From Ricordea florida (Eukaryota; Cnidaria; Anthozoa; Corallimorpharia; Ricordeidae): DNA of 64,000 nucleotides. Below, piece after piece: positions 1 to 64,000 of this stretch. The notes beneath the pieces were generated by a model that was not told where the DNA came from, did no database searches, and saw nothing but the letters and a program-made list of their open reading frames with translations. The DNA lies in assembly GCA_949710005.1 (NCBI GenBank), contig OX453274.1:21648585-21712584 (forward strand), read 5' to 3'. The translations under genes were made by a program, and so were the position numbers. Every line of letters starts with the position of its first letter. Within the stretch, counting starts at the first letter, position 1.

Positions 1-503
1 GACCTGACTGATTTTGGTGAAAATACATTATAAGAGATTGCATGGGCAGGAGGACCGTCATTTAGGGGGGTAAGTTATAGAATCATTTCGAATCTTTTCT
101 ATACATGTTTTAGTGTGGTGTGCAGTAAAGTTTATTTTGCGATGAAAATTTTGATTGTAACGATTCGATTTCAATCAGAATTCAAGATCAGACTATTTGT
201 TAGTACGCACGCGTGATTCAGACCAAAGCGTGGTCCCCTAAAATAAAAGTTGTTCTATGATATCTTGGGTTGGATAATCTTTGCAATTCCAAAAGTTAGC
301 AGATTTGTACAAGTAGGACAGGGCATTATCTATGCAGAAAATCAGATATTTCGTAATTTGCGATCTTATTGAGTTTTGACTGTAAAGATATTGACTTAAG
401 GCAGCTAAATCTAGAGCAGACGGCTCAGAGAGTACTAAAGTTCATGTAATCAGTGCTCATTACACGAATTAGTTATCAACATTCCATTTTCACCATGTTG
501 TAG

Positions 504-734
504 CATTTGAAATGAACTTTAAAACGCACTTTATCCCGTGTTTGTACTTACTCTAGAAGCTGAGATACGATACCTGCAGCTGGCTGCCAAGAAACTCGAC
601 CTGACTGATTTTGGTGAAAATACATTATAAGAGATTGTATGGGCAGGAGGACCGTCATTTAGGGGGGTAAGTTATAAAATCATTTCGAATCTTTTCTATA
701 CATGTTTTAGTGTGGTGTGCAGTAAAGTTTATTT
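504..734. other. Low-variation core of the monomer (offset about 504 to 137 of the next), example copy
   Basis: Across the copies read, the stretch from about offset 504 through the monomer boundary to about offset 137 shows few differences. The exceptions are a hotspot at offset 40-46 and shared changes at 554 (CTCTTG), 568-572 (CGTAACC) and 596. By contrast, most type-defining variants fall between offsets 138 and 503. The core contains the exon-like segment and its GTAAGT. This contrast was judged by eye, not from a computed profile. Confidence 0.5.
557..666 (+). other. Exon-like 110-bp segment with splice-site consensus, example at the monomer 1/2 junction
   Basis: In nearly every monomer a pyrimidine-rich stretch ending CTCTAG (offset 551-556) precedes a G+C-richer segment, which ends just before GGG|GTAAGT (offset 67-75 of the next monomer). 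If used, these sites give a 110-nt exon and a 487-nt intron per repeat. One frame reads AEIRYLQLAAKKL then DLTDFGENTL, a TAA stop, then EIVWAGGPSFRG, ending at a codon boundary at the donor. The TAA is in every copy examined; seven monomers (3, 9, 12, 83, 87, 94, 99) also have TGA for the Trp codon. Monomers 4, 5, 7, 10, 78, 79, 81 and 85 lack the acceptor AG (CTCTTG). I do not recognise the peptide. It could be a captured, decayed exon or chance; no intact reading frame exists, and 110 nt would shift frame between successive exons. Confidence 0.35.
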
Positions 735-799
735 TGCGATGAAAATTTTGATTGTAACGATTCGATTTCAATCAGAATTCAAGATCAGACTATTTGTTA

Positions 800-812
800 G
801 TACGCATGCGTG
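800..812. other. Alternating purine-pyrimidine palindrome (offset 203-215), example in monomer 2
   Basis: GTACGCATGCGTG is 13 bases of strict purine/pyrimidine alternation and contains the perfect 10-bp palindrome ACGCATGCGT. It occurs in most monomers, so the array carries roughly a hundred evenly spaced potential Z-DNA or cruciform sites. Variants include CGCACGCG in monomers 1 and 4, which keeps the alternation, and GCATGCCTT or GCATGCGTT in several B-type and 20-type monomers, which shorten it. No function is shown by the sequence. Confidence 0.6.
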
Positions 813-838
813 ATTCAGACCAAAGCGTGGGCCCCTAA

Positions 839-844
839 AATAAA
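839..844 (+). other. AATAAA hexamer (offset 242-247), example in monomer 2
   Basis: The polyadenylation-type hexamer lies about 170 bases downstream of the GTAAGT in each monomer and is followed by T/G-rich sequence (GTTGTTC). It is lost in Z-type monomers (AAAAGAAAAG; 54, 58, 68, 72, 76) and in monomer 77 (AATGAAAG). In A+T-rich DNA such a hexamer is common by chance, so this is recorded only because it sits beside the splice-like sites. Confidence 0.25.
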
Positions 845-3580
845 AGTTGTTCTATGATATCTTGGCTTGGATAATCTTTGCAATTCCAAAAGTTAGCAGA
901 TTTGTACAAGTAGGACAGGGCATTATCTATGCAGAAAATCAGATATTTCGTAATTTGCGATCTTATTGAGTTTTGACTGTAAAGATATTGACTTAAGGCA
1001 GCTAAATCTAGAGCAGACGGTTTAGAGTACTAAAGTTCATGTAATCAGAGCTCATTACACGAATTAGTTATCAATATTCCATTTTCACCATGTTGTAGCA
1101 TATGAAATGAACTTTAAAACGCACTTTATCCCGTGTTTGTACTTACTCTAGAAGCTGAGATACGATACCTGCAGCTGGCTGCCAAGAAACTCGACCTGAC
1201 TGATTTTGGTGAAAATATATTATAAGAGATTGTATGAGCAGGAGGACCGTCATTTAGGGGGGTAAGTTATAGAATCATTTCGAATCTTTTCTATACATGT
1301 TTTAGTGTGGTGTGCAGTAAAGTTTATTTTGCGATGAAAATTTTGATTGTAACGATTCGATTTCAATCAGAATTCAAGATCAGACTATTTGTTAGTACGC
1401 ATGCGTGATTCAGACCAAAGCGTGGGCCCCTAAAATAAAAGTTGTTCTATGATATCTTGGCTTGGATAATCTTTGCAATTCTAAAAGTTAGCAGATTTGT
1501 ACAAGTAGGACAGGGCATTATCTATGCAGAAAATCAGATATTTCGTAATTTGCGATCTTATTGAGTTTTGACTGTAAAGATATTGACTTAAGGCAGCTAA
1601 ATCTAGAGCAGACGGCTCAGAGAGTACTAAAGTTCATGTAATCAGTGCTCATTACACGAATTAGTTATCAATATTCCATTTTCACCACGTTTTAGCATTT
1701 GAAATGAACTTTAAAACGCACTTTATCCCGTGTTTGTACTTACTCTAGAAGCTGAGATACGATACCTGCAGCTGGCTGCGAAGAAACTCGACCTGACTGA
1801 TTTTGGTGAAAATACATTATAAGAGATTGTATGGGCAGGAGGACCGTCATTTAGGGGGGTAAGTTATAGAATCATTTCGAATCTTTTCTATACATGTTTT
1901 AGTGTGGTGTGCAGTAAAGTTTATTTTGCGATGAAAATTTTGATTGTAACGATTCGATTTCAATCAGAATTCAAGATCAGACTATTTGTTAGTACGCACG
2001 CGTGATTCAGACCAAAGCGTGGGCCCCTAAAATAAAAGTTGTTCTATGATATCTTGGCTTGGATAATCTTTGCAATTCCAAAAGTTAGCAGATTTGTACA
2101 AGTAGGACAGGGCATTATCTATGCAGAAAATCAGATATTTCGTAATTTGCGATCTTATTGAGTTTTGACTGTAAAGATATTGTCTTAAGGCAGCTAAATC
2201 TAGAGCAGACGGCTCAGAGAGTACTAAAGTTCATGTAATCAGTGCTCATTACACGAATTAGTTATCAATATTCCATTTTCACCATGTTGTAGCCTTTGAA
2301 ATGAACTTTAAAACGCACTTTATCCCGTGTTTGTACTTACTCTTGAAGCTGAGATACGATACCTGCAGCTGGCTGCCAAGAAACTCGACCTGACTGATTT
2401 TGGTGAAAATACATTATAAGAGATTGTATGGGCAGGAGGACCGTCATTTAGGGGGGTAAGTTATAGAATCATTTCGAATCTTTTCTATACATGTTTTATT
2501 GTGGTGTGCAGTAAAGTTTATTTTGCGATGAAAATTTTGATTGTAACGATTCGATTTCAATCAGAATTCAAGATCAGACTATTTGTTAGTACGCATGCGT
2601 GATTCAGACCAAAGCGTGGGCCCCTAAAATAAAAGTTGTTCTATGATATCTTGGCTTGGATAATCTTTGCAATTCCAAAAGTAAGCAGAGTTGTACAAGT
2701 AGGACAGGGCATTATCTATGCAGAAAATCAGATATTTCGTAATTTGCGATCTTATTGACTTTTGACTGTAAAGATATTGACTTAAGGCAGCTAAATCTAG
2801 AGCAGACGGCTCAGAGAGTACTAAATTTCATGTAATCAGTGCTGATTACACGAATTAGTTATCAATATTCCATTTTCACCATGTTGTAGCATTTGAAATG
2901 AACTTTAAAACGCACTTTATCCCGTGTTTGTACTTACTCTTGAAGCTGAGATACGATACCTGCAGCTGGCTGCCAAGAAACTCGACCTGACTGATTTTGG
3001 TGAAAATACATTATAAGAGATTGCATGGGCAGGAGGCCCGTCATTTAGGGGGGTAACTTATAGAATCATTTCGAATCTTTTCTATACATGTTTTAGTGTG
3101 GTGTGCAGTAAAGTTTATTTTGCGATGAAAATTTTGATTGTAACGATTCGATTTCAATCAGAATTCAAGATCAGACTATTTGTTAGTACGCATGCGTGAT
3201 TCAGACCAAAGCGTGGGCCCCTAAAATAAAAGTTGTTCTATGATATCTTGGCTTGGATAATCTTTGCAATTCCAAAAGTTAGCAGATTTGTACAAGTAGG
3301 ACAGGGCATTATCTATGCAGAAAATCAGATATTTCGTAATTTGCGATCTTATTGAGTTTTGACTGTAAAGATATTGACTTAAGGCAGCTAAATCTAGAGC
3401 AGACGGCTCAGAGAGTACTAAAGATCATGTAATCAGGGCTCATTACACGAATTAGTTATCAATATTCCATTTTCACCACGTTGTAGCATTTGAAATGAAC
3501 TTTAAAACGCACTTTATCCCGTGTTTGTACTTACTCTAGAAGCTGAGATACGATACCTGCAGCTGGCTGCCAAGAAACTC

Positions 3581-6500
3581 GACCTGACTGATTTTGGTGA
3601 AAATACATTATAAGAGATTCCATGGGCAGGAGGACCGTCTTTTAGGGGGGTAAGTTATAGAATCATTTCGAATCTTTTCTATACATGTTTTAGTGTGGTG
3701 TGCAGTAAAGTTTATTTTGCGATGAAAATTTTGATTGTAACGATTCGATTTCAATCAGAATTCAAGATCAGACTATTTGTTAGTACGCATGCGTGATTCA
3801 GACCAAAGCGTGGGCCCCTAAAATAAAAGTTGTTCTATGATATCTTGGCTTGGATAATCTTTGCAATTCCAAAAGTTAGCAGATTTGTACAAGTAGGACA
3901 GGGCATTATCTATGCAGAAAATCAGATATTTCGTAATTTGCGATCTTATTGAGTTTTGACTGTAAAGATATTGACTTAAGGCAGCTAAATCTAGAGCAGA
4001 CGGCTCAGAGAGTACTAAAGTTCATGTAATCAGTGCTCATTACACGAATTAGTTATCAATATTCCATTTTCACCATGTTGTAGCATTTGAAATGAACTTT
4101 AAAACGCACTTTATCCCGTGTTTGTACTTACTCTTGAAGCTGAGATACGATACCTGCAGCTGGCTGCCAAGAAACTCGACCTGACTGATTTTGGTGAAAA
4201 TACATTATAAGAGATTCCATGGGCAAGAGGACCGTCATTTAGGGGGGTAAGTTATAGAATCATTTCGAATCTTTTCTATACATGTTTTAGTGTGGTGTGC
4301 AGTAAAGTTTATTTTGCGATGAAAATTTTGATTGTAACGATTCGATTTCAATCAGAATTCAAGATCAGACTATTTGTTAGTACGCATGCGTGATTCAGAC
4401 CAAAGCGTGGGCCCCTAAAATAAAAGTTGTTCTATGATATCTTGGCTTGGATAATCTTTGCAATTCCAAAAGTTAGCAGATTTGTAAAAGTAGGACAGGG
4501 CATTATCTATGCAGAAAATCAGATATTTCGTAATTTGCGATCTTATTGAGTTTTGACTGTAAAGATATTGACTTAAGGCAGCTAAATCTAGAGCAGACGG
4601 CTCAGAGAGTACTAAAGTTCATGTAATCAGTGCTCATTACACGAATTAGTTATCAATATTCCATTTTCACCATGTTGTAGCATTTGAAATGAACTTTAAA
4701 ACGCACTTTATCCCGTGTTTGTACTTACTCTAGAAGCTGAGATACGATACCTGCAGCTGGCTGCCAAGAAACTCGACCTGACTGATTTTGGTGAAAATAC
4801 ATTATAAGAGATTGTATGAGCAGGAGGACCGTCATTTAGGGGGGTAAGTTATAGAATCATTTCGAATCTTTTCTATACATGTTTTAGTGTGGTGTGCAGT
4901 AAAGTTTATTTTGCGATGAAAATTTTGATTGTAACGATTCGATTTCAATCAGAATTCAAGATCAGACTATTTGTTAGTACGCATGCGTGATTCAGACCAA
5001 AGCGTGGGCCCCTAAAATAAAAGTTGTTCTATGATATCTTGGCTTGGATAATCTTTGCAATTCCAAAAGTTAGCAGAGTTGTACAAGTAGGACAGGGCAT
5101 TATCTATGCAGAAAATGATATATTTTGTAATATGCGATCTTATTGAGTTTTGACTGTAAAGATATTGACTTAAGGCAGCTAAATCTAGAGCAGACGGCTC
5201 AGAGAGTACTAAAGATCATGTAATCAGTGCTCATTACACGAATTAGTTATCAATATTCCATTTTCACCATGTTGTAGCATTTGAAATGAACTTTAAAACG
5301 CACTTTATCCCGTGTTTGTACTTACTCTAGAAGCTGAGATACGATACCTGCAGCTGGCTGCCAAGAAACTCGACCTGACTGATTTTGGTGAAAATACATT
5401 ATAAGAGATTGTATGGGCAGGAGGACCGTCATTTAGGGGGGTAAGTTATAGAATCATTTCGAATCTTTTCTATACATGTTTTAGTGTGGTGTGCAGTAAA
5501 GTTTATTTTGCGATGAAAATTTTGATTGTAACGATTCGATTTCAATCAGAATTCAAGATCAGACTATTTGTTAGTACGCATGCGTGATTCAGACCAAAGC
5601 GTGGGCCCCTAAAATAAAAGTTGTTCTATGATATCTTGGCTTGGATAATCTTTGCAATTCCAAAAGTTAGCAGATTTGTACAAGTAGGACAGGGCATTAT
5701 CTATGCAGAAAATCAGATATTTCGTAATTTGCGATCTTATTGAGTTTTGACTGTAAAGATATTGACTTAAGGCAGCTAAATCTAGAGCAGACGGCTCAGA
5801 GAGTACTAAAGTTCATGTAATCAGTGCTCATTACACGAATTAGTTATCAATATTCCATTTTCACCATGTTGTAGCATTTGAAATGAACTTTAAAACGCAC
5901 TTTATCCCGTGTTTGTACTTACTCTTGAAGCTGAGATACGATACCTGCAGCTGGCTGCCAAGAAACTCGACCTGACTGATTTTGGTGAAAATACATTATA
6001 AGAGATTCCATGGGCAAGAGGACCGTCATTTAGGGGGGTAAGTTATAGAATCATTTCGAATCTTTTCTATACATGTTTTAGTGTGGTGTGCAGTAAAGTT
6101 TATTTTGCGATGAAAATTTTGATTGTAACGATTCGATTTCAATCAGAATTCAAGATCAGACTATTTGTTAGTACGCATGCGTGATTCAGACCAAAGCGTG
6201 GGCCCCTAAAATAAAAGTTGTTCTATGATATCTTGGCTTGGATAATCTTTGCAATTCCAAAAGTTAGCAGATTTGTAAAAGTAGGACAGGGCATTATCTA
6301 TGCAGAAAATCAGATATTTCGTAATTTGCGATCTTATTGAGTTTTGACTGTAAAGATATTGACTTAAGGCAGCTAAATCTAGAGCAGACGGCTCAGAGAG
6401 TACTAAAGTTCATGTAATCAGTGCTCATTACACGAATTAGTTATCAATATTCCATTTTCACCATGTTGTAGCATTTGAAATGAACTTTAAAACGCACTTT

Positions 6501-7162
6501 ATCCCGTGTTTGTACTTACTCTAGAAGCTGAGATACGATACCTGCAGCTGGCTGCCAAGAAACTCGACCTGACTGATTTTGGTGAAAATACATTATAAGA
6601 GATTGTATGAGCAGGAGGACCGTCATTTAGGGGGGTAAGTTATAGAATCATTTCGAATCTTTTCTATACATGTTTTAGTGTGGTGTGCAGTAAAGTTTAT
6701 TTTGCGATGAAAATTTTGATTGTAACGATTCGATTTCAATCAGAATTCAAGATCAGACTATTTGTTAGTACGCATGCGTGATTCAGACCAAAGCGTGGGC
6801 CCCTAAAATAAAAGTTGTTCTATGATATCTTGGCTTGGATAATCTTTGCAATTCCAAAAGTTAGCAGAGTTGTACAAGTAGGACAGGGCATTATCTATGC
6901 AGAAAATGATATATTTTGTAATATGCGATCTTATTGAGTTTTGACTGTAAAGATATTGACTTAAGGCAGCTAAATCTAGAGCAGACGGCTCAGAGAGTAC
7001 TAAAGTTCATGTAATCAGTGCTCATTACACGAATTAGTTATCAATATTCCATTTTCACCATGTTGTAGCATTTGAAATGAACTTTAAAACGCACTTTATC
7101 CCGTGTTTGTACTTACTCTAGAAGCTGAGATACGATACCTGCAGCTGGCTGCCAAGAAACTC
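3581..7162. repeat. 3-mer HOR x2 (monomers 7-9 and 10-12)
   Basis: A 1791-bp unit occurs twice. Monomers 7 and 10 end in CTCTTGAAG. Monomers 8 and 11 both read CCATGGGCAAGAGG at offset 41 and GTAAAAGT at offset 307, and look identical by eye. Monomers 9 and 12 both read GTATGAGC and carry the linked five-site variant (GAGTTG at offset 302 plus changes at 343, 345, 352 and 358). The main difference between the last pair is AGATCATG in monomer 9 against AGTTCATG in 12. The same trio occurs once in the right block as monomers 85-87, so the second trimer here is a local duplication. Confidence 0.88.
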
Positions 7163-9550
7163 GACCTGACTGATTTTGGTGAAAATACATTATAAGAGAT
7201 TGTATGGGCAGGAGGACCGTCATTTAGGGGGGTAAGTTATAGAATCATTTCGAATCTTTTCTATACATGTTTTAGTGTGGTGTGCAGTAAAGTTTATTTT
7301 GCGATGAAAATTTTGATTGTAACGATTCGATTTCAATCAGAATTCAAGATCAGACTATTTGTTAGTACGCATGCGTGATTCAGACCAAAGCGTGGGCCCC
7401 TAAAATAAAAGTTGTTCTATGATATCTTGGCTTGGATAATCTTTGCAATTCCAAAAGTTAGCAGATTTGTACAGGTAGGACAGGGCATTATCTATGCAGA
7501 AAATCAGATATTTCGTAATTTGCGATCTTATTGAGTTTTAATTGTAAAGATATTGACTTAAGGCAGCTAAATCTAGAGCAGACGGCTCAGAGAGTACTAA
7601 AGTTCATGTAATCAGTGCTCATTACACGAATTAGTTATCAATATTCCATTTTCACCATGTTGTAGCATTTGAAATGAACTTTAAAACGCACTTTATCCCG
7701 TGTTTGTACTTACTCTAGAAGCTGAGATACGATACCTGCAGCTGGCTGCCAAGAAACTCGACCTGACTGATTTTGGTGAAAATACATTATAAGAGATTGT
7801 ATGGGCAGGAGGACCGTCATTTAGGGGGGTAAGTTATAGAATCATTTCGAATCTTTTCTATACATGTTTTAGTGTGGTGTGCAGTAAAGTTTATTTTGCG
7901 ATGAAAATTTTGATTGTAACGATTCGATTTCAATCAGAATTCAAGATCAGACTATTTGTTAGTACGCATGCGTGATTCAGACCAAAGCGTGAACCCCTAA
8001 AATAAAAGTTGTTCTATGATGTCTTGGCTTGGATAATCTTTGCAATTCCAAAAGTTAGCAGATTTGTACAAGTAGGACAGGGCATTATCTATGCAGAAAA
8101 TCAGATATTTCGTAATTTGCGATCTTATTGAGTTTTAACTGTAAAGATATTGACTTAAGGCAGCTAAATCTAGAGCAGACGGCCCAGAGAGTACTAAAGT
8201 TCATGTAATCAGTGCTCATTACACGAATTAGTTATCAATATTCCATTTTCACCATGTTGTAGCATTTGAAATGAACTTTAAAACGCACTTTATCCCGTGT
8301 TTGTACTTACTCTAGAAGCTGAGATACGATACCTGCAGCTGGCTGCCAAGAAACTCGACCTGACTGATTTTGGTGAAAATACATTATAAGAGATTGTATG
8401 GGCAGGAGGACCGTCATTTAGGGGGGTAAGTTATAGAATCATTTCGAATCTTTTCTATACATGTTTTAGTGTGGTGTGCAGTAAAGTTTATTTTGCGATG
8501 AAAATTTTGATTGTAACGATTCGATTTTAATCAGAATTCAAGATCAGACTATTTGTTAGTACGCATGCGTGATTCAGACCAAAGCGTGGGCCCCTAAAAT
8601 AAAAGTTGTTCTATGATATCTTGGCTTGGATAATCTTTGCAATTCCAAAAGTTAGCAGATTTGTACAGGTAGGACAGGGCATTATCTATGCAGAAAATCA
8701 GATATTTCGTAATTTGCGATCTTATTGAGTTTTAATTGTAAAGATATTGACTTAAGGCAGCTAAATCTAGAGCAGACGGCTCAGAGAGTACTAAAGTTCA
8801 TGTAATCAGTGCTCATTACACGAATTAGTTATCAATATTCCATTTTCACCATGTTGTAGCATTTGAAATGAACTTTAAAACGCACTTTATCCCGTGTTTG
8901 TACTTACTCTAGAAGCTGAGATACGATACCTGCAGCTGGCTGCCAAGAAACTCGACCTGACTGATTTTGGTGAAAATACATTATAAGAGATTGTATGGGC
9001 AGGAGGACCGTCATTTAGGGGGGTAAGTTATAGAATCATTTCGAATCTTTTCTATACATGTTTTAGTGTGGTGTGCAGTAAAGTTTATTTTGCGATGAAA
9101 ATTTTGATTGTAACGATTCGATTTCAATCAGAATTCAAGATCAGACTATTTGTTAGTACGCATGCGTGATTCAGACCAAAGCGTGGGCCCCTAAAATAAA
9201 AGTTGTTCTATGATGTCTTGGCTTGGATAATCTTTGCAATTCCAAAAGTTAGCAGATTTGTACAAGTAGGACAGGGCATTATCTATGCAGAAAATCAGAT
9301 ATTTCGTAATTTGCGATCTTATTGAGTTTTAACTGTAAAGATATTGACTTAAGGCAGCTAAATCTAGAGCAGACGGCCCAGAGAGTACTAAAGTTCATGT
9401 AATCAGTGCTCATTACACGAATTAGTTATCAATATTCCATTTTCACCATGTTGTAGCATTTGAAATGAACTTTAAAACGCACTTTATCCCGTGTTTGTAC
9501 TTACTCTAGAAGCTGAGATACGATACCTGCAGCTGGCTGCCAAGAAACTC
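7163..9550. repeat. 2-mer HOR x2 (monomers 13-14 and 15-16)
   Basis: The 1194-bp dimer alternates two monomer types. Monomers 13 and 15 have TACAGGTAGG (offset 308) and TTTTAATTGT (offset 374). Monomers 14 and 16 have GATGTCTTGG (offset 259), TTTTAACTGT and CGGCCCAG (offset 421). Private changes are few: GTGAACCCC in monomer 14 and GATTTTAATC in monomer 15. The same dimer pair occurs at monomers 88-91 (51945-54332). Confidence 0.9.
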
Positions 9551-12500
9551 GACCTGACTGATTTTGGTGAAAATACATTATAAGAGATTGTATGGGCAGG
9601 AGGACCGTCATTTAGGGGGGTAAGTTATAGAATCATTTCGAATCTTTTCTATACATGTTTTAGTGTGGTGTGCAGTAAAGTTTATTTTGCGATGAAAATT
9701 TTGATTGTAACGATTCGATTTCAATCAGAATTCAAGATCAGACTATTTGTTAGTACGCATGCGTGATTCAGACCAAAGCGTGGGCCCCTAAAATAAAAGT
9801 TGTTCTATGATATCTTAGCTTGGATAATCTTTGCAATTCTAAAAGTTAGCAGATTTCTACAAGTAGGACAGGGCATTATCTATGCAGAAAATCAGATATT
9901 TCGTAATTTGCGATCTTATTGAGTTTTGACTGTAAAGATATTGACTTAAGGCAGCTAAATCTAGAGCAGACGGCTCAGAGAGTACTAAAGTTCATGTAAT
10001 CAGTGCTCATTACACGAATTAGTTATCAATATTCCATTTTCACCATGGGTTAGCATTTGAAATGAACTTTAAAACGCACTTTATCCCGTGTTTGTACTTA
10101 CTCTAGAAGCTGAGATACGATACCTGCAGCTGGCTGCCAAGAAACTCGACCTGACTAATTTTGGTGAAAATACATTATAAGAGATTGTATGGGCAGGAGG
10201 ACCGTCATTTAGGGGGGTAAGTTATAGAATCATTTCGAATCTTTTCTATACATGTTTTAGTGTGGTGTGCAGTAAAGTTTATTTTGCGATGAAAATTTTG
10301 ATTGTAACGATTCGATTTCAATCAGAATTCAAAATCAGACTATTTGTTAGTACGCATGCGTGATTCAGACCAAAGCGTGGGCCCCTAAAATAAAAGTTGT
10401 TCTATGATATCTTGGCTTGGATAATCTTTGCAATTCCAAAAGTTAGCAGATTTGTACAAGTAGGACAGGGCATTATCTATGCAGAAAATCAGATATTTCG
10501 TAATTTGCGATCTTATTGAGTTTTGACTGTAAAGATATTGACTTAAGGCAGCTAAATCTAGAGCAGACGGCTCAGAGAGTACTAAAGTTCATGTAATCCG
10601 TGCTCATTACACGAATTAGTTATCAATATTCCATTTTCACCATGTTGTAGCATTTGAAATGAACTTTAAAACGCACTTTATCCCGTATTTGTACTTACTC
10701 TAGAAGCTGAGATACGATACCTGCAGCTGGCTGCCAAGAAACTCGACCTGACTGATTTTGGTGAAAATACATTATAAGAGATTGTATGGGCAGGAGGACC
10801 GTCATTTAGGGGGGTAAGTTATAGAATCATTTCGAATCTTTTCTATACATGTTTTAGTGTGGTGTGCAGTAAAGTTTATTTTGCGATGAAAATTTTGATT
10901 GTAACGATTCGATTTCAATCAGAATTCAAGATCAGACTATTTGTTAGTACGCATGCGTGATTCAGACCAAAGCGTGGGCCCCTAAAATAAAAGTTGTTCT
11001 ATGATATCTTGGCTTGGATAATCTTTGCAATTCCAAAAGTTAGCAGAGTTGTACAAGTAGGACAGGGCATTATCTATGCAGAAAATGATATATTTTGTAA
11101 TATGCGATCTTATTGAGTTTTGACTGTAAAGATATTGACTTAAGGCAGCTAAATCTAGAGCAGACGGCTCAGAGAGTACTAAAGTTCATGTAATCAGTGC
11201 TCATTACACGAATTAGTTATCAATATTCCATTTTCACCATGGGTTAGCATTTGAAATGAACTTTAAAACGCACTTTATCCCGTGTTTGTACTTACTCTAG
11301 AAGCTGAGATACGATACCTGCAGCTGGCTGCCAAGAAACTCGACCTGACTGATTTTGGTGAAAATACATTATAAGAGATTGTATGGGCAGGAGGACCGTC
11401 ATTTAGGGGGGTAAGTTATAGAATCATTTCGAATCTTTTCTATACATGTTTTAGTGTGGTGTGCAGTAAAGTTTATTTTGCGATGAAAATTTTGATTGTA
11501 ACGATTCGATTTCAATCAGAATTTAAGATCAGACTATTTGTTAGTACGCATGCGTTATTCAGACCAAAGCGTGGGCCCCTAAAATAAAAGTTGTTCTATG
11601 ATATCTTGGCTTGGATAATCTTTGCAATTCCAAAAGTTAGCAGATTTGTAAAAGTAGGACAGGGCATTAACTATGCAGAAAATCAGATATTTCGTAATTT
11701 GCGATCTTATTGAGTTTTGACTGTACAGATATTGACTTAAGGCAGCTAAATCTAGAGCAGACGGCTCAGAGAGTATTAAAGTTCATGTAATCAGTGCTCA
11801 TTACACGAATTAGTTATCAATATTCCATTTTCACCATGTTGTAGCATTTGAAATGAACTTTAAAACGCACTTTATCCCGTGTTTGTACTTACTCTAGAAG
11901 CTGAGATACGATACCTGCAGCTGGCTGCCAAGAAACTCGACCTGACTGATTTTGGTGAAAATACATTATAAGAGATTGTATGGGCAGGAGGACCGTCATT
12001 TAGGGGGGTAAGTTATAGAATCATTTCGAATCTTTTCTATACATGTTTTAGTGTGGTGTGCAGTAAAGTTTATTTTGCGATGAGAATTTTGATTGTAACG
12101 ATTCGATTTCAATCAGAATTCAAGATCAGACTATTTGTTAGTACGCATGCGTGATTCAGACCAAAGCGTGGGCCCCTAAAATAAAAGTTGTTCTATGATA
12201 TCTTGGCTTGGATAATCTTTGCAATTCCAAAAGTTAGCAGAGTTGTACAAGTAGGACAGGGCATTATCTATGCAGAAAATGATATATTTTGTAATATGCG
12301 ATCTTATTGAGTTTTGACTGTAAAGATATTGACTTAAGGCAGCTAAATCTAGAGCAGAAGGCTCAGAGAGTACTAAAGTTCATGTAATCAGTGCTCATTA
12401 CACGAATTAGTTATCAATATTCCATTTTCACCATGGGTTAGCATTTGAAATGAACTTTAAAACGCACTTTATCCCGTGTTTGTACTTACTCTAGAAGCTG

Positions 12501-13132
12501 AGATACGATACCTGCAGCTGGCTGCCAAGAAACTCGACCTGACTGATTTTGGTGAAAATACATTATAAGAGATTGTATGGGCAGGAGGACCGTCATTTAG
12601 GGGGGTAAGTTATAGAATCATTTCGAATCTTTTCTATACATGTTTTAGTGTGGTGTGCAGTAAAGTTTATTTTGCGATGAAAATTTTGATTGTAACGATT
12701 CGATTTCAATCAGAATTTAAGATCAGACTATTTGTTAGTACGCATGCGTTATTCAGACCAAAGCGTTGGCCCCTAAAATAAAAGTTGTTCTATGATATCT
12801 TGGCTTGGATAATCTTTGCAATTCCAAAAGTTAGCAGATTTGTAAAAGTAGGACAGGGCATTAACTATGCAGAAAATCAGATATTTCGTAATTTGCGATC
12901 TTATTGAGTTTTGACTGTACAGATATTGACTTAAGGCAGCTAAATCTAGAGCAGACGGCTCAGAGAGTATTAAAGTTCATGTAATCAGTGCTCATTACAC
13001 GAATTAGTTATCAATATTCCATTTTCACCATGTTGTAGCATTTGAAATGAACTTTAAAACGCACTTTATCCCGTGTTTGTACTTACTCTAGAAGCTGAGA
13101 TACGATACCTGCAGCTGGCTGCCAAGAAACTC
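9551..13132. repeat. Monomers 17-22: two singletons, then 2-mer HOR x2
   Basis: Monomer 17 carries TCTTAGCTTGG, TTCTAAAAG, ATTTCTACAAG and CCATGGGTTAG. Monomer 18 carries CTGACTAATT, TTCAAAATC and GTAATCCGTG. Monomers 19 and 21 both have the five-site variant and CCATGGGTTAG. Monomers 20 and 22 both have GAATTTAAG (EcoRI site lost), GCGTTATTCAG, GTAAAAGT, CATTAACTATG, TGTACAGATA and AGTATTAAAG. The six-monomer order is repeated at monomers 92-97 (54333-57914) with few changes. Confidence 0.9.
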
Positions 13133-15520
13133 GACCTGACTGATTTTGGTGAAAATACATTATAAGAGATTGTATGGGCAGGAGGACCGTCATTTAGGGG
13201 GGTAAGTTATAGAATCATTTCGAATCTTTTCTATACATGTTTTAGTGTGGTGTGCAGTAAAGTTTATTTTGCGATGAAAATTTTGATTGTAACGATTCGA
13301 TTTCAATCAGAATTCAAGATCAGACTATTTGTTAGTACGCATGCGTGATTCAGACCAAAGCGTGGGCCCCTAAAATAAAAGTTGTTCTATGATATCTTGG
13401 CTTGGATAATCTTTGCAATTCCAAAAGTTAGCAGATTTGTACAGGTAGGACAGGGCATTATCTATGCAGAAAATCAGATCTTTCGTAATTTGCGATCTTA
13501 TTGAGTTTTAACTGTAAAGATATTGACTTAAGGCAGCTAAATCTAGAGCAGACGGCTCAGAGAGTACTAAAGTTCATGTAATCAGTGCTCATTACACGAA
13601 TTAGTTATCAATATTCCATTTTCACCATGTTGTAGCATTTGAAATGAACTTTAAAACGCACTTTATCCCGTGTTTGTACTTACTCTAGAAGCTGAGATAC
13701 GATACCTGCAGCTGGCTGCCAAGAAACTCGACCTGACTGATTTTGGTGAAAATACATTATAAGAGATTGTATGGGCAGGAGGACCGTCATTTAGGGGGGT
13801 AAGTTATAGAATCATTTCGAATCTTTTCTATACATGTTTTAGTGTGGTGTGCAGTAAAGTTTATTTTGCGATGAAAATTTTGATTGTAACGATTCGATTT
13901 CAATCAGAATTCAAGATCAGACTATTTGTTAGTACGCATGCGTGATTCAGACCAAAGCGTGGGCCCCTAAAATAAAAGTTGTTCTATGATATCTTGGCTT
14001 GGATAATCTTTGCAATTCCAAAAGTTAGCAGATTTGTACAAGTAGGACAGGGCATTATCTATGCAGAAAATCAGATATTTCGTAATTTGCGATCTTATTG
14101 AGTTTTAACTTTAAAGATATTGACTTAAGGCAGCTAAATCTAGAGCAGACGGCTCAGAGAGTACTAAAGTTCATGTAATCAGTGCTCATTACACGAATTA
14201 GTTATCAATATTCCATTTTCACCATGTTGTAGCATTTGAAATGAACTTTAAAACGCACTTTATCCCGTGTTTGTACTTACTCTAGAAGCTGAGATACGAT
14301 ACCTGCAGCTGGCTGCCAAGAAACTCGACCTGACTGATTTTGGTGAAAATACATTATAAGAGATTGTATGGGCAGGAGGACCGTCATTTAGGGGGGTAAG
14401 TTATAGAATCATTTCGAATCTTTTCTATACATGTTTTAGTGTGGTGTGCAGTAAAGTTTATTTTGCGATGAAAATTTTGATTGTAACGATTCGATTTCAA
14501 TCAGAATTCAAGATCAGACTATTTGTTAGTACGCATGCGTGATTCAGACCAAAGCGTGGGCCCCTAAAATAAAAGTTGTTCTATGATATCTTGGCTTGGA
14601 TAATCTTTGCAATTCCAAAAGTTAGCAGATTTGTACAAGTAGGACAGGGCATTATCTATGCAGAAAATCAGATATTTCGTAATTTGCGATCTTATTGAGT
14701 TTTAACTTTAAAGATATTGACTTAAGGCAGCTAAATCTAGAGCAGACGGCTCAGAGAGTACTAAAGTTCATGTAATCAGTGCTCATTACACGAATTAGTT
14801 ATCAATATTCCATTTTCACCATGTTGTAGCATTTGAAATGAACTTTAAAACGCACTTTATCCCGTGTTTGTACTTACTCTAGAAGCTGAGATACGATACC
14901 TGCAGCTGGCTGCCAAGAAACTCGACCTGACTGATTTTGGTGAAAATACATTATAAGAGATTGTATGGGCAGGAGGACCGTCATTTAGGGGGGTAAGTTA
15001 TAGAATCATTTCGAATCTTTTCTATACATGTTTTAGTGTGGTGTGCAGTAAAGTTTATTTTGCGATGAAAATTTTGATTGTAACGATTCGATTTCAATCA
15101 GAATTCAAGATCAGACAATTTTTTAGTACGCATGCGTGATTCAGACCAAAGCGTGGGCCCCTAAAATAAAAGTTGTTCTATGATATCTTGGCTTGGATAA
15201 TCTTTGCAATTCCAAAAGTTAGCAGATTTGTACAAGTAGGACAGGGCATTATCTATGCAGAAAATCAGATATTTCGTAATTTGCGATCTTATTGAGTTTT
15301 GACTGTAAAGATATTGACTTAAGGCAGCTAAATCTAGAGCAGACGGCTCAGAGAGTATTAAAGTTCATGTAATCAGTGCTTATTACACGAATTAGTTATC
15401 AATATTCCATTTTCACCATGTTGTAGCATTTGAAATGAACTTTAAAACGCACTTTATCCCGTGTTTGTACTTACTCTAGAAGCTGAGATACGATACCTGC
15501 AGCTGGCTGCCAAGAAACTC
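13133..15520. repeat. Monomers 23-26, lead-in to the M1 4-mer array
   Basis: Monomer 23 has TACAGGTAGG, CAGATCTTTCG and TTTTAACTGT. Monomers 24 and 25 are both of a TTTTAACTTT type and appear identical. Monomer 26 has GACAATTTTTTAG (offset 191), AGTATTAAAG and GTGCTTATT. The order recurs at monomers 35-37 (20301-22091), where only one TTTTAACTTT monomer is present. One copy of the lead-in has therefore gained or lost a monomer. Confidence 0.88.
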
Positions 15521-18500
15521 GACCTGACTGATTTTGGTGAAAATACATTATAAGAGATTGTATGGGCAGGAGGACCGTCATTTAGGGGGGTAAGTTATAG
15601 AATCATTTCGAATCTTTTCTATACATGTTTTAGTGTGGTGTGCAGTAAAGTTTATTTTGCGATGAAAATTTTGATTGTAACGATTCGATTTCAATCAGAA
15701 TTCAAGATCAGACTATTTGTTAGTACGCATGCGTGATTGAGACCAAAGCGTGGGCCCCTAAAATAAAAGTTGTTCTATGATATCTTGGCTTGGATAATCT
15801 TTGCAATTCCAAAAGTTAGCAGATTTGTACAAGTAGGACAGGGCATTTTCTATATTCAGAAAATCAGATATTTCGTAATTTGCGATCTTATTGAGTTTTA
15901 ACTGTAAAGATATTGACTTAAGGCAGCTAAATCTAGAGCAGACGGCTCAGAGAGTACTAAAGTTCATGTAATCAGTGCTCATTACACGAATTAGATATCA
16001 ATATTCCATTTTCACCATGTTGTAGCATTTGAAATGAACTTTAAAACGCACTTTATCCCGTGTTTGTACTTACTCTAGAAGCTGAGATACGATACCTGCA
16101 GCTGGCTGCCAAGAAACTCGACCTGACTGATTTTGGTGAAAATACATTATAAGAGATTGTATGGGCAGGAGGACCGCCATTTAGGGGGGTAAGTTATAGA
16201 ATCATTTCGAATCTTTTCTATACATGTTTTAGTGTGGTGTGCAGTAAAGTTTATTTTGCGATGAAAATTTTGATTGTAACGATTCGATTTCAATCAGAAT
16301 TCAAGATCAGACTATTTGTTAGTACGCATTCGTGATTCAGACCAAAGCGTGGGCCCCTAAAATAAAAGTTGTTCTATGATATGTTGGCTTGGATAATCTT
16401 TGCAATTCCAAAAGTTAGCAGATTTGTAAAAGTAGGACAGGGCATTATCTATGCAGAAAATCAGATATTTCGTAATTTGCGATCTTATTGAGTTTTGACT
16501 GTAAAGATATTGACTTAAGGCAGCTAAATCTAGAGCAGACGGCTCAGAGAGTACTAAAGTTCATGTAATCAGTGCTCATTACACGAATTAGTTATCAATA
16601 TTCCATTTTCACCATGTTGTAGCATTTGAAATGAACTTTAAAACGCACTTTATCCCGTGTTTGTACTTACTCTAGAAGCTGAGATACGATACCTGCAGCT
16701 GGCTGCCAAGAAACTCGACCTGACTGATTTTGGTGAAAATACATTATAAGAGATTGTATGGGCAGGAGGACCGTCATTTAGGGGGGTAAGTTATAGAATC
16801 ATTTCGAATCTTTTCTATACATGTTTTAGTGTGGTGTGCAGTAAAGTTTATTTTGCGATGAAAATTTTGATTGTAACGATTCGATTTCAATCAGAATTCA
16901 AGATCAGACTATTTGTTAGTACGCATGCGTGATTGAGACCAAAGCGTGGGCCCCTAAAATAAAAGTTGTTCTATGATATCTTGGCTTGGATAATCTTTGC
17001 AATTCAAAAAGTTAGCAGATTTGTACAAGTAGGACAGGGCATTATCTATGCAGAAAATCAGATATTTCGTAATTTGCGATCTTATTGAGTTTTGACTGTA
17101 AAAATATTGACTTAAGACAGCTAAATCTAGAGCAGACGGCTCAGAGAGTACTAAAGTTCATGTAATCAGTGCTCATTACACGAATTAGTTATCAATATTC
17201 CATTTTCACCATGTTGTAGCATTTGAAATGAACTTTAAAACGCACTTTATCCCGTGTTTGTACTTACTCTAGAAGCTGAGATACGATACCTGCAGCTGGC
17301 TGCCAAGAAACTCGACCTGACTGATTTTGGTGAAAATACATTATAAGAGATTGCATGGGCAGGAGGACCGTCATTTAGGGGGGTAAGTTATAGAATCATT
17401 TCGAATCTTTTCTATACATGTTTTAGTGTGGTGTGCAGTAAAGTTTATTTCGCGATGAAAATTTTGATTGTAACGATTCGATTTCAATCAGAATTCAAGA
17501 TCAGACTATTTGTTAGTACGCATGCGTGATTCAGACCAAAGCGTGGGCCCCTAAAATAAAAGTTGTTCTATGATATCTTGGCTTGGATAATCTTTGCAAT
17601 TCCAAAAGTTAGCAGATTTGTACAAGTAGGACAGGGCATTTTCTATGCAGAAAATCAGATATTTCGTAATTTGCGATCTTATTGAGTTTTAACTGTAAAG
17701 ATATTGACTTAAGGCAGCTAAATCTAGAGCAGACGGCTCAGAGAGTACTAAAGTTCATGTAATCAGTGCTCATTACACGAATTAGTTATCAATATTCCAT
17801 TTTCACCATGTTGTAGCATTTGAAATGAACTTTAAAACGCACTTTATCCCGTGTTTGTACTTACTCTAGAAGCTGAGATACGATACCTGCAGCTGGCTGC
17901 CAAGAAACTCGACCTGACTGATTTTGGTGAAAATACATTATAAGAGATTGTATGGGCAGGAGGACCGTCATTTAGGGGGGTAAGTTATAGAATCATTTCG
18001 AATCTTTTCTATACATGTTTTAGTGTGGTGTGCAGTAAAGTTTATTTTGCGATGAAAATTTTGATTGTAACGATTCGATTTCAATCAGAATTCAAGATCA
18101 GACTATTTGTTAGTACGCATGCGTGATTGAGACCAAAGCGTGGGCCCCTAAAATAAAAGTTGTTCTATGATATCTTGGCTTGGATAATCTTTGCAATTCC
18201 AAAAGTTAGCAGATTTGTACAAGTAGGACAGGGCATTTTCTATATTCAGAAAATCAGATATTTCGTAATTTGCGATCTTATTGAGTTTTAACTGTAAAGA
18301 TATTGACTTAAGGCAGCTAAATCTAGAGCAGACGGCTCAGAGAGTACTAAAGTTCATGTAATCAGTGCTCATTACACGAATTAGATATCAATATTCCATT
18401 TTCACCATGTTGTAGCATTTGAAATGAACTTTAAAACGCACTTTATCCCGTGTTTGTACTTACTCTAGAAGCTGAGATACGATACCTGCAGCTGGCTGCC

Positions 18501-20300
18501 AAGAAACTCGACCTGACTGATTTTGGTGAAAATACATTATAAGAGATTGTATGGGCAGGAGGACCGCCATTTAGGGGGGTAAGTTATAGAATCATTTCGA
18601 ATCTTTTCTATACATGTTTTAGTGTGGTGTGCAGTAAAGTTTATTTTGCGATGAAAATTTTGATTGTAACGATTCGATTTCAATCAGAATTCAAGATCAG
18701 ACAATTTTTTAGTACGCATGCCTTATTCAGACCAAAGCGTGGGCCCCTAAAATAAAAGTTGTTCTATGATATCTTGGCTTGGATAATCTTTGCAATTCCA
18801 AAAGTTAGCAGATTTGTAAAAGTAGGACAGGGCATTATCTATGCAGAAAATCAGATATTTCGTAATTTGCGATCTTATTGAGTTTTGACTGTAAAGATAT
18901 TGACTTAAGGCAGCTAAATCTAGAGCAGACGGCTCAGAGAGTACTAAAGTTCATGTAATCAGTGCTCATTACACGAATTAGTTATCAATATTCCATTTTC
19001 ACCATGTTGTAGCATTTGAAATGAACTTTAAAACGCACTTTATCCCGTGTTTGTACTTACTCTAGAAGCTGAGATACGATACCTGCAGCTGGCTGCCAAG
19101 AAACTCGACCTGACTGATTTTGGTGAAAATACATTATAAGAGATTGTATGGGCAGGAGGACCGTCATTTAGGGGGGTAAGTTATAGAATCATTTCGAATC
19201 TTTTCTATACATGTTTTAGTGTGGTGTGCAGTAAAGTTTATTTTGCGATGAAAATTTTGATTGTAACGATTCGATTTCAATCAGAATTCAAGATCAGACT
19301 ATTTGTTAGTACGCATGCGTGATTGAGACCAAAGCGTGGGCCCCTAAAATAAAAGTTGTTCTATGATATCTTGGCTTGGATAATCTTTGCAATTCAAAAA
19401 GTTAGCAGATTTGTACAAGTAGGACAGGGCATTATCTATGCAGAAAATCAGATATTTCGTAATTTGCGATCTTATTGAGTTTTGACTGTAAAAATATTGA
19501 CTTAAGACAGCTAAATCTAGAGCAGACGGCTCAGAGAGTACTAAAGTTCATGTAATCAGTGCTCATTACACGAATTAGTTATCAATATTCCATTTTCACC
19601 ATGTTGTAGCATTTGAAATGAACTTTAAAACGCACTTTATCCCGTGTTTGTACTTACTCTAGAAGCTGAGATACGATACCTGCAGCTGGCTGCCAAGAAA
19701 CTCGACCTGACTGATTTTGGTGAAAATACATTATAAGAGATTGCATGGGCAGGAGGACCGTCATTTAGGGGGGTAAGTTATAGAATCATTTCGAATCTTT
19801 TCTATACATGTTTTAGTGTGGTGTGCAGTAAAGTTTATTTCGCGATGAAAATTTTGATTGTAACGATTCGATTTCAATCAGAATTCAAGATCAGACTATT
19901 TGTTAGTACGCATGCGTGATTCAGACCAAAGCGTGGGCCCCTAAAATAAAAGTTGTTCTATGATATCTTGGCTTGGATAATCTTTGCAATTCCAAAAGTT
20001 AGCAGATTTGTACAAGTAGGACAGGGCATTTTCTATGCAGAAAATCAGATATTTCGTAATTTGCGATCTTATTGAGTTTTAACTGTAAAGATATTGACTT
20101 AAGGCAGCTAAATCTAGAGCAGACGGCTCAGAGAGTACTAAAGTTCATGTAATCAGTGCTCATTACACGAATTAGTTATCAATATTCCATTTTCACCATG
20201 TTGTAGCATTTGAAATGAACTTTAAAACGCACTTTATCCCGTGTTTGTACTTACTCTAGAAGCTGAGATACGATACCTGCAGCTGGCTGCCAAGAAACTC
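15521..20300. repeat. M1 4-mer HOR x2 (monomers 27-30, 31-34), 2390 bp each
   Basis: The four types are as follows. A (monomers 27, 31) has TGATTGAGACC, a TATATTCAG insertion of two bases near offset 334, TTTTAACTGT and TTAGATATC. B (28, 32) has GGACCGCCATTT and GTAAAAGT. C (29, 33) has TTCAAAAAG, TAAAAATATT and TAAGACAGC. D (30, 34) has GCATGG at offset 40, TTTCGCGATG and TTTTCTATGCAG. The unit is 2390 bp because type A is 599 bp. Monomer 28 differs from 32 in having GCATTCGTG and ATATGTTGG in place of GACAATTTTTTAG and GCATGCCTTATTC, so the B slot was partly overwritten once. Confidence 0.92.
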
Positions 20301-22091
20301 GACCTGACTGATTTTGGTGAAAATACATTATAAGAGATTGTATGGGCAGGAGGACCGTCATTTAGGGGGGTAAGTTATAGAATCATTTCGAATCTTTTCT
20401 ATACATGTTTTAGTGTGGTGTGCAGTAAAGTTTATTTTGCGATGAAAATTTTGATTGTAACGATTCGATTTCAATCAGAATTCAAGATCAGACTATTTGT
20501 TAGTACGCATGCGTGATTCAGACCAAAGCGTGGGCCCCTAAAATAAAAGTTGTTCTATGATATCTTGGCTTGGATAATCTTTGCAATTCCAAAAGTTAGC
20601 AGATTTGTACAGGTAGAACAGGGCATTATCTATGCAGAAAATCAGATCTTTCGTAATTTGCGATCTTATTGAGTTTTAACTGTAAAGATATTGACTTAAG
20701 GCAGCTAAATCTAGAGCAGACGGCTCAGAGAGTACTAAAGTTCATGTAATCAGTGCTCATTACACGAATTAGTTATCAATATTCCATTTTCACCATGTTG
20801 TAGCATTTGAAATGAACTTTAAAACGCACTTTATCCCGTGTTTGTACTTACTCTAGAAGCTGAGATACGATACCTGCAGCTGGCTGCCAAGAAACTCGAC
20901 CTGACTGATTTTGGTGAAAATACATTATAAGAGATTGTATGGGCAGGAGGACCGTCATTTAGGGGGGTAAGTTATAGAATCATTTCGAATCTTTTCTATA
21001 CATGTTTTAGTGTGGTGTGCAGTAAAGTTTATTTTGCGATGAAAATTTTGATTGTAACGATTCGATTTCAATCAGAATTCAAGATCAGACTATTTGTTAG
21101 TACGCATGCGTGATTCAGACCAAAGCGTGGGCCCCTAAAATAAAAGTTGTTCTATGATATCTTGGCTTGGATAATCTTTGCAATTCCAAAAGTTAGCAGA
21201 TTTGTACAAGTAGGACAGGGCATTATCTATGCAGAAAATCAGATATTTCGTAATTTGCGATCTTATTGAGTTTTAACTTTAAAGATATTGACTTAAGGCA
21301 GCTAAATCTAGAGCAGACGGCTCAGAGAGTACTAAAGTTCATGTAATCAGTGCTCATTACACGAATTAGTTATCAATATTCCATTTTCACCATGTTGTAG
21401 CATTTGAAATGAACTTTAAAACGCACTTTATCCCGTGTTTGTACTTACTCTAGAAGCTGAGATACGATACCTGCAGCTGGCTGCCAAGAAACTCGACCTG
21501 ACTGATTTTGGTGAAAATACATTATAAGAGATTGTATGGGCAGGAGGACCGTCATTTAGGGGGGTAAGTTATAGAATCATTTCGAATCTTTTCTATACAT
21601 GTTTTAGTGTGGTGTGCAGTAAAGTTTATTTTGCGATGAAAATTTTGATTGTAACGATTCGATTTCAATCAGAGTTCAAGATCAGACAATTTTTTAGTAC
21701 GCATGCGTGATTCAGACCAAAGCGTGGGCCCCTAAAATAAAAGTTGTTCTATGATATCTTGGCTTGGATAATCTTTGCAATTCCAAAAGTTAGCAGATTT
21801 GTACAAGTAGGACAGGGCATTATCTATGCAGAAAATCAGATATTTCGTAATTTGCGATCTTATTGAGTTTTGACTGTAAAGATATTGACTTAAGGCAGCT
21901 AAATCTAGAGCAGACGGCTCAGAGAGTATTAAAGTTCATGTAATCAGTGCTTATTACACGAATTAGTTATCAATATTCCATTTTCACCATGTTGTAGCAT
22001 TTGAAATGAACTTTAAAACGCACTTTATCCCGTGTTTGTACTTACTCTAGAAGCTGAGATACGATACCTGCAGCTGGCTGCCAAGAAACTC
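20301..22091. repeat. Monomers 35-37, second copy of the M1 lead-in
   Basis: Monomer 35 matches 23 (TACAGGTAG, CAGATCTTTCG, TTTTAACTGT) apart from GTAGAACAG. Monomer 36 matches 24 and 25 (TTTTAACTTT). Monomer 37 matches 26 (GACAATTTTTTAG, AGTATTAAAG, GTGCTTATT) but reads CAGAGTTCAAG, which removes its EcoRI site. The block is one monomer shorter than the first copy at 13133-15520. Confidence 0.9.
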
Positions 22092-25000
22092 GACCTGACT
22101 GATTTTGGTGAAAATACATTATAAGAGATTGTATGGGCAGGAGGACCGTCATTTAGGGGGGTAAGTTATAGAATCATTTCGAATCTTTTCTATACATGTT
22201 TTAGTGTGGTGTGCAGTAAAGTTTATTTTGCGATGAAAATTTTGATTGTAACGATTCGATTTCAATCAGAATTCAAGATCAGACTATTTGTTAGTACGCA
22301 TGCGTGATTGAGACCAAAGCGTGGGCCCCTAAAATAAAAGTTGTTCTATGATATCTTGGCTTGGATAATCTTTGCAATTCCAAAAGTTAGCAGATTTGTA
22401 CAAGTAGGACAGGGCATTTTCTATATTCAGAAAATCAGATATTTCGTAATTTGCGATCTTATTGAGTTTTAACTGTAAAGATATTGACTTAAGGCAGCTA
22501 AATCTAGAGCAGACGGCTCAGAGAGTACTAAAGTTCATGTAATCAGTGCTCATTACACGAATTAGATATCAATATTCCATTTTCACCATGTTGTAGCATT
22601 TGAAATGAACTTTAAAACGCACTTTATCCCGTGTTTGTACTTACTCTAGAAGCTGAGATACGATACCTGCAGCTGGCTGCCAAGAAACTCGACCTGACTG
22701 ATTTTGGTGAAAATACATTATAAGAGATTGTATGGGCAGGAGGACCGCCATTTAGGGGGGTAAGTTATAGAATCATTTCGAATCTTTTCTATACATGTTT
22801 TAGTGTGGTGTGCAGTAAAGTTTATTTTGCGATGAAAATTTTGATTGTAACGATTCGATTTCAATCAGAATTCAAGATCAGACAATTTTTTAGTACGCAT
22901 GCCTTATTCAGACCAAAGCGTGGGCCCCTAAAATAAAAGTTGTTCTATGATATCTTGGCTTGGATAATCTTTGCAATTCCAAAAGTTAGCAGATTTGTAA
23001 AAGTAGGACAGGGCATTATCTATGCAGAAAATCAGATATTTCGTAATTTGCGATCTTATTGAGTTTTGACTGTAAAGATATTGACTTAAGGCAGCTAAAT
23101 CTAGAGCAGACGGCTCAGAGAGTACTAAAGTTCATGTAATCAGTGCTCATTACACGAATTAGTTATCAATATTCCATTTTCACCATGTTGTAGCATTTGA
23201 AATGAACTTTAAAACGCACTTTATCCCGTGTTTGTACTTACTCTAGAAGCTGAGATACGATACCTGCAGCTGGCTGCCAAGAAACTCGACCTGACTGATT
23301 TTGGTGAAAATACATTATAAGAGATTGTATGGGCAGGAGGACCGTCATTTAGGGGGGTAAGTTATAGAATCATTTCGAATCTTTTCTATACATGTTTTAG
23401 TGTGGTGTGCAGTAAAGTTTATTTTGCGATGAAAATTTTGATTGTAACGATTCGATTTCAATCAGAATTCAAGATCAGACTATTTGTTAGTACGCATGCG
23501 TGATTGAGACCAAAGCGTGGGCCCCTAAAATAAAAGTTGTTCTATGATATCTTGGCTTGGATAATCTTTGCAATTCAAAAAGTTAGCAGATTTGTACAAG
23601 TAGGACAGGGCATTATCTATGCAGAAAATCAGATATTTCGTAATTTGCGATCTTATTGAGTTTTGACTGTAAAAATATTGACTTAAGACAGCTAAATCTA
23701 GAGCAGACGGCTCAGAGAGTACTAAAGTTCATGTAATCAGTGCTCATTACACGAATTAGTTATCAATATTCCATTTTCACCATGTTGTAGCATTTGAAAT
23801 GAACTTTAAAACGCACTTTATCCCGTGTTTGTACTTACTCTAGAAGCTGAGATACGATACCTGCAGCTGGCTGCCAAGAAACTCGACCTGACTGATTTTG
23901 GTGAAAATACATTATAAGAGATTGCATGGGCAGGAGGACCGTCATTTAGGGGGGTAAGTTATAGAATCATTTCGAATCTTTTCTATACATGTTTTAGTGT
24001 GGTGTGCAGTAAAGTTTATTTCGCGATGAAAATTTTGATTGTAACGATTCGATTTCAATCAGAATTCAAGATCAGACTATTTGTTAGTACGCATGCGTGA
24101 TTCAGACCAAAGCGTGGGCCCCTAAAATAAAAGTTGTTCTATGATATCTTGGCTTGGATAATCTTTGCAATTCCAAAAGTTAGCAGATTTGTACAAGTAG
24201 GACAGGGCATTTTCTATGCAGAAAATCAGATATTTCGTAATTTGCGATCTTATTGAGTTTTAACTGTAAAGATATTGACTTAAGGCAGCTAAATCTAGAG
24301 CAGACGGCTCAGAGAGTACTAAAGTTCATGTAATCAGTGCTCATTACACGAATTAGTTATCAATATTCCATTTTCACCATGTTGTAGCATTTGAAATGAA
24401 CTTTAAAACGCACTTTATCCCGTGTTTGTACTTACTCTAGAAGCTGAGATACGATACCTGCAGCTGGCTGCCAAGAAACTCGACCTGACTGATTTTGGTG
24501 AAAATACATTATAAGAGATTGTATGGGCAGGAGGACCGTCATTTAGGGGGGTAAGTTATAGAATCATTTCGAATCTTTTCTATACATGTTTTAGTGTGGT
24601 GTGCAGTAAAGTTTATTTTGCGATGAAAATTTTGATTGTAACGATTCGATTTCAATCAGAATTCAAGATCAGACTATTTGTTAGTACGCATGCGTGATTG
24701 AGACCAAAGCGTGGGCCCCTAAAATAAAAGTTGTTCTATGATATCTTGGCTTGGATAATCTTTGCAATTCCAAAAGTTAGCAGATTTGTACAAGTAGGAC
24801 AGGGCATTTTCTATATTCAGAAAATCAGATATTTCGTAATTTGCGATCTTATTGAGTTTTAACTGTAAAGATATTGACTTAAGGCAGCTAAATCTAGAGC
24901 AGACGGCTCAGAGAGTACTAAAGTTCATGTAATCAGTGCTCATTACACGAATTAGATATCAATATTCCATTTTCACCATGTTGTAGCATTTGAAATGAAC

Positions 25001-26871
25001 TTTAAAACGCACTTTATCCCGTGTTTGTACTTACTCTAGAAGCTGAGATACGATACCTGCAGCTGGCTGCCAAGAAACTCGACCTGACTGATTTTGGTGA
25101 AAATACATTATAAGAGATTGTATGGGCAGGAGGACCGCCATTTAGGGGGGTAAGTTATAGAATCATTTCGAATCTTTTCTATACATGTTTTAGTGTGGTG
25201 TGCAGTAAAGTTTATTTTGCGATGAAAATTTTGATTGTAACGATTCGATTTCAATCAGAATTCAAGATCAGACAATTTTTTAGTACGCATGCCTTATTCA
25301 GACCAAAGCGTGGGCCCCTAAAATAAAAGTTGTTCTATGATATCTTGGCTTGGATAATCTTTGCAATTCCAAAAGTTAGCAGATTTGTAAAAGTAGGACA
25401 GGGCATTATCTATGCAGAAAATCAGATATTTCGTAATTTGCGATCTTATTGAGTTTTGACTGTAAAGATATTGACTTAAGGCAGCTAAATCTAGAGCAGA
25501 CGGCTCAGAGAGTACTAAAGTTCATGTAATCAGTGCTCATTACACGAATTAGTTATCAATATTCCATTTTCACCATGTTGTAGCATTTGAAATGAACTTT
25601 AAAACGCACTTTATCCCGTGTTTGTACTTACTCTAGAAGCTGAGATACGATACCTGCAGCTGGCTGCCAAGAAACTCGACCTGACTGATTTTGGTGAAAA
25701 TACATTATAAGAGATTGTATGGGCAGGAGGACCGTCATTTAGGGGGGTAAGTTATAGAATCATTTCGAATCTTTTCTATACATGTTTTAGTGTGGTGTGC
25801 AGTAAAGTTTATTTTGCGATGAAAATTTTGATTGTAACGATTCGATTTCAATCAGAATTCAAGATCAGACTATTTGTTAGTACGCATGCGTGATTGAGAC
25901 CAAAGCGTGGGCCCCTAAAATAAAAGTTGTTCTATGATATCTTGGCTTGGATAATCTTTGCAATTCAAAAAGTTAGCAGATTTGTACAAGTAGGACAGGG
26001 CATTATCTATGCAGAAAATCAGATATTTCGTAATTTGCGATCTTATTGAGTTTTGACTGTAAAAATATTGACTTAAGACAGCTAAATCTAGAGCAGACGG
26101 CTCAGAGAGTACTAAAGTTCATGTAATCAGTGCTCATTACACGAATTAGTTATCAATATTCCATTTTCACCATGTTGTAGCATTTGAAATGAACTTTAAA
26201 ACGCACTTTATCCCGTGTTTGTACTTACTCTAGAAGCTGAGATACGATACCTGCAGCTGGCTGCCAAGAAACTCGACCTGACTGATTTTGGTGAAAATAC
26301 ATTATAAGAGATTGCATGGGCAGGAGGACCGTCATTTAGGGGGGTAAGTTATAGAATCATTTCGAATCTTTTCTATACATGTTTTAGTGTGGTGTGCAGT
26401 AAAGTTTATTTCGCGATGAAAATTTTGATTGTAACGATTCGATTTCAATCAGAATTCAAGATCAGACTATTTGTTAGTACGCATGCGTGATTCAGACCAA
26501 AGCGTGGGCCCCTAAAATAAAAGTTGTTCTATGATATCTTGGCTTGGATAATCTTTGCAATTCCAAAAGTTAGCAGATTTGTACAAGTAGGACAGGGCAT
26601 TTTCTATGCAGAAAATCAGATATTTCGTAATTTGCGATCTTATTGAGTTTTAACTGTAAAGATATTGACTTAAGGCAGCTAAATCTAGAGCAGACGGCTC
26701 AGAGAGTACTAAAGTTCATGTAATCAGTGCTCATTACACGAATTAGTTATCAATATTCCATTTTCACCATGTTGTAGCATTTGAAATGGACTTTAAAACG
26801 CACTTTATCCCGTGTTTGTACTTACTCTAGAAGCTGAGATACGATACCTGCAGCTGGCTGCCAAGAAACTC
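22092..26871. repeat. M1 4-mer HOR x2 (monomers 38-41, 42-45), third and fourth units
   Basis: These monomers repeat the order A-B-C-D of monomers 27-34. Type A monomers 38 and 42 carry the two-base insertion TATATTCAG, giving 599 bp and a 2390-bp unit. Type B monomers 39 and 43 carry both GGACCGCCATTT and GCATGCCTTATTC, matching monomer 32 rather than 28. I saw almost no differences between corresponding monomers; monomer 45 has a private AAATGGACTTT. With the lead-in, 13133-20300 (12 monomers) and 20301-26871 (11 monomers) are two editions of one larger unit. Confidence 0.92.
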
Positions 26872-28065
26872 GACCTGACTGATTTTGGTGAAAATACATT
26901 ATAAGAGATTGTATGGGCAGGAGGACCGTCATTTAGGGGGGTAAGTTATAGAATCATTTCGAATCTTTTCTATACATGTTTTAGTGTGGTGTGCAGTAAA
27001 GTTTATTTTGCGATGAAAATTTTGATTGTAACGATTCGATTTCAATCAGAATTCAAGATCAGACTATTTGTTAGTACGCATGCGTGATTGAGACCAAAGC
27101 GTGGGCCCCTAAAATAAAAGTTGTTCTATGATATCTTGGCTTGGATAATCTTTGCAATTCCAAAAGTTAGCAGATTTGTACAAGTAGGACAGGGCATTAT
27201 CTATGCAGAAAATCAGATATTTCGTAATTTGCGATCTTATTGAGTTTTGACTGTAAAAATATTGACTTAAGACAGCTAAATCTAGAGCAGACGGCTCAGA
27301 GAGTACTAAAGTTCATGTAATCAGTGCTCATTACACGAATTAGTTATCAATATTCCATTTTCACCATGTTGTAGCATTTGAAATGAACTTTAAAACGCAC
27401 TTTATCCCGTGTTTGTACTTACTCTAGAAGCTGAGATACGATACCTGCAGCTGGCTGCCAAGAAACTCGACCTGACTGATTTTGGTGAAAATACATTATA
27501 AGAGATTGCATGGGCAGGAGGACCGTCATTTAGGGGGGTAAGTTATAGAATCATTTCGAATCTTTTCTATACATGTTTTAGTGTGGTGTGCAGTAAAGTT
27601 TATTTTGCGATGAAAATTTTGATTGTAACGATTCGATTTCAATCAGAATTCAAGATCAGACTATTTGTTAGTACGCATGCGTGATTGAGACCAAAGCGTG
27701 GGCCCCTAAAATAAAAGTTGTTCTATGATATCTTGGCTTGGATAATCTTTGCAATTCCAAAAGTTAGCAGATTTGTACAAGTAGGACAGGGCATTATCTA
27801 TGCAGAAAATCAGATATTTCGTAATTTGCGATCTTATTGAGTTTTGACTGTAAAAATATTGACTTAAGACAGCTAAATCTAGAGCAGACGGCTCAGAGAG
27901 TACTAAAGTTCATGTAATCAGTGCTCATTACACGAATTAGTTATCAATATTCCATTTTCACCATGTTGTAGCATTTGAAATGAACTTTAAAACGCACTTT
28001 ATCCCGTGTTTGTACTTACTCTAGAAGCTGAGATACGATACCTGCAGCTGGCTGCCAAGAAACTC
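26872..28065. repeat. Monomers 46-47, A/C chimeric monomers closing M1
   Basis: Monomer 46 has TGATTGAGACC and TTCCAAAAG as in type A, but then CATTATCTATGCAG, TAAAAATATT and TAAGACAGC as in type C. It lacks the type A insertion. Monomer 47 is the same except that it begins with GCATGG (offset 40). A type A head joined to a type C tail is what an unequal exchange skipping the B monomer would leave. The pair sits at the border between the M1 4-mers and the M2 14-mer. Confidence 0.82.
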
Positions 28066-31000
28066 GACCTGACTGATTTTGGTGAAAATACATTATAAGA
28101 GATTGCATGGGCAGGAGGACCGTCATTTAGGGGGGTAAGTTATAGAATCATTTCGAATCTTTTCTATACATGTTTTAGTGTGGTGTGCAGTAAAGTTTAT
28201 TTTGCGATGAAAATTTTGATTGTAACGATTCGATTTCAATCAGAATTCAAGATCAGACTATTTGTTAGTACGCATGCGTGATTCAGACCAAAGCGTGGGC
28301 CCCTAAAATAAAAGTTGTTCTATGATGTCTTGGCTTGGATAATCTTTGCAATTCCAAAAGTTAGCAGATTTGTACAAGTAGGACAGGGCATTATCTATGC
28401 AGAAAATCAGATATTTCGTAATTTGCGATCTTATTGAGTTTTAACTGTAAAGATATTGACTTAAGGCAGCTAAATCTAGAGCAGACGGCTCAGAGAGTAC
28501 TAAAGTTCATGTAATCAGTGCTCATTACACGAATTAGTTATCAATATTCCATTTTCACCATGTTGTAGCATTTGAAATGAACTTTAAAACGCACTTTATC
28601 CCGTGTTTGTACTTACTCTAGAAGCTGAGATACGATACCTGCAGCTGGCTGCCAAGAAACTCGACCTGACTGATTTTGGTGAAAATACATTATAAGAGAT
28701 TGTATGGGCAGGAGGACCGTCATTTAGGGGGGTAAGTTATAGAATCATTTCGAATCTTTTCTATACATGTTTTAGTGTGGTGTGCAGTAAAGTTTATTTT
28801 GCGATGAAAATTTTGATTGTAACGATTCGATTTCAATCAGAATTCAAGATCAGACTATTTGTTAGTACGCATGCGTGATTGAGACCAAAGCGTGGGCCCC
28901 TAAAATAAAAGTTGTTCTATGATATCTTGGCTTGGATAATCTTTGCAATTCAAAAAGTTAGCAGATTTGTACAAGTAGGACAGGGCATTATCTATGCAGA
29001 AAATCAGATATTTCGTAATTTGCGATCTTATTGAGTTTTGACTGTAAAAATATTGACTTAAGACAGCTAAATCTAGAGCAGACGGCTCAGAGAGTACTAA
29101 AGTTCATGTAATCAGTGCTCATTACACGAATTAGTTATCAATATTCCATTTTCACCATGTTGTAGCATTTGAAATGAACTTTAAAACGCACTTTATCCCG
29201 TGTTTGTACTTACTCTAGAAGCTGAGATACGATACCTGCAGCTGGCTGCCAAGAAACTCGACCTGACTGATTTTGGTGAAAAAACATTATAAGAGATTGC
29301 ATGGGCAGGAGGACCGTCATTTAGGGGGGTAAGTTATAGAATCATTTCGAATCTTTTCTATACATGTTTTAGTGTGGTGTGCAGTAAAGTTTATTTCGCG
29401 ATGAAAATTTTGATTGTAACGATTCGATTTCAATCAGAATTCAAGATCAGACTATTTGTTAGTACGCATGCGTGATTCAGACCAAAGCGTGGGCCCCTAA
29501 AATAAAAGTTGTTCTATGATATCTTGGCTTGGATAATCTTTGCAATTCCAAAAGTTAGCAGATTTGTACAAGTAGGACAGGGCATTTTCTATGCAGAAAA
29601 TCAGATATTTCGTAATTTGCGATCTTATTGAGTTTTAACTGTAAAGATATTGACTTAAGGCAGCTAAATCTAGAGCAGACGGCTCAGAGAGTACTAAAGT
29701 TCATGTAATCAGTGCTCATTACACGAATTAGTTATCAATATTCCATTTTCACCATGTTGTAGCATTTGAAATGAACTTTAAAACGCACTTTATCCCGTGT
29801 TTGTACTTACTCTAGAAGCTGAGATACGATACCTGCAGCTGGCTGCCAAGAAACTCGACCTGACTGATTTTGGTGAAAATACATTATAAGAGATTGTATG
29901 GGCAGGAGGACCGTCATTTAGGGGGGTAAGTTATAGAATCATTTCGAATCTTTTCTATACATGTTTTAGTGTGGTGTGCAGTAAAGTTTATTTTGCGATG
30001 AAAATTTTGATTGTAACGATTCGATTTCAATCAGAATTCAAGATCAGACTATTTGTTAGTACGCATGCGTGATTGAGACCAAAGCGTGGGCCCCTAAAAT
30101 AAAAGTTGTTCTATGATATCTTGGCTTGGATAATCTTTGCAATTCCAAAAGTTAGCAGATTTGTACAAGTAGGACAGGGCATTATCTATGCAGAAAATCA
30201 GATATTTCGTAATTTGCGATCTTATTCAGATTTGACTGTAAAGATATTGACTTAAGGCAGCTAAATCTAGAGCAGACGGCTAAGAGAGTATTAAAGTTCA
30301 TGTAATCAGTGCTCATTACACGAATTAGTTATCAATATTCCATTTTCACCATGTTGTAGCATTTGAAATGAACTTTAAAACGCACTTTATCCCGTGTTTG
30401 TACTTACTCTAGAAGCTGAGATACGTAACCTGCAGCTGGCTGCCAAGAAACTCGACCTGACTGATTTTGGTGAAAATACATTATAAGAGATTGTATGGGC
30501 AGGAGGACCGTCATTTAGGGGGGTAAGTTATAGAATCATTTCGAATCTTTTCTATACATGTTTTAGTGTGGTGTGCAGTAAAGTTTATTTTGCGATGAAA
30601 ATTTTGATTGTAACGATTCGATTTCAATCAGAATTCAAGATCAGACTATTTGTTAGTACGCATGCGTGATTCAGACCAAAGCGTGGGCCCCTAAAATAAA
30701 AGTTGTTCTATGATATCTTGGCTTGGATAATCTTTGCAATTCCAAAAGTTAGCAGATTTGTACAAGTAGGACAGGGCATTATCTATGCAGAAAATCAGAT
30801 ATTTCGTAATTTGCGATCTTATTCAGATTTGACTGTAAAGATATTGACTTAAGGCAGCTAAATCTAGAGCAGACGGCTAAGAGAGTATTAAAGTTCATGT
30901 AATCAGTGCTCATTACACGAATTAGTTATCAATATTCCATTTTCACCATGTTGTAGCATTTGAAATGAACTTTAAAACGCACTTTATCCCGTGTTTGTAC

Positions 31001-34000
31001 TTACTCTAGAAGCTGAGATACGTAACCTGCAGCTGGCTGCCAAGAAACTCGACCTGACTGATTTTGGTGAAAATACATTATAAGAGATTGTATGGGCAGG
31101 AGGACCGTCATTTAGGGGGGTAAGTTATAGAATCATTTCGAATCTTTTCTATACATGTTTTAGTGTGGTGTGCAGTAAAGTTTATTTTGCGATGAAAATT
31201 TTGATTGTAACGATTCGATTTCAATCAGAATTCAAGATCAGACTATTTGTTAGTACGCATGCGTGATTCAGACCAAAGCGTGGGCTCCTAAAATAAAAGT
31301 TGTTCTATGATATGTTGGCTTGGATAATCTTTGCAATTCCAAAAGTTAGCAGATTTGTACAAGTAGGACAGGGCATTATCTATGCAGAAAATCAGATATT
31401 TCGTAATTTGCGATCTTATTAAGATTTGACTGTAAAGATATTGACTTAAGGCAGCTAAATCTAGAGCAGACGGCTCAGAGAGTATTAAAGTTCATGTAAT
31501 CAGTGCTCATTACACGAATTAGTTATCAATATTCCATTTTCACCATGTTGTAGCATTTGAAATGAACTTTAAAACGCACTTTATCCCGTGTTTGTACTTA
31601 CTCTAGAAGCTGAGATACGATACCTGCAGCTGGCTGCCAAGAAACTTGACCTGACTGATTTTGGTGAAAATACATTATAAGAGATTGTACGGGCAGGAGG
31701 ACCGTCATTTAGGGGGGTAAGTTATAGAATCATTTCGAATCTTTTCTATACATGTTTTAGTGTGGTGTGCAGTAAAGTTTATTTTACGATAAAAATTTTG
31801 ATTGTAACGATTCGATTTCAATCAGAATTCAAGATCAGACTATTTGTTAGTACGCATGCGTGATTCAGACCAAAGGGTGAGACCCTAAAAGAAAAGTTCT
31901 TCTATGATATGTTGGCTTGGATAATCTTTGCAATTCCAAAAGTTAGCAGATTTGTACAAGTAGGACAGGGCATTATCTATGCATAAAATCAGATATTTCG
32001 TAATTTGCGATCTTATTGAGTATTGACTGTAAAGATATTGACTTAAGGCAGCTAAATCTAGAGCAGACGGCTAAGAGAGTACTAAAGTTCATGTAATCAG
32101 TGCTCATTACACGAATTAGTTATCAATATTCCATTTTCACCAGGTTGTAGCATTTGAAATGAACTTTAAAACGCACTTTATCCCGTGTTTGTACTTACTC
32201 TAGAAGCTGAGATACGATACCTGCAGCTGGCTGCCAAGAAACTCGACCTGACTGATTTTGGTGAAAATACATTATAAGAGATTGTATGGGCAGGAGGACC
32301 GTCATTTAGGGGGGTAAGTTATAGAATCATTTCGAATCTTTTCTATACATGTTTTAGTGTGGTGTGCAGTAAAGTTTATTTTGCGATGAAAATTTTGATT
32401 GTAACGATTCGATTTCAATCAGAATTCAAGATCAGACTATTTGTTAGTACGCATGCGTGATTCAGACCAAAGCGTGGGCCCCTAAAATAAAAGTTGTTCT
32501 ATGATATCTTGGCTTGGATAATCTTTGCAATTCCAAAAGTTAGCAGATTTGTACAAGTAGGACAGGGCATTATCTATGCAGAAAATCAGATATTTCGTAA
32601 TTTGCGATCTTATTCAGATTTGACTGTAAAGATATTGACTTAAGGCAGCTAAATCTAGAGCAGACGGCTAAGAGAGTATTAAAGTTCATGTAATCAGTGC
32701 TCATTACACGAATTAGTTATCAATATTCCATTTTCACCATGTTGTAGCATTTGAAATGAACTTTAAAACGCACTTTATCCCGTGTTTGTACTTACTCTAG
32801 AAGCTGAGATACGTAACCTGCAGCTGGCTGCCAAGAAACTCGACCTGACTGATTTTGGTGAAAATACATTATAAGAGATTGTATGGGCAGGAGGACCGTC
32901 ATTTAGGGGGGTAAGTTATAGAATCATTTCGAATCTTTTCTATACATGTTTTAGTGTGGTGTGCAGTAAAGTTTATTTTGCGATGAAAATTTTGATTGTA
33001 ACGATTCGATTTCAATCAGAATTCAAGATCAGACTATTTGTTAGTACGCATGCGTGATTCAGACCAAAGCGTGGGCCCCTAAAATAAAAGTTGTTCTATG
33101 ATATCTTGGCTTGGATAATCTTTGCAATTCCAAAAGTTAGCAGATTTGTACAAGTAGGACAGGGCATTATCTATGCAGAAAATCAGATATTTCGTAATTT
33201 GCGATCTTATTCAGATTTGACTGTAAAGATATTGACTTAAGGCAGCTAAATCTAGAGCAGACGGCTAAGAGAGTATTAAAGTTCATGTAATCAGTGCTCA
33301 TTACACGAATTAGTTATCAATATTCCATTTTCACCATGTTGTAGCATTTGAAATGAACTTTAAAACGCACTTTATCCCGTGTTTGTACTTACTCTAGAAG
33401 CTGAGATACGTAACCTGCAGCTGGCTGCCAAGAAACTCGACCTGACTGATTTTGGTGAAAATACATTATAAGAGATTGTATGGGCAGGAGGACCGTCATT
33501 TAGGGGGGTAAGTTATAGAATCATTTCGAATCTTTTCTATACATGTTTTAGTGTGGTGTGCAGTAAAGTTTATTTTACGATAAAAATTTTGATTGTAACG
33601 ATTCGATTTCAATCAGAATTCAAGATCAGACTATTTGTTAGTACGCATGCGTGATTCAGACCAAAGGGTGGGCTCCTAAAATAAAAGTTGTTCTATGATA
33701 TGTTGGCTTGGATAATCTTTGCAATTCCAAAAGTTAGCAGATTTGTACAAGTAGGACAGGGCATTATCTATGCAGAAAATCAGATATTTCGTAATTTGCG
33801 ATCTTATTCAGATTTGACTGTAAAGATATTGACTTAAGGCAGCTAAATCTAGAGCAGACGGCTAAGAGAGTATTAAAGTTCATGTAATCAGTGCTCATTA
33901 CACGAATTAGTTATCAATATTCCATTTTCACCATGTTGTAGCATTTGAAATGAACTTTAAAACGCACTTTATCCCGTGTTTGTACTTACTCTAGAAGCTG

Positions 34001-36423
34001 AGATACGTAACCTGCAGCTGGCTGCCAAGAAACTCGACCTGACTGATTTTGGTGAAAATACATTATAAGAGATTGTATGGGCAGGAGGACCGTCATTTAG
34101 GGGGGTAAGTTATAGAATCATTTCGAATCTTTTCTATACATGTTTTAGTGTGGTGTGCAGTAAAGTTTATTTTACGATAAAAATTTTGATTGTAACGATT
34201 CGATTTCAATCAGAATTCAAGATCAGACTATTTGTTAGTACGCATGCGTGATTCAGACCAAAGGGTGAGACCCTAAAAGAAAAGTTCTTCTATGATATGT
34301 TGGCTTGGATAATCTTTGCAATTCCAAAAGTTAGCAGATTTGTACAAGTAGGACAGGGCATTATCTATGCATAAAATCAGATATTTCGTAATTTGCGATC
34401 TTATTGAGTATTGACTGTAAAGATATTGACTTAAGGCAGCTAAATCTAGAGCAGACGGCTAAGAGAGTACTAAAGTTCATGTAATCAGTGCTCATTACAC
34501 GAATTAGTTATCAATATTCCATTTTCACCAGGTTGTAGCATTTGAAATGAACTTTAAAACGCACTTTATCCCGTGTTTGTACTTACTCTAGAAGCTGAGA
34601 TACGATACCTGCAGCTGGCTGCCAAGAAACTCGACCTGACTGATTTTGGTGAAAATACATTATAAGAGATTGTATGGGCAGGAGGACCGTCATTTAGGGG
34701 GGTAAGTTATAGAATCATTTCGAATCTTTTCTATACATGTTTTAGTGTGGTGTGCAGTAAAGTTTATTTTGCGATGAAAATTTTGATTGTAACGATTCGA
34801 TTTCAATCAGAATTCAAGATCAGACTATTTGTTAGTACGCATGCGTGATTCAGACCAAAGCGTGGGCCCCTAAAATAAAAGTTGTTCTATGATATCTTGG
34901 CTTGGATAATCTTTGCAATTCCAAAAGTTAGCAGATTTGTACAAGTAGGACAGGGCATTATCTATGCAGAAAATCAGATATTTCGTAATTTGCGATCTTA
35001 TTCAGATTTGACTGTAAAGATATTGACTTAAGGCAGCTAAATCTAGAGCAGACGGCTAAGAGAGTATTAAAGTTCATGTAATCAGTGCTCATTACACGAA
35101 TTAGTTATCAATATTCCATTTTCACCATGTTGTAGCATTTGAAATGAACTTTAAAACGCACTTTATCCCGTGTTTGTACTTACTCTAGAAGCTGAGATAC
35201 GTAACCTGCAGCTGGCTGCCAAGAAACTCGACCTGACTGATTTTGGTGAAAATACATTATAAGAGATTGTATGGGCAGGAGGACCGTCATTTAGGGGGGT
35301 AAGTTATAGAATCATTTCGAATCTTTTCTATACATGTTTTAGTGTGGTGTGCAGTAAAGTTTATTTTGCGATGAAAATTTTGATTGTAACGATTCGATTT
35401 CAATCAGAATTCAAGATCAGACTATTTGTTAGTACGCATGCGTGATTCAGACCAAAGCGTGGGCCCCTAAAATAAAAGTTGTTCTATGATATCTTGGCTT
35501 GGATAATCTTTGCAATTCCAAAAGTTAGCAGATTTGTACAAGTAGGACAGGGCATTATCTATGCAGAAAATCAGATATTTCGTAATTTGCGATCTTATTC
35601 AGATTTGACTGTAAAGATATTGACTTAAGGCAGCTAAATCTAGAGCAGACGGCTAAGAGAGTATTAAAGTTCATGTAATCAGTGCTCATTACACGAATTA
35701 GTTATCAATATTCCATTTTCACCATGTTGTAGCATTTGAAATGAACTTTAAAACGCACTTTATCCCGTGTTTGTACTTACTCTAGAAGCTGAGATACGTA
35801 ACCTGCAGCTGGCTGCCAAGAAACTCGACCTGACTGATTTTGGTGAAAATACATTATAAGAGATTGTATGGGCAGGAGGACCGTCATTTAGGGGGGTAAG
35901 TTATAGAATCATTTCGAATCTTTTCTATACATGTTTTAGTGTGGTGTGCAGTAAAGTTTATTTTGCGATGAAAATTTTGATTGTAACGATTCGATTTCAA
36001 TCAGAATTCAAGATCAGACTATTTGTTAGTACGCATGCGTGATTCAGACCAAAGCGTGGGCTCCTAAAATAAAAGTTGTTCTATGATATGTTGGCTTGGA
36101 TAATCTTTGCAATTCCAAAAGTTAGCAGATTTGTACAAGTAGGACAGGGCATTATCTATGCAGAAAATCAGATATTTCGTAATTTGCGATCTTATTAAGA
36201 TTTGACTGTAAAGATATTGACTTAAGGCAGCTAAATCTAGAGCAGACGGCTCAGAGAGTATTAAAGTTCATGTAATCAGTGCTCATTACACGAATTAGTT
36301 ATCAATATTCCATTTTCACCATGTTGTAGCATTTGAAATGAACTTTAAAACGCACTTTATCCCGTGTTTGTACTTACTCTAGAAGCTGAGATACGATACC
36401 TGCAGCTGGCTGCCAAGAAACTT
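28066..36423. repeat. M2 14-mer HOR, first copy (monomers 48-61), 8358 bp
   Basis: Order: 48 (GATGTCTTGG, TTTTAACTGT); 49-50, an M1 C-D pair in which 50 has GAAAAAACATT; then 4-mers. The types are X, Y and Z. X (51, 52, 55, 56, 59, 60) has TTCAGATTTGAC, GGCTAAGAG, AGTATTAAAG and ACGTAACCTG. Y (53, 61) has GGGCTCCTA, ATATGTTGG, TTAAGATTTGAC and AAACTTGACC across its end. Z (54, 58) has TTTACGATAAAA, GGGTGAGACCC, AAAAGAAAAG, GCATAAAATC, GAGTATTGAC and CACCAGGTTG. Monomer 57 takes the Y slot but is a Z/Y/X mosaic. Monomer 51 differs from other X monomers in having TGATTGAGACC. Confidence 0.92.
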
Positions 36424-39400
36424 GACCTGACTGATTTTGGTGAAAATACATTATAAGAGATTGTACGGGCAGGAGGACCGTCATTTAGGGGGGTAAGTTA
36501 TAGAATCATTTCGAATCTTTTCTATACATGTTTTAGTGTGGTGTGCAGTAAAGTTTATTTTACGATAAAAATTTTGATTGTAACGATTCGATTTCAATCA
36601 GAATTCAAGATCAGACTATTTGTTAGTACGCATGCGTGATTCAGACCAAAGCGTGGGCCCCTAAAATAAAAGTTGTTCTATGATGTCTTGGCTTGGATAA
36701 TCTTTGCAATTCCAAAAGTTAGCAGATTTGTACAAGTAGGACAGGGCATTATCTATGCAGAAAATCAGATATTTCGTAATTTGCGATCTTATTGAGTTTT
36801 AACTGTAAAGATATTGACTTAAGGCAGCTAAATCTAGAGCAGACGGCTCAGAGAGTACTAAAGTTCATGTAATCAGTGCTCATTACACGAATTAGTTATC
36901 AATATTCCATTTTCACCATGTTGTAGCATTTGAAATGAACTTTAAAACGCACTTTATCCCGTGTTTGTACTTACTCTAGAAGCTGAGATACGATACCTGC
37001 AGCTGGCTGCCAAGAAACTCGACCTGACTGATTTTGGTGAAAATACATTATAAGAGATTGTATGGGCAGGAGGACCGTCATTTAGGGGGGTAAGTTATAG
37101 AATCATTTCGAATCTTTTCTATACATGTTTTAGTGTGGTGTGCAGTAAAGTTTATTTTGCGATGAAAATTTTGATTGTAACGATTCGATTTCAATCAGAA
37201 TTCAAGATCAGACTATTTGTTAGTACGCATGCGTGATTGAGACCAAAGCGTGGGCCCCTAAAATAAAAGTTGTTCTATGATATCTTGGCTTGGATAATCT
37301 TTGCAATTCAAAAAGTTAGCAGATTTGTACAAGTAGGACAGGGCATTATCTATGCAGAAAATCAGATATTTCGTAATTTGCGATCTTATTGAGTTTTGAC
37401 TTTAAAAATATTGACTTAAGACAGCTAAATCTAGAGCAGACGGCTCAGAGAGTACTAAAGTTCATGTAATCAGTGCTCATTACACGAATTAGTTATCAAT
37501 ATTCCATTTTCACCATGTTGTAGCATTTGAAATGAACTTTAAAACGCACTTTATCCCGTGTTTGTACTTACTCTAGAAGCTGAGATACGATACCTGCAGC
37601 TGGCTGCCAAGAAACTCGACCTGACTGATTTTGGTGAAAAAACATTATAAGAGATTGCATGGGCAGGAAGACCGTCATTTAGGGGGGTAAGTTATAGAAT
37701 CATTTCGAATCTTTTCTATACATGTTTTAGTGTGGTGTGCAGTAAAGTTTATTTCGCGATGAAAATTTTGATTGTAACGATTCGATTTCAATCAGAATTC
37801 AAGATCAGACTATTTGTTAGTACGCATGCGTGATTCAGACCAAAGCGTGGGCCCCTAAAATAAAAGTTGTTCTATGATATCTTGGCTTGGATAATCTTTG
37901 CAATTCCAAAAGTTAGCAGATTTGTACAAGTAGGACAGGGCATTTTCTATGCAGAAAATCAGATATTTCGTAATTTGCGATCTTATTGAGTTTTAACTGT
38001 AAAGATATTGACTTAAGGCAGCTAAATCTAGAGCAGACGGCTCAGAGAGTACTAAAGTTCATGTAATCAGTGCTCATTACACGAATTAGTTATCAATATT
38101 CCATTTTCACCATGTTGTAGCATTTGAAATGAACTTTAAAACGCACTTTATCCCGTGTTTGTACTTACTCTAGAAGCTGAGATACGATACCTGCAGCTGG
38201 CTGCCAAGAAACTCGACCTGACTGATTTTGGTGAAAATACATTATAAGAGATTGTATGGGCAGGAGGACCGTCATTTAGGGGGGTAAGTTATAGAATCAT
38301 TTCGAATCTTTTCTATACATGTTTTAGTGTGGTGTGCAGTAAAGTTTATTTTGCGATGAAAATTTTGATTGTAACGATTCGATTTCAATCAGAATTCAAG
38401 ATCAGACTATTTGTTAGTACGCATGCGTGATTGAGACCAAAGCGTGGGCCCCTAAAATAAAAGTTGTTCTATGATATCTTGGCTTGGATAATCTTTGCAA
38501 TTCCAAAAGTTAGCAGATTTGTACAAGTAGGACAGGGCATTATCTATGCAGAAAATCAGATATTTCGTAATTTGCGATCTTATTCAGATTTGACTGTAAA
38601 GATATTGACTTAAGGCAGCTAAATCTAGAGCAGACGGCTAAGAGAGTATTAAAGTTCATGTAATCAGTGCTCATTACACGAATTAGTTATCAATATTCCA
38701 TTTTCACCATGTTGTAGCATTTGAAATGAACTTTAAAACGCACTTTATCCCGTGTTTGTACTTACTCTAGAAGCTGAGATACGTAACCTGCAGCTGGCTG
38801 CCAAGAAACTCGACCTGACTGATTTTGGTGAAAATACATTATAAGAGATTGTATGGGCAGGAGGACCGTCATTTAGGGGGGTAAGTTATAGAATCATTTC
38901 GAATCTTTTCTATACATGTTTTAGTGTGGTGTGCAGTAAAGTTTATTTTGCGATGAAAATTTTGATTGTAACGATTCGATTTCAATCAGAATTCAAGATC
39001 AGACTATTTGTTAGTACGCATGCGTGATTCAGACCAAAGCGTGGGCCCCTAAAATAAAAGTTGTTCTATGATATCTTGGCTTGGATAATCTTTGCAATTC
39101 CAAAAGTTAGCAGATTTGTACAAGTAGGACAGGGCATTATCTATGCAGAAAATCAGATATTTCGTAATTTGCGATCTTATTCAGATTTGACTGTAAAGAT
39201 ATTGACTTAAGGCAGCTAAATCTAGAGCAGACGGCTAAGAGAGTATTAAAGTTCATGTAATCAGTGCTCATTACACGAATTAGTTATCAATATTCCATTT
39301 TCACCATGTTGTAGCATTTGAAATGAACTTTAAAACGCACTTTATCCCGTGTTTGTACTTACTCTAGAAGCTGAGATACGTAACCTGCAGCTGGCTGCCA

Positions 39401-42400
39401 AGAAACTCGACCTGACTGATTTTGGTGAAAATACATTATAAGAGATTGTATGGGCAGGAGGACCGTCATTTAGGGGGGTAAGTTATAGAATCATTTCGAA
39501 TCTTTTCTATACATGTTTTAGTGTGGTGTGCAGTAAAGTTTATTTTGCGATGAAAATTTTGATTGTAACGATTCGATTTCAATCAGAATTCAAGATCAGA
39601 CTATTTGTTAGTACGCATGCGTGATTCAGACCAAAGCGTGGGCTCCTAAAATAAAAGTTGTTCTATGATATGTTGGCTTGGATAATCTTTGCAATTCCAA
39701 AAGTTAGCAGATTTGTACAAGTAGGACAGGGCATTATCTATGCAGAAAATCAGATATTTCGTAATTTGCGATCTTATTAAGATTTGACTGTAAAGATATT
39801 GACTTAAGGCAGCTAAATCTAGAGCAGACGGCTCAGAGAGTATTAAAGTTCATGTAATCAGTGCTCATTACACGAATTAGTTATCAATATTCCATTTTCA
39901 CCATGTTGTAGCATTTGAAATGAACTTTAAAACGCACTTTATCCCGTGTTTGTACTTACTCTAGAAGCTGAGATACGATACCTGCAGCTGGCTGCCAAGA
40001 AACTTGACCTGACTGATTTTGGTGAAAATACATTATAAGAGATTGTACGGGCAGGAGGACCGTCATTTAGGGGGGTAAGTTATAGAATCATTTCGAATCT
40101 TTTCTATACATGTTTTAGTGTGGTGTGCAGTAAAGTTTATTTTACGATAAAAATTTTGATTGTAACGATTCGATTTCAATCAGAATTCAAGATCAGACTA
40201 TTTGTTAGTACGCATGCGTGATTCAGACCAAAGGGTGAGACCCTAAAAGAAAAGTTCTTCTATGATATGTTGGCTTGGATAATCTTTGCAATTCCAAAAG
40301 TTAGCAGATTTGTACAAGTAGGACAGGGCATTATCTATGCATAAAATCAGATATTTCGTAATTTGCGATCTTATTGAGTATTGACTGTAAAGATATTGAC
40401 TTAAGGCAGCTAAATCTAGAGCAGACGGCTAAGAGAGTACTAAAGTTCATGTAATCAGTGCTCATTACACGAATTAGTTATCAATATTCCATTTTCACCA
40501 GGTTGTAGCATTTGAAATGAACTTTAAAACGCACTTTATCCCGTGTTTGTACTTACTCTAGAAGCTGAGATACGATACCTGCAGCTGGCTGCCAAGAAAC
40601 TCGACCTGACTGATTTTGGTGAAAATACATTATAAGAGATTGTATGGGCAGGAGGACCGTCATTTAGGGGGGTAAGTTATAGAATCATTTCGAATCTTTT
40701 CTATACATGTTTTAGTGTGGTGTGCAGTAAAGTTTATTTTGCGATGAAAATTTTGATTGTAACGATTCGATTTCAATCAGAATTCAAGATCAGACTATTT
40801 GTTAGTACGCATGCGTGATTCAGACCAAAGCGTGGGCCCCTAAAATAAAAGTTGTTCTATGATATCTTGGCTTGGATAATCTTTGCAATTCCAAAAGTTA
40901 GCAGATTTGTACAAGTAGGACAGGGCATTATCTATGCAGAAAATCAGATATTTCGTAATTTGCGATCTTATTCAGATTTGACTGTAAAGATATTGACTTA
41001 AGGCAGCTAAATCTAGAGCAGACGGCTAAGAGAGTATTAAAGTTCATGTAATCAGTGCTCATTACACGAATTAGTTATCAATATTCCATTTTCACCATGT
41101 TGTAGCATTTGAAATGAACTTTAAAACGCACTTTATCCCGTGTTTGTACTTACTCTAGAAGCTGAGATACGTAACCTGCAGCTGGCTGCCAAGAAACTCG
41201 ACCTGACTGATTTTGGTGAAAATACATTATAAGAGATTGTATGGGCAGGAGGACCGTCATTTAGGGGGGTAAGTTATAGAATCATTTCGAATCTTTTCTA
41301 TACATGTTTTAGTGTGGTGTGCAGTAAAGTTTATTTTGCGATGAAAATTTTGATTGTAACGATTCGATTTCAATCAGAATTCAAGATCAGACTATTTGTT
41401 AGTACGCATGCGTGATTCAGACCAAAGCGTGGGCCCCTAAAATAAAAGTTGTTCTATGATATCTTGGCTTGGATAATCTTTGCAATTCCAAAAGTTAGCA
41501 GATTTGTACAAGTAGGACAGGGCATTATCTATGCAGAAAATCAGATATTTCGTAATTTGCGATCTTATTCAGATTTGACTGTAAAGATATTGACTTAAGG
41601 CAGCTAAATCTAGAGCAGACGGCTAAGAGAGTATTAAAGTTCATGTAATCAGTGCTCATTACACGAATTAGTTATCAATATTCCATTTTCACCATGTTGT
41701 AGCATTTGAAATGAACTTTAAAACGCACTTTATCCCGTGTTTGTACTTACTCTAGAAGCTGAGATACGTAACCTGCAGCTGGCTGCCAAGAAACTCGACC
41801 TGACTGATTTTGGTGAAAATACATTATAAGAGATTGTATGGGCAGGAGGACCGTCATTTAGGGGGGTAAGTTATAGAATCATTTCGAATCTTTTCTATAC
41901 ATGTTTTAGTGTGGTGTGCAGTAAAGTTTATTTTACGATAAAAATTTTGATTGTAACGATTCGATTTCAATCAGAATTCAAGATCAGACTATTTGTTAGT
42001 ACGCATGCGTGATTCAGACCAAAGGGTGGGCTCCTAAAATAAAAGTTGTTCTATGATATGTTGGCTTGGATAATCTTTGCAATTCCAAAAGTTAGCAGAT
42101 TTGTACAAGTAGGACAGGGCATTATCTATGCAGAAAATCAGATATTTCGTAATTTGCGATCTTATTCAGATTTGACTGTAAAGATATTGACTTAAGGCAG
42201 CTAAATCTAGAGCAGACGGCTAAGAGAGTATTAAAGTTCATGTAATCAGTGCTCATTACACGAATTAGTTATCAATATTCCATTTTCACCATGTTGTAGC
42301 ATTTGAAATGAACTTTAAAACGCACTTTATCCCGTGTTTGTACTTACTCTAGAAGCTGAGATACGTAACCTGCAGCTGGCTGCCAAGAAACTCGACCTGA

Positions 42401-44781
42401 CTGATTTTGGTGAAAATACATTATAAGAGATTGTATGGGCAGGAGGACCGTCATTTAGGGGGGTAAGTTATAGAATCATTTCGAATCTTTTCTATACATG
42501 TTTTAGTGTGGTGTGCAGTAAAGTTTATTTTACGATAAAAATTTTGATTGTAACGATTCGATTTCAATCAGAATTCAAGATCAGACTATTTGTTAGTACG
42601 CATGCGTGATTCAGACCAAAGGGTGAGACCCTAAAAGAAAAGTTCTTCTATGATATGTTGGCTTGGATAATCTTTGCAATTCCAAAAGTTAGCAGATTTG
42701 TACAAGTAGGACAGGGCATTATCTATGCATAAAATCAGATATTTCGTAATTTGCGATCTTATTGAGTATTGACTGTAAAGATATTGACTTAAGGCAGCTA
42801 AATCTAGAGCAGACGGCTAAGAGAGTACTAAAGTTCATGTAATCAGTGCTCATTACACGAATTAGTTATCAATATTCCATTTTCACCAGGTTGTAGCATT
42901 TGAAATGAACTTTAAAACGCACTTTATCCCGTGTTTGTACTTACTCTAGAAGCTGAGATACGATACCTGCAGCTGGCTGCCAAGAAACTCGACCTGACTG
43001 ATTTTGGTGAAAATACATTATAAGAGATTGTATGGGCAGGAGGACCGTCATTTAGGGGGGTAAGTTATAGAATCATTTCGAATCTTTTCTATACATGTTT
43101 TAGTGTGGTGTGCAGTAAAGTTTATTTTGCGATGAAAATTTTGATTGTAACGATTCGATTTCAATCAGAATTCAAGATCAGACTATTTGTTAGTACGCAT
43201 GCGTGATTCAGACCAAAGCGTGGGCCCCTAAAATAAAAGTTGTTCTATGATATCTTGGCTTGGATAATCTTTGCAATTCCAAAAGTTAGCAGATTTGTAC
43301 AAGTAGGACAGGGCATTATCTATGCAGAAAATCAGATATTTCGTAATTTGCGATCTTATTCAGATTTGACTGTAAAGATATTGACTTAAGGCAGCTAAAT
43401 CTAGAGCAGACGGCTAAGAGAGTATTAAAGTTCATGTAATCAGTGCTCATTACACGAATTAGTTATCAATATTCCATTTTCACCATGTTGTAGCATTTGA
43501 AATGAACTTTAAAACGCACTTTATCCCGTGTTTGTACTTACTCTAGAAGCTGAGATACGATACCTGCAGCTGGCTGCCAAGAAACTCGACCTGACTGATT
43601 TTGGTGAAAATACATTATAAGAGATTGTATGGGCAGGAGGACCGTCATTTAGGGGGGTAAGTTATAGAATCATTTCGAATCTTTTCTATACATGTTTTAG
43701 TGTGGTGTGCAGTAAAGTTTATTTTGCGATGAAAATTTTGATTGTAACGATTCGATTTCAATCAGAATTCAAGATCAGACTATTTGTTAGTACGCATGCG
43801 TGATTCAGACCAAAGCGTGGGCCCCTAAAATAAAAGTTGTTCTATGATATCTTGGCTTGGATAATCTTTGCAATTCCAAAAGTTAGCAGATTTGTACAAG
43901 TAGGACAGGGCATTATCTATGCAGAAAATCAGATATTTCGTAATTTGCGATCTTATTCAGATTTGACTGTAAAGATATTGACTTAAGGCAGCTAAATCTA
44001 GAGCAGACGGCTAAGAGAGTATTAAAGTTCATGTAATCAGTGCTCATTACACGAATTAGTTATCAATATTCCATTTTCACCATGTTGTAGCATTTGAAAT
44101 GAACTTTAAAACGCACTTTATCCCGTGTTTGTACTTACTCTAGAAGCTGAGATACGTAACCTGCAGCTGGCTGCCAAGAAACTCGACCTGACTGATTTTG
44201 GTGAAAATACATTATAAAAGATTGTATGGGCAGGAGGACCGTCATTTAGGGGGGTAAGTTATAGAATCATTTCGAATCTTTTCTATACATGTTTTAGTGT
44301 GGTGTGCAGTAAAGTTTATTTTGCGATGAAAATTTTGATTGTAACGATTCGATTTCAATCAGAATTCAAGATCAGACTATTTGTTAGTACGCATGCGTGA
44401 TTCAGACCAAAGCGTGGGCTCCTAAAATAAAAGTTGTTCTATGATATGTTGGCTTGGATAATCTTTGCAATTCCAAAAGTTAGCAGATTTGTACAAGTAG
44501 GACAGGGCATTATCTATGCAGAAAATCAGATATTTCGTAATTTGCGATCTTATTAAGATTTGACTGTAAAGATATTGACTTAAGGCAGCTAAATCTAGAG
44601 CAGACGGCTCAGAGAGTATTAAAGTTCATGTAATCAGTGCTCATTACACGAATTAGTTATCAATATTCCATTTTCACCATGTTGTAGCATTTGAAATGAA
44701 CTTTAAAACGCACTTTATCCCGTGTTTGTACTTACTCTAGAAGCTGAGATACGATACCTGCAGCTGGCTGCCAAGAAACTT
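36424..44781. repeat. M2 14-mer HOR, second copy (monomers 62-75), 8358 bp
   Basis: Monomers 63-75 follow the order of 49-61 one for one, including the unusual GAAAAAACATT of monomers 50 and 64 and the mosaic monomers 57 and 71. The differences I could see from 49-61 are a G-to-T at 37402, a G-to-A at 37669, GATACC in place of GTAACC at the end of monomer 73, and a G-to-A at 44218. That is about five bases in 7.76 kb. Monomer 62, which opens this copy, is a seam: its first part is type Z and the rest is type 48. Confidence 0.92.
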
Positions 44782-45377
44782 GACCTGACTGATTTTGGTG
44801 AAAATACATTATAAGAGATTGTACGGGCAGGAGGACCGTCATTTAGGGGGGTAAGTTATAGAATCATTTCGAATCTTTTCTATACATGTTTTAGTGTGGT
44901 GTGCAGTAAAGTTTATTTTACGATAAAAATTTTGATTTAACGATTCGATTTCAATCAGAATTCAAGATCAGACTATTTGTTAGTACGCATGCGTGATTCA
45001 GACCAAAGGGTGAGACCCTAAAAGAAAAGTTCTTCTATGATATGTTGGCTTGGATAATCTTTGCAATTCCAAAAGTTAGCAGATTTGTACAAGTAGGACA
45101 GGGCATTATCTATGCATAAAATCAGATATTTCGTAATTTGCGATCTTATTGAGTATTGACTGTAAAGATATTGACTTAAGGCAGCTAAATCTAGAGCAGA
45201 CGGCTAAGAGAGTACTAAAGTTCATGTAATCAGTGCTCATTACACGAATTAGTTATCAATATTCCATTTTCACCAGGTTGTAGCATTTGAAATGAACTTT
45301 AAAACGCACTTTATCCCGTGTTTGTACTTACTCTAGAAGCTGAGATACGATACCTGCAGCTGGCTGCCAAGAAACTC
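44782..45377. repeat. Monomer 76, last Z-type monomer, 596 bp
   Basis: This monomer has the full Z-type set (GTACGG head, TTTACGATAAAA, GGGTGAGACCC, AAAAGAAAAG, GCATAAAATC, CACCAGGTTG). It therefore shows what monomer 62 would have been without its switch. It has lost one G near 44937 (GATTTAACG for GATTGTAACG), making it the only 596-bp monomer. It closes the second set of 4-mers and the M2 block. Confidence 0.9.
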
Positions 45378-47168
45378 GACCTGACTGATTTTGGTGAAAA
45401 TACATTATAAGAGATTGTATGGGCAGCAGGACCGTCATTTAGGGGGGTAAGTTATACAATCATTTCGAATCTTTTCTATACATGTTTTAGTGTGGTGTGC
45501 AGTAAAGTTTATTTTGCGATGAAAATTTTGATTGTAACGATTCGATTTCAATCAGAATTCAAGATCAGACTATTTGTTAGTACGCATGCGTGATTCAGAC
45601 CAAAGCGTGGGCCCCTAAAATGAAAGTTGTTCTATGATATGTTGGCTTGGATAATCTTTGCAATTCCAAAAGTTAGCAGATTTGTACAAGTAGGACAGGG
45701 CATTATCTATGCAGAAAATCAGATATTTCGTAATTTGCGATCTTATTCAGATTTGACTGTAAAGATATTGACTTAAGGCAGCTAAATCTAGAGCAGACGG
45801 CTAAGAGAGTATTAAAGTTCATGTAATCAGTGCTCATTACACGAATTAGTTATCAATATTCCATTTTCACCATGTTGTAGCATTTGAAATGAACTTTAAA
45901 ACGCACTTTATCCCGTGTTTGTACTTACTCTAGAAGCTGAGATACGTAACCTGCAGCTGGCTGCCAAGAAACTCGACCTGACTGATTTTGGTGAAAATAC
46001 ATTATAAGAGATTGTATGGGCAGGAGGACCGTCATTTAGGGGGGTAAGTTATAGAATCATTTCGAATCTTTTCTATACATGTTTTAGTGTGGTGTGCAGT
46101 AAAGTTTATTTTGCGATGAAAATTTTGATTGTAACGATTCGATTTCAATCAGAATTCAAGATCAGACTATTTGTTAGTACGCATGCGTGATTCAGACCAA
46201 AGCGTGGGCCCCTAAAATAAAAGTTGTTCTATGATATCTTGGCTTGGATAATCTTTGCAATTCCAAAAGTTAGCAGATTTGTACAAGTAGGACAGGGCAT
46301 TATCTATGCAGAAAATCAGATATTTCGTAATTTGCGATCTTATTGAGTTTTGACTGTAAAGATATTGACTTAAGGCAGCTAAATCTAGAGCAGACGGCTA
46401 AGAGAGTATTAAAGTTCATGTAATCAGTGCTCATTACACGAATTAGTTATCAATATTCCATTTTCACCATGTTGTAGCATTTGAAATGAACTTTAAAACG
46501 CACTTTATCCCGTGTTTGTACTTACTCTTGAAGCTGAGATACGATACCTGCAGCTGGCTGCCAAGAAACTCGACCTGACTGATTTTGGTGAAAATACATT
46601 ATAAGAGATTGTATGGGCAGGAGGACCGTCATTTAGGGGGGTAAGTTATAGAATCATTTCGAATCTTTTCTATACATGTTTTAGTGTGGTGTGCAGTAAA
46701 GTTTATTTTGCGATGAAAATTTTGATTGTAACGATTCGATTTCAATCAGAATTCAAGATCAGACTATTTGTTAGTACGCATGCGTGATTAAGACCAAAGC
46801 GTGGGCCCCTAAAATAAAAGTTGTTCTATGATATCTTGGCTTGGATAATCTTTGCAATTCCAAAAGTTAGCAGATTTGTACAAGTAGGACAGGGCATTAT
46901 CTATGCAGAAAATCAGATATTTCGTAATTTGCGATCTTATTGAGTTTTGACTGTAAAGATATTGACTTAAGGCAGCTAAATCTAGAGCAGACGGCTCAGA
47001 GAGTACTAAAGTTCATGTAATCAGTGCTCATTACACGAATTAGTTATCAATATTCCATTTTCACCATGTTGTAGCATTTGAAATGAACTTTAAAACGCAC
47101 TTTATCCCGTGTTTGTACTTACTCTTGAAGCTGAGATACGATACCTGCAGCTGGCTGCCAAGAAACTC
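45378..47168. repeat. Monomers 77-79, transition from M2 to the right block
   Basis: Monomer 77 is X-like (TTCAGATTTGAC, GGCTAAGAG, ACGTAACCTG) with private changes (GGGCAGCAGG, TTATACAATC, AATGAAAGT). Monomer 78 keeps the X markers GGCTAAGAG and AGTATTAAAG but returns to GAGTTTTGAC and ends in CTCTTGAAG. Monomer 79 is near consensus with GATTAAGACC and also ends in CTCTTGAAG, a marker otherwise seen only in left-block monomers 4, 5, 7 and 10 and in 81 and 85. Monomer type thus changes over about three monomers without any foreign DNA. Confidence 0.85.
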
Positions 47169-50100
47169 GACCTGACTGATTTTGGTGAAAATACATTATA
47201 AGAGATTGTACGGGCAGGAGGACCGTCATTTAGGGGGGTAAGTTATAGAATCATTTCGAATCTTTTCTATACATGTTTTAGTGTGGTGTGCAGTAAAGTT
47301 TATTTTGCGATGAAAATTTTGATTGTAACGATTCGATTTCAATCAGAATTCAAGATCAGACTATTTGTTAGTACGCATGCGTGATTCAGACCAAAGCGTG
47401 GGCCCCTAAAATAAAAGTTGTTCTATGATATCTTGGCTTGGATAATCTTTGCAATTCCAAAAGTTAGCAGATTTGTACAAGTAGGACAGGGCATTATCTA
47501 TGCAGAAAATCAGATATTTCGTAATTTGCGATCTTATTGAGTTTTGACTGTAAAGATATTGACTTAAGGCAGCTAAATCTAGAGCAGACGGCTCAGAGAG
47601 TACTAAAGATCATGTAATCAGTGCTCATTACACGAATTAGTTATCAATATTCCATTTTCACCACGTTGTAGCATTTGAAATGAACTTTAAAACGCACTTT
47701 ATCCCGTGTTTGTACTTACTCTAGAAGCTGAGATACGATACCTGCAGCTGGCTGCCAAGAAACTCGACCTGACTGATTTTGGTGAAAATACATTATAAGA
47801 GATTCCATGGGCAGGAGGACCGTCATTTAGGGGGGTAAGTTATAGAATCATTTCGAATCTTTTCTATACATGTTTTAGTGTGGTGTGCAGTAAAGTTTAT
47901 TTTGCGATGAAAATTTTGATTGTAACGATTCGATTTCAATCAGAATTCAAGATCAGACTATTTGTTAGTACGCATGCGTGATTCAGACCAAAGCGTGGGC
48001 CCCTAAAATAAAAGTTGTTCTATGATATCTTGGCTTGGATAATCTTTGCAATTCCAAAAGTTAGCAGATTTGTACAAGTAGGACAGGGCATTATCTATGC
48101 AGAAAATCAGATATTTCGTAATTTGCGATCTTATTGAGTTTTAACTGTAAAGATATTGACTTAAGGCAGCTAAATCTAGAGCAGACGGCTCAGAGAGTAC
48201 TAAAGTTCATGTAATCAGTGCTCATTACACGAATTAGTTATCAATATTCCATTTTCACCATGTTGTAGCATTTGAAATGAACTTTAAAACGCACTTTATC
48301 CCGTGTTTGTACTTACTCTTGAAGCTGAGATACGATACCTGCAGCTGGCTGCCAAGAAACTCGACCTGACTGATTTTGGTGAAAATACATTATAAGAGAT
48401 TGTAAAGGCAGGAGGACCGTCATTTAGGGGGGTAAGTTATAGAATCATTTCGAATCTTTTCTATACATGTTTTAGTGTGGTGTGCAGTAAAGTTTATTTT
48501 GCGATGAAAATTTTGATTGTAACGATTCGATTTCAATCAGAATTCAAGATCAGACTATTTGTTAGTACGCATGCGTGATTCAGACCAAAGCGTGGGCCCC
48601 TAAAATAAAAGTTGTTCTATGATATCTTGGCTTGGATAATCTTTGCAATTCCAAAAGTAAGCAGATTTGTACAAGTAGGACAGGGCATTATCTATGCAGA
48701 AAATCAGATATTTCGTAATTTGCGATCTTATTGAGTTTTGACTGTAAAGATATTGACTTAAGGCAGCTAAATCTAGAGCAGACGGCTCAGAGAGTACTAA
48801 AGTTCATGTAATCAGTGCTCATTACACGAATTAGTTATCAATATTCCATTTTCACCATGTTGTAGCATTTGAAATGAACTTTAAAACGCACTTTATCCCG
48901 TGTTTGTACTTACTCTAGAAGCTGAGATACGATACCTGCAGCTGGCTGCCAAGAAACTCGACCTGACTGATTTTGGTGAAAATACATTATAAGAGATTGT
49001 ATGAGCAGGAGGACCGTCATTTAGGGGGGTAAGTTATAGAATCATTTCGAATCTTTTCTATACATGTTTTAGTGTGGTGTGCAGTAAAGTTTATTTTGCG
49101 ATGAAAATTTTGATTGTAACGATTCGATTTCAATCAGAATTCAAGATCAGACTATTTGTTAGTACGCATGCGTGATTCAGACCAAAGCGTGGGCCCCTAA
49201 AATAAAAGTTGTTCTATGATATCTTGGCTTGGATAATCTTTGCAATTCCAAAAGTTAGCAGAGTTGTACAAGTAGGACAGGGCATTATCTATGCAGAAAA
49301 TGATATGTTTTGTAATATGCGATCTTATTGAGTTTTGACTGTAAAGATATTGACTTAAGGCAGCTAAATCTAGAGCAGACGGCTCAGAGAGTACTAAAGT
49401 TCATGTAATCAGTGCTCATTACACGAATTAGTTATCAATATTCCATTTTCACCATGTTGTAGCATTTGAAATGAACTTTAAAACGCACTTTATCCCGTGT
49501 TTGTACTTACTCTAGAAGCTGAGATACGATACCTGCAGCTGGCTGCCAAGAAACTCGACCTGACTGATTTTGGTGAAAATACATTATAAGAGATTGTATG
49601 GGCAGGAGGACCGTCATTTAGGGGGGTAAGTTATAGAATCATTTCGAATCTTTTCTATACATGTTTTAGTGTGGTGTGCAGTAAAGTTTATTTTGCGATG
49701 AAAATTTTGATTGTAACGATTCGATTTCAATCAGAATTCAAGATCAGACTATTTGTTAGTACGCATGCGTGATTCAGACCAAAGCGTGGGCCCCTAAAAT
49801 AAAAGTTGTTCTATGATATCTTGGCTTGGATAATCTTTGCAATTCCAAAAGTTAGCAGATTTGTACAGGTAGGACAGGGCATTATCTATGCAGAAAATCA
49901 GATATTTCGTAATTTGCGATCTTATTGAGTTTTGACTGTAAAGATATTGACTTAAGGCAGCTAAATCTAGAGCAGACGGCTCAGAGAGTACTAAAGATCA
50001 TGTAATCAGTGCTCATTACACGAATTAGTTATCAATATTCCATTTTCACCACGTTGTAGCATTTGAAATGAACTTTAAAACGCACTTTATCCCGTGTTTG

Positions 50101-51944
50101 TACTTACTCTAGAAGCTGAGATACGATACCTGCAGCTGGCTGCCAAGAAACTCGACCTGACTGATTTTGGTGAAAATACATTATAAGAGATTCCATGGGC
50201 AGGAGGACCGTCATTTAGGGGGGTAAGTTATAGAATCATTTCGAATCTTTTCTATACATGTTTTAGTGTGGTGTGCAGTAAAGTTTATTTTGCGATGAAA
50301 ATTTTGATTGTAACGATTCGATTTCAATCAGAATTCAAGATCAGACTATTTGTTAGTACGCATGCGTGATTCAGACCAAAGCGTGGGCCCCTAAAATAAA
50401 AGTTGTTCTATGATATCTTGGCTTGGATAATCTTTGCAATTCCAAAAGTTAGCAGATTTGTACAAGTAGGACAGGGCATTATCTATGCAGAAAATCAGAT
50501 ATTTCGTAATTTGCGATCTTATTGAGTTTTGACTGTAAAGATATTGACTTAAGGCAGCTAAATCTAGAGCAGACGGCTCAGAGAGTACTAAAGTTCATGT
50601 AATCAGTGCTCATTACACGAATTAGTTATCAATATTCCATTTTCACCATGTTGTAGCATTTGAAATGAACTTTAAAACGCACTTTATCCCGTGTTTGTAC
50701 TTACTCTTGAAGCTGAGATACGATACCTGCAGCTGGCTGCCAAGAAACTCGACCTGACTGATTTTGGTGAAAATACATTATAAGAGATTCCATGGGCAAG
50801 AGGACCGTCATTTAGGGGGGTAAGTTATAGAATCATTTCGAATCTTTTCTATACATGTTTTAGTGTGGTGTGCAGTAAAGTTTATTTTGCGATGAAAATT
50901 TTGATTGTAACGATTCGATTTCAATCAGAATTCAAGATCAGACTATTTGTTAGTACGCATGCGTGATTCAGACCAAAGCGTGGGCCCCTAAAATAAAAGT
51001 TGTTCTATGATATCTTGGCTTGGATAATCTTTGCAATTCCAAAAGTTAGCAGATTTGTACAAGTAGGACAGGGCATTATCTATGCAGAAAATCAGATATT
51101 TCGTAATTTGCGATCTTATTGAGTTTTGACTGTAAAGATATTGACTTAAGGCAGCTAAATCTAGAGCAGACGGCTCAGAGAGTACTAAAGTTCATGTAAT
51201 CAGTGCTCATTACACGAATTAGTTATCAATATTCCATTTTCACCATGTTGTAGCATTTGAAATGAACTTTAAAACGCACTTTATCCCGTGTTTGTACTTA
51301 CTCTAGAAGCTGAGATACGATACCTGCAGCTGGCTGCCAAGAAACTCGACCTGACTGATTTTGGTGAAAATACATTATAAGAGATTGTATGAGCAGGAGG
51401 ACCGTCATTTAGGGGGGTAAGTTATAGAATCATTTCGAATCTTTTCTATACATGTTTTAGTGTGGTGTGCAGTAAAGTTTATTTTGCGATGAAAATTTTG
51501 ATTGTAACGATTCGATTTCAATCAGAATTCAAGATCAGACTATTTGTTAGTACGCATGCGTGATTCAGACCAAAGCGTGGGCCCCTAAAATAAAAGTTGT
51601 TCTATGATATCTTGGCTTGGATAATCTTTGCAATTCCAAAAGTTAGCAGAGTTGTACAAGTAGGACAGGGCATTATCTATGCAGAAAATGATATGTTTTG
51701 TAATATGCGATCTTATTGAGTTTTGACTGTAAAGATATTGACTTAAGGCAGCTAAATCTAGAGCAGACGGCTCAGAGAGTACTAAAGTTCATGTAATCAG
51801 TGCTCATTACACGAATTAGTTATCAATATTCCATTTTCACCATGTTGTAGCATTTGAAATGAACTTTAAAACGCACTTTATCCCGTGTTTGTACTTACTC
51901 TAGAAGCTGAGATACGATACCTGCAGCTGGCTGCCAAGAAACTC
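47169..51944. repeat. 4-mer x2 in the right block (monomers 80-83 and 84-87)
   Basis: Monomers 80 and 84 share AAGATCATG and CACCACGTTG. 81 and 85 share CCATGG at offset 40 and CTCTTGAAG. 83 and 87 share GTATGAGC and the five-site variant in a special form, GATATGTTTTG, seen nowhere else. Monomers 82 and 86 differ (GTAAAGGC and GTAAGCAG in 82, CCATGGGCAAG in 86), so the duplication is older or was edited there. Monomers 84-87 correspond to left-block monomers 6-9; 80-83 have no separate partner there. Confidence 0.82.
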
Positions 51945-54332
51945 GACCTGACTGATTTTGGTGAAAATACATTATAAGAGATTGTATGGGCAGGAGGACC
52001 GTCATTTAGGGGGGTAAGTTATAGAATCATTTCGAATCTTTTCTATACATGTTTTAGTGTGGTGTGCAGTAAAGTTTATTTTGCGATGAAAATTTTGATT
52101 GTAACGATTCGATTTCAATCAGAATTCAAGATCAGACTATTTGTTAGTACGCATGCGTGATTCAGACCAAAGCGTGGGCCCCTAAAATAAAAGTTGTTCT
52201 ATGATATCTTGGCTTGGATAATCTTTGCAATTCCAAAAGTTAGCAGATTTGTACAGGTAGGACAGGGCATTATCTATGCAGAAAATCAGATATTTCGTAA
52301 TTTGCGATCTTATTGAGTTTTAATTGTAAAGATATTGACTTAAGGCAGCTAAATCTAGAGCAGACGGCTCAGAGAGTACTAAAGTTCATGTAATCAGTGC
52401 TCATTACACGAATTAGTTATCAATATTCCATTTTCACCATGTTGTAGCATTTGAAATGAACTTTAAAACGCACTTTATCCCGTGTTTGTACTTACTCTAG
52501 AAGCTGAGATACGATACCTGCAGCTGGCTGCCAAGAAACTCGACCTGACTGATTTTGGTGAAAATACATTATAAGAGATTGTATGGGCAGGAGGACCGTC
52601 ATTTAGGGGGGTAAGTTATAGAATCATTTCGAATCTTTTCTATACATGTTTTAGTGTGGTGTGCAGTAAAGTTTATTTTGCGATGAAAATTTTGATTGTA
52701 ACGATTCGATTTCAATCAGAATTCAAGATCAGACTATTTGTTAGTACGCATGCGTGATTCAGACCAAAGCGTGGGCCCCTAAAATAAAAGTTGTTCTATG
52801 ATGTCTTGGCTTGGATAATCTTTGCAATTCCAAAAGTTAGCAGATTTGTACAAGTAGGACAGGGCATTATCTATGCAGAAAATCAGATATTTCGTAATTT
52901 GCGATCTTATTGAGTTTTAACTGTAAAGATATTGACTTAAGGCAGCTAAATCTAGAGCAGACGGCCCAGAGAGTACTAAAGTTCATGTAATCAGTGCTCA
53001 TTACACGAATTAGTTATCAATATTCCATTTTCACCATGTTGTAGCATTTGAAATGAACTTTAAAACGCACTTTATCCCGTGTTTGTACTTACTCTAGAAG
53101 CTGAGATACGATACCTGCAGCTGGCTGCCAAGAAACTCGACCTGACTGATTTTGGTGAAAATACATTATAAGAGATTGTATGGGCAGGAGGACCGTCATT
53201 TAGGGGGGTAAGTTATAGAATCATTTCGAATCTTTTCTATACATGTTTTAGTGTGGTGTGCAGTAAAGTTTATTTTGCGATGAAAATTTTGATTGTAACG
53301 ATTCGATTTCAATCAGAATTCAAGATCAGACTATTTGTTAGTACGCATGCGTGATTCAGACCAAAGCGTGGGCTCCTAAAATAAAAGTTGTTCTATGATA
53401 TCTTGGCTTGGATAATCTTTGCAATTCCAAAAGTTAGCAGATTTGTACAGGTAGGACAGGGCATTATCTATGCAGAAAATCAGATATTTCGTAATTTGCG
53501 ATCTTATTGAGTTTTAATTGTAAAGATATTGACTTAAGGCAGCTAAATCTAGAGCAGACGGCTCAGAGAGTACTAAAGTTCATGTAATCAGTGCTCATTA
53601 CACGAATTAGTTATCAATATTCCATTTTCACCATGTTGTAGCATTTGAAATGAACTTTAAAACGCACTTTATCCCGTGTTTGTACTTACTCTAGAAGCTG
53701 AGATACGATACCTGCAGCTGGCTGCCAAGAAACTCGACCTGACTGATTTTGGTGAAAATACATTATAAGAGATTGTATGGGCAGGAGGACCGTCATTTAG
53801 GGGGGTAAGTTATAGAATCATTTCGAATCTTTTCTATACATGTTTTAGTGTGGTGTGCAGTAAAGTTTATTTTGCGATGAAAATTTTGATTGTAACGATT
53901 CGATTTCAATCAGAATTCAAGATCAGACTATTTGTTAGTACGCATGCGTGATTCAGACCAAAGCGTGGGCCCCTAAAATAAAAGTTGTTCTATGATGTCT
54001 TGGCTTGGATAATCTTTGCAATTCCAAAAGTTAGCAGATTTGTACAAGTAGGACAGGGCATTATCTATGCAGAAAATCAGATATTTCGTAATTTGCGATC
54101 TTATTGAGTTTTAACTGTAAAGATATTGACTTAAGGCAGCTAAATCTAGAGCAGACGGCCCAGAGAGTACTAAAGTTCATGTAATCAGTGCTCATTACAC
54201 GAATTAGTTATCAATATTCCATTTTCACCATGTTGTAGCATTTGAAATGAACTTTAAAACGCACTTTATCCCGTGTTTGTACTTACTCTAGAAGCTGAGA
54301 TACGATACCTGCAGCTGGCTGCCAAGAAACTC
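51945..54332. repeat. 2-mer HOR x2 (monomers 88-91), counterpart of monomers 13-16
   Basis: Monomers 88 and 90 carry TACAGGTAGG and TTTTAATTGT. Monomers 89 and 91 carry GATGTCTTGG, TTTTAACTGT and CGGCCCAG. The order and phase are the same as at 7163-9550, 44,782 bases upstream. Monomer 90 has a private GGGCTCCTA, while the private changes of monomers 14 and 15 are absent, so each edition has acquired its own mutations since duplication. Confidence 0.92.
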
Positions 54333-57300
54333 GACCTGACTGATTTTGGTGAAAATACATTATAAGAGATTGTATGGGCAGGAGGACCGTCATTTAGGGG
54401 GGTAAGTTATAGAATCATTTCGAATCTTTTCTATACATGTTTTAGTGTGGTGTGCAGTAAAGTTTATTTTGCGATGAAAATTTTGATTGTAACGATTCGA
54501 TTTCAATCAGAATTCAAGATCAGACAATTTGTTAGTACGCATGCGTGATTCAGACCAAAGCGTGGGCCCCTAAAATAAAAGTTGTTCTATGATATCTTAG
54601 CTTGGATAATCTTTGCAATTCTAAAAGTTAGCAGATTTCTACAAGTAGGACAGGGCATTATCTATGCAGAAAATCAGATATTTCGTAATTTGCGATCTTA
54701 TTGAGTTTTGACTGTAAAGATATTGACTTAAGGCAGCTAAATCTAGAGCAGACGGCTCAGAGAGTACTAAAGTTCATGTAATCAGTGCTCATTACACGAA
54801 TTAGTTATCAATATTCCATTTTCACCATGGGTTAGCATTTGAAATGAACTTTAAAACGCACTTTATCCCGTGTTTGTACTTACTCTAGAAGCTGAGATAC
54901 GATACCTGCAGCTGGCTGCCAAGAAACTCGACCTGACTAATTTTGGTGAAAATACATTATAAGAGATTGTATGGGCAGGAGGACCGTCATTTAGGGGGGT
55001 AAGTTATAGAATCATTTCGAATCTTTTCTATACATGTTTTAGTGTGGTGTGCAGTAAAGTTTATTTTGCGATGAAAATTTTGATTGTAACGATTCGATTT
55101 CAATCAGAATTCAAAATCAGACTATTTGTTAGTACGCATGCGTGATTGAGACCAAAGCGTGGGCTCCTAAAATAAAAGTTGTTCTATGATATCTTGGCTT
55201 GGATAATCTTTGCAATTCCAAAAGTTAGCAGATTTGTACAAGTAGGACAGGGCATTATCTATGCAGAAAATCAGATATTTCGTAATTTGCGATCTTATTG
55301 AGTTTTGACTGTAAAGATATTGACTTAAGGCAGCTAAATCTAGAGCAGACGGCTCAGAGAGTACTAAAGTTCATGTAATCCGTGCTCATTACACGAATTA
55401 GTTATCAATATTCCATTTTCACCATGTTGTAGCATTTGAAATGAACTTTAAAACGCACTTTATCCCGTGTTTGTACTTACTCTAGAAGCTGAGATACGAT
55501 ACCTGCAGCTGGCTGCCAAGAAACTCGACCTGACTGATTTTGGTGAAAATACATTATAAGAGATTGTATGAGCAGGAGGACCGTCATTTAGGGGGGTAAG
55601 TTATAGAATCATTTCGAATCTTTTCTATACATGTTTTAGTGTGGTGTGCAGTAAAGTTTATTTTGCGATGAAAATTTTGATTGTAACGATTCGATTTCAA
55701 TCAGAATTCAAGATCAGACTATTTGTTAGTACGCATGCGTGATTCAGACCAAAGCGTGGGCCCCTAAAATAAAAGTTGTTCTATGATATCTTGGCTTGGA
55801 TAATCTTTGCAATTCCAAAAGTTAGCAGAGTTGTACAAGTAGGACAGGGCATTATCTATGCAGAAAATGATATATTTTGTAATATGCGATCTTATTGAGT
55901 TTTGACTGTAAAGATATTGACTTAAGGCAGCTAAATCTAGAGCAGACGGCTCAGAGAGTACTAAAGTTCATGTAATCAGTGCTCATTACACGAATTAGTT
56001 ATCAATATTCCATTTTCACCATGGGTTAGCATTTGAAATGAACTTTAAAACGCACTTTATCCCGTGTTTGTACTTACTCTAGAAGCTGAGATACGATACC
56101 TGCAGCTGGCTGCCAAGAAACTCGACCTGACTGATTTTGGTGAAAATACATTATAAGAGATTGTATGGGCAGGAGGACCGTCATTTAGGGGGGTAAGTTA
56201 TAGAATCATTTCGAATCTTTTCTATACATGTTTTAGTGTGGTGTGCAGTAAAGTTTATTTTGCGATGAAAATTTTGATTGTAACGATTCGATTTCAATCA
56301 GAATTTAAGATCAGACTATTTGTTAGTACGCATGCGTTATTCAGACCAAAGCGTGGGCCCCTAAAATAAAAGTTGTTCTATGATATCTTGGCTTGGATAA
56401 TCTTTGCAATTCCAAAAGTTAGCAGATTTGTAAAAGTAGGACAGGGCATTAACTATGCAGAAAATCAGATATTTCGTAATTTGCGATCTTATTGAGTTTT
56501 GACTGTACAGATATTGACTTAAGGCAGCTAAATCTAGAGCAGACGGCTCAGAGAGTATTAAAGTTCATGTAATCAGTGCTCATTACACGAATTAGTTATC
56601 AATATTCCATTTTCACCATGTTGTAGCATTTGAAATGAACTTTAAAACGCACTTTATCCCGTGTTTGTACTTACTCTAGAAGCTGAGATACGATACCTGC
56701 AGCTGGCTGCCAAGAAACTCGACCTGACTGATTTTGGTGAAAATACATTATAAGAGATTGTATGGGCAGGAGGACCGTCATTTAGGGGGGTAAGTTATAG
56801 AATCATTTCGAATCTTTTCTATACATGTTTTAGTGTGGTGTGCAGTAAAGTTTATTTTGCGATGAAAATTTTGATTGTAACGATTCGATTTCAATCAGAA
56901 TTCAAGATCAGACTATTTGTTAGTACGCATGCGTGATTGAGACCAAAGCGTGGGCCCCTAAAATAAAAGTTGTTCTATGATATCTTGGCTTGGATAATCT
57001 TTGCAATTCCAAAAGTTAGCAGATTTGTACAGGTAGGACAGGGCATTATCTATGCAGAAAATCAGATATTTCGTAATTTGCGATCTTATTGAGTTTTGAC
57101 TGTAAAGATATTGACTTAAGGCAGCTAAATCTAGAGCAGACGGCTCAGAGAGTACTAAAGTTCATGTAATCAGTGCTCATTACACGAATTAGTTATCAAT
57201 ATTCCATTTTCACCATGGGTTAGCATTTGAAATGAACTTTAAAACGCACTTTATCCCGTGTTTGTACTTACTCTAGAAGCTGAGATACGATACCTGCAGC

Positions 57301-57914
57301 TGGCTGCCAAGAAACTCGACCTGACTGATTTTGGTGAAAATACATTATAAGAGATTGTATGGGCAGGAGGACCGTCATTTAGGGGGGTAAGTTATAGAAT
57401 CATTTCGAATCTTTTCTATACATGTTTTAGTGTGGTGTGCAGTAAAGTTTATTTTGCGATGAAAATTTTGATTGTAACGATTCGATTTCAATCAGAATTT
57501 AAGATCAGACTATTTGTTAGTACGCATGCGTTATTCAGACCAAAGCGTGGGCCCCTAAAATAAAAGTTGTTCTATGATATCTTGGCTTGGATAATCTTTG
57601 CAATTCCAAAAGTTAGCAGATTTGTAAAAGTAGGACAGGGCATTAACTATGCAGAAAATCAGATATTTCGTAATTTGCGATCTTATTGAGTCTTGACTGT
57701 ACAGATATTGACTTAAGGCAGCTAAATCTAGAGCAGACGGCTCAGAGAGTATTAAAGTTCATGTAATCAGTGCTCATTACACGAATTAGTTATCAATATT
57801 CCATTTTCACCATGTTGTAGCATTTGAAATGAACTTTAAAACGCACTTTATCCCGTGTTTGTACTTACTCTAGAAGCTCAGATACGATACCTGCAGCTGG
57901 CTGCCAAGAAACTC
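54333..57914. repeat. Monomers 92-97, counterpart of monomers 17-22
   Basis: Monomers 92, 93, 94, 95 and 97 repeat the rare markers of 17, 18, 19, 20 and 22: TTCTAAAAG with TTTCTACAAG; CTGACTAATT with TAATCCGTG; the five-site variant with CCATGGGTTAG; and GAATTTAAG with GCGTTATTC and CATTAACTATG. Monomer 96 differs from 21: it has TGATTGAGACC, TACAGGTAGG and no five-site variant, but keeps CCATGGGTTAG. Other differences include GACAATTTG in 92, GATTGAG and GGCTCC in 93, GTATGAGC in 94, and GAGTCTTGAC and GCTCAGATAC in 97. These make the two editions clearly more diverged than the two M2 14-mers. Confidence 0.9.
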
Positions 57915-60302
57915 GACCTGACTGATTTTGGTGAAAATACATTATAAGAGATTGTATGGGCAGGAGGACCGTCATTTAGGGGGGTAAGTTATAGAATCAT
58001 TTCGAATCTTTTCTATACATGTTTTAGTGTGGTGTGCAGTAAAGTTTATTTTGCGATGAAAATTTTGATTGTAACGATTCGATTTCAATCAGAATTCAAG
58101 ATCAGACTATTTGTTAGTACGCATGCGTGATTGAGACCAAAGCGTGGGCCCCTAAAATAAAAGTTGTTCTATGATATCTTGGCTTGGATAATCTTTGCAA
58201 TTCCAAAAGTTAGCAGATTTGTACAGGTAGGACAGGGCATTATCTATGCAGAAAATCAGATATTTCGTAATTTGCGATCTTATTGAGTTTTAACTGTAAA
58301 GATATTGACTTAAGGCAGCTAAATCTAGAGCAGACGGCTCAGAGAGTACTAAAGTTCATGTAATCAGTGCTCATTACACGAATTAGTTATCAATATTCCA
58401 TTTTCACCATGTTGTAGCATTTGAAATGAACTTTAAAACGCAATTTATCCCGTGTTTGTACTTACTCTAGAAGCTGAGATACGATACCTGCAGCTGGCTG
58501 CCAAGAAACTCGACCTGACTGATTTTGGTGAAAATACATTATAAGAGATTGTATGAGCAGGAGGACCGTCATTTAGGGGGGTAAGTTATAGAATCATTTC
58601 GAATCTTTTCTATACATGTTTTAGTGTGGTGTGCAGTAAAGTTTATTTTGCGATGAAAATTTTGATTGTAACGATTCGATTTCAATCAGAATTCAAGATC
58701 AGACTATTTGTTAGTACGCATGCGTGATTCAGACCAAAGCGTGGGCCCCTAAAATAAAAGTTGTTCTATGATATCTTGGCTTGGATAATCTTTGCAATTC
58801 CAAAAGTTAGCAGAGTTGTACAAGTAGGACAGGGCATTATCTATGCAGAAAATGATATATTTTGTAATATGCGATCTTATTGAGTTTTGACTGTAAAGAT
58901 ATTGACTTAAGGCAGCTAAATCTAGAGCAGACGGCTCAGAGAGTACTAAAGTTCATGTAATCAGTGCTCATTACACGAATTAGTTATCAATATTCCATTT
59001 TCACCATGGGTTAGCATTTGAAATGAACTTTAAAACGCACTTTATCCCGTGTTTGTACTTACTCTAGAAGCTGAGATACGATACCTGCAGCTGGCTGCCA
59101 AGAAACTCGACCTGACTGATTTTGGTGAAAATACATTATAAGAGATTGTATGGGCAGGAGGACCGTCATTTAGGGGGGTAAGTTATAGAATCATTTCGAA
59201 TCTTTTCTATACATGTTTTAGTGTGGTGTGCAGTAAAGTTTATTTTGCGATGAAAATTTTGATTGTAACGATTCGATTTCAATCAGAATTTAAGATCAGA
59301 CTATTTGTTAGTACGCATGCGTTATTCAGACCAAAGCGTGGGCCCCTAAAATAAAAGTTGTTCTATGATATCTTGGCTTGGATAATCTTTGCAATTCCAA
59401 AAGTTAGCAGATTTGTAAAAGTAGGACAGGGCATTAACTATGCAGAAAATCAGATATTTCGTAATTTGCGATCTTATTGAGTTTTGACTGTACAGATATT
59501 GACTTAAGGCAGCTAAATCTAGAGCAGACGGCTCAGAGAGTATTAAAGTTCATGTAATCAGTGCTCATTACACGAATTAGTTATCAATATTCCATTTTCA
59601 CCATGTTGTAGCATTTGAAATGAACTTTAAAACGCACTTTATCCCGTGTTTGTACTTACTCTAGAAGCTGAGATACGATACCTGCAGCTGGCTGCCAAGA
59701 AACTCGACCTGACTGATTTTGGTGAAAATACATTATAAGAGATTGTATGGGCAGGAGGACCGTCATTTAGGGGGGTAAGTTATAGAATCATTTCGAATCT
59801 TTTCTATACATGTTTTAGTGTGGTGTGCAGTAAAGTTTATTTTGCGATGAAAATTTTGATTGTAACGATTCGATTTCAATCAGAATTCAAGATCAGACTA
59901 TTTGTTAGTACGCATGCGTGATTGAGACCAAAGCGTGGGCCCCTAAAATAAAAGTTGTTCTATGATATCTTGGCTTGGATAATCTTTGCAATTCCAAAAG
60001 TTAGCAGATTTGTACAGGTAGGACAGGGCATTATCTATGCAGAAAATCAGATATTTCGTAATTTGCGATCTTATTGAGTTTTAACTGTAAAGATATTGAC
60101 TTAAGGCAGCTAAATCTAGAGCAGACGGCTCAGAGAGTACTAAAGTTCATGTAATCAGTGCTCATTACACGAATTAGTTATCAATATTCCATTTTCACCA
60201 TGTTGTAGCATTTGAAATGAACTTTAAAACGCACTTTATCCCGTGTTTGTACTTACTCTAGAAGCTGAGATACGATACCTGCAGCTGGCTGCCAAGAAAC
60301 TC
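57915..60302. repeat. Monomers 98-101, right-block extension
   Basis: Monomers 98 and 101 are the same type (TGATTGAGACC, TACAGGTAGG, TTTTAACTGT). Monomer 99 has GTATGAGC, the five-site variant and CCATGGGTTAG, like 94. Monomer 100 has the GAATTTAAG, GCGTTATTC and CATTAACTATG set, like 95 and 97. The run 96-97-98 / 99-100-101 can be read as a 1791-bp trimer x2 in which 96 is chimeric. Monomer 98 occupies the position of monomer 23 relative to the left block and shares TACAGGTAGG and TTTTAACTGT with it, but not CAGATCTTTCG. Confidence 0.83.
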
Positions 60303-61496
60303 GACCTGACTGATTTTGGTGAAAATACATTATAAGAGATTGTATGGGCAGGAGGACCGTCATTTAGGGGGGTAAGTTATAGAATCATTTCGAATCTTTT
60401 CTATACATGTTTTAGTGTGGTGTGCAGTAAAGTTTATTTTGCGATGAAAATTTTGATTGTAACGATTCGATTTCAATCAGAATTCAAGATCATACTATTT
60501 GTTAGTACGCATGCGTGATTCAGACCAAAGCGTGGGCCCCTAAAATAAAAGTTGTTCTATGATATCTTGGCTTGGATAATCTTTGCAATTCCAAAAGTTA
60601 GCAGATTTGTACAAGTAGGACAGGGCATTATCTATGCAGAAAATCAGATATTTCGTAATTTGCGATCTTATTAAGTTTTGACTGTAAAGATATTGACTTA
60701 ACGCAGCTAAATCTAGAGCAGACGGCTCAGAGAGTACTAAAGTTCATGTAATCAGTGCTTATTACACGAATTAGTTATTAATATTCCATTTTCACCATGT
60801 TGTAGCATTTGAAATGAACTTTAAAACGCACTTTATCCCGTGTTTGTACTTACTCTAGAAGCTGAGATACGATACCTGCAGCTGGCTGCCAAGAAACTCG
60901 ACCTGACTGATTTTGGTGAAAATACATTATAAGAGATTGTATGGGCAGGAGGACCGTCATTTAGGGGGGTAAGTTATAGAATCATTTCGAATCTTTTCTA
61001 TACATGTTTTAGTGTGGTGTGCAGTAAAGTTTATTTTGCGATGAAAATTTTGATTGTAACGATTCGATTTCAATCAGAATTCAAGATCAGACTATTTGTT
61101 AGTACGCATGCGTGATTCAGACCAAAGCTTGGGCCCCTAAAATAAAAGTTGTTCTATGATATCTTGGCTTGGATAATCTTTGCAATTCCAAAAGTTAGCA
61201 GATTTGTACAAGTAGGACAGGGCATTTTCTATGCAGAAAATCAGATATTTCGTAATTTGCGATCTTATTGAGTTTTAACTGTAAAGATATTGACTTAAGG
61301 CAGCTAAATATAGAGCAGACGGCTCAGAGAGTACTAAAGTTCATGTAATCAGTGCTCATTACACGAATTAGTTATCAATATTCCATTTTCACCATGTTGT
61401 AGCATTTGAAATGAACTTTAAAACGCACTTTATCCCGTGTTTGTACTTACTCTAGAAGCTGAGATACGATACCTGCAGCTGGCTGCCAAGAAACTC
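60303..61496. repeat. Monomers 102-103, singletons with private changes
   Basis: Monomer 102 has GATCATACTATT, TTAAGTTTTGAC, TTAACGCAGC, GTGCTTATT and GTTATTAATATT. Monomer 103 has AAAGCTTGGG, TTTTCTATGCAG, TTTTAACTGT and AAATATAGAG. The markers GTGCTTATT and TTTTCTATGCAG otherwise belong to M1 types (monomers 26 and 37, and type D), so M1-like sequence begins again here. No HOR includes these two within the window. Confidence 0.85.
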
Positions 61497-64000
61497 GACC
61501 TGACTGATTTTGGTGAAAATACATTATAAGAGATTGTATGGGCAGGAGGACCGTCATTTAGGGGGGTAAGTTATAGAATCATTTCGAATCTTTTCTATAC
61601 ATGTTTTAGTGTGGTGTGCAGTAAAGTTTATTTTGCGATGAAAATTTTGATTGTAACGATTCGATTTCAATCAGAATTCAAGATCAGACAATTTTTTAGT
61701 ACGCATGCCTTATTCCGACCAAAGCGTGGGCCCCTAAAATAAAAGTTGTTCTATGATATCTTGGCTTGGATAATCTTTGCAATTCCAAAAGTTAGCAGAT
61801 TTGTACAAGTAGGACAGGGCATTATCTATGCAGAAAATCAGATATTTCGTAATTTGCGATCTTATTGAGTTTTGACTGTAAAAATATTGACTTAAGACAG
61901 CTAAATCTAGAGCAGACGGCTCAGAGAGTACTAAAGTTCATGTAATCAGTGCTTATTACACGAATTAGTTATCAATATTCCATTTTCACCATGTTGTAGC
62001 ATTTGAAATGAACTTTAAAACGCACTTTATCCCGTGTTTGTACTTACTCTAGAAGCTGAGATACGATACCTGCAGCTGGCTGCCAAGAAACTCGACCTGA
62101 CTGATTTTGGTGAAAATACATTATAAGAGATTGCATGGGCAGGAGGACCGTCATTTAGGGGGGTAAGTTATAGAATCATTTCGAATCTTTTCTATACATG
62201 TTTTAGTGTGGTGTGCAGTAAAGTTTATTTTGCGATGAAAATTTTGATTGTAACGATTCGATTTTAATCAGAATTCAAGATCAGAGTATTTGTTAGTACG
62301 CATGCGTGATTCAGACCAAAGCATGGGCCCCTAAAATAAAAGTTGTTCTATGATATCTTGGCTTGGATAATCTTTGCAATTCCAAAAGTTAGCAGATTTG
62401 TACAAGTAGGACAGGGCACTATCTATGCAGAAAATCAGATATTTCGTAATTTGCGATCTTATTGAGTTTTAACTTTAAAGATATTGACTTAAGGCAGCTA
62501 AATCTAGAGCAGACGGCTCAGAGAGTACTAAAGTTCATGTAATCAGTGCTCATTACACGAATTAGTTATCAATATTCCATTTTCACCATGTTGTAGCATT
62601 TGAAATGAACTTTAAAACGCACTTTATCCCGTGTTTGTACTTACTCTAGAAGCTGAGATACGATACCTGCAGCTGGCTGCCAAGAAACTCGACCTGAATG
62701 ATTTTGGTGAAAATACATTATAAGAGATTGTATGGGCAGGAGGACCGTCATTTAGGGGGGTAAGTTATAGAATCATTTCGAATCTTTTCTATACATGTTT
62801 TAGTGTGGTGTGCAGTAAAGTTTATTTTGCGATGAAAATTTTGATTGTAACGATTCGATTTCAATCAGAATTCAAGATCAGACAATTTTTTAGTACGCAT
62901 GCCTTATTCCGACCAAAGCGTGGGCCCCTAAAATAAAAGTTGTTCTATGATATCTTGGCTTGGATAATCTTTGCAATTCCAAAAGTTAGCAGATTTGTAC
63001 AAGTAGGACAGGGCATTATCTATGCAGAAAATCAGATATTTCGTAATTTGCGATCTTATTGAGTTTTGACTGTAAAAATATTGACTTAAGACAGCTAAAT
63101 CTAGAGCAGACGGCTCAGAGAGTACTAAAGTTCATGTAATCAGTGCTTATTACACGAATTAGTTATCAATATTCCATTTTCACCATGTTGTAGCATTTGA
63201 AATGAACTTTAAAACGCACTTTATCCCGTGTTTGTACTTACTCTAGAAGCTGAGATACGATACCTGCAGCTGGCTGCCAAGAAACTCGACCTGACTGATT
63301 TTGGTGAAAATACATTATAAGAGATTGCATGGGCAGGAGGACCGTCATTTAGGGGGGTAAGTTATAGAATCATTTCGAATCTTTTCTATACATGTTTTAG
63401 TGTGGTGTGCAGTAAAGTTTATTTTGCGATGAAAATTTTGATTGTAACGATTCGATTTTAATCAGAATTCAAGATCAGAGTATTTGTTAGTACGCATGCG
63501 TGATTCAGACCAAAGCATGGGCCCCTAAAATAAAAGTTGTTCTATGATATCTTGGCTTGGATAATCTTTGCAATTCCAAAAGTTAGCAGATTTGTACAAG
63601 TAGGACAGGGCACTATCTATGCAGAAAATCAGATATTTCGTAATTTGCGATCTTATTGAGTTTTAACTTTAAAGATATTGACTTAAGGCAGCTAAATCTA
63701 GAGCAGACGGCTCAGAGAGTACTAAAGTTCATGTAATCAGTGCTCATTACACGAATTAGTTATCAATATTCCATTTTCACCATGTTGTAGCATTTGAAAT
63801 GAACTTTAAAACGCACTTTATCCCGTGTTTGTACTTACTCTAGAAGCTGAGATACGATACCTGCAGCTGGCTGCCAAGAAACTCGACCTGACTGATTTTG
63901 GTGAAAATACATTATAAGAGATTGTATGGGCAGGAGGACCGTCATTTAGGGGGGTAAGTTATAGAATCATTTCGAATCTTTTCTATACATGTTTTAGTGT
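61497..64000. repeat. 2-mer HOR x2 (monomers 104-105, 106-107) and partial monomer 108
   Basis: Monomers 104 and 106 share GACAATTTTTTAG, GCATGCCTTATTCCG, TAAAAATATT, TAAGACAGC and GTGCTTATT; the visible difference is CCTGAATGATT at the start of 106. Monomers 105 and 107 share GCATGG at offset 40, GATTTTAATC, CAGAGTATTTG, AGCATGGGCC, GGGCACTATC and TTTTAACTTT, and look identical. The 104 type joins an M1 type B head to a type C tail. The last 116 bases, from 63885, are the start of monomer 108 with a consensus GTATGG head. The repeat clearly continues beyond the window. Confidence 0.92.

Follow-up and report, generated by a model that had tools for sequence, protein, structure and literature searches.

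Nested duplications, chimeric monomers and segmental duplications are already known in satellites. In maize centromere 10, for example, the parts of the published account used here (PMC4806543) describe adjacent left and right duplicated blocks of CentC, found by pairing monomers at equivalent positions in a tree and dated by their divergence. The same parts describe chimeric monomers, a duplication of a 10-monomer HOR and a separate 22.7-kb segmental duplication, and the authors there favour alternative end-joining repair. At a larger scale, the relevant portion of a study of orangutan alpha satellites (PMC12428378) reports superHORs of 45-84 monomers, among them the 58mer of the Y, with 67 copies, of which 46 are canonical with 0.25% divergence. 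Models of HOR growth, as outlined in a section of PMC8997354, invoke the duplication of monomer sets by out-of-register exchange or strand invasion. The portion of a human centromere study that was considered (PMC11062924) holds nothing decisive for the case described below.

The locus presented here resembles maize CEN10, as that account portrays it in part (PMC4806543), in its adjacent duplicated satellite blocks and its chimeric monomers, but its unit is larger (~50-75 monomers), nested duplications stretch one of its copies and its spacings stay in register. With the orangutan 58mer, as far as the portion cited goes (PMC12428378), it has in common a very long unit within which some monomer types are repeated; unlike the 58mer, it consists of just two copies, which differ in length, and has no period. 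We conclude that a block composed of three parts, L, M1 and M2, was probably duplicated in tandem, once, inside a 597-bp satellite array, and that the left copy (A) and the right copy (B) were each reshaped locally thereafter.

The window, by which we mean the whole 64-kb stretch of DNA analysed (C3:21648585-21712584, in an assembly of 538 Mb and 48 contigs), is an uninterrupted head-to-tail array of a 597-bp satellite with 36% GC. It holds 107 full monomers and one partial monomer, and 101 of the 107 measure exactly 597 bp. These monomers form 71 distinct haplotypes with 114 variable columns, and differ pairwise at a mean of 10.2 of 599 aligned columns. Beyond the window, we took in C3:21578585-21648584, C3:21712585-21842584 and C2:18020000-18059999; monomers are numbered from the start of the window, from -57 to 297, with partial monomers at insertions omitted. 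The C3 array starts at about 21,595,793, carries insertions of 17.3 kb at 21,610,170 and 0.7 kb at 21,825,686, and was traced to 21,827,285, where a 14.9-kb insertion begins; the array is found again from 21,842,195. With 355 C3 monomers giving matches of at least 580 bp, it is a satellite DNA array. Between monomers -20 and 255, 256 of the 276 spacings are 597 bp and all 276 lie within 595-599 bp. Genome-wide, 4,586 anchor words were found with at most three mismatches, and the satellite would total about 2.7 Mb if one anchor word represents one monomer.

A protein-coding or RNA-gene origin of the monomer was rejected: monomers 10-12 had no Rfam match up to E 1, the 64-kb window contained no tRNA, the longest open reading frame listed for 5372-6566 was 40 aa, and five short frames gave no Pfam hit and one of them no PDB hit. 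A bacterial, phage, plasmid or viral source was likewise rejected, as monomers 10-11 had no match in plasmids or phages and one 30-base word had no exact match in viral contigs or in genome contigs. Tandem Repeats Finder, for which the longest period handled is 500, gave no row for the array. Judged by titles and abstract openings, none of the papers that turned up in literature searches describes a 597-bp satellite of such a kind. The CENP-B box has the core motif NTTCGNNNNANNCGGGN; the window held no match to it with at most one mismatch on either strand, and the array was not classed as a CENP-B-box satellite.

An earlier note on this DNA had proposed a super-period of about 75 monomers with an offset of 44,782 bases, a value that is correct (5372 to 50154). 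The best tract on the 75-monomer diagonal pairs monomers 10-20 with 85-95, with 2, 1, 1, 0, 2, 2, 0, 1, 3, 1 and 0 differences (13 in 6.6 kb), and scores 31, where shuffling the monomer order 500 times gave no more than 13. The share of near-identical pairs (at most two differences) falls with distance, then recovers to 2.2% at a lag of 73-82 monomers, as against 1.0% at 61-72 and 0.4% at 83-100. The two blocks had been said to follow each other type for type over 13-22 and 88-97. This holds for 13-20 and 88-95 (0-3 differences) and more loosely for 22/97 (3), and fails for 21/96 (9) because monomer 96 is a hybrid. Monomers 21-23 pair with 99-101 at 3, 1 and 2 differences, the right block having three more monomers there. 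The match claimed between 6-9 and 84-87 stands well for three of the four pairs (1, 1 and 2 differences) and less well for 6/84 (5).

As closest relatives, 13-22 and 88-97 gave same-register reciprocal best hits, ties allowed, in six of ten cases (13/88, 16/91, 17/92, 18/93, 19/94 and 20/95); in 14/89 and 15/90 a neighbouring monomer fits best, since 13-14 are repeated as 15-16. In a tree whose bootstrap had not settled, 17 pairs with 92 (support 100/95) and 18 with 93 (97/90), while 20, 22, 95, 97 and 100 cluster together. Three of the markers that the earlier note had described as rare are specific within the C3 stretch examined, TAATCCGTG occurring only in monomers 18 and 93, TTTCTACAAG only in 17 and 92, and CATTAACTATG only in 20, 22, 95, 97 and 100. 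The fourth, GAATTTAAG, is less so, being present in 11 monomers of that stretch, including -56, -54, -50, -47, 181 and 187.

Read from the window alone, M1 and M2 appeared to be absent after the right block (gapped chain score 0), a reading that was overturned by the sequence beyond it. Monomers 102-107, previously taken as M1-like, resemble M1 only weakly, with 4-7 differences to the nearest M1 monomer. Clear M1 copies run onward from monomer 108, on which the window ends, and M2 types return further on. Against types 26, 27, 32, 29 and 30, monomers 108-112 show 1, 1, 2, 2 and 3 differences; against 46, 48, 49 and 50, monomers 120-123 show 1, 0, 0 and 1. M2-like monomers had been predicted to reappear at 73-90 kb, and a search past 64 kb located their markers at window coordinates 74.6-76.4 kb, with TTCAGATTTGAC in monomers 126-127 and GGGTGAGACCC in 128; in the C3 array examined, these three are the only monomers outside copy A to carry them. 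The duplicated unit thus holds L, M1 and M2 in order, as the earlier note had supposed, and the types come back in order at 108-112, 120-123 and 126-129. Beyond the window, the return of M1 is clear and that of M2 fair. Coordinates of the features are collected in the table.

Table. Features of the duplicated satellite blocks, in window coordinates
Feature	Monomers	Position	Strand	Remarks
Copy A (L-M1-M2)	~4-77	1790..45974	+	Private-allele profile; collinear chain with B from monomer 10
Core of L, copy A	10-20	5372..11938	+	13 differences over 11 monomers against 85-95
M1 of copy A	24-50	13730..29856	+	26-30 similar to 108-112; 46, 48, 49, 50 similar to 120-123
11-mer duplication, first copy	25-34	14327..20300	+	Offset 11; differences 0,1,0,6,0,0,0,0,0,1
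11-mer duplication, second copy	36-45	20898..26871	+	Offset 11
14-mer duplication, first copy	49-61	28663..36423	+	Offset 14; 5 differences over 13 monomers
M2 of copy A	51-77	29857..45974	+	Types 74-77 return less exactly as 126-129 (outside window)
Hybrid at 14-mer junction	62	36424..37020	+	Head type 54, tail type 48
14-mer duplication, second copy	63-75	37021..44781	+	Offset 14
A/B junction region	77-78	45378..46571	+	Hybrids; spacing 597
Copy B (L'-M1'-M2')	~78-129	45975..64000 in window	+	Runs on to ~77020 (C3:21725604)
Core of L', copy B	85-95	50154..56720	+	Pairs with 10-20
Hybrid breaking the claimed type-for-type match	96	56721..57317	+	9 differences to 21; two-parent fit 0
Start of M1', copy B		60303..64000	+	102-107 diverged; 108 onward near 26 onward

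M2 is the weakest link of the A/B match. Pairs 74/126, 75/127, 76/128 and 77/129 show 1, 5, 2 and 8 differences, which pooled amount to 16 in 2388 bp, or 6.7 per kb, about three times the value for L. Monomer 127 lies nearer to 73 (3 differences) than to 75 (5), and 128 nearer to 54 and 68 (1) than to 76 (2); monomers 124-125 of copy B have no close relative. Monomer 129 has 8 differences to 77, yet the two have a common head, with alleles 50C and 80C that occur nowhere else among the 355 monomers. Type 54 is represented in copy B by one monomer (128) and in copy A by five (54, 58, 68, 72 and 76).

Copy A comprises ~74 monomers (44 kb) and copy B ~52 (31 kb). The left edge of A is uncertain by a few monomers (0-6), the private-allele profile peaking for an edge at monomers 3-6. 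The collinear chain from A to B scored 45.1, and that over M1 and M2 alone scored 19; with monomer order shuffled (60 and 100 times, respectively), the highest score was 8 for each, and with the order reversed both gave 12. M2 pairs enter the chain only at a looser setting (T 5, gap 4/0.3). Non-major alleles, counted if present in at least two of the 355 monomers, number 239, of which 40 are private to A and B together and present in both. Fourteen of these are exclusive to L-L', 4 to M1-M1', 10 to M2-M2' and 1 to L-M1', and the other 11 span more than one block pair. Private alleles common to A and each of twelve 52-monomer windows from monomer 130 on number 0-1, and those common to A and each of two upstream windows number 5. 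As a control, adjacent same-size window pairs starting at monomer 78 or later gave 5-22 private alleles, whereas the A/B position gave 39. Being adjacent and collinear, and having private variants in common, A and B count as a segmental duplication within a satellite array, with an assembly error as an unlikely alternative to that assignment.

Hybrid monomers sit at or near the junctions: 62 at that of the 14-mer, 77 and 78 at that of A and B; a further one, 96, lies in the right block. Monomer 77 joins a head as in 129 to an M2 tail and is a clear hybrid, its 4 differences falling to 0 with two parents. Monomer 78, which shares 428A/437T with M2 and 557T with L, is a weak one (2 differences to 1). 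The nearest non-identical relative of monomer 62 is 4 differences away and its two-parent fit leaves 0, and monomer 96 combines a 98/101-type head with a 17/92-type tail without mismatch. In copy B, 127 and 129 also fit two parents better than one. Two-parent monomers are in excess overall, with 19 of 86 divergent monomers explained with at most one mismatch, as against a mean of 3.0 and a maximum of 8 in 20 column shuffles.

An in-register junction with at least one clear hybrid monomer speaks against the main rival explanation, an assembly artefact in which A and B are two haplotypes of one block placed end to end. So do the first 224 kb of C3 put together, which contain no N bases, and the smaller duplications seen in other parts of the array (offsets 4-29), which show tandem duplication to be common there. 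The structure alone, however, would look the same in either case, and a divergence of ~0.2% (30 differences in 13.7 kb) together with local differences in repeat number is what alleles of an array would display; we regard such an end-to-end placement as improbable, though deserving of attention.

Hybrid monomers also indicate conversion or exchange, and long-range gene conversion, or the keeping of old monomer types, might have produced the resemblance without any one event that duplicated the unit in full. Identity between distant monomers does occur among some consensus-like ones (-15, -14, -2 and 274, 287, 294), and the M2 pairs are more diverged than L and M1. Nevertheless, independent conversions would not preserve collinearity, and the order across L, M1 and M2 is kept over 50-74 monomers. 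In addition, L (19 differences in 8358 bp) and the M1 pairs (11 in 5373 bp) have diverged to a similar degree between A and B (p = 0.85), the M1 pairs having been picked as best fits (110 with 32, not 28). This explanation strikes us as very unlikely.

A true super-HOR, with a unit of ~75 monomers periodic along the array, is contradicted for this assembly and scarcely credible: although L, M1 and M2 come back in order one time where expected, no third copy shows in monomers 130-297 or -57 to 3, exact matches to one M1 word and one M2 word lie in A and B and nowhere else in the genome, and the copies differ in length. Two copies are thus seen in this assembly, without a period, and the super-period of the earlier note survives as a duplication, not as a regularly repeating 45-kb unit. 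Chained to monomers 130-257 or to the upstream part, A scored 2.0 in each case, and chained to the C2 stretch it scored 0.0. Searched genome-wide as exact words of 27-30 bases, which a diverged third copy would escape, the M2 word had 6 matches (5 in A, 1 in B), the M1 word 5 (4 in A, 1 in B) and a word of one L type 6 (5 in A/B, 1 on C13). When monomers 17-18 were used as a DNA query, 92-93 alone came close behind them (2136 bits), and the next best match, on C9, reached 2105, among the 40 of 344 candidates scored. The local 4-, 6-, 8-, 11- and 14-mers are HORs, while A and B, two copies of unequal length, do not amount to a superHOR.

The probable tandem duplication can be set in time against the local duplications of copy A. 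The 11-mer shows 2 differences in 5373 bp without pair 28/39 and 8 in 5970 bp with it (6 in that pair), and the 14-mer shows 5 in 7761 bp. Conversion acts most between neighbours, and neighbouring copies may seem young for that reason. When pooled, the A/B pairs exceed the local duplications, with 30 differences in 13731 bp against 7 in 13134 bp (p = 0.0002), in a comparison that leaves out the M2 pairs, the L pairs before monomer 10, the 11-mer pair 28/39 and B monomers 96-98, 102-107 and 113-119. Counting only differences more than 60 bp apart gives 26 (A/B) against 6 (local; p = 0.0006). By these sequence counts, the 11-mer and 14-mer duplications of A look younger than the A/B split. Subtracting the 11-mer and the 14-mer from the 75-monomer offset leaves 50 monomers, near the ~52 of copy B, which suggests an original unit of about 50 monomers, or ~30 kb; 45 kb is probably not its original length.

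We infer the following order of events. A single event of homologous exchange, in register but between copies that were misaligned, would have placed a second copy of a block of roughly 50 monomers (~30 kb, L-M1-M2) next to the first; the exchange could have been an unequal sister-chromatid crossover, or else break-induced replication that restarted behind the fork. Each copy would then have been altered by local events on a smaller scale, namely duplications, deletions and conversion. Copy A may have gained the 11-mer in M1 and the 14-mer in M2, stretching the distance from L to L' from about 50 to 75 monomers, and copy B may have acquired small changes of its own at 96-98, 104-107 and 113-119. 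The in-register spacings and junctions argue for homologous exchange or strand invasion and against end joining of random breaks, and homologous out-of-register exchange is the mechanism we favour. Unequal exchange and break-induced replication, as treated in the section of PMC8997354 cited above, predict nearly the same anatomy and are not separated by this sequence.

The locus is a well-resolved case, in which the sizes of the duplications, their likely order and the points of exchange can be read from private variants, and it cautions against taking every long repeat distance in a satellite for a repeat unit. We speculate, tentatively, that growth of the array is hierarchical and proceeds by in-register duplications, the product of a rare ~30-kb event being lengthened afterwards by smaller ones; what seem to be long periods would then be sums of duplications of different ages (50 + 14 + 11 = 75) and not units. 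If this were general, HOR catalogues built on period finding would misread many such blocks. Some of the block markers are specific enough to genotype haplotypes of the array in other individuals.

The two long insertions that interrupt the satellite array on contig C3 (17.3 and 14.9 kb) can be aligned with each other in pieces that total about 9 kb and are mostly 75–85% alike. Six open frames, all from the 17.3-kb insertion, were scanned against Pfam; one contains an integrase core domain (PF00665), and the other five had no match. Size, ends and integrase together suggest that the two insertions may be elements of the Maverick/Polinton type. Judged by eye, target duplications of about 5–6 bp are present at both. 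A third, palindromic insertion of ~0.7 kb has 77.6% self-complementarity and, from its sequence, looks like a foldback or MITE-type element. Of the two BEL/Pao-like frames, one encodes Peptidase_A17, RVT_1 and Integrase_H2C2, and its neighbour DUF1759 and DUF1758.

Features of the C3 array, its left flank and the same 597-bp satellite elsewhere (C2, C3, C9 and C13 are contigs of one assembly)
Feature	Location	Setting	Remarks
Long insertion, 17.3 kb	C3:21610170-21627473	Inside monomer, outside window	Terminal inverted repeats ~800 bp
Long insertion, 14.9 kb	C3:21827286-21842194	Inside monomer, outside window	Terminal inverted repeats ~405 bp
Insertion, ~0.7 kb	C3:21825686-21826374		Palindrome over nearly full length
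Two BEL/Pao-like retrotransposon frames, side by side	C3:21582035-21587962	Left array flank	Domains as given above
Satellite	C3:21.897-21.915 and 21.986-21.999 Mb	Further along C3	Minus strand
Satellite	C2:17.98-18.06 and 24.39-24.66 Mb	Other contig	
Satellite	C9:15.78-15.84 Mb	Other contig	
Satellite	C13:16.387 Mb	Other contig	Basis: single marker word

Downstream of the window, a mid-scale duplication relates monomers 163–168 to 192–197 at an offset of 29 monomers, with 1, 4, 3, 2, 0 and 1 differences between successive pairs. Identical consensus-like monomers also occur about 165–185 kb apart in the array (−15, −14 and −2; 274, 287 and 294), reflecting either retention of an old type or long-range homogenisation. 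Monomers of the C2 stretch that we read differ from C3 monomers at a mean of 16.3 positions, versus 11.1 among C3 monomers; on this sequence comparison, the stretch is a separate satellite subfamily.

Every monomer contains an exon-like stretch (window 541–672, for example), in which TTTGTACTTACTCTAG is followed by AAGCTGAG, a short open frame terminating in ...LDLTDFGENTL* and then AGGGGG|GTAAGT. To the eye, this order resembles an acceptor, exon and donor. The short frame had no match in Pfam or the PDB. In some monomers of the L block, allele 557T alters the acceptor-like AG.
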